Source: Sipunculus nudus (lineage: Eukaryota; Annelida; Sipuncula; Golfingiida; Sipunculidae). Taken from it: a stretch of DNA of 64,000 nt. A program made the translations under genes and the position numbers. The stretch is taken from NCBI GenBank assembly GCA_026874595.1, contig CM049309.1, positions 70,600,926 to 70,664,925 on the forward strand, read 5' to 3'. A model generated the notes under the pieces. It was not told the DNA's origin. It made no database searches and worked only from the letters and a program-made list of their open reading frames with translations. This document shows positions 1 through 64,000 of this stretch, piece after piece (positions within the stretch are counted from its first letter, which is position 1; the number at the start of each line of letters is the position of its first letter).

Positions 1-2659
1 TATGACTACCGTCATTCGATATAACGATCTCAAAGAACGTATATAAAAGCTACATAGGCCGAATTGATGCATTAGAAAGCCTTACAGACTTCATCGAACT
101 TATTTTTGTCCTCCGGGCTCAATTACGGTGTCAATGCTTCCCTGAATACAGCCACTTGATGTACTCCCTTGAAGTACAATTTAATTGTCTAAGCGCATTC
201 TACTGTTATATAACATTTGTAAATCATACAATAATGCCTCTTTACGATAAACTACTTAATTTCGAAGTCAAGTGTGTCTCGGGAGCGCCATTAAGAATAA
301 TAAAATTAAACTTCTCCACAAGTGTTTGTTTATAGCTATACAATTCATCAAATAAACGTTGACTACAAAAGGATAATCACAGTGGTTTGATTGGCGAAAT
401 AAGTCTAATTTACCAACTCCAAACAATTAATGGATAAGAAAATCAAGGATATAGGTATAGCTGGCCTGTTTGTGGCATGATCAATTAAACGAGGTTGACA
501 GTCACATTTCTTCTCCTGGCACAGAGGTGTTGCCACACTTGGTTAAGTAAGTAAAAAAAGCAGATACACCATGCAGAAATATTTGCAGACAATTATGATA
601 CCACACTCATAACACTACGAGATAATATGCACGCTTGCAGGTAGCTCACATGTGAGCAAACGTGATTTTTACCAGAAAATTGATATAAATAATTGATAAA
701 CTAAATGTAATAAATTTAACCTAAAGAATGTCCATGATCTTGAATAGTTTAAAATTGCTCCTGCAGGATCATTGACTGCTTCCATTTCAAAGGGCAGGGC
801 AAACGCTGGAACGTCTGGATCAAATTAAGTAAGCTCCTAAATATAATTAGATTTTGTGTGGCTCAAAACCTACCTATTAACACATTGAAAATTTCTTGGG
901 TTCTTCACGCAGAAAGCTTTATATACAGAAGAACAGACAGGAGGTGGATAGGCAGTTTCTAATCGACCCACCATCGTTTGAGCAAGTTAAGTAGGAGAGG
1001 CCAGAAAAGCATTGCCTATAGAATTAATTACTATACTTTGCATTATTGTCATTGCTGGGCAATTCTCATGTTACATAATTGGTCCAAATAGGGTCAGAAT
1101 CCAAGCGCTGTGGTAAGTGAGGGAGACGCAGTTTAAAATATCATCAAACAGGCAGAATTCAGAGCCGGCTGATCTGCTCCAATTGACGTTACAATCGATC
1201 TTTTGCCTTCTGGACTAAACATATAATAAGTGTATTTTTTAATTACAAGTATTGGAGTATGTTTACAAACTTACAGAGAACTCATTAATGTCATTTCATC
1301 TCAAGAATTTCTATGTAACTCGGATTGCTCGGTAATACTGAAGGTTTCCAAAGTTTTCTCGATACCTCATATCATAGGTCTCGACGGCTCAATACACTTT
1401 GATATTAATAATCTAGTAATCTACGAATAACAAGAACAAGAAACGTTCTTAACCAATGATTGGTCGAATGTGGTGTATTTCAACTGGCCTATATTTTAAA
1501 TTATCTAATTTGGCATATCCAAATGTACTACAGGCAGAGCGCGGCACGTGGCGCGAGAGGGGGCAACATCAAGTGCATACTGACTTAAGATGTTTTAGCT
1601 TTTTTTCGAGTGTTAAAGGTTCCTGTAAGTCAAGACTCCAGCCCTGTGCGCTCCTTAAAGGGGCATAATCAGGAGCAATATATGCCTGTTCTTTCACTCT
1701 ATCAATTCAGCTTTGCTTAAAACAAAAGTTTCCCAACAATATCATCCTAGCACACGATCTCAGTACCTTACATACAGCTGTATAATACCTTGTTATGGTT
1801 CTGAGTGTTGGTAAACACATTCCACGAGTGTCTATTTACCATAACAAGGCTGCGTGACCGGAGGTCCGACTATGAGCCGCACGTATTATATTTTTTGGAC
1901 AGGTCAGTCAGAACATCTCCTGATTGACACTTATTGTGGCTCCGCGATGCACACGGCCCCACGCTCAGTGTTTATGTTGACAACTGCGATCGCGCCCGGT
2001 TCACTGTTTTTAACACTCGTTTACATGAGTAATTAAACGGTTTCAAGGCGAAATTCAGGCTGGTCCAGATTAATTTGAAAGGGAAGAAGCTATTTTTCGT
2101 GTTAATTCAACATCCTTTAAAGGTGATTGGCCCCCTTTAAGCGTAGTTTTGAGATTTTTGAGGAACCGATAGACGTGATGCCATCAAGTCATGAGCCGCG
2201 AGAGACTGCCACCGTTTTACCCGTACCGATGACCCAGGAAAACCACAGCACCCACACCAACAAAGTTTTGTCACAAGAGAAATGTGATTAGCAAACCTAG
2301 TATTATTTTCCGTGAAACATCCATGGTAATTAGATTGGCAGTGGCAAGAGAAAATGGTATGTATAATTAAATTATGTAAGGAGCAATAGTTATAAGACAA
2401 GACACAGAAAAAGTCATAGATAGATATAGGCAGAGAAAAACAAACACTTTTCATTCAAATGTATTCACCCACACCCACCCACGCACCAAACCACACACAC
2501 ATACACTGAAAAGGTCTTCCAAGTAAGCGCTTCTGGAAACAGCCCACGGATTGTGGGGAATATTATCAAGTTACGAAATTATTATATGGCCTCAGAATCA
2601 TACATAGTCATCAAGAGGATGTAAACAGGATGTAAACAGGATATACAAATAATAATACA
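1..2659. other. Unassigned upstream DNA
   Basis: No gene is supported here. Short open frames (e.g. 1230-1430, 1456-1668, 1854-2036) match nothing I recognise. A GC-richer patch at about 1530-1670 contains CAGCCCTGTGCGCTCCTTAA, which recurs exactly at 29711. CCTTGTTATGGT and ACCATAACAAGG at about 1790-1849 form a 12-bp inverted repeat with a ~38-bp loop. A CA/CCCA-rich simple stretch lies at about 2462-2510. Confidence 0.5.
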
Positions 2660-3162
2660 CATGAGGTCGTAATTCTTTGAAATTTTCACCTTTTAGACAG
2701 GTTAACCTTTCCGCAGTAAAAAATACCCTTTCCGCTAAAGATGCATCCCACCATCATATCAAACTTTCAGTCACACTTCATTCAGTGTAAAACCCTATTC
2801 TGCCATCGTACATGCCATCCTACATACACACTTGCATGCAAAAAGAACTGAATGTTTTCAATAGTAACACTGTTATATCAGAAATACGATTGTGCAGGAA
2901 ACATAGAAGATGAGAGCCCCAGTCCCGGAAAGTATAAGAAATAATAGACCATATTTATAAGAAAATATAGGAAGTCGGTGGAAGACCAGCTATAAAATAT
3001 TTCGTTTATGTCACGTTTGTTCCTACATATCAGCCTTATATACTGATATGGAAAACGTCTAGGTGTTCACCTTTCCAACGGATTAGTACAAAATGAACAC
3101 TGCCTTACCGTGCACGTGTTTGCCTGTCTGTGTCAGGCGGAAAGGCGTTATTTCGACCCCTG
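2660..3162. mobile_element. Family G non-autonomous element, uninterrupted copy
   Basis: This ~503-bp sequence begins near CATGAGGTCGTAAT and ends TTTCGACCCCTG. It matches, end to end, a second copy split between 19354-19660 and 33167-33377. Shared blocks include TTGCATGCAAAAAGAACTGA and CTAGGTNTTCACCTTTCC. The other copy begins CAGGGGTC and ends GACCCCTG, an 8-bp terminal inverted repeat. Flanks here (aatacaca / ctacacat) may be a worn target duplication. A hAT-like origin is possible but unproven. Confidence 0.6.
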
Positions 3163-3787
3163 CACTACACATATTAATGATAGACCGGATCATTTGTCCA
3201 GGATGTTCTGACAAGCAATTAAACTTGGTTTGAGGAAACTGTACATGAGGCGACAGCTGGTGAGTGAAGTATGGAACTAATTTTCCAAACTGGCCAAGTT
3301 ACTCTGTTGGAATATCGAACAATATATTTTGTTGGCTGAGGTCAATAGTTTAGCATTGAATATCAAAATGAAAACAAGTTTATTTCAATAACGTACACCA
3401 CTTTTTTATACCTGCGTTGTAAGCTCGTTATTCAACCTGCATGGCAATGCATATTAAGTAATTAATATAGGCATCTAAGTTTTCCATGTTTTGTCCTTTG
3501 TTTTCTCGTCACCATGATGTCGTCAACGTAATGGAAGTTTAAAAACACTTCGCAGACGGGACTCACAAGAGTATTCATTTAAAATAGAAACGACCTCTGG
3601 TGGAAGGGTTAGGAGTTAGGTCAGTGAAAATGACGTTCTCCTAGTCCTGTAGGCCTAAGGCTGTACTTGTTTGCTGGCTGCTAAGACCTTGTTGGACTAT
3701 CTGGTTTATGTAGCCAATTGCAATCCCCCTGATTCTAACAGACCTAGCCGTGAAAGATTTTTAAAAAGATTTTAGTTCTGATAGTAT
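3163..3787. other. Unassigned, with a weak reverse-transcriptase fossil
   Basis: No host gene is seen. On the minus strand, about 3475-3570 encodes SPVCEVFLNFHYVDDIMVTR. The YVDD box and the preceding SPV are typical of retroelement reverse transcriptases, with a Penelope-like or LTR-type source both possible. The fragment is very short and broken, and the family cannot be fixed. Confidence 0.25.
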
Positions 3788-5080
3788 CAAGGCCTGAAGC
3801 CTAATGCGAACCTGTGCAATGAGATATATATTAGGTATATTGCTTTCCTGATAATATGCTTAAGAACTTTTCAAGGATATGTGCATGTGTGACATGTATA
3901 TGTATAAAACAAGTACTAAAATTGAACCTGAGTACAAGCACCCCTTGCACATACAACACTCCTGATATAAACTGGCATGGGTGCATGTACACTACGTAAA
4001 AATGATTGTAGGTGGCACTGCCAGTCTTGTGTACAAGAAATCTTTTGAAGATGTTTGCATGGATATCCAGAATTTCAGGCAGATATGTCAAAACACTCTT
4101 TAGTTATAAGCACAGATGCACGCAATGAAATATGTGGCGCCACCAGTTTCATATTGACAAACTATTAGAGATGTATGGACACGAACCATTTCAGGCTGAT
4201 TTTTCAAACAGCTGCTGAGAAATAAGCAGGTACATACACTGCACAAATATTTTAAGTGGCGTCACAGGTCTTGTGTACGAGACAGACATGCAAAATTTCA
4301 TGCAGATATATAAAATAACTCCTTAATTACTGGCATGAATGTACACAACATGTAACAATAAGTGTTAATTGTGATTTCCTTTTTAAGTACTTGTCGCTGA
4401 CGCCATCTAGTGGCCATCCACATAACTATTTGGATGATCCCTAGAGGGGTACTGTGTATTCAAGGAATTGCCCTGAGGCGATTGAGTCATGTGTGTGAGT
4501 TGTTTTAAACGTGTTCAGGTCACCCGGAGTTACTCATTGTGTTTGGGACTTATATATGCTGTGACAACACGTAACACAACACAAAATGATTGTAGGTGGT
4601 GCCACCAGTCTTGTGTATGAGAAAGCCATCGAAGATGTATGAACATGTAAAATTTCAGGCAGATATGTCAAACTACTCTTGAGCTATGTGCACATATGTA
4701 ACCCCAAAACAATTATGGGTGGTGCCACCAGTTTTTTATACAACAAAACTATCCGAGATGTACTGACATGCACATTTTTAAGGCTGCTATGTATAATCAC
4801 TTCAGAGATATAAGCAGGGTCATATATACTTTGCAAAACTTATTGTAGATGGCGCCAGCAGTCATATATACGACGAAGCTATTCGATATGTATAGATGCA
4901 CAAATTTAGACTGATATATCAAATCCCTCCTGAACAAGAAACAGGGACGTACATACACTGTGCAAAAATCAATGTAGAGGCAACACTAGTGCTGTGTACG
5001 AGAAAGCCATCAAATATGCCAAGACATGCCACACGGCGGACGAACGACGCTGCGCCATCGCATAAGCTCACATATTCGTT
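3788..5080 (-). mobile_element. Family D (Helentron/pearl-like) element, minus strand, short form
   Basis: The right end (about 5055-5080) is the reverse complement of the family D start, AGCGAACCTGTGAGCTTATG, slightly diverged. The left end (3788-3815) is the reverse complement of the family D finish: CACAGGTTCGCATTAGGC, a GGCCT hairpin, then CCTTG. The core is a run of ~140-bp units, each with a GTGGC(G)CCACC-like box, TTGTGTACGAGAAAG and GATGTATGGACATG. It is non-coding. A CTCF-like GGCCACTAGATGGCGTC lies on the minus strand at about 4400-4416. It is the shortest clear D copy here, so it helps define the family. Confidence 0.72.
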
Positions 5081-6734
5081 AAAATCGATTGAGGAGTGCC
5101 TTTTCACCGGCTACAATAGAACTTGGCTTCTGGATGGGTAGCCGTGAATTCGCGAATCAGTATAGGCATTTATATTGGACAGTTAAGCCTAACTTTAGTC
5201 GAGAAAATAGCCAAACAAGGGAATGTACTGCAGCACTCACTTATCCTATTGCATTTATATCGTGGTAAACGACCGATGATCTTAGCATGCATTAGCCTAC
5301 GAATGATGATTTTACACAGAAGATATGAACTCACACACCAAACTGAAATCCGCCTTTATGGTAACTAGTCATTTCCAGTATTGCGTACATGTTGGCTCTC
5401 TTCAATTGACCTGTGTGAGCCATGCTTGTTTTCATGCAGTCAGAAATTCATCAAAGATACAGAGGGATTTACCATTGATATGCTGGGGGAAATGAAAAAA
5501 AAAGTTGTTAGAAAGTATATTAAAAAAGCTAACGATTGGTTTGATTTATGTCAAGCGGCAGCGTATTTGTAGGCCATTAGGCGTTGTCAAAATTGACGAA
5601 AATATCAGAATCCTCATAGCGCTTGAGAGTGCGGTCCTCGGTGAAGGATGTAAAGGCAGTTGGCGGAAGTATGCGGTCTGTGAGTGCTTTCCAGACCAAC
5701 AGGTATTCCTCGGCGTCCGTCCTTCATCCCATGCAATTTCATCACTAGACTAGGGGACTGGGGGGGGGGGGGGGGGGGGGGGCTGCAATTATACATGTGA
5801 TCACAAGAAACAAAACAAAAAAGTTTCTCGTTCACTTCCATTGTAAAATGGCTGTTGTACATGTTTAACGTTTTAAGCAACTGGTCTATAGATAAAATAG
5901 CAAAGGGGATTGCAAACGACACTCCCATCGATGGATATGATTCGGGTTGGGGGATGGTGGGTGGGGGGTGATGTGTCCAGGGGTGCGGACCAAGGGTATC
6001 AGGGTTCCGGACCTGGTGACCTTTCTATAGGTTTTGTAATTAGTCCTTATTGGTTGCATGGACCCTTCCTTTTCCTAAATACTGGTCCGCCCGTGCGATG
6101 TGTTTTAGATTTGTACATTTGCGTTACAAATGATAATATAAGCGACAAGTATTTACTTAAGTCTGCCAGGACGTTATTATTTCTATTTGCTACTAAAACG
6201 TGTAAAATTAAACGTGATTCCATGAACCGGGCTTAAAGAAAGCTTGTTATTCAGTTCAGTGGGAGGGTCAGAGAACCTTTATTAAGTTATATAAAATGCC
6301 GCCAGGTGACAGTACTGCATGGTCAAGAGTCCAGGTTTAGCGAGAACCAGTCTGATGGCTCTCTCAGCGAGGGCTATTAATTAGAGCCCTAGACGAGGCT
6401 GCAGTCTAATCGACCTACAAGGAAACCCGGCACTGTCAGAATGTCAGCAACTTTTCCCAATTGCACATGGGGGATTTGAAAAAAAGCGCAAACAATTTCG
6501 AAATGTTAAATGTACAATGTAACTTGGCATGCTTAATTCATTAAACCAATAAGTGTGAATTCCTTACAATATTTATACCTGAAAAGTGCCACATTAGTGC
6601 TTCAGACTGAGAAATGTCCACATTAGGTATCAGTTGTAAAAATGTTAAAGTTATTTCCTAATAATAACTGTGTTCACCATTCTGCAGTTATAGATGAGAA
6701 TAAACTGTTGTTCATAACCAGACTTGCTGGGGCG
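5081..6734. other. Unassigned, with one copy of dispersed repeat J
   Basis: No gene is supported. About 5505-5740 is homologous to about 9213-9430 in the same orientation; shared blocks include AACGATTGGTTTG / AATAATTGGTTTGTGTCAAG and TAGGCCATNAGGC. A G-run of about 27 bases lies at 5757-5783. Short open frames here look like chance. Confidence 0.4.
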
Positions 6735-8040
6735 CCTAGAGTTTTGGAACACAAGTGTTGGTTAACGGTATCTATTCACCTACCTTTTGAAAAAGAATTG
6801 ATGTATTTTATGGCTTCTTCTGTGTATATATTAATGATCTAAGGGTAATATTGGTTGTGAAAAGTTCATATAACGCCTTTATGAAGGAGGCATAAACTTG
6901 TTTATCAAGAACATGTTTGTATACACAGCAATGTTGACAAACGGGAGAAACATGCAACTAAAGGTGGTAGGTTGCATATATACGGAGGTAGAAATGTCAC
7001 TTGTTTGCAAGCTCTAGCGTATCTGACTTAATACCAGATGCCCATGTTGAATTTGTTTTGATCATTTTGGCGGCCCCCCACATATTATAGACATGTTAAT
7101 ATAAACATAACAAGCAGTCTGTGTTTGGTGATATCCACGTTTTCTGGCTTTTTGATGGGGATATGTACCTTAAAAATATATTTAATAAAAGCCAAAGGTG
7201 TGTTTCCACGTGCGCGTATATGCATAAAACATCGTTCACATGATTTTTTTAACTAGTGTTTTCATATGTCCGTCAGCGAATATACGTATGTGCGTATATG
7301 TATGAAAATCGCCACAGGAGCGATTTTAATGCAAAGGATCAGTTTGAACTCAGGGATTCGGTATAAAATGACGTCTATTCACCCTCTATAATGGAAGACC
7401 TGCTAGATCCACTGTACAAATATATGTCTGCCAGCTCACTAATAAGTAAAAGCATACTAAAGAATACACGCACATGGAAACACATCCTCTTTTCACGCAT
7501 CTACGCACATACGCATATATATGCACACATGAAAAAAAATCTTAAAAGAGCCCATTCACCTATCTAACCTTTATTAACTAAAGGAAATCCCTTGGAGCTT
7601 TTATAAAAATAGGCCAGAAAACGTGGACATCACCGCACTTAGGCTGTTTATTTTGTATGTATCAACGTGTTTGTTATTTGTGGGGACCCGCCATATTAAT
7701 CAAAATAAATTCACCAAGAGCATCTGGCAGCAAGTCAGATAAGCCAGAGCTTTGCACATGGCGTTTTGCAACAAGTGACCTTTCTTCCTCCACATATATG
7801 CAACTACCACCCTAGGTTACATGTTTTTCCCGTCTGTCCACATTGCTGTACGTGTTTACAAAGATGTTGTTGATAAACAAGCTCAAACGTCCTTCACGAA
7901 GGCGTTATAAGAACTTTTCACAACCAACATTACCCTTAAATCGTTAATATTTACCAAGAGGAAGCCAGAAATCACATAATTTCTTTTACAAAAGGTAGGT
8001 GATTGGACACCTTTAACTGTACACCCAAAGTTTCACGCGC
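6735..8040. mobile_element. Foldback element with ~600-bp inverted arms
   Basis: The two halves are imperfect reverse complements around a centre near 7388. Examples: CTAAGGGTAATATTGGTTGTG at 6838 pairs with CACAACCAACATTACCCTTA at 7919; TCACCTACCTTTTG at 6776 pairs with CAAAAGGTAGGTGA at 7988; ATCCACGTTTTCTGGC at 7133 pairs with GCCAGAAAACGTGGA at 7614. There is no coding frame. It could be a foldback DNA transposon or MITE, or a local inverted duplication. It abuts the XKR promoter region. Confidence 0.72.
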
Positions 8041-8211
8041 ATGCAAGGGCGTTACAGAGCGCCATCGTGTGTCCGTGCAAAAGACTAAATTATTCCCCTG
8101 CTAAACTACCGCCATCTATTGGTAGTATTTGTAATTAAAGACATAAATAAACTTCCAATGGTTAATCCAATCAGTGAGCGTGTTACGTCTCTTCTCGGCT
8201 GAACCAGCAAG
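8041..8211 (+). promoter_or_regulatory. XKR proximal upstream region
   Basis: These 171 bp separate the foldback element from the start codon. CCAATGG and CCAATCAG (near 8155 and 8168) are CCAAT-box-like. CCGCCATCTATTGG at about 8110-8123, read on the minus strand as CCAATAGATGGCGG, closely resembles the CTCF core consensus. No TATA box is obvious in the last 100 bp. The transcription start cannot be placed, and promoter assignment rests on position only. Confidence 0.4.
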
Positions 8212-9176
8212 ATGTCTGACAAACTGAAATTTCCCTTATCGCGGCGTGATAGACGAAGGGCAGAACTGAGGGAAAGACAAGCTGTAACTCACAGCAACCA
8301 CACAAGGACACAGCAAGGTGCTGAACACGAAAACAGCACAGAAAAACGGCCAAAGCATGAACGACAGCGGTTATTTGCAGCCCAACATGATAAAACCACA
8401 GCTGCACGCTCTTCACAGAGTTCAGGGGGTTTACTTGCACAGGCCAAAGGAAATGCCAGAACCGACCAGTGGGCAGATAAAGTACTCCTGGAGCATGAAG
8501 AGAGACCGGACGTAACCAACGGGGTGGTCAGTGCTGATGTTAAAATAACAGATTTACAGAGTAGTAAAATGAGCTCTTGTGTCTCTGAAAAAGACCACGC
8601 CCACTCAGTACATGCTCAACATGAAGACCCTGGTGACGACAGAGTGGAGCTGACACTGGTTGACAACTCTGAACCAAGTAAAAGAGACATGTCACTCTTG
8701 AGAGCAAAAGAGGGCTCTGAAACGAATCTTCAATCTCTACATGATAAATTTTCCAATTCGTATAAAAGCAACGACAGTGAAATCACACAGCTGATTAAAC
8801 CTCATGATCAGACGGACATGGCCGTCAATAGGCCTGATGCCATTGTAACCACAGACTCAACAGAAATAACACCATCTGAATCTGAGGATTCGGAAAACTC
8901 GTATAGCACCCAAATCAACTTAATAATATATTTTGTATCTATTATTACTTACATAGTTGACATTGGGTCGGATATATTTGTGGCCTACCAGTATGCAACA
9001 AATGGAGATTATTGGTGGTTTGGCTTGACTTTGACATTTATTGTTGTACCTTCCTTGACAATGACCATCTTGAGTTTGAAGTGGTACATACAAGATCATG
9101 GAGATGAGAAGGCCTCAGTCTGGCGGTGGGCATCAAGATCAGTCTTCTTGTTCCTGCAGATAGCTCCCATTTTAAG
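8212..9176 (+). CDS. XKR exon 1 (residues 1-321 plus two bases)
   Basis: The exon starts at ATG 8212 and ends before a GTAATA donor at 9177. The frame would otherwise stop at 9178-9180, immediately past the donor. The first ~230 residues are rich in Ser, Asp, Glu, Lys and Gln, which fits a long cytosolic tail. Two hydrophobic segments follow, about 235-255 ([20 protein letters not shown]) and 262-285. The section around [10 protein letters not shown] matches the first XK-family helices. The tail carries a DQTD tetrapeptide at 199-202 and a DPGD, both of the DxxD form that executioner caspases favour; cleavage is untested. The N-terminal extension is long for the family and would diverge quickly, so its exact start is less sure than the membrane part. 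Confidence 0.92.
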
Positions 9177-12100
9177 GTAATATGAATGCTAATTATTGCC
9201 AGAGCAGTTGACAAATTATTAAAAAGGATACTAATAAGAAAGGTAATAATTGGTTTGTGTCAAGTGACAGAGTACATTTAGGCCATGAGGCATTGTAAAA
9301 TTGATGAAAATATTTGCATCATCATCAAGCCGAACAGATGTAAAGGCACTGATTGTGACCCAGGTAGTTTCAGAGGGCCAAAATGGCACTACAGTGTTTT
9401 TGGACCAACAGATCGAGTCTAGAGTCTGCATTTGTGATCACAGGTTTTGACCTTGAAACCAGTTAAGCTCAGAACCTGATGGTGATCTTTTAAAATTTTT
9501 TTCTATGTTTTAATCAAATAAACAACATTGCCGCAGAGTTAATCTAGTTATCCCCCAGCTTGATGATGAGTCACAGAAACCTGAGCACAATTATATGAGC
9601 TATTCCCAGGCACAGTAGTCAACTTGGGGTTCCATCTGAATGAACAATATACCAAGAAATTTTAATTCTTTTAATTAATGAATATACAGAATATAAATAT
9701 TGACTTCCATTGGTTCTAATAATTCATAAAATCACAACCAGTATGTTAGTTCATTAGAGGATTTGTTCTCACGAGCGCAGACCACATCGGACTGGGTAAT
9801 TTGCCTGGCTGGGCTTAAAGAGGTGTCAATTCAAGAAAAGCAGGGAAGCAGAGTAAAATAGCCGATCACTGCCAGGACCATATGACTGGGCAATAAAATT
9901 CTGGGGACAGCTTGGCAGACTTTCTTTGATGTCAGAGTAGACACTCCTTTTCTTAACCCAAAAATTTTCAGATAATGGTCCGTTCAACACCCCCTGTCAG
10001 CCTGACTTTTTAGCAATTATTTCTACATAAGAAAAACTTTCCAAACAAAATTTGAATCAAAGGCTTAAAAGAGGCAAAAGGGTAATTTTTGATACCTTAC
10101 CTACTCACAATTTAAATATTATTTACTTTACGGCCTGGTTGACATGTCTCATTTATATCTGTGGTTCATGGCATCCCTAATAAGTGGCCATTGTTTATCC
10201 TCCTTGGATATGGGTATAAAGTGATGTGACATTACAGTGAAGCATGTGCATGCGGATAATACATGTCTAGCTGTAAGCAGAGGTTGGCGATCTTGATCAT
10301 TGGTCCCATGAATGTTGGTGCATCTTTAGTATGTCCTGTCTATTATGACAAAATCACTATTCCCTTGTATGCCTTTTTCACAGACAGGTGGCAAGATGTC
10401 GCTTCAGAATAGACTAGTTTCTCATAAAATGGTTTTAAATTGTTTACAGGAAAATGACATTAGTCCTGCTGTTATTTCCATAAAAGTTAGTTACTCTTTT
10501 CCTTTTTCTACCCTAAGGTCAAAAAGTTTTGTAGTTCTTTGATTCGCAAAAATATAATTGTGAAAAACCAGGTCGACGGGGATGCTGGAACAGACTAATG
10601 TCAGCTGATATATTTGACATTTGTGTCATTGAGCCTATCGCTTTTACTGGGACTGCATTTTTTTTTAACAATAGGAAAACACTGATCTTTTGCTGATTTT
10701 CAGGTCTGTTCATATAATGGTATAAATTTTGATACAATGATTGACTGGGAACAATTAATCCACAAAAGTTTTAACCAAACAAATGAGTGTTTTAGGGCAA
10801 AACCACAAAATTTTAAACATACAATATTTTCTGAATCCACAGTAATTGTTATGCTGAAAAATGTAAGAGCATGTAAAAAATTCATTGGCATCATGTATAA
10901 TTGGCTTAGGTGCATAGTAGGAAAAAATGACTTGCTACAAGATGTATAATAAAATAATGAAGCTTTTTTCACATCTAAAGATGTGCCATATAAAACAATT
11001 GAATTCTGTGTTAGAATATTGTACACAAATTAATTATCTAATTGTCTCTTGTAATAATTCTTTTTAGCATTTATCTGTACATATTATTCTGAAAATTAAC
11101 AACTTATCTGATGAGTCATAATTTTTTGTAAAGTTATATACAGTAAAACCTGTAAAACCTGCGGACAGTTCAGGGACAGATTTTTTGGTCCTTAATAGCC
11201 TGGTGTCCTTATTATGCAAGTTTGCAATTAAATGTCATGGAGAAAACATACAGTCAAAGGTCTGCTGATCGGAATGTTGGCTGTATGGGCTTGCTGGAAC
11301 AACTCCCAACCTGTTAGGTTCAGCTCCTCATTTTGACTCCTGGAGCAGAATTGCTTTCTCTCACCGGTAGTATTTTCCTCAAAAGGGGCTCTATGTTTGG
11401 CTTTGCATTTCAGAACATTTGTAACTTGTGCCTATGCTTGCACACTTTTCTTTGAAGTTCACTGGCACAGATGAGCTTCACTTTCTTCACTTTCTCAGGC
11501 TGGGGCCTGGTGGCATTTTCTGGTACTATCCTTGCTTTGTTCTTCATGAGCAAAGAGAAGTAAGCAGAGAATGTTTTAACAGGAAAACACCCTATTTTTT
11601 GTGTTTATCATGGACAAGAGATCAAAGTGTTTATCGGACCTCGCCACTGGACATTAGACTGCTGATCATGTCCATATTTACCAGGTTGATTTACCATGAA
11701 AATATGGGTTGTGAAAGCATCAGCTGTTCGTACTCCGTGGTCCGCATAAGACAGGTGTCTGCCCTAGAGAGTTTAACCTTAACATAACATAGAGGGATAA
11801 TTCAAGGGACTTTTGTATTATGTCCGTAATAGCCATTTTCTTTTGCGCACAATAACTCAACAACAACATACTGTAGCTTTCCCGAATTCACAGGGTGATT
11901 GGTACCTATGACGGCTCCAGACCTATCAAATTACAGACTTGTCGGAATTCAAATTTGGCTGCCACAGCCCAATCGCTGATTTTCTTTCTCACGCGATAAC
12001 TCAACAACAACATACTGCAGCTTTCCAAAATTCACAGGGATGGTTGGTACCTATGAGGGCTCCAGACCTATTGAATGACAGATCTGTCGCAATTCAAATA

Positions 12101-15100
12101 TGGCCGCCACAGCTTGATCGCTGATTTTCTTTCACGCACAATAATTCAACAACAACCTACTGCAGCTTTCCAAAATTCACAGGGATGATTGGTACCTATG
12201 ACGACTCCAGACTTATTGATTAACAGACCTGTCTGAATTCAAATATAGCCGCCACAGCCCAATCGCTGATTTTTTTGCACGCGATAACTCACCAACAACA
12301 TACTGCAGCTTTCCCGAATTCACAGGGATGATTGGTACCTATGACAGCTCCAGACCTATCAAATTACAGACTTGTTGGAATTCAAATATGGCTGCTTTTT
12401 GCAAGAGATAACTCAACAACAACATACTGCAGCTTTCCAAAATTCACAGGGATGGTTGGTACCTATGAGGGCTCCAGACCTTTTGAATTACAGACATGAT
12501 GGAATTCAAATATTGCCATCACTGCCCAATTGCTGATTTTCTTTCATGCATGTTACCTAAACAACAACAGCTTTTCCAAATATATAGGGATCATTGGTCC
12601 CTATGAGGGCTCCAGACCTATTGAATTACAGACTTGCTCAAAATCAAATAAGGCTAACAGACTTTATTCTGTGATTTTCTATTGCACACATTATTTCAGA
12701 CATCTTCTTTAATCCAGTATGATATTTTCCTTCATGCATATTGATAAAAACCTGTTTCTGTTTGTGATATTTATCAAATTTAACTTAATTTTTCACCCAT
12801 ATGAAAACTAGTCCAGCACTAGCAGAAATGTGGGGCCCTCTGAGGACCATTGTCTGACCACATCTAGTATATATAATTTAAATTATCTATGATCTTCAGA
12901 TGAAGATCATGACCTAAGGGTCACTCACTTCAGCTCCTTTGTTATATCACATTTTGTCAGGTACATTGATGCTGCCCTTTATGGATGTCAGAGCCACAGA
13001 CAAGGAGACAAGAATAAGAAAAAGGATTTCTTTAGGAAGATGCAGTATGAAGATGTGGACTCCACATTGCTGCGACTCATTGAGTGCTTCATGGAGGCCG
13101 CCCCTCAGCTCTGTCTACAGCTCTACATCATGATCAGCAAAGGCTCTCATACCACGGGCTACATGAGTGAGTAGATTCAGACATGATGCATTAAGGTATA
13201 ATGATTGTCAAACTACCTAGGTTTTATTTAGCTTGAAAATCTATATCTATCATTCTATTTCCAGAAAAAAATGAGAATTCTCATATGTCCAAGAGTGAGA
13301 ATTCTCATATGTCTAGAAAGAATGAGAATTATCATCTGTTCAGGAAAAATGTGAATTCTTATGTGTGTGGGAAGAATGGGAATTCTCATATATGTGACAA
13401 GAAAAAGAATTCTTATTTCAAGGTAGGAGGATAATTCTCAAATGTCCAGGATAATGAGAATTCTTATAGGTCCAGGAAGAAAAATAATTCTCATATGTCC
13501 AGGAAGAAAAATAATTCTCATATGTAAAGGTAGATGAAGAATATTTTTATATCCAGGTAGAATGAGAATTCTTGTATGTTCAGAAAAATGAGAATTCTCA
13601 TGTCCAGGAAGAAAATTAATTCTCATATGTCCTGGTAGAATGAGAATTCTCATTTGTCCCAGCAGAAAGGGAGCTCTCATATATCCAGGTAGATGGAGAA
13701 TTAATGTATACCAAGGGAGAATGAGTATTCTCATATTTCCAGGTAGAATCATTGTCTTCTTTTGTCCTGAAAGAATGATGTGTCCAGGGAGAAGAATAAT
13801 GATGATCTGTTTCTAAATTTAATGAGGAAGAATGAGAATTCTCAGGATTCTCATTTGTGGTGGAAAAATGAGACTTATAAGTATAAGAAGAAGGATGATA
13901 TATGTATGTCAAGGAATAATTAGAAATTCTCATATGTCTAGGAAAATTAGAATTTTCACATGTAAGTAAAGAAAAAGGACTTTTCATACGTTTAGGCAGA
14001 GTGAAGATTCTCATTTCCTTTAGTATAAATAAGAATTTTCTTTTGTGTAGGGAGTCCCTGGGACAATGATTAATAAAGTGGCTTCTCCAGGAAAATTTTG
14101 AATCTCCAGTTTCCCGTGATTTATTCTGTATATTATCAAGGTCTCATTCTGCCTTTCACAGTAACACCCTGTAAGTCATGGAGCAGAACTTTTTGCTGAA
14201 TTGGTTGCTTATAAAATGAGCAGTTAGTACTTAATACTTATCTCTTTGGCAAGTGGGGATAGGATGGTATTTATATCCCCTTTAGAAGTTCACAGGGGCC
14301 CCATCAGTCTTGTGTAAAACTCCACTCCACATAAAACTGTTGAGTTTTATTTATGACTGCTTCAAGTGTCAACGCTTGTCAAACATGGTTCAGGCATGGT
14401 ATGTTCTTAACATACCCTTAGCATTAAATAAATTGGTATCAACATACACTCCTTACTCAGCCAATATACACTGCAGATGTTCCTGATCTCCTTTGTTTTA
14501 ACCGCTACCTTTTAAGCCTGTTTTCGGGGGTCTCAACAGCAGGGCTGGCATGGCCAAGAATTGGACCACTGAGAGCAATTTGTTGTGGATTTAAAACTCT
14601 TGAGTTGGCTGCACAATGTGATACCATGCTCTCATTGATCTGATTACAATTGTTTGGCCTTTGCAAGGTTCGTGGTGAGATTCAGAGAATCTATAAGTAT
14701 AAACAGGGTTTGACTTTTTTTTAAGACAATCATGATCATCAGATTTGAGATTTTTGCAAATATATTAGTTATCAAACTTGGTAATACATATGATTTGCAT
14801 TTTGTATCCTATATTATACATTCTTACCATATAAATTGCTACTGCCTGTAAATCAGAATATTGCTTTGCTTGAACTATTTTCTTTGATAAGATTAACATA
14901 ATTATCTTTATGATACAGTTTATTTGACATGTAGTTTACTGAAGTTACTTAGAATGAGTAATTCTCTTCAAGTTATATAATCCAGGGATGAACTCACTTT
15001 GGCAGATTTATTTCCCTATGAAACATTGCAAAATATAAGGTCCCAGAATTATATAGTTAAATAATATATATACTTGTAATAAAGAATTAGTGTTATTTAG

Positions 15101-17871
15101 CTGAAATTTCTCCAGTTTAATTTTGGCTCTATTTTTTTCATTCCTGAATACAAAGGCATTTTATTAAATTTCCTCATATATCATTTCCTTAATATTTCCT
15201 GTCTCAGATGATCTGTTCAGTACAAGGTGTTACAAATGTGATATGGCTTTGTGTCATATTGATTCAGTTAAGGCAGAAAGCCATCATCATTGATTGCAGG
15301 AAGTTTTAATTCCATTAGTGTCATTTCTGTTACTTGTGATAGTGTCTGTCCCAGGGTGTCATGTTGTTAATCAAAGGCAGGGTTAAGCATAACAGTTTAT
15401 CAGAAGGCTTGGTCTGCCTATCAGTAGCTATCAACTTAAAAAAGTAACATGGTGTCTATATTCTTTTTTAAATATGAGTACTTAAAATATGACTTTTGAC
15501 ATTAGATGAATAATTTTAATTTAAATATTACCAGATGAATTGCCTGGCCACTCCCTTTTCTGATTATAAGCTAAGTGTTAATGGAAGTTATGCACCAGTA
15601 TCCTTTCCAAGGATTGTGTTGAGTAGAGAACCCGCGTTCCTGTGTGGCCTTTCTTTTCACTGTGTAATGTATCCCCCTTTTAGTAGACAATATGTCACTG
15701 ACATCTGGGACTTCTTTGCATTTGACAAGTGATATGGTATCACCAGGTTTTTTCCTGATCCATTATGGCTCAGTGATAGGAGGGCTTTGATGTGTAAAAT
15801 AACTAGAATATAGGTAGCCCTCAATTGACTTCAAGTGTCTACCAAATCACAGAGGCATGGATAACGTGAGGCAAAGTATCCCTCCTGATGTAACAGCCCT
15901 CCATAATAGTGGCATCAGAGATCCAACATATCCCAAGATGCACAGATGGACGAAACTAAAAAAAAAATATTGTAGGTGGCATCACTAGTCATGTGTACAA
16001 GTTAATTGCCATCCTAGATCTATGGACATACGAAACTTCAGGCTCATGCGCCAAACTATTCCTGAGATAAATGCATAAATATGTTTTACAGTGCATGATT
16101 GTAGATGGCCCCACCTGTCTTGTGTATGAGAAAACTATCAAAGATGGATGAACATGTGAAATTTCAGGCCATACAATTAACAACTCCTGAAATGGGTATG
16201 ATTTTCACGAGAAAACAAACCTGAAGGTGGATGCCAGAAGAAACTAATTACAGTCCAACCTGTCTGAATGACCACCTGTGAAATGCGGGCACCTGGCTAT
16301 TACAACCACTAGATATCAGTCCCTTTTGAAATTTCATTATATTATATGTAGATAAAATCTGTGAAATACGACCATCTGGCTATTACAGATTATGGGCAGT
16401 TTTTTCTGACCAAAGTGACATATTACTAATTAACAGACCTGCCTGATGCAGGCACCTTTGTGCTACTCACTGACCAGTGCTGACCAGTCGGTTGATTAAC
16501 CATGCGTAAAGTTGCGGTCATTTGGACCGCTGCTGTTTGTTTTACTGGTGTGCATGTGTACCGAGCACAGACTGGTGATTATTGGGACCCTGAGCCAAAC
16601 CTGGGTCTGGAGCCCCAGGCAGGCGATGTGACTGGCTCACAAGACCTATTAATCCACATGGATGGAGGGAACCCGAAGATTTTCATTGATCTGTGCCTCT
16701 GTGATCTGTCTTTGATTTATTTAGTGCATTAAATCATATTACACTGATAAGTACATATACATTTGTGTGCAATTACAAAATACATGTAACACCAAGATCG
16801 TTCCCTTCTTTAAACATGTTTTTATTAATAGTCATAAGATGGTTTAATATGTATATTTCCGTTATACGTGTCAGCTAGATTTGTGCAGTTCCTAATATTC
16901 AGAACCTGTCAAATACGACCACCTGTCTGTTACGACCACTTTGCCAAGTCCCTCGGGTGGTCGCATTAGATAGGTCCGACTGTACATGTATTGCCAGCAT
17001 TCTTGTAAACAAGAAAAACCACTCCAAGATCTGTAGACATGCTAATTTGCAGGTGGATACCACTCCTAAGATAAATGGTTGCATATATTCCACAAGTATG
17101 TGATTATAGGTGTCACCACTAGTCTCATACAGAAGAAATCTACCTGACATAGATGAACATGCAAAATATCTGAGACAGGGGCATTGAAGTATTTAATGAA
17201 ATTGGGACCATTGGTAGTGCTACCTCTCTGGCCTACGGCAGAGTGATCCAAGACATGAGATATATATATATATATATATGGTGTCATACCTGATTGCCGA
17301 AAACCAGAATGCCGACTACCACCATGCCGATTCCTTTTTGCCGAAACGCTAGTCTGCCGACTGTGTCAATAAAACTGTAATATGAAGGTGGTTTTGGGAT
17401 ATGATGCTTGAAATACATGCTAATGACTAAATTTCATTATGTTTTATGCAGAATATGAGATTTACTTGTACATATCGGTAAATTATTTCAGCAGACGGCG
17501 ATTCTTGCGTGTATAAAATTGTGTCACATGATGATGATTTCCTTGTACATATCAGTAAATTATTTCAGCAGACGGTGATTCTTGCATGTATTAAAATGTG
17601 TCACATTTACTTGTTCATATCAGTAAATTGCTTTTGCAGACGGTGATTTTTGTTCCCATGATTGCACATATACCATGTATATATGTACAATGTATAGGCC
17701 TATATATTATACTCTTCCGTACAATAAATAAACATCCTAATTCTTCATTCATATTCATTATAATTCAATTCAGATTGTATTATAATACACATTAATACTT
17801 ATATATTCCTCGCTAACGAATGTATATTTAATATTATAAATAATGTTATCTCTCTCCCTCTCTCTTTTTCA

Positions 17872-17919
<48 letters not shown>

Positions 17920-19264
17920 TATGTACACAACTTAAGCTCTCTTGTATAAAATAAAGAATTATATACTTCTTTCTTTTAAAATACTTTTTGTGTCCTCTCT
18001 AACAATTAATACGTATTATTTTTATCGCGATCTTTCTCTTTTTGAATATTACTTTGAATTATCGCTCTCATAAAATCATATTGATCTCTCACTCTCTCTT
18101 AAAAAATTATATTGATATCTCTATCTGTCTTTCTCTCTCTCATATAATGTTAAATTGATTTTCGATCCCTCTCAATCTTAAAATTGCTCTCATGAAATAA
18201 GAAATATGCATCGGAAAAGGATAAGTAAATAATCGTTCCCCTTCAGTGAACATGGCTATCAGTTACATTTGATAAATCAGTTACCCCGGTGTTGTTTCAA
18301 CAACCAAAGGGTCATGATTACTCCTAATTACCCTCCCATTGATCCCCTAATTAAGTAGACCTCGATATCAAAATGTTTCCTTTTGATGTCCATAGACTGT
18401 GTTTGAATACATGGACCGCTAAAATATATTAATTGTACAAATACTATTAATTTTAAAAATGTTGTATCTCATAATATTATATATCTTCATGGTACTATGG
18501 AACGCTTAAACAATATATCGAATTAAAATACAACTGAACAGCGTGTTCATATTTGTGACACATCCAGTAGCCGACTGTTGATTATTAACTGAAGATCCCA
18601 AGATTATCTGCTGAATTCAGTAAACAGAATTATTCAGTTGATTCATAAATTTTAATTGAAATGTATCAGTAATAGAAGAGTGCTGATTAATGTGCATTTC
18701 AATATTCATCACTAAATAATGCAGTGTGCAGTTTTTTTTATTTGTAAATATCCAACAGAACCATTTTCACGCCCGCTCTAATTAAAAAAAAATATACAAT
18801 TAAGGATTTCTTTCCACGATTGGTCTAACATTCCTTTTACATATTTTGTCTTTTCATATTTATGCTTCCACAAAGCAAACACAATGTAAAATATGACATT
18901 TAATAACGGTTTAATTTGTCTGAGGAAGCCTTCCTTTCTCATGTTGACCTGGCTGTGTATGGTCAGCCGACTTGCCGACTGCCGGGCGTTGGTGAAGTCA
19001 GTTGGCCATGATGCATGGGCCTGCCAGGCTACTGCCGAGTCCTGCTTTGCACCTTCAAATTCCAGCCTAAGATACAACTATTTCCTCCTATTCAACATAC
19101 AACATTATGAATTTTAGTCAATAGCATGTATTTCATGCATCATATCCCCAAACCATCTACATATTACAGTTGTATTGACATAGTCGGCAAACCGGCGTTT
19201 CGGCAACAAGGAATCGGCATGGTGGTAGTCGGCATTCCGGCATTCGGCAATCCGGCATGTACCC

Positions 19265-19356
<92 letters not shown>

Positions 19357-22300
19357 GGGTCATAATACTTTGAATTTTCACCTTTCTAATGTGAAGCCAT
19401 TAATACAGATTTGCTTTTCCACAGAAAACTTTGCCTTTCTGCTGAAGATGTATCTCACTTTCAGTCACACTTCACTCTATGTAAATCTGATTCTGCCAAC
19501 ATACATGAACACTTGCATGCAAAAAGAACTGATTGTTTTCACAAGTACTAGTATGTCAGACACACGATTGTGCAGTGAAATAAAGAACAGGACAGTATAG
19601 GAGTCATTGATAGATATGGGCCTAAATGCCAGCAAGTATAAGAAATTATACACCATTTTAAGCTCAGCATACTATAACTCATCTTGAGCTATAGTGATTG
19701 TCCTTTGTCCGTGGTCTGTCCTGCCAGCTGTTCGTCTGGCCCTCCTTTAACAGGCCACATTTTGAAACAGTTGAAACTACTAACCAAAAATGCTACATAC
19801 AGTTAGACGTCCCCAAGTTCTCCTACCAAAGCAAAAAAATGGTTCACTGCAACTTTCTTCTTTAGAGAAATGAAGCAAAAACTTCAATTTTCCATTAAAA
19901 CCTATTGTTACACTTCAAAACTGCCTTCTGTGTGAACCACTGTTGTTATTGTATTCATGTTTAATGTTACCATTCTTACATATATTTCCTATGTACATAC
20001 CACAAATTAGGTCAATATTGGGTTAATTATTGAAGTTATGAGCTCAAACAAAATACACTTTGTCTAAAATCAGGAAATATATTTACTCCCCTAAGCATAC
20101 TATCATAACAATCTCAGAAACAATAGGAGATAGGATCACTAGATTTTTTATGCAAATGTTGGTCATGTGACTCATATTTGAAATTGCAGTTTTTGTGGTG
20201 CCACCTACATTGATCTGTTTTTTTTTTTACGGTTAGAAACCTTGTTATTTTAGCCACTTTCAGCTTTAAAATGTTTTATGATGAAACTGACAAACTGAAA
20301 GGTTTAATTTTTCACAAGAATATTCTAGGATAGGTTTTTTTTTATAAGAATGAGTATAAGAATAGGTTGGGTTCATCGATTTTTGGTAGAGTCATAGAAA
20401 GCTAAAGTTGGTCTTGAGGCCATTAGTAAGCCTATTTCAAATTGAGGAATGCTACAGTCTCCATCTGCAAAACTGTTGTTTTAATTTATGTAACATTGCA
20501 CAAAAATGATTGTTAGGTGGCCTTCATTCAAGTTATTAAAATGATTTTTATTAGACCTTTAAAAATGAAAGGAATGTATCTTTTATTATTCTAAACATCA
20601 TTATGAAAAATCTTATGAATGCATCAGCTTAAAAAAAATTATTGTAGCCAAAGTGTTTCAGTATGTTTAAATACATTACCCAACAGGCCAAGATTATGTG
20701 TGTATTTATAAAAAGCTTGGATTTCAGATTTGGCAACAGGTAAAGAGTTTACTTAGTGCAACCAGGTATAGGTCAAGAGTTCACTCAGTGCAGTGGCTGC
20801 AGTCTATTTTATACCTTTGGCAAATGGCCCACTGCATCAGATAAGGCACCAAAGTTCAGCCTGGATCTATTTATAGCTTTGGCAGACTGCCAACTGTGTC
20901 AAATTATGCAACAGTTAAGAGATCACTCAGTGCAGCCAGGTATAGGTCAAAAGTTCACTCGGTCTAGCCAGGTTCTGGTCAAGAGTTCACTCAGTGCAGT
21001 AGCTTGAGACAGCAATTTGTCACAGTTCACTCGGGCAACTGTCTTTCTCACCGAAGCCTGGTCCTCTCAGTGCATCAAAACTCAAGGGAAGTTTGATGTA
21101 TTGGCCTGATCTTTTAACCTGTCTAAGTGTCTTGATTGCTTTTTTTTGTTCACAAGTCGGGTGTCGCCACCTACAATGACTTTTGCACAGTGTATGAGCC
21201 TGCTTATTTCTACTGAGGAATTTGATACATCAGCCTAAAATTGGGTATATTTATACATATCTGATAGCTTTATAGTTAACAAGACTGGTGGTGCCACCTA
21301 CAATAATTTTTGCAGAGTGTATGTCCCTGCTTATCTGATAGCTTTATTGTTAACAAGACTGGTGGTGCCACCTACAATAATTTTTGCAGAGTGTATGTCC
21401 CTACTTATTTCATAGGAGGGGTTTGACATCAGTCTGAAATTGGGTTTGTGTATATTGTTACGGGGTGACAAAAAAACGGACCGAACTGTCTTGCTAGTGA
21501 AGCTTGCTTTAGGTACGCCGGACTTGTGCGCCACCAACATGGGTTCAAATCCCGGATTGGCCTTGAATTTTGCCCTGAGAAATTGTCTTTGTAACAAAAT
21601 TGGGGCTCGGCCAACGTGACGGAAAGCTTTGTGGCCCAGGGAATAAGCTCACCAAATTGTGACTCCTGGGATAATTAGTCTTCTTCTGATAGCAGAACGC
21701 TCTTAAGAGGGGATGTGTTACGAGGTGACATAAAAGAGGACTGAACTGTCTTGCTAGTGAAGCTTGCTTTAGGTACGCTGGACTTGTGCGCCACCAACAT
21801 GGGTTCGAATCCCGGATTGGCCTTGAATTTTGCCCTGAGAAATTGTCTTTGTAACAAAATTGGGGCTCGGCCAACGTGACGGAAAGCTTTGTGGCCCAGG
21901 GAATAAGCTCACCAAATTGTGACTCCTGGGATAATTAGTCTTCTTCTGATAGCAGAACGCTCTTAAGAGGGGGTGTGTTACGGGGTGACATAAAAGAGGA
22001 CTGAACTGTCTCGCTAGTGAAGCTTGCTTTTCTAGCGAAGCGGTTGGGACGCCGGACTTGTGCGCCACCGACATGGATTTGAATCTCAGATCAGCCGAGA
22101 ATTTTCCCCTGAGCAATTTGTCTTCGTAACAATATATCTTAGATAGCTTCGTTGTAAACAAGACTGGTGGTGCCAGGTACAATCATTTTTGTATTGTGTG
22201 CACCCATGCAAGAATTTCAGCAGTGATGTTTGTGTAATTGTTTCTTGTTCAAAATGTTAAGTACTTGCATTGTTCATATACATGTTACACATGTACTTGA

Positions 22301-25300
22301 AAACTAATGATCCAGCATTGAAGCATTATATCTAGTGTATATCCCATTACACATGTTTACATAGGCCTGTAGGCCATGTTATTTTATCAATTTTACTTAA
22401 TCTTTTATTTTGATGAGTAAAATTAAGTATGTAATGATGACTTCAATGATGAAAAACCTTTTAATGGTGATTCGAGGAATAATCTTGAAGATTCCATGTT
22501 GTGGCATTATTGTATCTGCCAAAACGAAGTTTTGCGGATACTATGTTTTTGACCGGGTTCCGCCGCCGCCGCCGCGTTCGTTTCCGGAGAACTCCTCTGA
22601 GACTACTGAACAGATTTTTCCGAAACTTACACAAATTATCGGGTCACATGTGAACTGGTGCCTTACCAAGTGACCTTGACCTCTGACTTTTCGTCTCTGC
22701 CCAGCGTCCGTTTGTGCGTCTGTTTCCACACATAAACCCATATATCTCGGGAACCGTTTGACCGATCCGGAAAAATTTTTTACACAAATGTAGCCCTGGG
22801 AAAGCTTTATAACATACACAACAAAAGGTGGCGCCACCTGCAACTATGTTTGCACAGTGTCCATCTGTTCATCTGCCTGGTGTTAAAATCACTCATATCT
22901 CTGCAGTGATTTGACTAATTCACCTAAAATTCGGCATGCATATACATCCTAGATAGCTTTCTCGATTTTGTGACAGGAGGCGCCACCTACATTCACGTTA
23001 ACGCTCCACACATAATCCCATATATCTTGGGAACCTTTTGACCGTCCGGAAAAAAATTTTTACACAAATGTAGCCCTGGGATAGCTTTATTACATACACA
23101 ACAAAAGGTGGCGCCACCTGCAACCATGTTTGCACAGTGTCCATTTGTTCATCTGCCTGGGGTTAAAATCACTCATATCTCTGCAGTGGTTTGACTAATT
23201 CACCTAAAAATCAGCATGCATATACATCCTAGAAAGCTTTCTTGATTTAATGACAGGTGGCGCCACCTACATTCACGTTAACACTCCACACATAAATCCA
23301 TATATCTCAGGAACCGTTTGACCGATCTGGAAAATTTTTTTTACACAAATGTAGCCCTGGGATAGCTTTATAACATACACAACAAAAGGTGGCGCCACCT
23401 GCAACCATGTTTGCACAGTGTCCATTTGTTAATCTGCCTGGGGTTAAAATCACTCATATCTCTGCAGTGGTTTGACTAATTCACCTAAAATTGGCATGTG
23501 TATACATCCTAGATAGCTTTCTTGATTTTATGACAGGTGGCGCCACCTACATTCACGTTTATGCTGCAGACATCCAAGCTCATATCTTGGGAACCGTTTG
23601 ACCAATCAGGAAAAAAATTTTACACAAATGTAGCCCTTGGATAGCTTTATAACATGAACAAATATGGTGGCGCCACCTGCAGCCATTTTTGCACAGCGTC
23701 CATCTGTTTGTCTGCTGTGGGATAAAATTACTCTGCATTGGTTTGACTTTTACCACATGAAATTTTGCATGTGTATATATCTTGGATAGTTTCTCCTTCA
23801 AATAACAGGTGGCGCCACCTACAATCATGTTTATGTGGCAGAGATCCATTCTAATATTTAACACATGTAACTCTATATCCCCTTGCCACTCAATCAATGC
23901 CTCACTTCACCCGTCCTTCTCTGATTTTGGCGGATACATGTAGTCGCTTGTCGACTACCCGTATTCTAGTTTTATTTTAAATTCAGTTTAAACATTTGTG
24001 ATTTAAAAATGATAAAATATATGTGTATGCATAATATGACCAGATGTGAGCTAAAACCTGGATAATAAATGATTGCTATTTACAGAAAATTCTAATATTT
24101 GTATCCGCCAAAACAGAGTTTTGCGGATACTATGTTTTCAGCTACACGCCGCCGCCGCCGCCGCCGCGTAGGTGTCCGGAGAACTCCTCCGTAACCGCTG
24201 GGTGGAATTTTACGAAACCCGGGATTATGTTCGGGTCACATGTGAACTGCTGTGCCCCGATTTTGTTTTGACCTCTGACCTTTCCTCTGCGCTCTGCGTC
24301 CGTTTGTGCGTCTGTTTCCAGACATAAACCCACATATCTCGGGAACCGTTTGACCGATCAGGAAAATTTTTTTGCACAAATGTAGCCCTTGGAGAGCTTT
24401 ATAACATACACAAAAAATGGTGGCGCCACCTGCAACCATGTTTGCACAGTGTCCATCTGTTTGTCTGCCTTGGGTTAAAATCACTCATATCTCTGCAGTG
24501 ACTTGACTAATTCACCTGAAATTCGGCATGCGTATACATCCTGGATAGCTTTTCTGATTTTATGACAGGTGGTGCCACCTACATTCACGTTTATGCTGCA
24601 GACATCCAAGCTCATATCTCGGGAATCGTTTGACCGATCAGGAAAATTTTTTTGCACAAATGTAGCCCTTGGAGAGCTTTATAACATACACAAAAAATGG
24701 TGGCGCCACCTGCAACCATGTTTGCACAGTGTCCATCTGTTCGTCTGCCTTGGGTTAAAAACACACTTATCTCTGCAGTGGTTTGACTAATTCACCTGAA
24801 ATTCGGCATGCGTATACCTCCTGGATAGCTTTTCTGATTTTATGACAGGTGGCGCCACCTACAATCAAGTTTACGCTGCAGACATCCAAGCTCATATCTC
24901 GGAACCGTTTGACTGATTGGGCCAAAATTTTGCATGTGTATAAATCTCACATACGCAAAACTGGTGGCGCCACCTGCAGCCATTTTGCACATCTCCCGTC
25001 TGTTTGTCTGCCATGGGATAAAATCACTCATATCTCGGCAGTGGTTTGACATATCTGCCTAAAATTTTGCAAGTTTATACATCCCTGACAGCTCTCTTGA
25101 TTTTATGACAGGTGGCGCCACCTACATTCTAGTTTATGCAGCAGATATCCAAGCTCATATCTTGGGAACCGTTTGACCGATTGGGCCAAAGTTTTGCATG
25201 TGTATAGTTCTCACATAGCTCTTTATCATACGCTAAACTGGTGGCGCCACCTGCAACCCTTTTTTGCACAGCGTCCATCTGTTTGTCTGCCAAGGGCGAA

Positions 25301-28300
25301 AATCACTCATATACATGTGGTGGTTTGACTTATCTGCCTTAAATTTTGCATATGTATACAACTTGGACGGCTTTCTGGATTTTGTGGTAGGTGGCGCAAC
25401 CTACATACACAATTTGGCTGCAGACATCCATGCTAATATGCAACACTTCACTCTATTTCTCCTTGCCACTCAATCCATGCCTCACTTCACCCGTTCCACT
25501 CTGATTTAGGCGGATACAAGTAGTCGCTTGTCAACTACCTGTATTCTAGTTTCTTATATTTTCAGATTTTTTATTATAAATTTATAAAACTTGTAAATAA
25601 ACACATAGAATTGGATAAAAACTGTTTATGGAAAAAGTGGATATGCTAAAATTATAAACTTAAATTTATTCCCTTGAAAGTAAAATAAAGGTATCAGTCC
25701 ATTCTGTCCACTTGCCTGTCCATCTGTAAATTTTTCATATGCAACACAGTATCTCAAAACTTTTACTGTTTTATTTCATGACAGTCTTTTCAGAGTATTT
25801 GTTTTGCAATCATTTATTTAGAACTTTACTATAAACAAGTAGGAGGGCCCCTTTCCTCTTAGCTTCTCATATGCTTATACCGTATTAATTCTAATTTGGC
25901 GACCACTTAAAAATAATTAATTTTCTCAGAGGTCGAGATAATGGAGGATATTTTAAAATTATCTTCCTGCAGAATTTGCGGTGGTCGAGTTTTTAGAGGC
26001 ACGCGGTTTGATAACCTTCCCTAGAGCCGCAGAGCCGCTCTGATCTTAGATCTGTCCAGTCAAGATTGCGATCCTAAACTTGACCAGCCCATATTGCGAT
26101 CCATGCGATCCAAGTGTTTCACCTTGTTAATTTATAGTTATTTTAAAATAAAAAAAAAATATTTGTCAAAATTTTAAAATTTTACTCAGACAAGTACTGA
26201 TTAAATATGTCAATATGTTTGACTAATAATATTAAGACTCGTGGCTGTATCAGCTGTCACAAGACTATGTAAATAATCAAAATCTGTATTGCTGGTTCCT
26301 CAATTTATGTTAATAAAATTAAACTTGCCCATCTCTAGTTTTCTCCTTGTACAATTTATAGGGTGTTCTTATGCTTGAGTTATTTTTTATTCTTATAATG
26401 GTTTCATAGCTGAGATTGCTTTTAATTTTTTTTTATATTTTTTAAAATAAAAATATTTAAATATGATAAAAAATCAGATCTTGGACAAGTTCTCTTTATG
26501 ATTTCTGTAATGTTGATAATTGTCATAAGACTTTTGCTATGTGCTTAGATTGATGTGAAAGTAGTCCAAAGTGAATATAATAGTTTTATGTTTAAATATA
26601 AATTAAAGCCATAAAACCAGGTACTTAAGATCATCATGGTCATACTTATGATCAGTTTGTGAAATTAGTAAATTCTGGATTCTCAAGAACTTTGTTTTGC
26701 TGAAATTGAATAAATACCAGACATGATAAGAATTCTTTGCAAATATATTTGAATGCGAATATGAATATATGTACTCCATAATTTCATGCATAAAAATAGG
26801 AATAAAGGTATGAATGAAAGTATTTGAATACAAATGCAAATACTTTCAAAATGTAAACATGAATGTGTTCATGAATATATTCTATAATATTATTTTAATA
26901 ATCATTTATATCGATTATATTATTAAAAGATCTTTTCATATGCATGATGCTGTTATTATTTTTAATTTAAATTATATTTGACACAATATTTGTTTTTTAT
27001 TTATAATAAATAGTTATTTTATTTAGGTTAACCAGTAATTATTAAATATAAGTTCTTTTTTGTAAAAATCAGAATTACCATGACTGATAATGGACAGGTT
27101 TTTATGCCCCCGCCACAAAGTGGCCGGGGCATATAGTTTTACCCATGTCCGTCATTCCGTCATTCCGTCCTTCCGTCATTCCGAAATCAAACAGTTGTAC
27201 GGACTTTTTTTCGCAATGCCTGCAGATATTGGCCTAATTTTTGGTGTGTGGGCAGATATAGACCAGTTACAGATCGATTTCGCGTTTCGTCCCGGTTGAC
27301 CTACTTTTGACCGTTTTACGGCTCCTAAACTTAGAAAATTTCATGAAAATATGAAATTTCATGACAAATACACATGTACGGACTTTTTTTCGCAGTGCCT
27401 GCAGATATTGGCCTGATTTTTGGTGTGTGGACAGATATAGACCAGTTACAGATGGAGTTCGCGTTTTGTCCCAGTTGACTTACTTTTGACTGTTTTACGG
27501 CTCCTAAACTTAGAAAATTTAATGAAAAATAGAAATATTCATGACAGATACACATGTACGGACTTTTTTTCGCAATGCCTGCAGATATTGGCCTGATTTT
27601 TGATGTGTGGGCAAATATAGACCAGTTACAGATCAAGTTCGCGTTTTGTCCCGGTTGACCTACTTTTGACCGTTGTACAAACATAGAAAATTTCATGAAA
27701 AATAGAAATATTCATGAAAGATACACATGTACAGACTTTTTTTCGCAATGCCTGCAGATATTGGCATGATTTTTGGTGTGTGGGCAGATATGGACCTGTT
27801 ACAGATCGAGTTCGCGTTTCGTCCTGGTTGACCTACTTTTGACTGTTTTATGGCTCCTGAACATAGAAAATTTCATGAAAAATATGAAATATCATGACAA
27901 ATACACATGTACAGACTTTTTTTCGCAATGCCTGCAGATATTGGTCTGATTTTTGGTGTGTGGCCAGATATTGACCAGTTACAGATTGAGTTCGCATTTC
28001 GTCCTGGTTGACCTACTTTTGACTGTTTTACGGCTCCTGAACATAGAAAATTTCATGTAAAACATAAATTTTCATGACAATAACACTTGTACAGACTTTT
28101 CTTCACAATACCTGCAGATATTGGCCTGATTTTTGGTGTGTGGGCAGATAATGACCAGTTACAGATCAAGTTCACGTTTTGTCCCAGTTGACCTATTTTT
28201 GACCGTTTGACGGTGCTCTAACAAAGAAAATTTCATAAAAAGGTGCATATGTATAGACTTTTTTTCACAGTGCCTGCAGATATTGGCCTGATTTTTGGTG

Positions 28301-31300
28301 TGTAGGCAGATAATGACCAGTTACAGATCGAGTTCTTGTTTTCTCTCAGTTGACCTACTTTTGACCATTTGACTGCTCCTGAACATAGAAAGTTTCATGA
28401 AAAATATAAATTTTCATAACAAATGCATATGTACTTACTTTTTTTCCTCAATGCCTGCAGATACCACCCTGATTTTTTATGTGTGGGCAGATAATGACAG
28501 TTACAGATCGAGTTCGCGTTTCATCCGGGTTGACCTACTTTTGATTGTTTTACGGCTTCTAAACATAGAAAATTTCATGAAAGACAGAAATTTTTATGGA
28601 AAATGCACATGTATGGACTTTTTTTCACAATGCCTGCATATACTGGCATGATTTTTGGTGTGTTGCTTGATAATGACCCGTTACAGATCGAGTTTGCATT
28701 TTGCCCTTGTTGACCTACTTTTGACCATACGACACCTCCTGGACTTAAAAAAATTTTCAAAATTTTACAAATGTTTCTAATTTGCCCAAGGCGGGGGCAT
28801 TCGTGTCGTTCCGACACATCTAGTTTTCAAATAATTCTACTGCAATGTAGATAAAGTTATATGGCCAAGTCAAAACCTATGTGAAAACAGCACACCATTT
28901 CCAACTGTATATAACATAAATGACATCAATCCTCTTCCCTGTCTCCAAGGATATTATCATAATCTTACATAACTTGAGTTAAACACCATCAGCTCATAAA
29001 AGAGCTTATATTACCACACAAAACCTGCACTTGCCTACCTCCTCTTCCAAATCAAATTTTGTGAGCATATAAAACCCATAGGTTCCTTGCAACCATGCAA
29101 TACTAAATGAGTTGGTGAAACATCCCATGTTTCACTCCTGTGATATGAAGGAGTGAAAATTGTCTTTCTGTATTATAATTGTATTTATTATGGGAAATTG
29201 GTACAATGCATACCAAATGAGTTGGTAAAACAACCAATGTTTCACTCATGAGATCGTAAAAGCATGGATCGCAATATGGGCTGGTCAAGTTTAGGATTGC
29301 AATCTCGGCTGGACTGATCTTAGATCTGAAAGACAGGATTGCGATCGCAGTTTGGGCCAGCCTGAACTGCGATCGCAATTTGGGCTGGACAGATCTAAGA
29401 TCCGTCCAGATCGCGATCTGGGCCTTGACATATATATCACTCCTAGGCCCATAATGTTTTCTCTACCTTATGGCATTATATTAATGGTTTCCGGCCACAA
29501 TTTTCATGTATAACACAGTAAAATATACACATCAGATTTTGTTTATGCTCATCTGAAAATGGAATTGAAAAAAATTTTTACAGCATTTTATTTCAGTTTA
29601 TAAATTAAACATGTATTATTTTACTTCAGCTTATCTCCACTTTTTAGCCAAGCCAAGCCAAAAGAAGTATACGCTCATCGAGCAGCTACAGGTTGCTGCG
29701 GTCAAGACCTCAGCCCTGTGCGCTCCTTAAGCACGTTCTCTGAGCCAACAGTCGCAGTGCCACGCCAAGCCAAGCAAGGAGCCATAGGGGGCGCCCTCTT
29801 CTCTCCAGGGTTGAAGTCCTTGTTAGAAAGCTACAGCACCCACAGCCACAAAGCCCGAAGCAACCCGCATTCCCTCTACCGATCCCAGCAGCGGAGACCC
29901 AGCCATGCCATTCGAGAGCCGAACTCGATCATTGTGAACGACTTTACTTCGAGACGCAAAGCCCTTTTACTTGCGTTTTTGGTCATTTGGACCGTTTAAC
30001 CAGTTTCCCAGTTATGCAAGTTAACAAGTTTTTTCTTCATCGGCAATCCACTTTTTAGCGAACCTGTGAGCTTATGCGATGGTGTGGCGTCGTCCGGCTT
30101 CCGTCGTCCGGCGTCTGTACATTAACCCATACTAACTTGAAAACGGCAAGAGTAAGCATCACGAAATTTTATGCAAAAAATTAGTCATCTGAAAAACTCT
30201 ATCGGATTTTGCTTATTTTTTGGCTAACTGCATTTTCTTAGATTTTATTGAGAAAAAGCTAAAATAGCTTTAAAAATCTTCTTCTCCGAAACTGTTCAGC
30301 CAGATTGTCCAATATTTCACAGAAATGATCCCTGGAACAATCTCTCTCAAGTTTGTTCGAATGGTTTAAGTTCGGTGATTTTTGGCTGAGTTACAGCTAG
30401 TTGAACTTAGTCATCTGTCCAAAAAAGCATACTAAAATTACAAACTTAGAAACAGCTGGAGCTATCATCACCAAATTTTATGCCAATGTTGGTCACATGA
30501 GTCATATCTGAAATTGAGGTATTGGTGGCGCCACCTGCATCTGCCTTTTTTGTACAAGGGTCATCAGTGCCCGTATCATACTGACAGCTACAAATAACTT
30601 CTTCTCTGAAATGATATAGCCAATTTGTTTAATATCGCACAGAAATGATCCTAGGGTAGTGCTTTCTGAAGTTTGTTCAAATGGTCTCAGTTCAGTGACT
30701 TTTGCTAAGTTATGGGAAGCTGAATTTAGTCATATACCATGACAGCCTATTTTAGCTAAGTGGCTACAAAAATCTTCTTCTCAAAAACCACTGGGCCAAA
30801 TTCTTAAATCTCACACATTAATTATCCTTAGATGTTGATAATTCAAGTTTGTTCAAATGGTTTTGGTTCAGTGATTTTTGGCTGAGTTATGGGTAGCTTA
30901 ACTTAGCCATTTTGCTGTATTTTCCCGTATGAGTTATAAACCTGCAAAACATTTTTAGACTGACGCCACTGAGGCCAATTTGTTTAATATTTTACAAGAA
31001 TAGTCCCCTGAATAATTCTTATAATGATTATCTTTTATGGTGCCAAAGAATGAATTATGGCTGAATTATAAAGATTTAATTAAGTCATTTTACCATATAT
31101 GGTAGCTGTGTAAAGCAGATTCATCTAGCCTAGCAACAGTTTATCAGCATCCCTTACATCATGCCTCTAGACCTTCAGATTTCAGGTTATCTATGGTTGA
31201 TATTGACAAGAATGTTTTTTAAAAGCTTTTAAAAAATGTAGATTTATGATTTTAGATATACTTCTTACCAGGCAATGTCAACAATCACAGGTGTACAGCT

Positions 31301-34229
31301 CTCTGTGGGTATATAAAGACGGCTATACATAGATTATAAATAATTGGTATCCATACTCAACTTAATTCAAGATTTTGCCGTCAGTGAGATGTATCTGTAT
31401 TATAATTTTGCATTCAATATGCATCTGTAGTAATTTTTAGTGAGCCTGTGAGCTAATTTGATGTTGTGGCGGCGTCCATAGTCCACCTTCTGTAAGTTAA
31501 CCCATACTATTCGAAAACGACTGGAGCTAGCATCATGAAATGTAATGTTAAAAATTAGCCATCTGAAAAACTCTGCATTTTCTTAGATTTTAATGAGTAA
31601 AAAATTAAAAAACCTTTAAAAATCTTCTCTGACGACACGGTCAAGCCAAATTGTTCAGTATTTCACAGAAATGATCTTTTATATCATATCTTACAAGTTT
31701 GTTCGAATGGTTCAAGTATGATATAAAAGATTAAAAAGTATTTTAGCCAAAGTTTTTCAGTATGTGTAAACAGATTTACCAACAGGCCAAGATTGTGTCT
31801 GTAATTTAAATAGGTTGAGAAACTGCCAACTGTTTCAGATTTGGCAACAGATCAAGAGTTCTTTCAGTGCAGCCAGATATAGGTCAAGAGTTCAATCAGT
31901 GCAGCCAAGCACAAGGCATGTGATCACCTCATGGGTGACATGTGAACACCTCATGGGCACCATGTTATAACCTCAAAGGTAGCATGTGATCAACTCATGA
32001 GTATCATGTGATCACCTCATGTGTGTCATGCCCCTCAGGGCTGCATGTGGAGCCAATCTGAGAGCTTATGCAATGGTGTGGCTACTATTTCAGATTAGGC
32101 AACAGGTCAAGAGTTCACTCAGTGCAGCCAGGTATAGGTCAGGAGTTCACTCTGTGCAGTAGCTGCATTCTATTGATAGCAGTGGTAGACTGCCCACTGC
32201 ATCAGATTTGGCACAAAAGTTCAGCCTGGATCTATTTATAGCTTTGGCAGACTGCCAACTGTGTTAGATTATGCAACAGGTCAAGAGTTCACTCAGTGCA
32301 GCCAGGTACAGGTCAAAAGTTTACTCAGTCTAGCCAGGTGCAGGTCATGAGTTCACTCAATGCAGTAGCCTGAGCAAGCAATTTGTCACAGTTCACTCGG
32401 GGCAACTGCCTTTCTCACCTAAACCTGGTCAGCCCCATGCATCAGACTCAAGGTAGGTTTGATGTATTGGCCTAATATAATGACCTGTCTATGTGTCTTT
32501 GATGGCTTTCTCACACACAAGACAGGTGTCGCCACCCACAATGACTTTTGCACAGTTTGTGTCCCTGCGTTTTCTCAGGAGGGGTTTGATATATCAGTCT
32601 GAAATTGGGCATATGTATATATCTCAGATAGCTTTGTTGTATACAAGACTGGTAGTGCCAGCTACAATCATTTTTGTGTTGTGTGCACCCATGCCAGAAT
32701 TTCAGCAGTGATCTTTGTGTAATTGTTTCATATTCAAAATAGTTAGTACTTGCATTGTTCATATACATGAAAAGTAATGGTCCAGCATTGAAGCATTATA
32801 CCTGGTGTATTTCCCAATGCACAGGTTCGCATTAGGCCTGTAGGCCTTGTTACCTTATTCTATAATTAACAGGTATTCATACATTCCCATTGTTATTTTA
32901 TCCACATATTTCTGTCACATAGCTGAAATAATAGTACTTCTAGAAATATTTGATCATGAGAGACTCCTGCACCTTTTATATAGTCCATAACAAGTGCACA
33001 GTTTTAGATTGCCAAATATATATTTAATATTTGAATATCATCAGTGAGTTGGACCATTTCCTTTTGTCTTTTAAATGCTAATTATATATTTTAAAAAATC
33101 ATTATATTTTGCATTTGGTAGTATTTTCCAAAATTCAGCTGAGCGATGTGACCCATTGGTCCATTGTTATAAGAAAATAAAGGAAATATAGAGATTTGTT
33201 GGATCACCACCTCTAAAAATTTTCATTTAGGTGTCATGTTTGTTACTAATTATTCAGCTACTTATGAGGAAAAATCTAGGTCTTCACCTTTCCGATGGAT
33301 TGGTACAAAATGAAAATGCCTTTCCGTGCACGAGTATGTCTGTCTTAGACAGGCGAAAGGCATTTTTTAGACCCCTGTATAGTATAAACTTTTAAAACAA
33401 ATTTTGACAAAATGTCCAGACAAACATCACCATTTAGACACTTGATTAAAATCCATGTTTTTTTTTCTTTTCAGTTACACTTCAGGTTGTATCATGTTCA
33501 TCATCTCTCTTATCCATGAGCTGGTCTCTGGTATCCTACCACCGATCACTTCGGAGTTCTTTACCATTCAAAGAAGAAATGTCATGGCCAGGTTCTATCA
33601 TGCAGTTCACATGGAAAGCGCTGATGATCGCGGGTAGGGTGCTTACCTTTGCCGTGTTTGCTGCGAGGTACGACTTCTGGATCGCTGTTCTTGTTGGCTG
33701 TCACTGGATGTTAATGTTCGGGTGGATATACATATTCCTAGAAAGTTCTTTCTGTGGGAAAAACAACAAAGTAGGGGAGTTCTTCTTTAATATTGTTATG
33801 GCTGTAGTGTATATATTTACGTTTTTAAATCTCACTGAAGGTCACACAAGATTGCGCTATCTCTTTTTTTACTGTGTTACATATGGTGAAAACATAGGCA
33901 TGATCGCTGCCTGGTATGTGGCAACGGCTACCAGCTCACTGTGGTATCAGATACCGGTACTGGCAGTGGTAGTGGGGGGATTTCCATTAGGAGTGATCTG
34001 CCAAATTATATATTACCTCACCTGTCATCCAAATAACAGATTAGAGGACCCTGACAGGCATATTAAGGTATGGATACCATGCTCAAAACTGCTCGGTCAA
34101 GTGAAAGACCAATCACACAGGAAAAGTCAGTCCTCGGAGCAGAAGAGAACAGTTCATAGCAAGAGTAACAATCCAGTTGTAGTCAATAGCCAGCCACCTG
34201 CTTTAGTTATACATGAATCACATGTTTAA
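8212..34229 (+). CDS. XK-related (XKR) membrane protein, three coding exons
   Basis: Joining 8212-9176, 12961-13166 and 33475-34229 gives one open frame of 641 residues. Junction codons are split as ag|g (Arg322) and a|tt (Ile391), both at GT..AG introns. Residues 1-230 are polar, charged and probably disordered. From about 235 come membrane segments with XK-family hallmarks: [10 protein letters not shown] across junction 1, then [15 protein letters not shown] and [14 protein letters not shown] in exon 2, then [13 protein letters not shown] and [18 protein letters not shown] in exon 3. The family comprises plasma-membrane proteins. XKR8, XKR4, XKR9 and nematode CED-8 scramble phospholipids after caspase cleavage, while other members have no proven activity, so scramblase function here is inferred. 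The start ATG has A at -3 and is the first ATG of the frame near a CCAAT-bearing leader. An upstream non-coding exon cannot be excluded. Which paralogue this is cannot be told by eye. Confidence 0.93.
9213..9430. repeat. Dispersed repeat J, second copy
   Basis: It begins 37 bp into intron 1 and matches about 5505-5740 over roughly 220 bp at moderate identity. It is non-coding and unclassified. The two copies are direct repeats that bracket exon 1. Confidence 0.5.
9431..11839. other. XKR intron 1, mostly unassigned
   Basis: AT-rich intronic DNA. ACAGTAAAACCTGTAAAACC near 11141 resembles a worn pogo/mariner-type terminus, but no partner end was found. No coding exon with XKR similarity was seen between exons 1 and 2. 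Confidence 0.4.
11840..12700. repeat. Tandem array, ~143-bp unit, about six copies
   Basis: Units share AACTCAACAACAACATACTGCAGCTTTCC, then AATTCACAGGGATGRTTGGTACCTATGA, then GGCTCCAGACCTAT. The CTGCAG box falls at about 11871, 12014, 12160, 12303 and 12427, giving spacings near 143-146 with one shorter unit. The last unit is decayed. It sits inside intron 1, ending 260 bp before exon 2. It could be a local satellite or the core of an eroded element. Confidence 0.8.
12961..13166 (+). CDS. XKR exon 2 (residues 322-391 split)
   Basis: This exon is too short and too intron-bound to show as a large open frame of its own. It follows a TTTTGTCAG acceptor at 12960 and precedes a GTGAGT donor at 13167. 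In the frame set by exon 1 it reads [20 protein letters not shown], then [19 protein letters not shown], then [20 protein letters not shown]. The EAAPQLxLQLYI stretch is the most conserved signature of XK-related proteins. The phase (1 base in, 1 base out) fits both neighbours exactly. Confidence 0.93.
13255..14055. repeat. 27-bp minisatellite built on the palindrome ATGAGAATTCTCAT
   Basis: About 25-30 diverged units of the form AGAATGAGAATTCTCATATGTCCAGGA start ~90 bp after the exon 2 donor. The GAGAATTCTC core is self-complementary, so the array could form cruciforms or hairpins in RNA. Units decay toward the right end. Open frames on either strand here are by-products of the repeat. Confidence 0.88.
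14056..15880. other. XKR intron 2, unassigned
   Basis: AT-rich intronic DNA with no recognisable gene or complete element. A small frame at 15535-15732 shows no family features. Confidence 0.4.
15890..17215 (-). mobile_element. Family D-like core fragments, minus strand, split by a MITE
   Basis: The pieces 15965-16200 and 16985-17215 carry ATTGTAGGTGGC, CTTGTGTATGAGAAAAC and GATGGATGAACATG, the minus-strand form of the D core seen at 3.8-5.1 kb. No terminal hairpins are clear, so this is a worn or partial copy. A TA-flanked MITE interrupts it at 16251-16982. Confidence 0.5.
16251..16982. mobile_element. Mariner/pogo-like MITE with TA target duplication
   Basis: The left end CAGTCCAACCTGTCTGAATG pairs with the right end, whose reverse complement is CAGTCGGACCTATCTAATGCG, and the inverted match continues into GACCACC. 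TA lies on both sides (16249-16250 and 16983-16984). The 732-bp length, internal copies of the CGACCACCTG theme and lack of a transposase mark it as a MITE. The frame at 16502-16732 resembles no transposase I know. Confidence 0.78.
17258..17279. repeat. (TA)n microsatellite, left of family F
   Basis: A short pure TA run adjoins the left inverted arm of the family F element. Confidence 0.85.
17278..19266. mobile_element. Family F, ~2-kb element with ~107-bp inverted ends
   Basis: The left arm 17278-17384 and right arm 19160-19266 are reverse complements at roughly 85-90% identity. Each arm holds five or six TGCCGA/TTGCCGAA boxes about 10-16 bp apart, which could be repeated transposase sites. 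The element lies exactly between TA microsatellites. The interior has three ~90-bp direct repeats (17464-17655: TTGTACATATCAGTAAATTA, CAGCAGACGGTGATT) and a TC-rich tract. No transposase is seen. The class is uncertain; a long-TIR MITE is the simplest reading. Confidence 0.7.
17842..17917. repeat. (TC)n microsatellite
   Basis: A run of about 20 CT dinucleotides with impure TC/CTCC flanks, inside family F. Confidence 0.9.
19267..19352. repeat. (TA)n microsatellite, right of family F
   Basis: About 80 bases of near-pure AT repeat. Frames reading repeated Tyr-Ile on both strands come from it. Confidence 0.95.
19354..19660. mobile_element. Family G element, left half of a split copy
   Basis: It begins CAGGGGTCATAATACTTTG after the TA microsatellite and follows the intact copy at 2660-3162 as far as AAATTATACACCATTTT, where a family C start takes over. 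The rest of the same copy resumes at 33167. The two parts sum to about 518 bp against 503 bp for the intact copy. Confidence 0.8.
19661..20112 (+). mobile_element. Family C (alpha subtype) 5' part
   Basis: It starts AGCTCAGCATACTATAAC and reads TTGAGCTATAGTGATTGTCC, the family C start hairpin, then GACGTCCCCAAGTTCTCCTACC and the core shared with 40813-42280. Core identity to the other alpha copy is clear to about 20110, where the text becomes family D. Its matching end may be either 29089 or 33166. Confidence 0.7.
20113..22378 (+). mobile_element. Family D element, 5'-incomplete, hosting a TRIM-like insert
   Basis: From about 20113 the sequence aligns with the D core (ATGCAAATGTTGGTCATGTG, GGTGCCACCTACATTGATCTG). 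It then follows the ~35-bp CAGGTATAGGTCAAGAGTTC / CAGTGCAG units and ACAAGACTGGTGGTGCCACC units shared with 30.5-32.7 kb and 58.6-62.5 kb. It ends with the D terminal hairpin AGGCCTGTAGGCC at 22363-22375. The D start is missing, apparently lost at the junction with family C. A 676-bp LTR-type insert lies at 21456-22131. Confidence 0.68.
21456..22131 (-). mobile_element. TRIM-like miniature LTR element in triplet form (fossil)
   Basis: There are three ~141-156 bp LTR-like repeats (21456-21596, 21716-21856, 21976-22131), each opening TGTTACGRGG and closing GTAACA. Two ~119-bp spacers separate them. Each spacer opens with TTGGGGCTCGGCC, a plausible tRNA primer-binding site, and closes with a purine-rich AAGAGGGG tract. 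ATAT flanks both ends, and an empty site is preserved in a related D copy near 32620. The LTRs contain tRNA-like promoter boxes (TAGCGAAGCGG at 22033-22043; GGTTCGAATCC at 21802-21812), recalling Cassandra and the animal Helenus/Ajax type. The signals read on the plus strand as listed, so orientation is tentative. It has no coding capacity. The near-identical repeats suggest a recent arrival. Confidence 0.65.
22511..23969 (+). mobile_element. Family A (Helentron/pearl-like) element, copy A1
   Basis: It starts TGTATCTGCCAAAAC, with a hairpin closing at GTTTTGCGGATAC. A GCC-repeat box follows, then ~290-bp tandem units, each holding two GGTGGCGCCACC palindromes and CTCATATCTCTGCAGTGGTTT. It ends with GGCGGATAC (reverse complement of the start), the hairpin GTAGTCGCTTGTCGACTAC and ATTCTAG before a T-run. 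It is non-coding. This end structure fits the Helentron group: short inverted repeats, subterminal on one side, then a hairpin and CTAG. Confidence 0.82.
24100..25549 (+). mobile_element. Family A element, copy A2
   Basis: Same ends as A1: TGTATCCGCCAAAACAGAG at the start, then GGCGGATAC, GTAGTCGCTTGTCAACTAC and ATTCTAG at the finish. It has a longer (CCG)n box and about five half-units with GGTGGCGCCACC. It lies 130 bp after A1 in the same orientation. The cores differ enough that A1 and A2 look like separate insertions or an old duplication. Confidence 0.82.
25550..27103. other. Intron 2 filler within the nested block
   Basis: AT-rich. About 26041-26105 is the inverted partner of 29268-29330. 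About 26510-27060 is homologous to 42710-43180, the tail of the other family C alpha element, which supports this being the body of the same C element. The minus-strand frame at 26603-26839 has a counterpart in that copy but reads as repeat, not protein. Confidence 0.5.
27104..28823 (+). mobile_element. Family B (Helentron/pearl-like) element, copy B1
   Basis: It starts ATGCCCCCGCC, folding with GGGGCAT. About nine tandem units of ~178 bp follow; each has TGCCTGCAGATATTGG, CAGTTACAGATCGAGTTCGC and GTTGACCTACTTTTGACCG. It ends GGCGGGGGCAT, the hairpin GTGTCGTTCCGACAC and ATCTAG before T's. The 11-bp end repeat is perfect. No palindrome box is present in this core. It is non-coding; the open frames come from the repeat. 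Confidence 0.85.
28824..29089 (+). mobile_element. Family C (alpha) 3' tail
   Basis: TTATATGGCCAAGTCAAAAC, AATCCTCTTCCCTGTCTCC and CCACACAAAACC are shared with 43200-43439. The tail closes ACCCATAGGTTCCTTG, matching the other alpha copy's ACCCATAGGTCCCTTG. The preceding short inverted repeat is worn. It is therefore a candidate end for the C element that begins at 19661. Confidence 0.6.
29090..29640. repeat. Hairpin-bearing repeats and an inverted partner of 26.0 kb
   Basis: Two diverged ~40-bp copies (CAAATGAGTTGGTNAAACA .. ATGTTTCACTCNTGNGAT) lie about 110 bp apart, and each can pair GTGAAACAT with ATGTTTCAC. Then 29268-29330 (GGATCGCAATATGGGCTGGT, CAAGTTTAGGATTGCAATC) is the reverse complement of about 26041-26105. 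Further copies of GCGATCGCA / TGGGCTGG follow to 29430. Confidence 0.6.
29641..30003 (+). other. GC-rich island with an open frame of about 116 codons, unclassified
   Basis: An open frame without a clear ATG runs from about 29646 to TAA near 30000. It is basic and Ser/Pro-rich, and ends [14 protein letters not shown]. Base composition is far richer in GC than its surroundings. CAGCCCTGTGCGCTCCTTAA at 29711-29730 is repeated exactly at about 1639-1658. It could be a fragment of an unrecognised element or of a processed gene copy. I recognise no protein family. Confidence 0.35.
30057..32849 (+). mobile_element. Family D (Helentron/pearl-like) element, composite
   Basis: It starts AGCGAACCTGTGAGCTTATG after a T-run. 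The core has AAACGGCAAGAGTAAGCATC-type units, a GGTGGCGCCACC box at 30525 and the CAGGTATAGGTCAAGAGTTC tract. It ends CACAGGTTCGCATT, the hairpin AGGCCTGTAGGCCT and CTTG before T. The short repeat GCGAACCTGTG / CACAGGTTCGC is perfect over 11 bp. A second D start lies inside at 31439, so one D copy appears inserted in another and they share the only end. Confidence 0.8.
31915..32035. repeat. ~24-bp minisatellite in the D element
   Basis: About five units of CATGTGATCACCTCATGGGTGA with drift. The unit contains the palindrome TGATCA. It is absent from the D copies at 20.1-22.4 and 58.2-63.3 kb. Confidence 0.75.
32850..33166 (+). mobile_element. Outer block tail with a family C 3' end
   Basis: Unassigned AT-rich DNA up to 33133, then TTCAGCTGAGCGATGTGACC, CATTGGTCCATTG, the worn family C end. 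The block closes at 33166, exactly where the split family G copy resumes. Confidence 0.6.
33167..33377. mobile_element. Family G element, right half of the split copy
   Basis: It resumes at ATAAGAAAATAAAGGAAATA, collinear with 2960 of the intact copy. It runs through TCTTCACCTTTCCGATGGAT and AGACAGGCGAAAGGCA, and ends GACCCCTG. The right end lies 97 bp before exon 3. Confidence 0.8.
33475..34229 (+). CDS. XKR exon 3, C-terminal half and stop
   Basis: The acceptor is a long T-run ending CAG at 33472-33474. A second possible CAG acceptor (33483-33485) would be out of phase. In frame the exon begins TLQVV and runs through [13 protein letters not shown], then about five or six hydrophobic segments to [15 protein letters not shown] polar tail of ~65 residues ends at TAA 34227-34229. 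[10 protein letters not shown] and [11 protein letters not shown] are strong family matches. The tail has LEDPD but no clear DxxD caspase site of the kind used in vertebrate XKR8. The exon starts 97 bp after the right end of a mobile element, yet the splice site looks intact. Confidence 0.93.
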
Positions 34230-37200
34230 CAAATCTTTATATTCATCAGGTGGAGTTTACCAACCCAGGTGCTGTTACATCTTGATTTTTTATTTAATTG
34301 TTTATGGCGTTATAATTTTGTTTTAATCTGCTAAGTTTGTTATACTTATGTAAGCTGACATCTTGTCCATTATGTACGCTGTTCCTGTGATTATTATCTC
34401 AACATTACCTAAATGTAATGTCACATCATACAGTTTGCTAAAAAAAAAGTGCAAAATGTCCTTGCCGGAAAAAATTTACCAGGCAGGTACTTTCATTATT
34501 TTCCCAGATGTTATAAAGTTAACGATTACCCCTAATGCAGTAAGTCACCAGGTTACTCAGAATGCACCTGGGTCATATGTGGGATTTAAGTGTTTTTGCT
34601 TTTGATCTTTGACTCATCAATGTTTTTATCCTTTGTTTTAAATAGATCATTGCTGCTATTAGTAACTATATGCGTACTCACCTAAAAATGTAATGACAGC
34701 ATTTTATAGATGGTGTTTAAACTGACAATGTAATCAATATATTAAGGGTCATTTAGGAGGTCTTTACAACCGCAGAGAAGTCAAGACTTGAGGTCTGATC
34801 ATTGAAACTCCTGATTCTGTGAAAGTGTTACAAGGTAGTTGTGATCTCAAAATATTGAAAAATCTGTATTTCAGTAGGTTTTATAACTTTCTTTTCATCA
34901 TAAAATTGCTCAATTATTTATATAGCAATTTGTACAAGTGTTTGCTAGTATTTTGCATGTTGTACTAGAAAGTTAAATTTTTTTTCTTTCATTTCCTTTA
35001 TTGATTGATTTATGACTGCATGTTACACTCAGGCAAGAAAAAATATTCATATTTAATTCATTTATTGACTTTCTTTGTGCTGTGAATCTGCTACTTGAGT
35101 ATTTTGTCACCTGTTAATTTTCATATTTTTCACTGAAACCGTTAACTACAGCAATGCTGGGGCTTTGTACAAGAACATTGTTTATATTGTTGTTAACAGG
35201 ATTTTTAATGCATCATACCTGCATGAAGTTATTTCTTTAAAACAAAAACGCTAAACACATGTTCCATAGTCATATTTATATATAGTGTGATATAGTTAAA
35301 ATGAATCATTCTCCCTACTGATTTGCATGGGTATTGAACAGTGATAAGGCAGTGTGATCTTACTATAACTTGTACTGCAACCAAATTTTAATTGTTAACA
35401 GCACAAGTTAATCACAAGCACCTTCCTTACAGATTGTAGGTAGGAGTTTTAAGTCATAATTTTTTTCTTCACCAGGAGTTGATGTGTTTCAGTTATGTTG
35501 GTTCTCAAATTTTTGGAATCATAAGTAAAATATGACTAGTGTTTGAATAATATAAATGTGGATTGGACACCAATCTGTCATTTAAGTGGAAACCAGTCTT
35601 CACTTTACAGCCACATAGCTTGTTTCTCAGGAAAGTCTCCCACCAAAAAGTGGTTCTTTATCAATAATTCAGATGCTGCTTGTGTATTTGGTTGTACAAA
35701 CTTTTTAAAAGTAAATTGTCATGTCTTATTCAAGGAGTTATAACCCATTCAGAAGGCAGCATAGGGATGTATGGTCCATAGAATATACATATTCTGACTT
35801 TAGTGTTAAGTGTAAAGTTATAACAGACGCTTGCCTTGTTATTATAAAAAAAAGCATTTTATGTGATCAACTGAAAAGACTAATGCCAGTCTAGGGGTGC
35901 AATTTTTTTTATCCGAAGATTGCATATTTGACAAATACTGCCGTATTCATTGTATGTTTGCAATTCTGTTTGCAAAAATGCAATTTTTGCATTGGATTAA
36001 AAATAAGACTTGCATGGTAGTAATGTGGTTGGGATACATAGGAATCTAAATTGATCAGTTTTTGATACACTATTTACAAGCAGAGACTGAATAGTGACAG
36101 ATATAAAAAGGCAGCTTATGTACATATGCAGTCATTTGAAGGTGTGTTGCTTGGTGGTAGTGTTAAGGCAGATTAATAATGAAAACTTGTGGAACTTGAT
36201 GCCAAAACTTACTATTCAGTAGTAAAGGGAATATGAACAGAGGTCTTCCATTGTTGATAGTTAGTGCAGGATATATGTTGCCTGACCACTGTATACAGCC
36301 ACAGTATATATAAGCTATTTTTGAAAACTTTGTTTTCAAATTAAATATTTTGAACTTTGCATGTAGACACATTTGCAAACAGGATAATTTTGCTTAAAAG
36401 ATGCATATGTTTTCACATAACCTTAATGTAAATGATTTGTAAATGAAAAATTTAAGATATACTATAAGTAAATGCATGGTGTTTATCATTCCAGTTTCTG
36501 TGTAAATATAATGAGCAAGAGACTTAATGTCTATGCCAAACTGTAGCATACACGGTGCTAGAAACAGCTGTGATAGCCAGGAATTTTCATACTGAAATAT
36601 TTAAAATGATAAATAGCTTTGTATATTTCCCATGATTCCCCCTAACATAAAAAAATGATAAAAATCTTATCATGAAGTCAAATATTACATGTACAGTAAA
36701 ACCCAAAAAATTACAACCACCTAGATGAGACCTTGGTTTTCTGTATTGAAAACTGTTGAAGTTCTATGCTTTTTAGAAAATAATCACAAGAGAATGAGCA
36801 GACATTGCACAGGAAAAATATTATACCAAAAAAATATATACTCAGTTATTGTATGAAGAATGGTTGATTCTTCTTTGATTGTTTTTATATAGAATAACAG
36901 GATTCAGCTTAATGTTAGCGATCATCATGCTGGATCAGCTGGACTGCTTGTTGTTTACATAAGTAACCTTTGTTTAACTGCATGTCCTGTTACAGCAGAA
37001 TGTATTTTTGGTATTATCTTTCCACACCGTCTCAGCTTGTTCATATATACGCCTATATAGAGAATACTTTGGCTTCCTAAATGTGCTTTTGCACTTGGTC
37101 CTAAATAAATGTAAAGTTACATTGGGGTCACATGTGCAGTATATCAGGACCAGAACTTTCTTCAGCTTCCTTATTTTAACTACACCAAGTCGTCAAACAG

Positions 37201-40092
37201 AATAAAATTAATAAAGTGGAAAAACTTAAGTCAAATGGTTTGCCCAACTCAGGATTTTAGCAAAGACTTTTTATTATAAAGCACTATCGGATGTGGATAG
37301 ATCTGTAGTTGAATTAAGGTCAGAATCTGTGAGATCAGTACTAAACATCTTTACTGATCTTGTGTCAATTTTGTTAACTTGATTCCACAACTATTCTTCC
37401 TCATGGAGAAAGGTAAACATTATAAGGGAAAAGTTTTCTGTTCAATCTATATCTTTAATATAAAACCCTAATCCTCAGGTTGATCATACAGACGATGTTC
37501 TCGTGTACTTGCATAAACAAAGGGACCCATTCTTGTAACAGATGCATAAGTGATGCTGCATTTAGATAGCATTTAAAGAACCTTATTTTCCATGTACTTT
37601 TGTGGTTATCGCACTTCTTTCTTTACTCACTGAAATGTTAATAGCCTGTCTCATATCTATCGTCATCCACCAAATTACACTTTAACCATGTCCTAAATCC
37701 ATAATGAATTCCATTGCATGCATTTTCTTGCCTTAATGTTAAAACCCACCAGTATTCTTTTGCAGAAAAAGATTAATTACAGGGCGAGATAATGCAATTG
37801 CATCTAGAAAAAAAATCACCTTGATTAAAGTAGAGATGAATGGAGCGGATGATTTATACAGGTAAATAGATTCACGAACCATTGTGTTGATAAAAATATA
37901 GCATTGTAATGCATATATGATTTTATAGAATTCCCTCATCATGAATCTTATGATGTCACAATGACAGGAGACATTGGAACCATGGCCTGATTCAGTGAAG
38001 ACAGATAAATGCATTTTTCTGCTGAATTTCCTGTGAAGATTTAAAATAAGTGAATAAATTGAATCTTCATTGTGATATCTTAATAAGAAGCTTGACTTGT
38101 GGATTATTACCAGCTCTATATTTGGAAAATATGAGATCCACCTGGTTTGATAATAACATATCCTTATCTCATGGATAACTTTATTATTATAAAGTTGGCA
38201 TCACCACATGCTGGCTATACATACATATATATTAGATTTATATCCTATTTTAATTCTTTCATGTTCTTAGTGTAAAATTATCTAGGAATGTACAGACATG
38301 TTTCCTATCACATATGAATACCACTTTTATGTCAAATATTTTTATACTCAAAACCAGTATTTCTGAAGTTAGGCAGCTATGTTCACAGGTGCTTTTAAGT
38401 ATAGGGAGTATTTATTAAAAGGTTTAACAGGTTTTCTTACTCTGTAGAGAGATAGACTTAATTATAAACTGTATAAACCTTGAACCCACCATCATTGATA
38501 TTTATGACAAAATTATAATAATTTTATGAAATTGAATAATTTGTATGATCATATAATCAAAAGAAAAACTGTTGTGGCCTTTGTAATTATAATTTGTGTG
38601 ATACAGGTTTACAATCAATGAGCTAGCTCCTTTTTAAAGAGTGGCTTGCCGTCTGTTTGCATCTTGAAATGTTCAAGGGGATATTTTTGTTTTACCCAGT
38701 GCATTTTCTTATCTACGCAGTATGTCATTGCACCTTTTCAGCAAGGGTAACCAAAAAAAATGTGACAGATGTATAAACTTTGGGGACAGGGGGATATTTA
38801 ATATTTTCAGTATAAAAGTTTACATTATGTTATTTACCAGAAGGTTCATATTGGTGTTATAAAACATGCATGCACCCATGTATTTTTTAATTATTTGTAG
38901 TTTGGACATCTAAGTGAGACATTCATTTAAAATGTATCATCAAGTGATATTGCAGCATACGCTTTGTGTAGCATTGTATGAGTATTATTTGATTTGATAA
39001 TGTACTGTAACCATATTGAATGGCCTTTAGCTCTTAAATCTGTTCATTTGTACAAGTTGAGTAATTACCTACCAGTAAATGAAATTAGTTCTTAACTTTC
39101 TCCTCTATCTGGGAAATAGTGAATCATTGTATATTCAACTATGTCATCACTGAATGCTTAAAAAATGTATTACTGTATTGTTTTTTTTTGGGGGGGGGGG
39201 ATGTATCTTTGGAATGAACATAAAAGAGTCATAATTAGTTCAGCTATGGCAAAGTTAAAAAATATTTGACAGATTGCTCATTCTTGCTACTGTTTGTTTT
39301 GTATGAGATTCATCTGCATGTTTAGGAATTCAGGATTTTGTTATTGTTTATTGTTCTTGTTCAGTTTTTCTGTATTATTTTCATGTTTTCAACATAAAAT
39401 ATTGATTGATTATTTTTAAGAAAGATATTTAATGGTCTTTCAGTATGTGCAATTATGGTGCATTAATGAGGAGTGTTATTGGTAGTTTCCTTAGACCTCT
39501 CTCCCAGGGATAATTATAGCCATACTCTGGATAATTTTCTATTATGACAGTTATTTACACAGTATAAACAAAAATTAGTAATGGGTTTTCTTTTGAACAA
39601 GACTTTTGTTAATTCTTGTAATATCACTTTTGCTTTTCAGTGCCATCTAATATTCTAAGTTTGAACAGTTGAGATATTTGAAGTGTCTCTGGTTTTAAAT
39701 GGTATTTCGGCATATGTTATATTTAGCTTGTATAGGTGAAAAAACTGTTATTCACATTTGAGATCCATCCAAATGTATGATAATATACACATGATTTATC
39801 CTATATTATATATATGTATGTGCGAGTGTGTTACTGAGTGTGACCTGTTTCCCTGAATAAACATAATATGACACTGAAATGAAGAAATAGTATTCCTAAT
39901 ATTAATAATGTGGGCATTATTTTAAGTACATGTACCTTATTTTATTTATGCTCAGTGACTATTCAGATGCTTTACAAAAAAAATGTAAGACATGTTGATA
40001 ACCACTGAGATAATCGTTCATTTAGTTGATACGAACACCCAGATGTCCAGTTGACAAGAGAATATGGTTGAACAAATAATGTCCTATTTTTT
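34230..40092 (+). other. Probable XKR 3' UTR and downstream unique DNA
   Basis: The region has little repeat content and no convincing coding frame, and it lies directly after the XKR stop. AATAAA hexamers occur at about 37104, 37201, 37210, 38053 and 39856, any of which could be a poly(A) signal. A G-run sits near 39190. It ends where a family C element begins at 40093. A long T-rich 3' UTR is plausible, but its end is not shown by sequence alone. Confidence 0.35.
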
Positions 40093-43000
40093 AGCTCAGC
40101 TGACTTTTAGTCATGCTGAGCTATAGCGATCACTCTTTGTCCGTCGTCCATCTATCTGTCTGTCTGTCCGTCTGTCTGTCTGTCCGTTAACCTGGCACAA
40201 ATCGTAACCACTAGGATTAGAATCTAGTAACTTGATATTCTGAGAGGTCGATGAAAAATCTCCTTGGAAACAAGAAATTAGGTCCCTGTTACCCATATCC
40301 TTCGAGCTATTGGGCCCCAAAGTACCCCCCAGGATAGTACAAAATTTCATACAAAAACTTCAATATCTCGTTAACTACATCACTGATGGTCATGATTTTT
40401 GGCATACATATTGATCATGAGATGTTCCATCAGTTCCTGCAGACTGGTGGCGCCACATGTATTTTTCGATTTTTTACGATTTTTTTTTCTATTTTTGAGA
40501 CCTTTTAAGATGTAGTTATCTGTTAACAGGGTACAAATCGTAACAACTGGACCTAGAATCTTCATTCTTGTCATGCAAGGAGGCCCGTGAAAAGTGTCTG
40601 TGGAAACCTGAAATTAGGTCTCTGTTTCCCATATCCTTCGAGCTATAGGACTCTGAAGTATCCCTCAGAATAATGAACAATTTGATACAAAAGCTGAAGT
40701 ATCTGAACAACAAATGCAGAGATCACCATGATTCTTTGCATGGATATTGATTGTGGAGTGTTTCATCAGTTTCTGCCGCCTGGTGGTGCCACCTATATTT
40801 TATTCAATTTTTAGCTCAGCTGACTATAAGTCATCTGAGCTATAGTCGTGGTCCATTGTCCGTCGTCCGTCCGTCTGTCCGTCCGTCCGTCCGTCCGTCC
40901 GTCCGTCCGTAGATGTGGCACGTTTTGAAACCGTAAGACCTAGGAATCCAAAATTCAGCATAATGTTAGATGTCCCCAAGATCTCCTACCAAGCCGAAAA
41001 CTGGGTCTTTGCGACTTCATTCCTTTAAGAAATTAAGGAAAAACCTCAATTTTTTATTAAAAACCTATTTTCACACTTTAGGACTGCCTAATATCAAAAC
41101 CACTCATCTGTTTTTCCTCATATTTCCTATAAATAATCCTCTATATAATTCCTATGTACATGCCAGAAATTAGGTCTGTATTATTTAATTTAAAAAAGTT
41201 ATGGGCCCAAACATAATGCATTTTGTAAATAATCAGGAAAGAAATTATATAACTTAACACAAAACTTGTTAAAGCTAAGCACTTTTTTTCCAGTAATATT
41301 CCTTTTATTAATCAAAATTAAATTGTATACCCAAAATTAGATCAAAATCTTTTAAATTTTTAAAAATATTAGCAAAAATAAAAAATTGGTACCTTAAATT
41401 TTGCCCAACTTTGACCATGGCACGTTTTTTTTGCTGTAACTGCTGTGGATTTAATTTTCACAGCATGTTTTTGTTAGCATTTCAACTGTTAACACCAAAA
41501 ATTTGAAACCAGTTGATCAAAAACTGTAGATTTTATTCAAGTTTTCAAGCACCATGTCACATATTGCTAGTGTTATGCAGTTTGCTAGAGCTCAGCTCCC
41601 GAGCTTCAGCTCTAAGTTCCTTAAATTTGGCATACAGTTAGATTTCTCCAAAATCCCCTACCATGCCAAGAATTTGGTCACTAGGTCACTTTGATATTCC
41701 TTCGAGATATCAATGAAAAACTTTTTCCATAAAAAACCCAATGTTACACTTTAAGACTGCCTAATATCAAAACCACTGATCTGACTTTGATCATATATAA
41801 TATACATATTTTTCTATACATTCACTATGCACATGCCAGATATGATGTCAGTATTGTGTATTTTTTTTAAGTTATGGGCCCAAACATAATGCAATTTGTA
41901 AAAAATCAAGAAATATATTTACTCCCTTAACAAGGGCATTGCTGAAGCTAGAGATCTTTTTTGTCAGGGATGTAACATTATTTAATCAAGATTCAATTGA
42001 ATACCCAAAATTAGTTCTGAATTTTTCAAATTTTATAAGTTATTAGTATAAATATAAAATTAGTACCTTAAATTTTGCCCAACTGTGACCATGGCACGTT
42101 TGTTTCCTGTGAGCACTGTTGATATAATTTTCATATCATGCACACATAAGGATTTCAGCTTTTTAGTTTAGAAAGCTGAAAGAAATTTGCCAAATATTGT
42201 AGCTTTTATTAATGTTTTTTATGAGACCCTGTCAGACTTTGGCTCTCTCCAGCCCCTCTTGAGTCACCTGTATGTTGACCTTGTTGACCTTTCATCAAAT
42301 TATGCACGCTTGAGGGGAGAATCCAGGCAGCTTATGGCCAGCCACAGTTGATCCAGGTGTTCAACCCAACTCATCTAGTAGTTTTAACCAACAACATAAC
42401 AATAAACAATAAATTAATAAATTTTTATTGGTTTTTAATAACAAATTAAAGAAAAATAGAAAAGGAATTTGTTAGTTTATAATAACAGGAAATTAACTTG
42501 CAGTTACTGATGATATAAGAATCTTGTATCGATGGGTAGAATGTCACATATTCCAAATAACACCATGCAGTCACCTATGGCATTTTTCAGTTCATTTTTA
42601 ATGATAAAGAAGTAAATCATATTATTCATTACTAATCATTAAGGATTATATGAAGGAAATTAATGATAGACAAAGATGCAGTTGATAATATTAATCTAGA
42701 TTCCTACTGTGTCTAGTGTGTACATTGATGTGAAATTAGTCCAAAATGAATTTTTTTACAGTTATTTTTTAATATAAATAAAAGCCATAAAACCAGGTAC
42801 TTATGATCATTATTTAAATGTGTGAATTTTGTATATTCTGGATTCTCAACATCATTGTTTGGTGAAAACTGAATAAATACCAGACATGGTGCGAATACTT
42901 TGTAATTGTATTTAAATATGAATATGATTATGTACTCCATTATAAAATTTCTTGCATAAAGACTGGGAATTCAGGTAAAAATGAAAGTATATGAATACTC

Positions 43001-43938
43001 GTGCAAATACTTTCAAAATGTATTCATGAATGCATTCATGAATATATTCTTTAATATTATTTTAATAATCATATCAGTTATATTTCATTTTAAAAAATCA
43101 TATGATTCTCTTATTATTTTTAATAAAAATTATATTTGGGACAATATTTGTAATTTTTTTAATAAATAGTTAAACTCTTATATTATATGTTCTGCTTATA
43201 AGTTATATGGCCAAGTCAAAATCTGTGTGACAGTAGTACTCCATTTGTTAATAAAATAAATGAAATCAATCCTCTTCCCTGTCTCCAAAGGTACTATCAA
43301 AATCATACATAAGCTAAACAACAACAACTCATAATACAGCTTATATTTATTACCACACAAAACCAGCATGTGCCTCATTTCTAAATAATATTTTTTTATC
43401 ATATATAACAGCTGAGCGTCGTGACCCATAGGTCCCTTGTTTTATTTTTTTTCTCTATTTTTGAGAACTTTAAGGATGCTGTCATCTGTTTACATGGCAC
43501 AAATTGTAACAACTGGAACTAGAATCTTCATTCTTGTCATGCAAGGAGGCCCATGAAAAGTGTCCGTGGAAACCTGATATTAGGTGTCTGTTACCCATAT
43601 CCTTCGAGCTATAGGACTCAGATGTATCCCTCAAAATAATGGAAAATTTGATAAAGCTGAAGTATCTGAACAACTAATCCAGAGACCACCATGCTTCTTT
43701 GCATGCATATTGACCATTAAGTCTTTTTATTAGTTTCTGCAGACTGGTGGAGCCACCTGTATTTTTTACACATTTTTTCTCTATTTTTGAGATATATAAA
43801 TACAGACACAATCTTGGCCTGTTGGTTAATCTGTTTGATGCTTCAGTTGAATGGGTATATACTACCATTCATATGTTAAAATTTCCTTTTGCGAATCTTT
43901 CCCCAGTCAGCTGAGCGTCATGACCCATGGGTCACTTG
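40093..43938 (+). mobile_element. Family C (beta subtype) element hosting a second C element
   Basis: It starts AGCTCAGCTGACTTTTAGTC and closes a hairpin with TGCTGAGCT, followed by a GTCTGTCTGTCC simple tract. Core units carry CAAATCGTAACNACTGGACC and GAGCTATAGG. It ends TCAGCTGAGCGTCATGACCC, then ATGGGTCACTTG before TT. GCTCAGCTGA / TCAGCTGAGC is the short inverted repeat. The body is cut at 40812/43440 by another C element; across the gap the beta core is collinear with its other units. Confidence 0.8.
40813..43439 (+). mobile_element. Family C (alpha subtype) element inserted in a family C beta element
   Basis: It starts AGCTCAGCTGACTATAAGTC, then GTCCGTCCGTCC repeats (40859-40910). Two core units with TAGATGTCCCCAAGATCTCC and ATGGGCCCAAACATAATGCA follow, then a ~1.1-kb AT-rich tail. 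It ends CAGCTGAGCGTCGTGACCC, ATAGGTCCCTTG. It is the most complete alpha copy in the window and the reference for the disrupted one at 19661. It is non-coding. Confidence 0.8.
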
Positions 43939-45598
43939 TTACAGGAAATATTCTAAAAATTCTGACATATTGTTAGGTAGAAGAAGATTCATTGTTAATG
44001 TCACTGCATGGTCATATTTCATGGCATACTACTCACATGTTTATACTCAATAATGTACTTATGTTAATCGGCAAACAAACAAACAGTGGTGAAACATTCT
44101 ATAGTGTCTGTTGTCATTTAGTGTTCAGAATATTGATGGGCCTCTGTTGATTTTTGTTATGTACAGTTTGATATGTATCAGATGTGAAGTGAAGCTAATA
44201 CTTGTTAAAAGAGGAAGAATGTCTCAGCTTATTATCTGAATGATCTACATATCTTTCTACATATGATATGGCATTTACACACACACACACACACACACAC
44301 TACTGGGATTGCACAGAGAGGTCATGTAGATTTATATAGTGTACAGTTCACTAATAGGGATCCAGAAGTTGATTTAGTATAAGTCTAGACTATTTTATGT
44401 TGCTGGTTATCCATGAAAATATGAAAAAAATTCCAGAATACTTGTCCCCATAAGTCAGTATCAGGAACATGTGAGATATCTGACATCCAAGATCATTTAT
44501 CAGTATTCTCCTAGGAGTCTGTATAACGTTTGCTCATGGAGATTCATTTGTCAAGGGAATCATAAATGACTAATAGCAAGCAGAGTTTGAGGATTATCCT
44601 GGTATAAAGACTGGTAGGCTGTTGATTTTGAGTAATGCAGGACATTAGAAGCTCGTTGTCTGCCTGGAGCTGGGTTTACCTTCGTTCTTTATCCAGACTC
44701 CTGTACTAAATAAAGTAATGGGGCTTAAATGACTTCTGTGAATCAGGAATGACCAGGAATCTTCATGATTATGATTTATACAATTCAACAGATGCTTCTT
44801 AAAGGCCTGGCCATGGATCATAGATAACAGACTGATGAACTTCTATCCACACCATCTAGTACCTTGTCATTCTGTTTGGTCTGAGTGATCCTTGGCCCTT
44901 TGAATAAAAAGGCAGAATGTTTGGATTTACATGAAGTATTATTTTGATAACTAAAATAAAAACAAACTTGGATTGTACACTTGCACTTGTATATAATGAA
45001 TATAATTTGTAATGGCCGTGATGTGTAATATGATGCCGCCGACGCTTGCATGGCCGTAAAGGATTACTTCCTATTGCTTGATTGGCATTATGTCATTGTT
45101 GAATCACTTGGATGTTGATTTGTCATTTTTTACAAGTAAGTCATTTGCCAAATGAGTCATAAATGAGCTGCGTTTCATAGAATTGTGTATTTTACAAATT
45201 TTGTTATGATTACAGACCAGGTATCACTGCAGGTAAATCAATAAATGATGTGTGTGATTAATTAAAGAAATCCAGATTTATCTATCACTTTTGTCTTTTC
45301 GTAATTTGCAATGAAGAGAGATGTAACAACACTTTACCCTCCCCAGTGTCGTCATCAGATATGCCCATTTATTGGATAGATATGTTTGAGTTTGATTTCT
45401 GTCATACGTATACAGCCGCCAGAATGAGAGATACAAATGTGAACAGTCAGAGTAAAAATAGTGAAAAAGTGACCTTTCTGCTCGACAAACCCATATCATT
45501 AAAATGCCAAAAAAGTAAATGCACACCCTCATTCCTGTTTGATAATATTAGGATGTTAGCAAAATGTGAATTCCTGTATTCCTGATATTGAATCTCAT
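43939..45598. other. Unassigned intergenic DNA
   Basis: No gene or complete element is recognised. A (CA)n microsatellite of about 11 units lies at 44278-44301. Frames at 44818-45051, 45278-45532 and 45346-45585 overlap on both strands and show no family features. Confidence 0.45.
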
Positions 45599-46497
45599 TG
45601 TATCAGCCAAAACAAAGTTTTGTGGATACTATGTTTTTGACTGGGTGCCGCCACCACCTTATTCGTTTCTGGAGAACTCCTCTGAGACTACTGGACCAAT
45701 TTTTCCAAAACTTACACCAATTTTTGGGTCACACGTGAACTGGTGCCTAACCATTCGGCGTTGACCTCTGACCTTCTCTCTCTCCAGTGCGTCCATCTGT
45801 GCGTCTGTTTTGACACATAAACCCACATATCTACCGACTCGTTTGACCAATCAGGAAAAAATTTTTTTACAAATGTAGCCCTTGGATAGCTTTATAGCTT
45901 ACCCAAAAATTGGTAGCATCACCTGCAACCATTTTTGTACAGCGTCCATCTGTTCATTTGCCTTGGGTTAAAATCACTCATATCTTTGCAGTGGTTTGAC
46001 TAATTCACCTGAAAATCAGCATGTGGTTACATCCTGGTTAGCTTTCCTGATTTTATGACAGGTGGCGCCACCTACATTCACGTTCAAGCTGCAGACATCC
46101 ATGCTTATATCTCTGGACTGGTTTGACGTATCTTCCTGAAAATTTGCTTGTGTTTAGATCTCACATAGCTCTTTATTATATAGGACACTGGTGGCGCCAC
46201 CTGCAATCATTTTTGCACAGCGTCCATCTATTCCTTTGACTTAGGCTAAAATCACTCATATCTCGGCAGTGGTTTGACTAATCCACCTGAAATTTGGCAT
46301 ACATATACATCCTGAATAGCTTTCTCGTTCAAATAACAGGTGGCGCCACCTACAATCATGTTTATGTGGCAGACATCCATGCTTATATGTGACACATCTA
46401 ACTCTATTTCTCCTTGCCACTCAATAAATGCCTCACTTCATCCATCCTATGATTTTGGTGGATACACGTAGTCACTTGTCAACAAACCATATTCTAG
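45599..46497 (+). mobile_element. Family A element, copy A3 (short)
   Basis: It starts TGTATCAGCCAAAACAAAG and ends GGTGGATACACGTAGTC followed by ATTCTAG. The end hairpin is worn. It has about three half-units with GGTGGCGCCACC at 46062, 46189 and 46340. It is more diverged than A1 and A2. Confidence 0.8.
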
Positions 46498-47159
46498 TTT
46501 GTATCCAAATTGATAAACATGATAAACTGCATTTAAAATATATGCTAAATGCGAGCTGACCCGTTATGGTCAGCATTTCAGACGTGACCAAAGTAGAAGA
46601 ATGGTTCAAGTATCAACCAGCTGCTGCCCTTGTGTTTTCAGGTAGATAACTTGTATGAGAGTCGGCATACAAAGCAGCAATAAGCCGCCAAAAAATGCCA
46701 GGAATTTAATCCAGTTGATAGATACAGCTACATTTAGAGTTGTGGACTGGACCACTTGACAGCACCAGAATGCTTGCCCCCCCCCCCCCCCCCCCCCCCA
46801 AAAAAAAATGGACCGCTCCTCCTTGGACGGGACCGGTTTGGAGCACAGCACCCTGACCCCTTTAATTTACTTGCTTTTGTAATATAAGAATTTGTTTTAT
46901 TTGATGTATTTTCAACTGATAACCTAACCCATATTATGGACAATGTTTTGAAGTTAATTTCTAAAAGAAGACCATAACCACAATGAATTTACAAAAAAAG
47001 GGGCAGAAAGTTTGTTTTAACCCGTCATGTTGGAGTTTCCTAGCGATCAGTAAAATGCTTAAAAGGAGGTAGGCATATTCTGTGTGTGTAAACTATCATA
47101 GTGGTAATTATTTATCAGAATATATGCATGAGAATGTATTGGGTCTTGAATATTATTTT
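46498..47159. other. Unassigned spacer with a poly-C run
   Basis: It contains a C-run of about 23 bases at 46777-46799 followed by A's, which is a likely assembly weak point. No gene is seen. Confidence 0.4.
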
Positions 47160-49390
47160 ATTGCATCATTATTTTATAAATAATAAGGTCCGGATCTCTA
47201 GCTGCAAAAGTATTTTCTGTTTCGGAAGTCGATTGGAATTTGCGCCATAATTTCGTAGGTCTGTTTGTGAGTAGCAATGATTACTATGCCTGTCCAGTCT
47301 AATTCTTGAGAGGCAGAATCTGATGCAGTTAAGTAGTGCAACAGGCTGTGTTGAGGCTCTCTGTGCTTACTCGATTCTTTCCAGTGTCTTTTCCTTCGAT
47401 CTTTCTTATCTCTTCCCTTGACTGTCTGTCTCCTGATGCTCTGGCCTACCAGAATGTTTGGATGATAACACAAACATTCAGGAGGTCTCTTTGAACAACT
47501 GTGTACCGCAGAGTTAGCCATCCTTAATTGTGGCTGGTACCTGTGGCCAGTTCTCTGTACAGCATATCCTTCCGTGCGAGAAACATGCCCTAGCCATCGG
47601 AATTGGCTTTGGGTGAGTAAGACGTATATACTTTGAATGCCTGCGTGCTCCAGAGCAGCCTTTGTCTGGGCAGGTGATCCTCAGAATTCTTCTCAGGCTT
47701 TCGAGGTGGAACACATTGAGTCCAAGTTCTTGACGGGCATACAATGTCCACACCTAACTGCCCAACAGGAGCACACACACCTGATGCACTTTCCATGTTA
47801 ATGTTCAGCATGGCTTTCAAAAATGCCATTTCCCTTACCTTGTCAGTTCACTAGTCCATTTAATTGTCTAGTGACAGTTTGCTGCAGATGGTTAACTCTT
47901 CCACCACGTCAAGATGTGACAACAGACACGAATGCTAGTAATGGTTTTGACATCTTAGCCCATGATGATTGCCTCCATGGAACTGATGGTCAGTTCAAAG
48001 TGGTTGCAGGCAAGAGCATAAGGCCAAGGAGTCTCTGAAGGGCCTTCTCAGTGTGAGTTACCAGCGTAGCATTGTCTGCAAACTGCATCTCACATCAGCG
48101 CTTGTCGCACTTTTGTCTTTGCTAAGGTCGCACAAGGTTGAACAGACAGCTCTCACTTACTGTGTGAAGGTAGCGGCATCTGATTGCAACATACATGAAT
48201 AAGATTCCACACAATATGGAAGCGAGAACACAGCCTTGTTTGATGCCGCTGATTGGAAAAAGATCGGATGATGAGCAGTTATACTGTCCGATGCTGTGCA
48301 TACCGTCACGGAAGAAGGATATCAACTTTAGGAACATTAAACTGTACCCGATCTTTGAAGAAGCCGGAAAAACATTTGTTTAGAAGATCGAATACCTCGG
48401 TCAGATTAATGCAGGTGACATTTCGAGGTCCTTTCAGCTCTCGATTCTTTCGCCTGCAGCTGCCGCAGAGAGAAAATAATATTCACTGTTGTTCTTTCTG
48501 CTCTGAAACCGCACATTGACTCTGGGTGCACCCGGACAGCAAGTGCTTGGAGTCTAAAGAATGACAATTTTGGCGTCGAACTTGCCCTTGGAAAGAGCTC
48601 CTTTCTCCCGACACAGGCTGAGCTATGGATATTTGAGTGTAGTGAAGGAGCAGTCTGAGGGGTACTTCAGTCATGCACATGATTAGTGCTGCACGATTGG
48701 TTTCAATGTGGGGTGTCATCTCTTTAAGAGCTAGTCATGACTGTATCGTAGGTGGCATCACAGATGAAGCTCCACTTTTTCTTATGGTGCCTGTTGGGAA
48801 GACAAAAATCTTATGTGATCGAGCAAACTAAATACGCAGATCGGCAGTCCAATGTTTTTGAGGCGCCAGTGCCGGGATGCCCTTCATGCCTTGAGTGATG
48901 TAGTCGCCTTGACTTCCGTCGTACCATGCTCCGTCACAGCGCTATATGAGCTACGGGTGAGGAGGACGCTTCATAGCAGAGACCTTGTAATGGCAGGTCA
49001 AGGTAGTGGCAGGGGTGTGGTGTGAAGTGATGCCATGATACTCTGTGGTGAGGCTTGGTTGTAAAGAATGTATTTGGTAGGTCATGGTAGGAGCAAAGCT
49101 TAGAAGCATTTTCCAATGGCTAAGTCCCAAAGCACACAGTCGGCGATTTATGGTCAGTTCCCACTCGGGCGTTTAAATCACCGAGTAAGAACTCAAGAAC
49201 AAGTCTTTATGGTTGGCATCTTCCTGATGGCAATTATCAAGTTCCTGGTATGACAGATATGTTTTTTTCTGAAGAGTAATAGGGAGCTGGAGCGTGGATG
49301 GCCAAACTGTTCACGAAACCTGTTGAGAGTAGGAAGGACTTGATGATAGGATCTGTGCAGTGGCTCCATGTTGGAGGTCCATTGTAGGGT
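47160..49390 (-). mobile_element. Degraded LINE (non-LTR retrotransposon), minus strand
   Basis: Reading the minus strand, successive frames give EFLLGDLNARVGTDH (endonuclease, about 49140-49190), then SYHDLPNTFFTTKPHHRVSW (linker, about 49050-49100). FFRDGMHS and SGIKQGCVLASILCGILF (reverse transcriptase, 48190-48310) follow, then QFADNATLVTHTEKALQRL (about 48020-48085) and ARQELGLNVFHLESLRRILR (about 47690-47745). The order matches CR1/RTE-type LINEs. FADD is replaced by FADN, and frames shift several times, so it is dead. The 5' part of the endonuclease is missing, and a family C element abuts at 49395. Confidence 0.85.
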
Positions 49391-49394
49391 TTTT

Positions 49395-52300
49395 AGCTTA
49401 GCTGACTGAAAGTCATCTGAGCTATAGCGATCACCCTTTATCCGTCCGGCCGTCCGTTAACAGGGCACAAATTGTAACCGCTGGACCTGGAATCTTCTAA
49501 CTTGACATCCAGGGAGGTCCATGTAAAATCTCCTTGGAAACCTGAACTTGGGTCTCTGTTACCCTTATTCTCTAAGCTATGGGTCTCGTAAGTACCTCCC
49601 AGAATAATCAACAATTTGATACAAAAGCTCAAGTATCTGAATAACTACTGCATTGATCACCATGACTCTTTGTATGAATATTGATCATGAAGTGTTTCAT
49701 CAGTTCCTGTAAACTAGTGGCGCCGCCGGTATTTTTTCAATTGTCTACGAATTTTTTCTGTATTTTTGATACCTTCTAAGAATCTGTCATCTGTAAACAG
49801 GGCACAAATCGTAACCGCTAGACCTGGAATCCTCTCACTTGACATCAAAGGAGGTCCATGAAAAGTCTCTGTGGAAACCTGATATTCGGTCTGTGTTACC
49901 CATATTCTCCAACAAGGGGACTCATAAGTTCCCCCCAGAATAATCAAAAATTTGAAACAAAACCTCAAGTATCTGAATAACTACTGCATTGATCACCATG
50001 AATCTTTGTAAGAATTTTGTTTATGGAGTGTTCCATCAGTTCCTACAAACTGATGGGGCTTCCTGTATTTTTTCAATATTTACGAATTTTTATGCCCCCG
50101 CCACAAAGTGGCCGGGGCATATAGTTTTACCCATGTCCGTCCTTCCGTCATTCCGAAATCAAACAGTTGTACGGACTTTTTTTTTCGCAATGCTTGCAGA
50201 TATTGGCCTGATTTTTGGTTTGTGGGCAGATAATGACCAGTTACAGATCGAGTTCGCGTTTCGTCCCGGTTGACCTACTTTTGACCGTTTTACGGCTCCT
50301 AAACTTAGAAAATTTCATGAAAAATAGAAATTTTCATGACAAATACACATGTACGGACTTTTTTTCGCAGTGCCTGCAGATATTGGCCTGATTTTTGGTG
50401 TGTGGGCAGATAATGTCCGTCCGTCTGTCCGTCCGTTCCGCGTCTGTTAACTTTTACCTTGTGAGCAGGACATCTCTAAAAGGATTCACCGTTGGAATTT
50501 TATTTCATCAGTGAAGATGTATATCGATCAAATCTCGGTCAAGTTCGAAGATGGGTGACCTTGACCAATTTTTCTACATTTTAGAGCTGATTATAGAAAA
50601 ACACTCAGCAGTTTATATCTCAGGAACCATTGTGTGGATTTTCACCAAACTTACTATGATCATTGGGACTGATGGTCTGTATGTGCTGCACAATTTTGGT
50701 GGCGCCACCTGCAATTTCTGATTTTTTTAATGAAATTTTATCGGATTTTTTTTCAATTTTGGCCTTTTGTGCAGGATATCTCCAAAGGTATTCAACACAG
50801 GAACTACATTTCTTCAGTGCTATTGCATTATATTTACGAAATCTTGGTCAAGTTCAAAGATGGGTGATCTTGACCTACTTTTCAAGGTCACAGAGCTTAG
50901 TATAGAAAAAAACTTAGGAGCTTATTTCTCAGGAAGCATTTGGTGGATTGTTATGAAACATGGTATATACCTCTCCAATTTAAATTTATAAATGATAATC
51001 AACTTTTGCTAATATTCTAGTTTCGCAATGCAATGCTTACAGATACTGGCCTAATGTTTGGTCTGTGGGCGCATAATGACCACTTACAGATCGAGTTCGC
51101 ATTTCGTCCCAGTTAACCTATTTTTCACCATATGACAGATCCTGCACATAGAAAATTTCATGAAAGACAGAAATGGACTTTTTTTCACAATGCCTGCAGA
51201 TACTGGCCTGATTTTTGGTGTGTTGCTTGATAATGACCCTTTACAGATCGAGTTTGCATTTTGCCCTTGTTGACCTACTTTTGACCATACAACACTTCCT
51301 GAACTTAAAAAAAATTTACAAAATTTAACAAATGTTTCTAATTTGCCCCAGGCGGGGGCATTCGTGTCGTTCCGACACATCTAGTTTTTCTTTATTTTTG
51401 ATACCTTCAAAGAAGCTGTCATCTGTTAACAGGGTACAAATCGTAACTGCTGGACCTGAATCTTCTTACTTGACATCAAAGGAGGTCCATGGAAAACTGA
51501 AATTAGGTCTCTGTTACCCATATCCTCCAAGCTATGGGTCTCGTAAGTACCCTCCAGAATAATTAAAATGTGATACAAAAACTATGCTTTAGTTTCCAGA
51601 GAAATTCTCTGAGATCCTTGGTCTGATCTTTCCGAAACCGAGTATAGTTGTTCCTTCACCTATGTTGTTGTGCCTAACAAAGACAGATGGCACCACCAGC
51701 AATCCTTTTTGTGCAGTACGAATCTGGGTGTCTTTTAGATAACAGCCCATATCTCAGGAGTGGCTAAATGTATTTTGCTGAAAGGCTGCATATATATAGA
51801 CCTTGGATCTCTCTGTTTCATAATTGCGACTGGTGGCGCCATCTACAATACTTTAAGCGTAGTGTCCATCTGTACATATGCCACCTGTTCGTCTTAGTGG
51901 TTCTTCAATGTATTGGGTTGATATGTGCATGTTCATGGATCCTCAACACCTACATCTCGTCAAGACTGGTGGAGCTACCTACAATCATTTTCCTGTGGCG
52001 TCCATCAGTACATGTGCTTTTGGTGAAAATTGCTCATATCTCAGGAATGGTTCAAGATACTGGTATGAATTTGGCGTGTCCATCCATCTTGGAAAGATTT
52101 CTCATAAGCCAGACAGGTAGCGCCACCTACTTTCCTGGTTTTGAAGATTAAAAAAATTCACTTTTCTCACTAGTGATTTGCTGTATTGCTCTGAAATGGT
52201 GCATACCCATAGATCTTGGACTCCTCCATATTGTACTCAAGACTGGTGGTGCCATCTGCAATAGTTTTCTTGTGGCGTCTATCCATGCATGTTTTTTGGG

Positions 52301-52505
52301 TGAAAATTGCTTATATTTTAGGAGTGGTTCAAGGTATTGGTCTGAAATTTGGCATGTCAATCCATCTTGGAGAGTTGTCTGGTAAACCAGACATTTCTAA
52401 GGACTCTTCACAAAATTCATGATTTTTTGGCACTCTGGCAATCATTTTGCTAATTGTTCAACATTCCTTGAATTCAGCTGAGCGTCATGGCCCATGGGCC
52501 ACTAG
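49395..52505 (+). mobile_element. Family C (beta) element hosting a family B element
   Basis: It starts AGCTTAGCTGACTGAAAGTC with GATCACCCTTTATCCGTCCG and has beta core units (CACAAATCGTAACCGCTAGACC). Downstream units differ in style and include TGGTGGCGCCATCTACAATA at 51832. It ends TTCAGCTGAGCGTCATGGCC, CATGGGCCACTAG before TT; this end hairpin (TGGCCCATGGGCCA) is perfect. Family B lies at 50092-51384 and interrupts a core unit cleanly. Confidence 0.82.
50092..51384 (+). mobile_element. Family B element, copy B2
   Basis: It starts ATGCCCCCGCCACAAAGTGG and ends GGCGGGGGCATTCGTGTCG, TTCCGACACATCTAG. Two or three B units flank an unlike middle section (50416-51000) with GTGAGCAGGACATCTC and GGTGGCGCCACCT at 50698. 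That middle looks like the core of another family captured within B2. Confidence 0.83.
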
Positions 52506-52559
52506 TTCTCACATCGAATCCAATACAAAACTGTCGTATTTACCCGGAATCTTACCAGA

Positions 52560-52892
52560 AGATGTACCCCAGTGGTTTACTTATTGATTGGTTTTATTTA
52601 TTGTTTGTCTGGAGCAGCTTTTCTAAGGATAGGTCTATGACCCTTTTGTGGCACTGTCTGTAACATTGGGATGAAGGTAGCCATGCGAAAAGAATATATT
52701 ATAAGAGCCATTTGCATTGCATTTGCATTATCTTATATGCACGGGGCTATGACCAACCAAGAAGCCATGACATGTCGTTAAGACATTAAACGAGTCTCTG
52801 AAGTTCACTATATTGCCTCTACAGGTTCTAGTGGGATTCGAACCGGTACCGCTCCGTAGTCCAATGCCTTAACCACTAGGCTACGCCCGATT
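52560..52892 (-). mobile_element. tRNA-derived SINE, minus strand
   Basis: The minus-strand head reads TCGGGCGTAGCCTAGTGG then TTAAGGC, with a clean A box (TAGCCTAGTGG) and B box (GGTTCGAATCC, 52834-52844). A ~250-bp unrelated body ends in a CAAACAATAAATAAAAC tail. No acceptor stem closes at the expected position, so this is a SINE, not a tRNA gene. Confidence 0.75.
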
Positions 52893-53890
52893 CCTACTTG
52901 TGCAGCGTTTGCGGTCTGATTGTTTTGTTGAATCTCTGCTCCATGCACTAAGTGTGCAGGGAGACCGTCGCGGGTCAGAACTGTACTGACCGGGTGCTGC
53001 CAAACTTGAGGTAGGCATTATCTGATCAGTGAGATGTCGTGGCTTCTTCCAAAGTCCGAGACGACTGGTAGCACCCTGTCTTACTCCAATCAAACATAAC
53101 TGCTGCCTCCAGTGTTGTTCTGACGCTTTGGACTACGACTGGACTCTCCAAGGGATAAAAGGCAGGGCAGGTTATGCGGGAATCCTTGGTTGCTCAGACA
53201 CTAGTTGCAAACGTTTCCTAAAAAAAGAAAAAAGTAATACTTCTGGCATAAACTTGGCTCAGGAGTTGCCGGAAGGATGTTCCCAGTCTTTCTTCTTTAG
53301 ATTCCAGCAAGGCAGCGGGGATAGAAAGTCTGACCTTTCCAAGATTGATCCTATGGTTTTGTCTGGAGTGTCCTTCTCTTGGACGGACGGCTATCATGGC
53401 TTATGAACTCCATCTGTCCATTAGCCAATAGATTGGGCTTGCTTAATAGAGGACCACACTGATTCTGAACCTAACATCTTTAGAAACCAAGCTCCTCCGA
53501 AAAAAGTCCAGAGGGTCAGTGATTTTGATATTGTAGAAAACATTTATATATTCATTTAGCAGATCAGTTACAAAGGTTGCAATAAAGGATTGAGGCCTAA
53601 TTTCCAAAAAAAGTAAAATACTTTTCAAAAGTTTAAGAAATACAATATAATAAATGCATGTTTCCCAGAAAACAAAGAGAATTTAAAGCCGCCGTTTTCT
53701 GGTTTAGTGTAATAAATAGGTAGTGTCAGATTAATGCTTTTTGCTGCTAAAATAACGTTTTATCTCACAGAGGCAATGATCTAATTTGCATCACAAATTG
53801 CAACTCGATCACTGATTTTTATTTTATTTTAGAAAGTTATATACGAGAAAGTTTCAAGAGCACGGAAGATTGTTCTCACAAAATTCCCAA
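52893..53890. other. Unassigned; open frame 53029-53406 not recognised
   Basis: A 125-codon plus-strand frame is Cys- and Ser-rich but matches no family I know. GC content is above its surroundings. It might derive from a mobile element. No splice or start context supports it as a gene. Confidence 0.3.
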
Positions 53891-53929
53891 AACAATATAT
53901 AGCGTTTAGTTCTTAGCATCTCGAAAGGG

Positions 53930-54245
53930 GTTAGAAGTCTGTGGTATAGCAGCTTAACGTTCGTTCTTCAAGTAACATCCACAAATTACCGACTTCTGTG
54001 GCAGCACACGCTACCTCACATTTTATATCTCAATGATAACCAGGCTGGTGACTACTGCAAAAGGCTCACTCGGTTGTGAATGAAACACGGCCGCTGGACA
54101 CAGCCTTCCTTTTAAGCTGCAGAGGGCTCACCAAGGGTGGGAGCCGAACGTAAAAAGACTCACCGCCTCGGCTGAGATTAGAACTCGCGAGCTCCCGGTT
54201 TTGAGCCGTGTGCTATACCCTTAGACCACAGAAGCAACTAGGCTC
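53930..54245 (-). mobile_element. Second tRNA-derived SINE, minus strand
   Basis: The minus-strand head at about 54174-54240 reads TTGCTTCTGTGGTCTAAGGG, TATAGCACACGG, CGAGTTCTAATCTC, an imperfect tRNA-like A/B box pair. The body continues CGGCTCCCACCCTTGGTGAG and GTGTCCAGCGGCCGTGTTTC. Its far end is uncertain. It is older than the SINE at 52.8 kb, judging by its worn B box. Confidence 0.55.
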
Positions 54246-55989
54246 TGTATACAGCTGACATTATGACAAACCTCAAAAACTAAAGAAAAATCCTTGGTTG
54301 ATGTACACCGCTCCATCATGTTCTACTCTAAATAATACTTGATGAGGTCCTGTTGAGGTAAGTTAACGTTAATATGTGAATCATGCAAAATTAAAATTTT
54401 TGATCCCGGGCCCTTCACGAATGAAGTCCAGTGCCTTATGTTTAATGAGGCTGTCGGAAGTTCCAGGTTGTTCTTTGGACAAACTGGAAAGTTTTGCCTG
54501 TACTACGTGCAAACGAGAAATATCTTCCGCTACAAATAAGCCTTGTAATTAGTTCTAGGAAATAATCTTCCAAATGATCAAACCAGAATGAGAAGGAGTC
54601 AGAAGTATTTTATGTCAACCAGGAGTTGGATCACTTCATTATCATCCGGAAAGAATGATGGTGCTCCTTGCTCAGAACGAAAGGGATGTCCCAGATGTCC
54701 ATGGCAAACATTTCTCTTTCACAATGAGAATTCTATTTTGCGTCACGAAGAATGACAATACTATTTTATAGGAAGAGGGTATATTTTTTTTATGTTTCAA
54801 GAAGAATAAAAAAATTATCTCAGTAGGACATTGAATTCTGACTTGGATTGGATTTTAGATTTACCACTCTCATTCTTCCCTTGGAAAACAAATTTCTCAT
54901 AGTGATTTATACACCTGGTTCATTTCACTGCGTTTCAAACAAAGGGAGAAGTCTAGGTTTGTTCTTGGAGTAACCTCCACCATTAATTGATCAGTCACAC
55001 CGGCTCGGCGAAATATATGCCCATAATATATAACAACAACGTTGACCGAGACAGGATACACGTTCATCATATCTACAGGACAGGGCCAGGATTAATTGCA
55101 TTATCAGCATCCCGTTTTAACAGCTGAGCACCAGCTTCTGAAGACTCATATTTGATCACTCCATGTACACTGAAGAGTTACATGCAGACGCCACTATGAT
55201 TACAAAATGCCTTTTTCTTTTCTATGGGTACTCTCTTAATTATTTTACCTGCACGCCTTTACATATTCATAAACCCTATAGATACGGCTTTTACTATACT
55301 ATAAATAACTTACTCTGGATAGCCGACAATACACACTTAAGCCACAAAAACATACGGACACAGATACGGCTGGAACTAAAATATGTTAAAATAGAAGGGT
55401 TGTTTCTACTGATGCGGACACGCATACGGCCCCAAACTGTATTCCCTGGTTGACTTGACTTTTCCTCACCCAAAGGACTCAAGGGTCTCAAGTATATATA
55501 TATAAATATATTATTATTATACATAAAAAAAATTAAAAGCCCGCGCGTTCAATAAAACCCCATATTCTTTTTTATAACAAGGCTACGCAATGATTAGGGA
55601 GGTATATTATACTTTTATTAGAGCCCCGTCTGTCTTTCGTCACGCCACTTCGCGCGCATTTATCTCAAGAATATTTCTAAAAATTGCCGAGAGATTTTTC
55701 TGAAGATTGACACCTAAAAAGGATGTGTACTTTCGAATTTCTGACACATGGAATATCCTATATGGCCGCCAATAAGAGATATTTGAACCGCTTGGTGCTT
55801 GTTTGGAAAGCAGGGCCCAACTTGAGGTTCTTATGGTCCCAGTAACCTCTAGTTCTGTACAGGTGCCACATATAAGTTAAATGCTTAACATATAATAATG
55901 ATGTTATAATATAAAAAAATCAGTTAGTATGTATTAAGCTGAATTTATATTTATATGAACTGAAATCAAATATATTTATTTTTAATTCG
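54246..55989. other. Unassigned intergenic DNA
   Basis: No gene is recognised. The frame at 55163-55453 and its antisense counterpart have no family signature. A short (TA)n lies near 55494. Confidence 0.4.
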
Positions 55990-57010
55990 TCCAGTTAAAT
56001 CAAGGAAACTACGAATAATAGCTCAGGCTGAATACAAAGACGCTAAATTAAAGTATTTGTACAGACATATCTCTAGACTATTGATAGCAAAACATGAAGG
56101 AGTTAAATCAGTTTAAAGACCTCCGCACAATTACTAAGAAACAGTTTAGGAATATTACCAAGCAAGAAAGGCCAAAAAATTTTGTTGAGAAAAAAATTAA
56201 GATAGGTGTAATATTATGAAGAATTATTTAAGAATTGTCCGCCAGATTTCGTGACAACTAAACGGCAGTTGAAAAACTGTCCATTGACGTAATTTAAACA
56301 AGATATAAGGAGGACAAGCAAACAAAATAAAATTGAAAAGGCAGGGGGACCATCAGCATCCCTGCAGAGCAGGGTTTGGGCGAGTTCAAGTTTTCAGTAC
56401 TCTTACTCGTACTTAAAAACATTTTTCTGTGTACTTGTACTCAATCGTGTACTCAGCTTACAAATTATCAGTGTACTCGTACTCGTACTCAAGTACTGGC
56501 CAATGGTCAGAAAATACAGATTAAATAATAATGAACAATAAACATTGTGTACATTGTGGTATTGATACAGAAATAAGAAAAAAAAAAAAAAGTTATTAGC
56601 AATTAAAAGATTTGTTAAGTACTTCGAGGAAATAAACACGTACTCTGTACTCGTACTGAGTACAAACCATGAGTACTTTTACATGAGGGCATGCCTGTAC
56701 TTGTGCTCGTACTTTTACGGTTTACTGTCAAGTGCTCGTACTGTAACAGTGTACTCGCTCCAACCCTGCTGCAGAGGCTAAAAAAAAGTGATGCTCATAG
56801 GATGGCGGAAATATTCCTTACCCTGTTTGGGCAATTCATGGAAGAAGAACAGGTAACATCAGACCTGAAGGGGGGTTATCTCATCAACATTCATAAGATG
56901 GATGATGTCACTACCTGACACAGCGAGATCACTCTCCTGTGATCCTACAGAATTTCACTACGGAATTGTCTAAAGCAGGATGAAGGATGACATGGACACC
57001 AGGCCAGAGA
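55990..57010 (+). mobile_element. Degraded LINE fragment, plus strand, split by a hAT MITE
   Basis: Reading across the insert, the frame gives KIEKAGGPSASLQR then LKKSDAHRMAEIFLTLFGQF, then MEEEQVTSDLKGGYLINIHK. This matches the start of a LINE reverse transcriptase (GKAxGPDxIPAE..LxxLFxxIWxEEQxPxDWKxGxxIxIPKKGD). It carries stops soon after and no later RT motifs. Upstream text (56000-56350) is Lys/Asn-rich and may be its preceding segment. Confidence 0.65.
56370..56768. mobile_element. hAT-type MITE, 399 bp, with perfect 8-bp target duplication
   Basis: The left end CAGGGTTTGGGCGAGT pairs with the right end ACTCGCTCCAACCCTG. CTGCAGAG flanks both sides (56362-56369 and 56769-56776). 5'-CAGGG ends with an 8-bp duplication are diagnostic of the hAT superfamily. 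Both arms are filled with repeats of GTACTCGTACTC. There is no transposase. Confidence 0.9.
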
Positions 57011-57143
57011 CCAATCAACACAAATAAAACAGCAACACTTCCATAATTTTATTTTGATAAGACAGCTGACAACATGGATAGTTAAAGTCTGTGGAAGTTG
57101 TTCAGACACAACTGGTATCACTGGATATCACTAACACAATCAA

Positions 57144-57815
57144 CTAGGGACCCATGGGTCTCGACGCTCAGTTGAATTTGTCTATAAGCCAATCTGTCTA
57201 TCCAAACCAGAATTATCATCCATAAACTTATTTGTGAATGGATGGGCCCTGTGACCTTTGACCCTATAATTCCAAAACCGTAAAGAATCTGTCCCTTTTT
57301 TCAAGTGAGCAGGATGGAAGGTTTGTGATGGTAAATTTGGTTTGAAATGCATACAAATTCTTTTTAAAGAAATGGGTTCTCTGACCTTGATCTATGGACT
57401 TTGAACCCCAATCGACAGGGTTCTTACTTTATGTGTGAGCCATATATAAGTTACGTTTGAAAACCAATATGTCAAACTAAACTGGAGATATCATCTAGAA
57501 ACTAATATGTGACCAGATGGCCCCTGTGACCTTGACCTTGTGGCCCATAATTCATTTATGCTCTCCCCACACTGGCAAGTCAGCTGAGGGATGAAAAACT
57601 GGGCTTAAAATGCAGCCATAATCTTTTTAAATAGTCCTGTGACCTTGACCTTTGACCTCATGACCCAAAAATCATACAGGTTCTTGCTTTAGTTTTTGGT
57701 TATATGTAAGTCAAGTTTGAAATCCATTTGTCAATCCAATTTGGAGTAATCATCTAGGGAAAAAAATGTGTGGATGGACGGATGGACAGTCAGGGTCATT
57801 ACTATAGGGCATCAA
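57144..57815 (-). mobile_element. Family C-like element, minus strand, poorly bounded right end
   Basis: The left edge reads CTAGGGACCCATGGGTCTCG, ACGCTCAGTTGAA, the reverse complement of the family C end. The core holds GTGACCTTGACC units. GGATGGACGGATGGACAG at 57775 matches the reversed GTCCGTCC tract near a C start. The start hairpin is not clear, so the right boundary is approximate. Confidence 0.55.
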
Positions 57816-57988
57816 TAATCAATAAACACACCAGGTTTGGGGACACTAGAAGGAATGACAGATTAGAAACTGACATAATTGTTGTCATTTTATAGAAAAA
57901 ACAATAAGAAAATTACAGGTGGCGCCACCACTTTCTGGAACGGTCAAAATTAGTCATGGTCAATATTCAAAGCAAGATTAATGCCAAT

Positions 57989-58150
57989 CCAGTGGCGGAT
58001 CCATAAGGGGCTGAAACAACCTTTTTATATGGTTTCGATCCAAATTTTGGGACCCTGGCCCCCTCCTTCCCGGACCAGAGGACCTTTGTTAGGTTTTCTT
58101 TCAGTCTTCCGGGGGGGGGGGGTGACCTTCCCCTTTCCAAAATCCTGCAA
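57989..58150. repeat. CCAGTGGCGGATCC-type repeat fragment
   Basis: It opens CCAGTGGCGGATCCATAAGG and continues through a G-run near 58111-58121. CAGTGGCGGATCC ends are common on invertebrate MITEs. A matching opposite end is not evident, so it is only a fragment call. Confidence 0.35.
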
Positions 58151-59371
58151 TCCATGCATTATTTATCAAGATATTGGAGGTTTTGTACAAATTTTTAGCG
58201 AACCTGCGAGTTTATGCGATGGTGCGGCGTCGTCCGTCGTGCGTCGTCTGTACGTTAACCATAGCTATCTCAAAAACGGCAGGAGCTAGCATCACCAAAT
58301 TTTTTGCAAATAATCAGTCATCCAAAAAACTATATCGGATTTTGTTTATTTTTTTTCTAACTGCATTATCTTAGATTTTATTGGGAAAAAGCTAAGAAAA
58401 GCTTTAAAAATCTTCTTCTCCGAAACTGTCCAGCCAAATTGTCCAATATTTTCTAGAAATGATCCCTGGAACAATCTTTCTCAAGTTTGTTCGAATGGTT
58501 CCAGTTCGGAGATTTTTGGCCGAGTTACAGGAGGTTGAACTTTGTTAACTTTGCAAAAAAGCATATTAAAATTTAAATCTCAGAAACGGCAGGAGCTATC
58601 ATCACCAAATTTTATGCCAATGTTGGTCATATAGGTCATATCGGAAAATGAGGTATTGGTGGCGCCACCTGCATCGGCCTTTTTTGTACGGGGTCATCAG
58701 TGCCTGTATCACACTGAGGGCTACAAAAAACTTCTTCTCTGAAACCATACGGCCAAAATGTTTAATATCGCACAGAAATGATCCTAGGGTAGTGCTTTCT
58801 GAAGTTTGTTCAAATGGTCTGTTTTCAGTGACTTTTGGCTAAGTTATGGGAAGCTGAATTTAGTCATATGCCATAACAGCCCATTTTAGCTCAGTGGCTA
58901 CAAAGATCTTCTTCTCAAAAACCACACGGCCAAATTCTTAAATCTCACATATTAATTATCCTCAGATGTTGATAATTCAAGTTTGTTCAAATGGTTTTGG
59001 TTCAGTGCTTTTTGGCTCAGTTACGGCTCAGCTGAACTTAGCCAGTTTGCTGTATCTTCATATATGAGTTATAAACCTGCAAAACGTTTTCGACTGATGC
59101 CACTGAAGCCAGTTTGTTAAATATTTTACAAGAATAATCCCTACAATAATTCTTATAATAATTGTTATTAATGGTTCCACATGAATGATTTTTTGCTGAA
59201 TTATGGAGATTGAATTGAGTCATTTTACCATATATGTTAGCTGTGTGATGCTGTTACATTTAGCCTGGCACTAGTTTATCAGCATCTATTACATCATGCC
59301 ACTAGACATTTAGATTTCAGGTTATCTTTGGTTAATATTGACAAGAAAGTTTTTTTTTAAAGCTTTTAAAA

Positions 59372-61434
59372 CTAGACATTTCTTGGCACCGCTGGTGCCA
59401 TAGTATCGCCAGACAAATGAGGTTTTGTGGTATTTTGTTGATATAATGTGATGTATTTGTATTTTAGCAATGAATGTGAGAAACATTTGTACAAAATATA
59501 GGAATATTTAAAGTGAAGGCAATTGTTATGTAAAAGGTTATGTATAAATAAAAAGTATATATTTAATGATGTATTGAGTTGTATATGTATGTTTGGAGTA
59601 ACTTGTTTGAGAATTATATAGAGTAAAGCAGAAAGAAAGAGAAAGAGATGGATAGACAGGATTTCAGAGAGATGGAGAGATATGATAATGAGAATGAAAT
59701 AATAATATCTGTTATATTTTGTTTCACATCATATTTTGTTCTTTGTAATAAATTGTTATATTGTCATAAAAATTGTCATTTGTTCCTTATCAATAGCATA
59801 AATTGTGGAAAAACAAGAAAATAGAGTAGGGGGTGCCACCATGCAGTTCCCAGCAAATGACTCATCACATTACCCATATATATCTATATGCATAATATGA
59901 AAGATATCTGCCAATTAGTTTCCAGCACATGACAACACTATCCAACAACTTTTTAATTTTTATTTTATAATGCTGACAATACTGTCAAGTCCCATATAGG
60001 CAACATTTATGAGCCATTTTAAATAGTCTTCATCCAAAGGTCAAGACCACTCTCAAAGGAAAATGATCCAATTGTGACTCTGTGGTACATCCAGTGCACT
60101 AATTCATTTATCACTGACCATCATATATATTTATAGAATCTGACCATGGCCCAGAACTGCTGATGTTTGGGCAAAACATGATGCAACACCATGTGCACCC
60201 CACTAGCTGAAGCAATCCCCCAGGTTCACTGGAGATTTTCATGATTGTTGGTGATTTTTACCATATATGGCAATATTTAAAGTCAAGTCCACTCTCATAT
60301 GCAAGGTCAGGACCCAAATTTAAATATATCTCATCCCATAATCCAAATCTATGTATATGCATAATATAAAAGAAATCTGTCCATTAGTTTTTGACTTATA
60401 ATGCTCACAGTGCTGTCAAGTGGCCCTTTTTAAGATATTCATGATTTTATGTTTTTCACCAAATATGGGAATATTCAAGGTCAAGGTCACTCTCATAGTC
60501 ACGGTCATGACCCCAAATCAATAAACTGCATTCCAAAATATCCAACATTTGAAAAAAAAATTAAATTAAAAAAAAATAATTTAAATTAAATTAAATTTTA
60601 AAATTAAATTTAAAATTAAATATACCTCATTCCATAAACATATCTATATACATGCATAACATGAAAGAAATCTGTCCATTACTGTTTGACTTATAATGCT
60701 CACAGTATATACTGTCAAGTGGCAATGATGGGGTATTCAAATGCGCAAAAAACAAGAAAAGGACAACAGGTGGCGCCACCTATCTTCTGCAAAAGAACTA
60801 TCCAAGATCTTCCGTCAACTTGATTTTTGGACCAATCCATGCATCCCTTTTTAAGATATTCATGATTTTATGTGATTTTCACCATATATGGTAATATTCA
60901 AGGTCAAAGCCACTCTCAAAGGAAAGGTCATGACCCCAATTTTAATATACATCATCCCATAACCCATACCTATGTACATGCATAATATTAAAGAAATCTG
61001 TCAATCAGTTTTTGACTTGTGATCCTAAAAGTACTGTCAAGTGGCAATGATGGGGGTATTAAACGGCACAAAAACAAGAAAAGGATACTAGGTGGCACCA
61101 CCAGTTTCCGGTACATGACATCACTATCCAAGATCTTTGTCCAACTTGATTTTTGGATAAATCCATTAAAGATTTCTTGAGATATTTAAGAATTTGTGTG
61201 ATTTTCCCCAAAAATGGATCTATTCAAGGTCAAGGTCACTCTCCTAGTTGAGGTCATGACCCCATTTTAAATAGGCTTCGTCCTCTCACCTATATCTATA
61301 AATGTGTCAAGTTTGAAAAAGATCCTTGAAATATTTTTTGAGTTATTGTGTCCAAAAGAAATCTCTGCGGCGGCGGCGGCGGCGGCGCAACCATGCCTAA
61401 ACCATAGTATCTCCAGACTATGTCTGGCGATACA
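59372..61434 (-). mobile_element. Family E (Helentron/pearl-like) element, minus strand, inside D
   Basis: On the minus strand it starts TGTATCGCCAGACATAGTC, a hairpin closing at GTCTGGAGATAC, then a GCC-repeat box. The core has units with AGTGACCTTGACC and a GGTGGCGCCACC at 60769. It ends TGTCTGGCGATACTATGG, the hairpin GGCACCAGCGGTGCC and AAATGTCTAG before TT. The 13-bp short repeat GTATCGCCAGACA / TGTCTGGCGATAC is perfect. D sequence continues on both sides. Confidence 0.83.
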
Positions 61435-62530
61435 AATATAGATTTATTATTTTAGTTATTCATCATACAAGGCAATGTTACATTCATGGATATTCAGCTC
61501 TCTGTGGCTATATAAAGACAACTGTACGTGCATTATAAATTATTTGTATACCTACTCAACTTAATTCAAGAATTTGCCATCAATGAGATATATCTGTATT
61601 TTAATTTTACGTTCAGTATGCATCCGTAATAATTTAACATATATTCCTGATTTCTTTTTTTTTTTATAAAAAAGTCAGCTGAAAAGCATTTTGTATTCGG
61701 AAAATAAATTTCAAAGTTATTTCAAGTAGGGACCACTTTTGTGTACAGATGGCAGCACTTGGTTTACCATTGGCAGATTGCCAGTGCCTTGATGTTGGCC
61801 ATGAGCCAAGATGTTGTCAGCTCTATAAATAGTTATGGCACAGTGCCAGGATTGGAAGAAGTGCAGCCAGGTATAGGTCAAGAGTTCACTCAGTGCAGTA
61901 GCTGCATTCTATTTATAGCTTTGGCAGACTGCTCACTGCATCATATTTGGCACCAAAGTTCAGCCTAAATCTATTTATAGCTTTGGCAGACTGCCAACTG
62001 TGTCAGATTATGCAACAGGTCAAGAGTCCATTCAGGGCAGCCAGGTACAGGTCAAAAATTCACTCAGTCTAGCCAGGTGCAGGTCAAGAGTTCACTCAGT
62101 GCAGTAGCTTGAGGCAGCAATTTGTCACAGGTCACTCGGGGACAACTGCCTTACTCACCTAAGTCTCGTCAGCCTAATGCATCAAACTCTGGGGAAGTTT
62201 GATGTATTGGACTGATATTTTGACCTGTCTATGCGTCTTTGATGGTATTCTCATTTACAAGACAGGTGGTGCCACCTACATTGACTTTTGCAGTGTATGC
62301 GCCTGCTTATTTCTACCGAGGAATTTGATACATCAGCTTAAAATTGGGCATGTTTATACATATCGGGTAGCTTTATAGTGTACAAGACTGGTGGCGCCAC
62401 CTACAATAATTTTGGCACAGTGTATGTCCCTGCTTATTTGAAAGAATGGGTTTGACATATCAGCCTGACATTGGGCATATGTATATATCTATTCGTTGTA
62501 TATAAGACTGGTGGTGCCAGCTACAATCAA

Positions 62531-63158
62531 TGTATCCGCCAAAACAGAGTTTTGCGGATACTATGTTTTCAGTCGGACGCAGATGCTGCTGCCAACGCCG
62601 CATAGGTTTCTGGAGAACTCCTCCATAAACACTGGGCAGAATTTTTTAAATTCGGAAATATGATCAGTCACATGTGACTTGCTGCGCCCTCATTTTTGGT
62701 TGACCTCTGACCTTTCCTCGCTGCCCAGAGTCCATTTGTGCGTCTGTTCCCACACATAAACCCACATATCTCGGGAACCGTTTGACCAATCAAGCTAAAT
62801 ATTTTGCACAAATGTAGCCCTTGGAAAGCTTTATAACATACACTAAAAATGGTGGCGCCACCTGCAACCATTTTTGCACAGCGTCCATCTGTTCATCTGC
62901 CTTGGGATAAAATCACTCATCTCAGCAGTGATTTGACTTTTCCACCTGAAATTTTGCAGGTTTATCCATCCTGGACAGCTTCCTCGATTATATGACATGT
63001 GGCACCACCTACATTCACGTTTATGCTGCAGACATCCATGCTAATATGCAACACACCTCACTCTATTCCACTTGCCACTTAATCCATGCCTCACTTCACC
63101 CGTCCCACTCTGATTTCTGTGGATACACATAGTCGCTTGTCGACTACCCATATTCTAG
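62531..63158 (+). mobile_element. Family A element, copy A4 (shortest)
   Basis: It starts TGTATCCGCCAAAACAGAG and ends GTGGATACACATAGTCGC, TTGTCGACTACCCATATTCTAG. It has a single core with one GGTGGCGCCACC at 62850. It sits inside D sequence: ACTGGTGGTGCCAGCTACAATCA just before it matches 32649-32670. Confidence 0.83.
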
Positions 63159-63336
63159 TTTTAAAATGTCCTAGTCTGAAACTTGCAGGTTCGAAACGTC
63201 CATTTTGCTGAAATCATAATGACTAAGGTAGATATGTAGGACTAAAGAGGATAAATATTAAATTTAAAAAAAAAACCTCCATTCATACTCCCAAACTTTG
63301 CACAGGTTTGCATTAGGCCTGTAGGCCTTGTTTTTA

Positions 63337-64000
63337 ATTCCGGGGTACTTACAAGCATATGATGCAGTGACCTAATTTAAGGTTCCCAAGGAGATTGTTT
63401 ATGGCCCTCCTTAGATTTTTAGTTACAGGCTTCTATAGTCAGCGGTTAGGATTTGTGGCCCGCTAACGGACGGTCATACGGCATGGCTTTTTGACAGTAA
63501 CTCGCAAAAAGTAGGGGACAATGACCTAATATCAGGTTACTAAGGAGATTTGCCTAGGTCCTCCCTCAATGTCATGTCAGAAGATTAAAGGTCTAACGGT
63601 TACACCTTTCCCCCCCCCCCCCCCCCATCTCGCAATCAAAGTGCTCAAATCATGTTTTCACCTTTTCTCTAAGAATAAAGGTCCCATTGACCTAATTTCA
63701 GTTTCTAAAGAGACTTTAATATCTCTCTTTGCATTTAGTAAGAGTTTTCTAGGTACATGAGTTAAAATTTGTGCCCTGTCTCACTATTTATAATCATGTT
63801 TTTGGCCGGCAGCTCGCAAAATACAGGCCACCATGATCTAATTTAAGCTTTCAAATGAGATTCGGTCAGAACCTCCCTTGATGTTACGTCAGAAGATTCT
63901 AGGTCCAATGAATACATTTGTACACGACTTAAAGGGTGCTACGAATCATTTTTTTTCTTCATAGCTCTCAGAGCATAAGCCACAGTGACCTTATTATCCC
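63337..64000. repeat. ~150-bp tandem array running off the window end
   Basis: Units share GTGACCTAATTTAAGNTT, CCNAAGGAGATT and TGACAGTAACTCGCAAAA / GGCAGCTCGCAAAAT. TGACCTAAT-like boxes fall at about 63369, 63520, 63688, 63833 and 63983, so the spacing is 145-168. A C-run of about 17 lies at 63611. It could be the core of another element whose end is outside the window. Confidence 0.7.

Follow-up and report, generated by a model that had tools for sequence, protein, structure and literature searches.

Several families of probable Helentron-type non-autonomous elements, nested in one another, in a 64-kb region of the Sipunculus nudus genome

The DNA analysed here, a stretch of 64,000 nt referred to below as the window, is animal-like and comprises an XK-related gene region dense with small mobile elements. 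These elements are very probably HINEs, that is, non-autonomous elements of the Helentron type, of at least four or five families that have repeatedly inserted into one another. They represent further families of a known group and not a new kind of element. Both ends could be identified in 13 copies, which were assigned to families A to E (Table 1), and about 42% of the window is element-derived (26,874 of 64,000 bases, with intervals set by hand and partial elements counted).

Coding content of the window

Ten of the 134 stop-to-stop open reading frames (ORFs) of at least 70 aa were chosen for a Pfam search, which returned matches to XK-related only, in three of them (8203-9177, 12893-13171 and 33450-34226). 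Since these three match in profile order, the window carries an XK-related gene with long introns. Six-frame scans of the window for the published Rep motif 2 (as given in the accessible part of its source), the P-loop and other patterns detected no Rep or P-loop motif, only two chance-like YI.KY matches; neither an autonomous partner nor a Rep/helicase fragment was seen in the 64 kb. Rfam at gathering scores and ARAGORN gave no matches in the window, and when genome-contig and viral-contig collections were scanned for exact patterns from the cores and ends, neither yielded a match.

Table 1. Positions of the elements and of the A1 core sites in the window, with the evidence for each
Feature	Coordinates	Strand	Remarks and evidence
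A1, family A	22512..23969	+	Hairpin start, GGCGGATAC, 3' hairpin, CTAG|TTTT; TRF
A1 core, eight GGTGGCGCCACC sites, seven exact	22827..23819		Spacing roughly alternating 149/131 bp
A2, family A	24101..25549	+	80.4% identity to A1 over 1485 columns; ends
A3, family A, ends decayed	45600..46497	+	Homology, folding, ends; missed by geometry search
A4, family A, nested in D3	62532..63158	+	Left flank as in D copies, right flank without match
B1, family B	27104..28823	+	Tandem-repeat analysis, folding; 180-bp core units without palindrome
B2, family B, nested in C2	50092..51384	+	Homology, folding; empty site 49456-49965
C1, family C	40093..43938	+	Folding, ends
Cin, a further family C copy inside C1	40813..43439	+	Empty site 40183-40775; ends
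C2, family C	49395..52505	+	Folding, core profile search, ends
C4, partial family C, D3 inserted	57143..63480	-	Homology, D3 flank test
D0, family D	3789..5080	-	Homology, folding, ends; last G of CTTG is base 3788
D1, family D, without 5' hairpin	30057..32849	+	Folding, ends
D3, family D, carries E1 and A4	58197..63330	+	Empty site 49657-49442, minus strand
E1, family E, nested in D3	59372..61433	-	Hairpin GTATCGCCAGACATAGTCTGGAGATAC; empty site 30937-31436 in D1
Partial, C-start plus D-type material	19662..22393	+	Start C-like (near 19662), end D-like (near 22393)

One end plan in five families

The original prediction held that the five families share a single end plan, and all five repeat pairs were indeed present where it had placed them. 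Each family has a short repeat at its start, the reverse complement of that repeat inside the other end, a 3' hairpin, a terminal CTAG or CTTG, and flanking Ts. The family A repeat, GTATCCGCC, lies at 24101 and 62532 (reverse complement at 23929 and 25509), that of B at 27104/50092 (28790/51351), that of C at 40094/40814 (43907 and 52474; extra matches at 59026, inside D3, and at 33135, at the end of a remnant), and that of D at 30058 (32820; a match at 3806 represents the 3' end of D0, on the minus strand). The E pair lies at 59403 and 61421; the predicted E element is real, but occupies the minus strand, running from 61433 to 59372. The repeats measure 9 (A) to 13 (E) bp. Those of family A, only 9 bp long and differing between copies, were counted as short since published HINE lengths, in the text available, are 11-15 bp.

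The expected succession of reverse complement, separate hairpin, CTAG/CTTG and Ts was confirmed, the reverse repeat ending 19 (D) to 32 (A) bases before the finish. The base immediately to the left of the element is T in all 13 copies, and on the right the flank begins with TT in all except D0. The 5' ends read GTATC, ATGCC or AGC/AAC. DNA folding (Cin left out) produced a 3' hairpin in A1, A2 (weak), A4, B1, B2, C2, D1, D3, D0 (short) and E1; that of A3 is decayed, and C1 folds otherwise although its TGACCCATGGGTCA is palindromic. By eye, the 3' palindromes of C1 and C2 differ by one change made on both sides (GACCC/GGGTC versus GGCCC/GGGCC). A microsatellite-like stretch is also present, made up of runs of GCC in A and E, of CCGTCATT in B and of GTCC/TCTG in C, and irregular in D.

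A strict scan for the whole plan returned four end sites (B1, B2, C and E), against a mean of 0.4 and a maximum of 2 in 40 dinucleotide shuffles. When the 5' hairpin was not demanded, seven sites were returned (D and two chance-like sites being added), against a mean of 1.9 and a maximum of 6; this relaxed scan by itself is weak evidence, since seven sites barely exceed the shuffle maximum. Family A was missed by the strict scan, probably owing to its imperfect repeats and imperfect 3' stem, yet its four copies agree in their boundaries. Stronger evidence than the plan scan comes from the recurrence of copies and from the empty sites described below.

The end sequences had been described as unrelated. 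Among the first 45 bases of seven copies, however, those of A and E are related (z 7.5, reached in 0 of 500 shuffles), making that description too strong for this pair. The B/E (8/500) and A/B (12/500) pairs were borderline, and pairs involving C or D weaker (best 21/500, D/E). For the last 45 bases no family pair was prominent (best 42/500). By these pairwise tests the 5' ends fall into about four sequence groups, and the 3' ends into five.

Empty sites and nesting

For 12 copies (D0 left out), 300 bp from each flank were joined and searched against the window. As called for in the original prediction, paralogous empty sites were recovered, for four copies: B2 (82.7% identity, 515 columns), Cin (79.6%, 597 columns), D3 (69.3%, 218 columns) and E1 (83.3%, 504 columns), the junction alignments of D3 and Cin being less clean than those of B2 and E1. 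A filled site exceeds its empty counterpart by the element and by a number of Ts ranging from about none to four. At these four sites, insertion thus took place into T-runs with no duplication beyond Ts, a 2-bp TT duplication being inseparable from variable T-runs. Within the window, the search was blank for A1, A2, A3, C1, C2 and D1, and gave incomplete matches for A4 (left only) and B1 (right only, partly). From the empty sites a nested history can be read: a minus-strand C element received D3, which in turn received E1 and A4; C2 received B2; and C1 received another C element. The 3' end of the minus-strand element (C4) lies near 57143 and its core at 63365-63479; its 5' end was not recognised.

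A 5' hairpin of constant geometry in families A, B, C and E

The start repeat had been predicted to sit in a hairpin. DNA folding placed it in one in A, B, C and E, but a convincing 5' hairpin was lacking in D1, D3 and D0. A rule based on geometry alone was then written: an inner stem of five or six perfect pairs closed by a loop of 3 nt, a single interruption (either a 1-nt bulge or a 1x1 mismatch), and an outer stem of at least five pairs with one G-T allowed. In the 64 kb it returned 13 rows, corresponding to 10 distinct sites, nine of which are the 5' ends of A1, A2, A4, B1, B2, C1, Cin, C2 and E1; the tenth, at 39376, is AT-rich. Four of the 13 copies (A3, D0, D1 and D3) were missed. In 25 shuffles the mean was 1.4 rows (maximum 4), and with at least 12 G or C demanded, 12 real rows compared with a shuffle mean of 0.08 (maximum 1). 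When loop length was varied (without G-T, at least 10 G or C), loops of 3 nt gave nine rows, loops of 5 nt three and loops of 9 nt two, while loops of 4, 6, 7 and 8 nt gave none. The loop letters vary (GAA, AGA, AAA, TTT, ATA) while the length stays at 3; the hairpin is directly followed by TATG in A and E, and by TAG in B and C. The test is descriptive, since the rule was set after the hairpins had been seen, and it is based on three sequence groups, A and E being related.

In Drosophila DINE-1, the second arm of the subterminal inverted repeat (subTIR) probably also leaves a 3-nt loop. A narrow search of one open-access library found no record of a triloop in helitrons, which does not imply absence from print. 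In the Cg_HINE elements of Crassostrea gigas, the gap between subTIR and inverted repeat (IR) is 1-12 bp according to the accessible text of PMC7492417, compared with 3 nt in every one of the nine 5' hairpins preserved intact in A, B, C and E; a 3-nt loop would therefore not be universal.

Core modules and a common palindrome

The repeated middles of most families contain a near-identical 12-letter palindrome, GGTGGCGCCACC. The window holds 23 exact sites, 41 with at most one mismatch and 52 with at most two, whereas the corresponding means in thirty sequences generated by a first-order Markov model were 0, 0.03 and 0.43. Seventeen exact sites lie in A, three in D and one each in E, in a foreign piece of B2 and at 57918 (within the C4 interval); the C cores have near matches only, and B1 has no site. 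Exact or near matches also occur in A2-A4, C1, C2, D0, D1, D3 and E1. Altogether, 46 of the 52 sites fall in complete elements, four, all near matches, in the partial element at 19662-22393, and two elsewhere (57918, and 16104 in a remnant). The matches at 45644 and 61381, both in GCC-rich stretches near 5' ends, are probably unrelated. The letters of GGTGGCGCCACC were found in print only as a bacterial match, again in a narrow search of one open-access library that does not imply absence from print.

The A1 core consists of 280-bp tandem units (3.6 copies, TRF). A profile of the A half-unit was run with nhmmer against the window with family A masked. It matched the C2 tail, a remnant at 15.9-17.2 kb and, on the strand of each element, the D family; the best E-value was 8e-24, or 8e-20 when the palindrome was masked too. 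The reversed-sequence control, made for the unmasked run only, gave one match (E 0.46). A, D and the C2 tail thus hold homologous core modules between different ends. Matches in the C units and in E had E-values of 3e-6 to 0.02, and masking the palindrome abolished them or left E 0.45. Weak opposite-strand matches are explained by the palindrome itself. The C units, E, the left D array and the B2 piece have the palindrome in common, and little else: full homology with the A/D module was rejected for them, none passing E 0.1 after masking, and pairwise comparison gave only borderline pairs (for example A2half/C unit and A1half/left D, each 1/200 shuffles).

Such sharing could instead have arisen if whole elements descended from a common ancestor and their ends then diverged faster than the rest, without any exchange of cores. 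The 5' ends of A and E are still related, and the orientation of core relative to ends is consistent in the stronger nhmmer matches, including the minus-strand D0 and E1, as that explanation would predict. We regard it as possible but less likely than exchange, given that A and D have cores matching at the E-values above between ends without clear similarity, that C2 holds two unlike arrays between one pair of ends (C-type units, then A/D-type modules at about 51680-52391), and that within B2 lies a core piece foreign to it, at about 50416-51020 by eye, with CTAG|TTT at its end.

The palindrome might be a host-factor site, for example one with the CTCF-like core AGGTGGCGC, kept for helping or insulating the element and not for transposition. 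AGGTGGCGC is present in a published CTCF test oligo, as far as the accessible part of that source shows. In A, the right-hand D array and the C2 tail, few twelve-column stretches (3-7 of about 130) match the conservation of the palindrome; in the C units (31/122) and the left D array (48/129) its conservation is unexceptional, and the measure is biased upward because sites were chosen by matching the motif. The likeness to CTCF extends over nine bases only; the vertebrate CTCF motif has another half, which is not evident beside the palindrome, and B1 lacks the palindrome altogether. A host-factor site seems quite improbable, and the CTCF reading serves as a lead only. Junction palindromes in other repeats make an exchange hinge one plausible role: DTC84 has a conserved palindrome near its repeat junction (second-hand, from the parts of PMC7492417, PMC5139131 and PMC11136912 available), and in the mollusc satellite phBglII400, according to the accessible text, 13 of 16 junction breakpoints lie at a 12-bp palindrome.

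DISCUSSION

The elements show the HINE features of subterminal inverted repeats, a 3' hairpin, a microsatellite-like stretch, a tandem core and a T|T target; a 5' IR or palindromic 5' subTIR is present in A, B, C and E and absent from D. The proposed Helentron-type non-autonomous outline thus fits every testable HINE feature except for the missing 5' hairpin in D. Canonical Helitrons (5' TC, 3' CTRR, insertion between A and T) were rejected on account of the 5' GTATC, ATGCC or AGC/AAC, the T flanks and CTTG, which does not fit CTRR, although CTAG does. That the elements are cut-and-paste MITEs with a TT target duplication, their inverted repeats bound by a DDE transposase, is very improbable: inverted repeats at both ends and Ts on either side would suit MITEs, and DINE-1 was formerly interpreted in this way (in the accessible literature text), but the ends are asymmetrical, the 3' repeat lying 19-32 bp inside, beyond a separate hairpin and CTWG, the extra Ts at the four empty sites number about none to four and not a fixed two, and the family ends and empty sites lack the MITE hallmarks of TIRs at the very ends and a fixed target duplication.

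For HINEs, the likely mechanism of mobilization is rolling-circle copying. A partner element located at another place in the genome would supply the Rep/helicase, and this enzyme would recognise the 5' subterminal repeat, probably folded as a single-strand hairpin, then nick and displace the strand. As the original prediction suggested, the helicases that mobilise the different families might be related. Copying would stop at the 3' reverse repeat and hairpin, at CTWG, and the copy would be joined between Ts in T-rich DNA. Tandem cores would be carried along, and may have been swapped between families with different ends. One tentative proposal, which we think has clearly less than an even chance of holding, combines two parts: Helentron-type 5' ends would be recognised by shape and not by sequence (an outer stem and a 5-6 bp inner stem separated by a single 1-nt interruption, with a free-sequence 3-nt loop), and a palindrome cassette would pass between end families for a copying or chromatin benefit.

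The suggested likeness to bivalve elements is apt. In the accessible text of PMC7492417, 11 Cg_HINE elements, several with unrelated modules, occur in one C. gigas genome, and follow the plan 5' subTIR, complementary IR, microsatellite, 3' subTIR, palindrome. They resemble A-E in these end parts, in the TT target without target site duplication (TSD) and in the coexistence of families with unrelated modules; several have a GTCC-type microsatellite, the tandem core is mostly 140-180 bp, and some elements have two arrays. In those same pages each Cg_HINE core cluster is tied to one flank pair, and related flanks are recorded around unrelated cores but related cores not between unlike flanks, whereas in the window related cores lie between different ends. 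DINE-1 (PMC2374699) and the mite and Drosophila HINEs (PMC4067079), in the sections available, likewise have subTIRs, a 5' IR or palindromic subTIR, a microsatellite, central repeats, a 3' stem-loop and TT insertion. They differ in that the window families are nested and several have a common core palindrome, and the subTIR letters printed for DINE-1 are unlike those of the window. The pearl elements (CvA, CvE, CvG) and DTC84, compared by description from the same parts of PMC7492417, PMC5139131 and PMC11136912, are modular with satellite-like core repeats. In the HINE, DINE-1 and pearl descriptions compared, to the extent of the text available, neither the geometry rule nor a shared core palindrome was encountered.

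On why such elements retain satellite-like cores, the accessible text of PMC7492417 gives scenarios and no settled answer; the shared palindrome offers a concrete handle on this question. Should the shape rule prove valid in other genomes, the 5' ends of these elements, which are difficult to annotate, could be located even where sequences are not similar, and it would be plausible for a single enzyme to serve families whose ends differ.

Other repeats and the host gene

The tandem array between 21456 and 22131 resembles a TRIM/LTR-type element in tandem form, apparently lodged within a core of family D type. Its units start with TGTTAC and finish with GTAACA, a purine-rich stretch precedes a repeat start, and ATAT lies on either side of the array. 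The inverted repeat at 6762-8016 appears to be a non-autonomous DNA transposon with a TTAA target, TTAA being present at the outer side of both arms; it is presumably of piggyBac or Kolobok type.

B2, a family B element, carries a foreign core piece that begins within a GTCC-rich stretch and finishes at TATTCTAG, immediately before TTT. No subterminal repeat was visible in this piece, which is possibly a 5′-truncated element or a core swap.

Repeats and a foreign core piece in the window
Feature	Position	Details
Inverted repeat	6762-8016	arms ~400 bp, 78% identical
Tandem array	11835-12698	units ~145 bp
Diverged tandem array	13270-13749	27-bp units
Tandem TRIM/LTR-like array	21456-22131	260-bp units
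Short tandem repeats in D elements	31917-32030, 32276-32365, 62015-62104	units 22 and 32 bp
Foreign core piece in B2	about 50416-51020	

The 22- and 32-bp repeats differ from the larger modules. GAATTCTCAT is abundant in the units of the diverged array.

Three ORFs between 8203 and 34226 matched an XK-related protein gene in Pfam, and many of the elements in the window sit between them.
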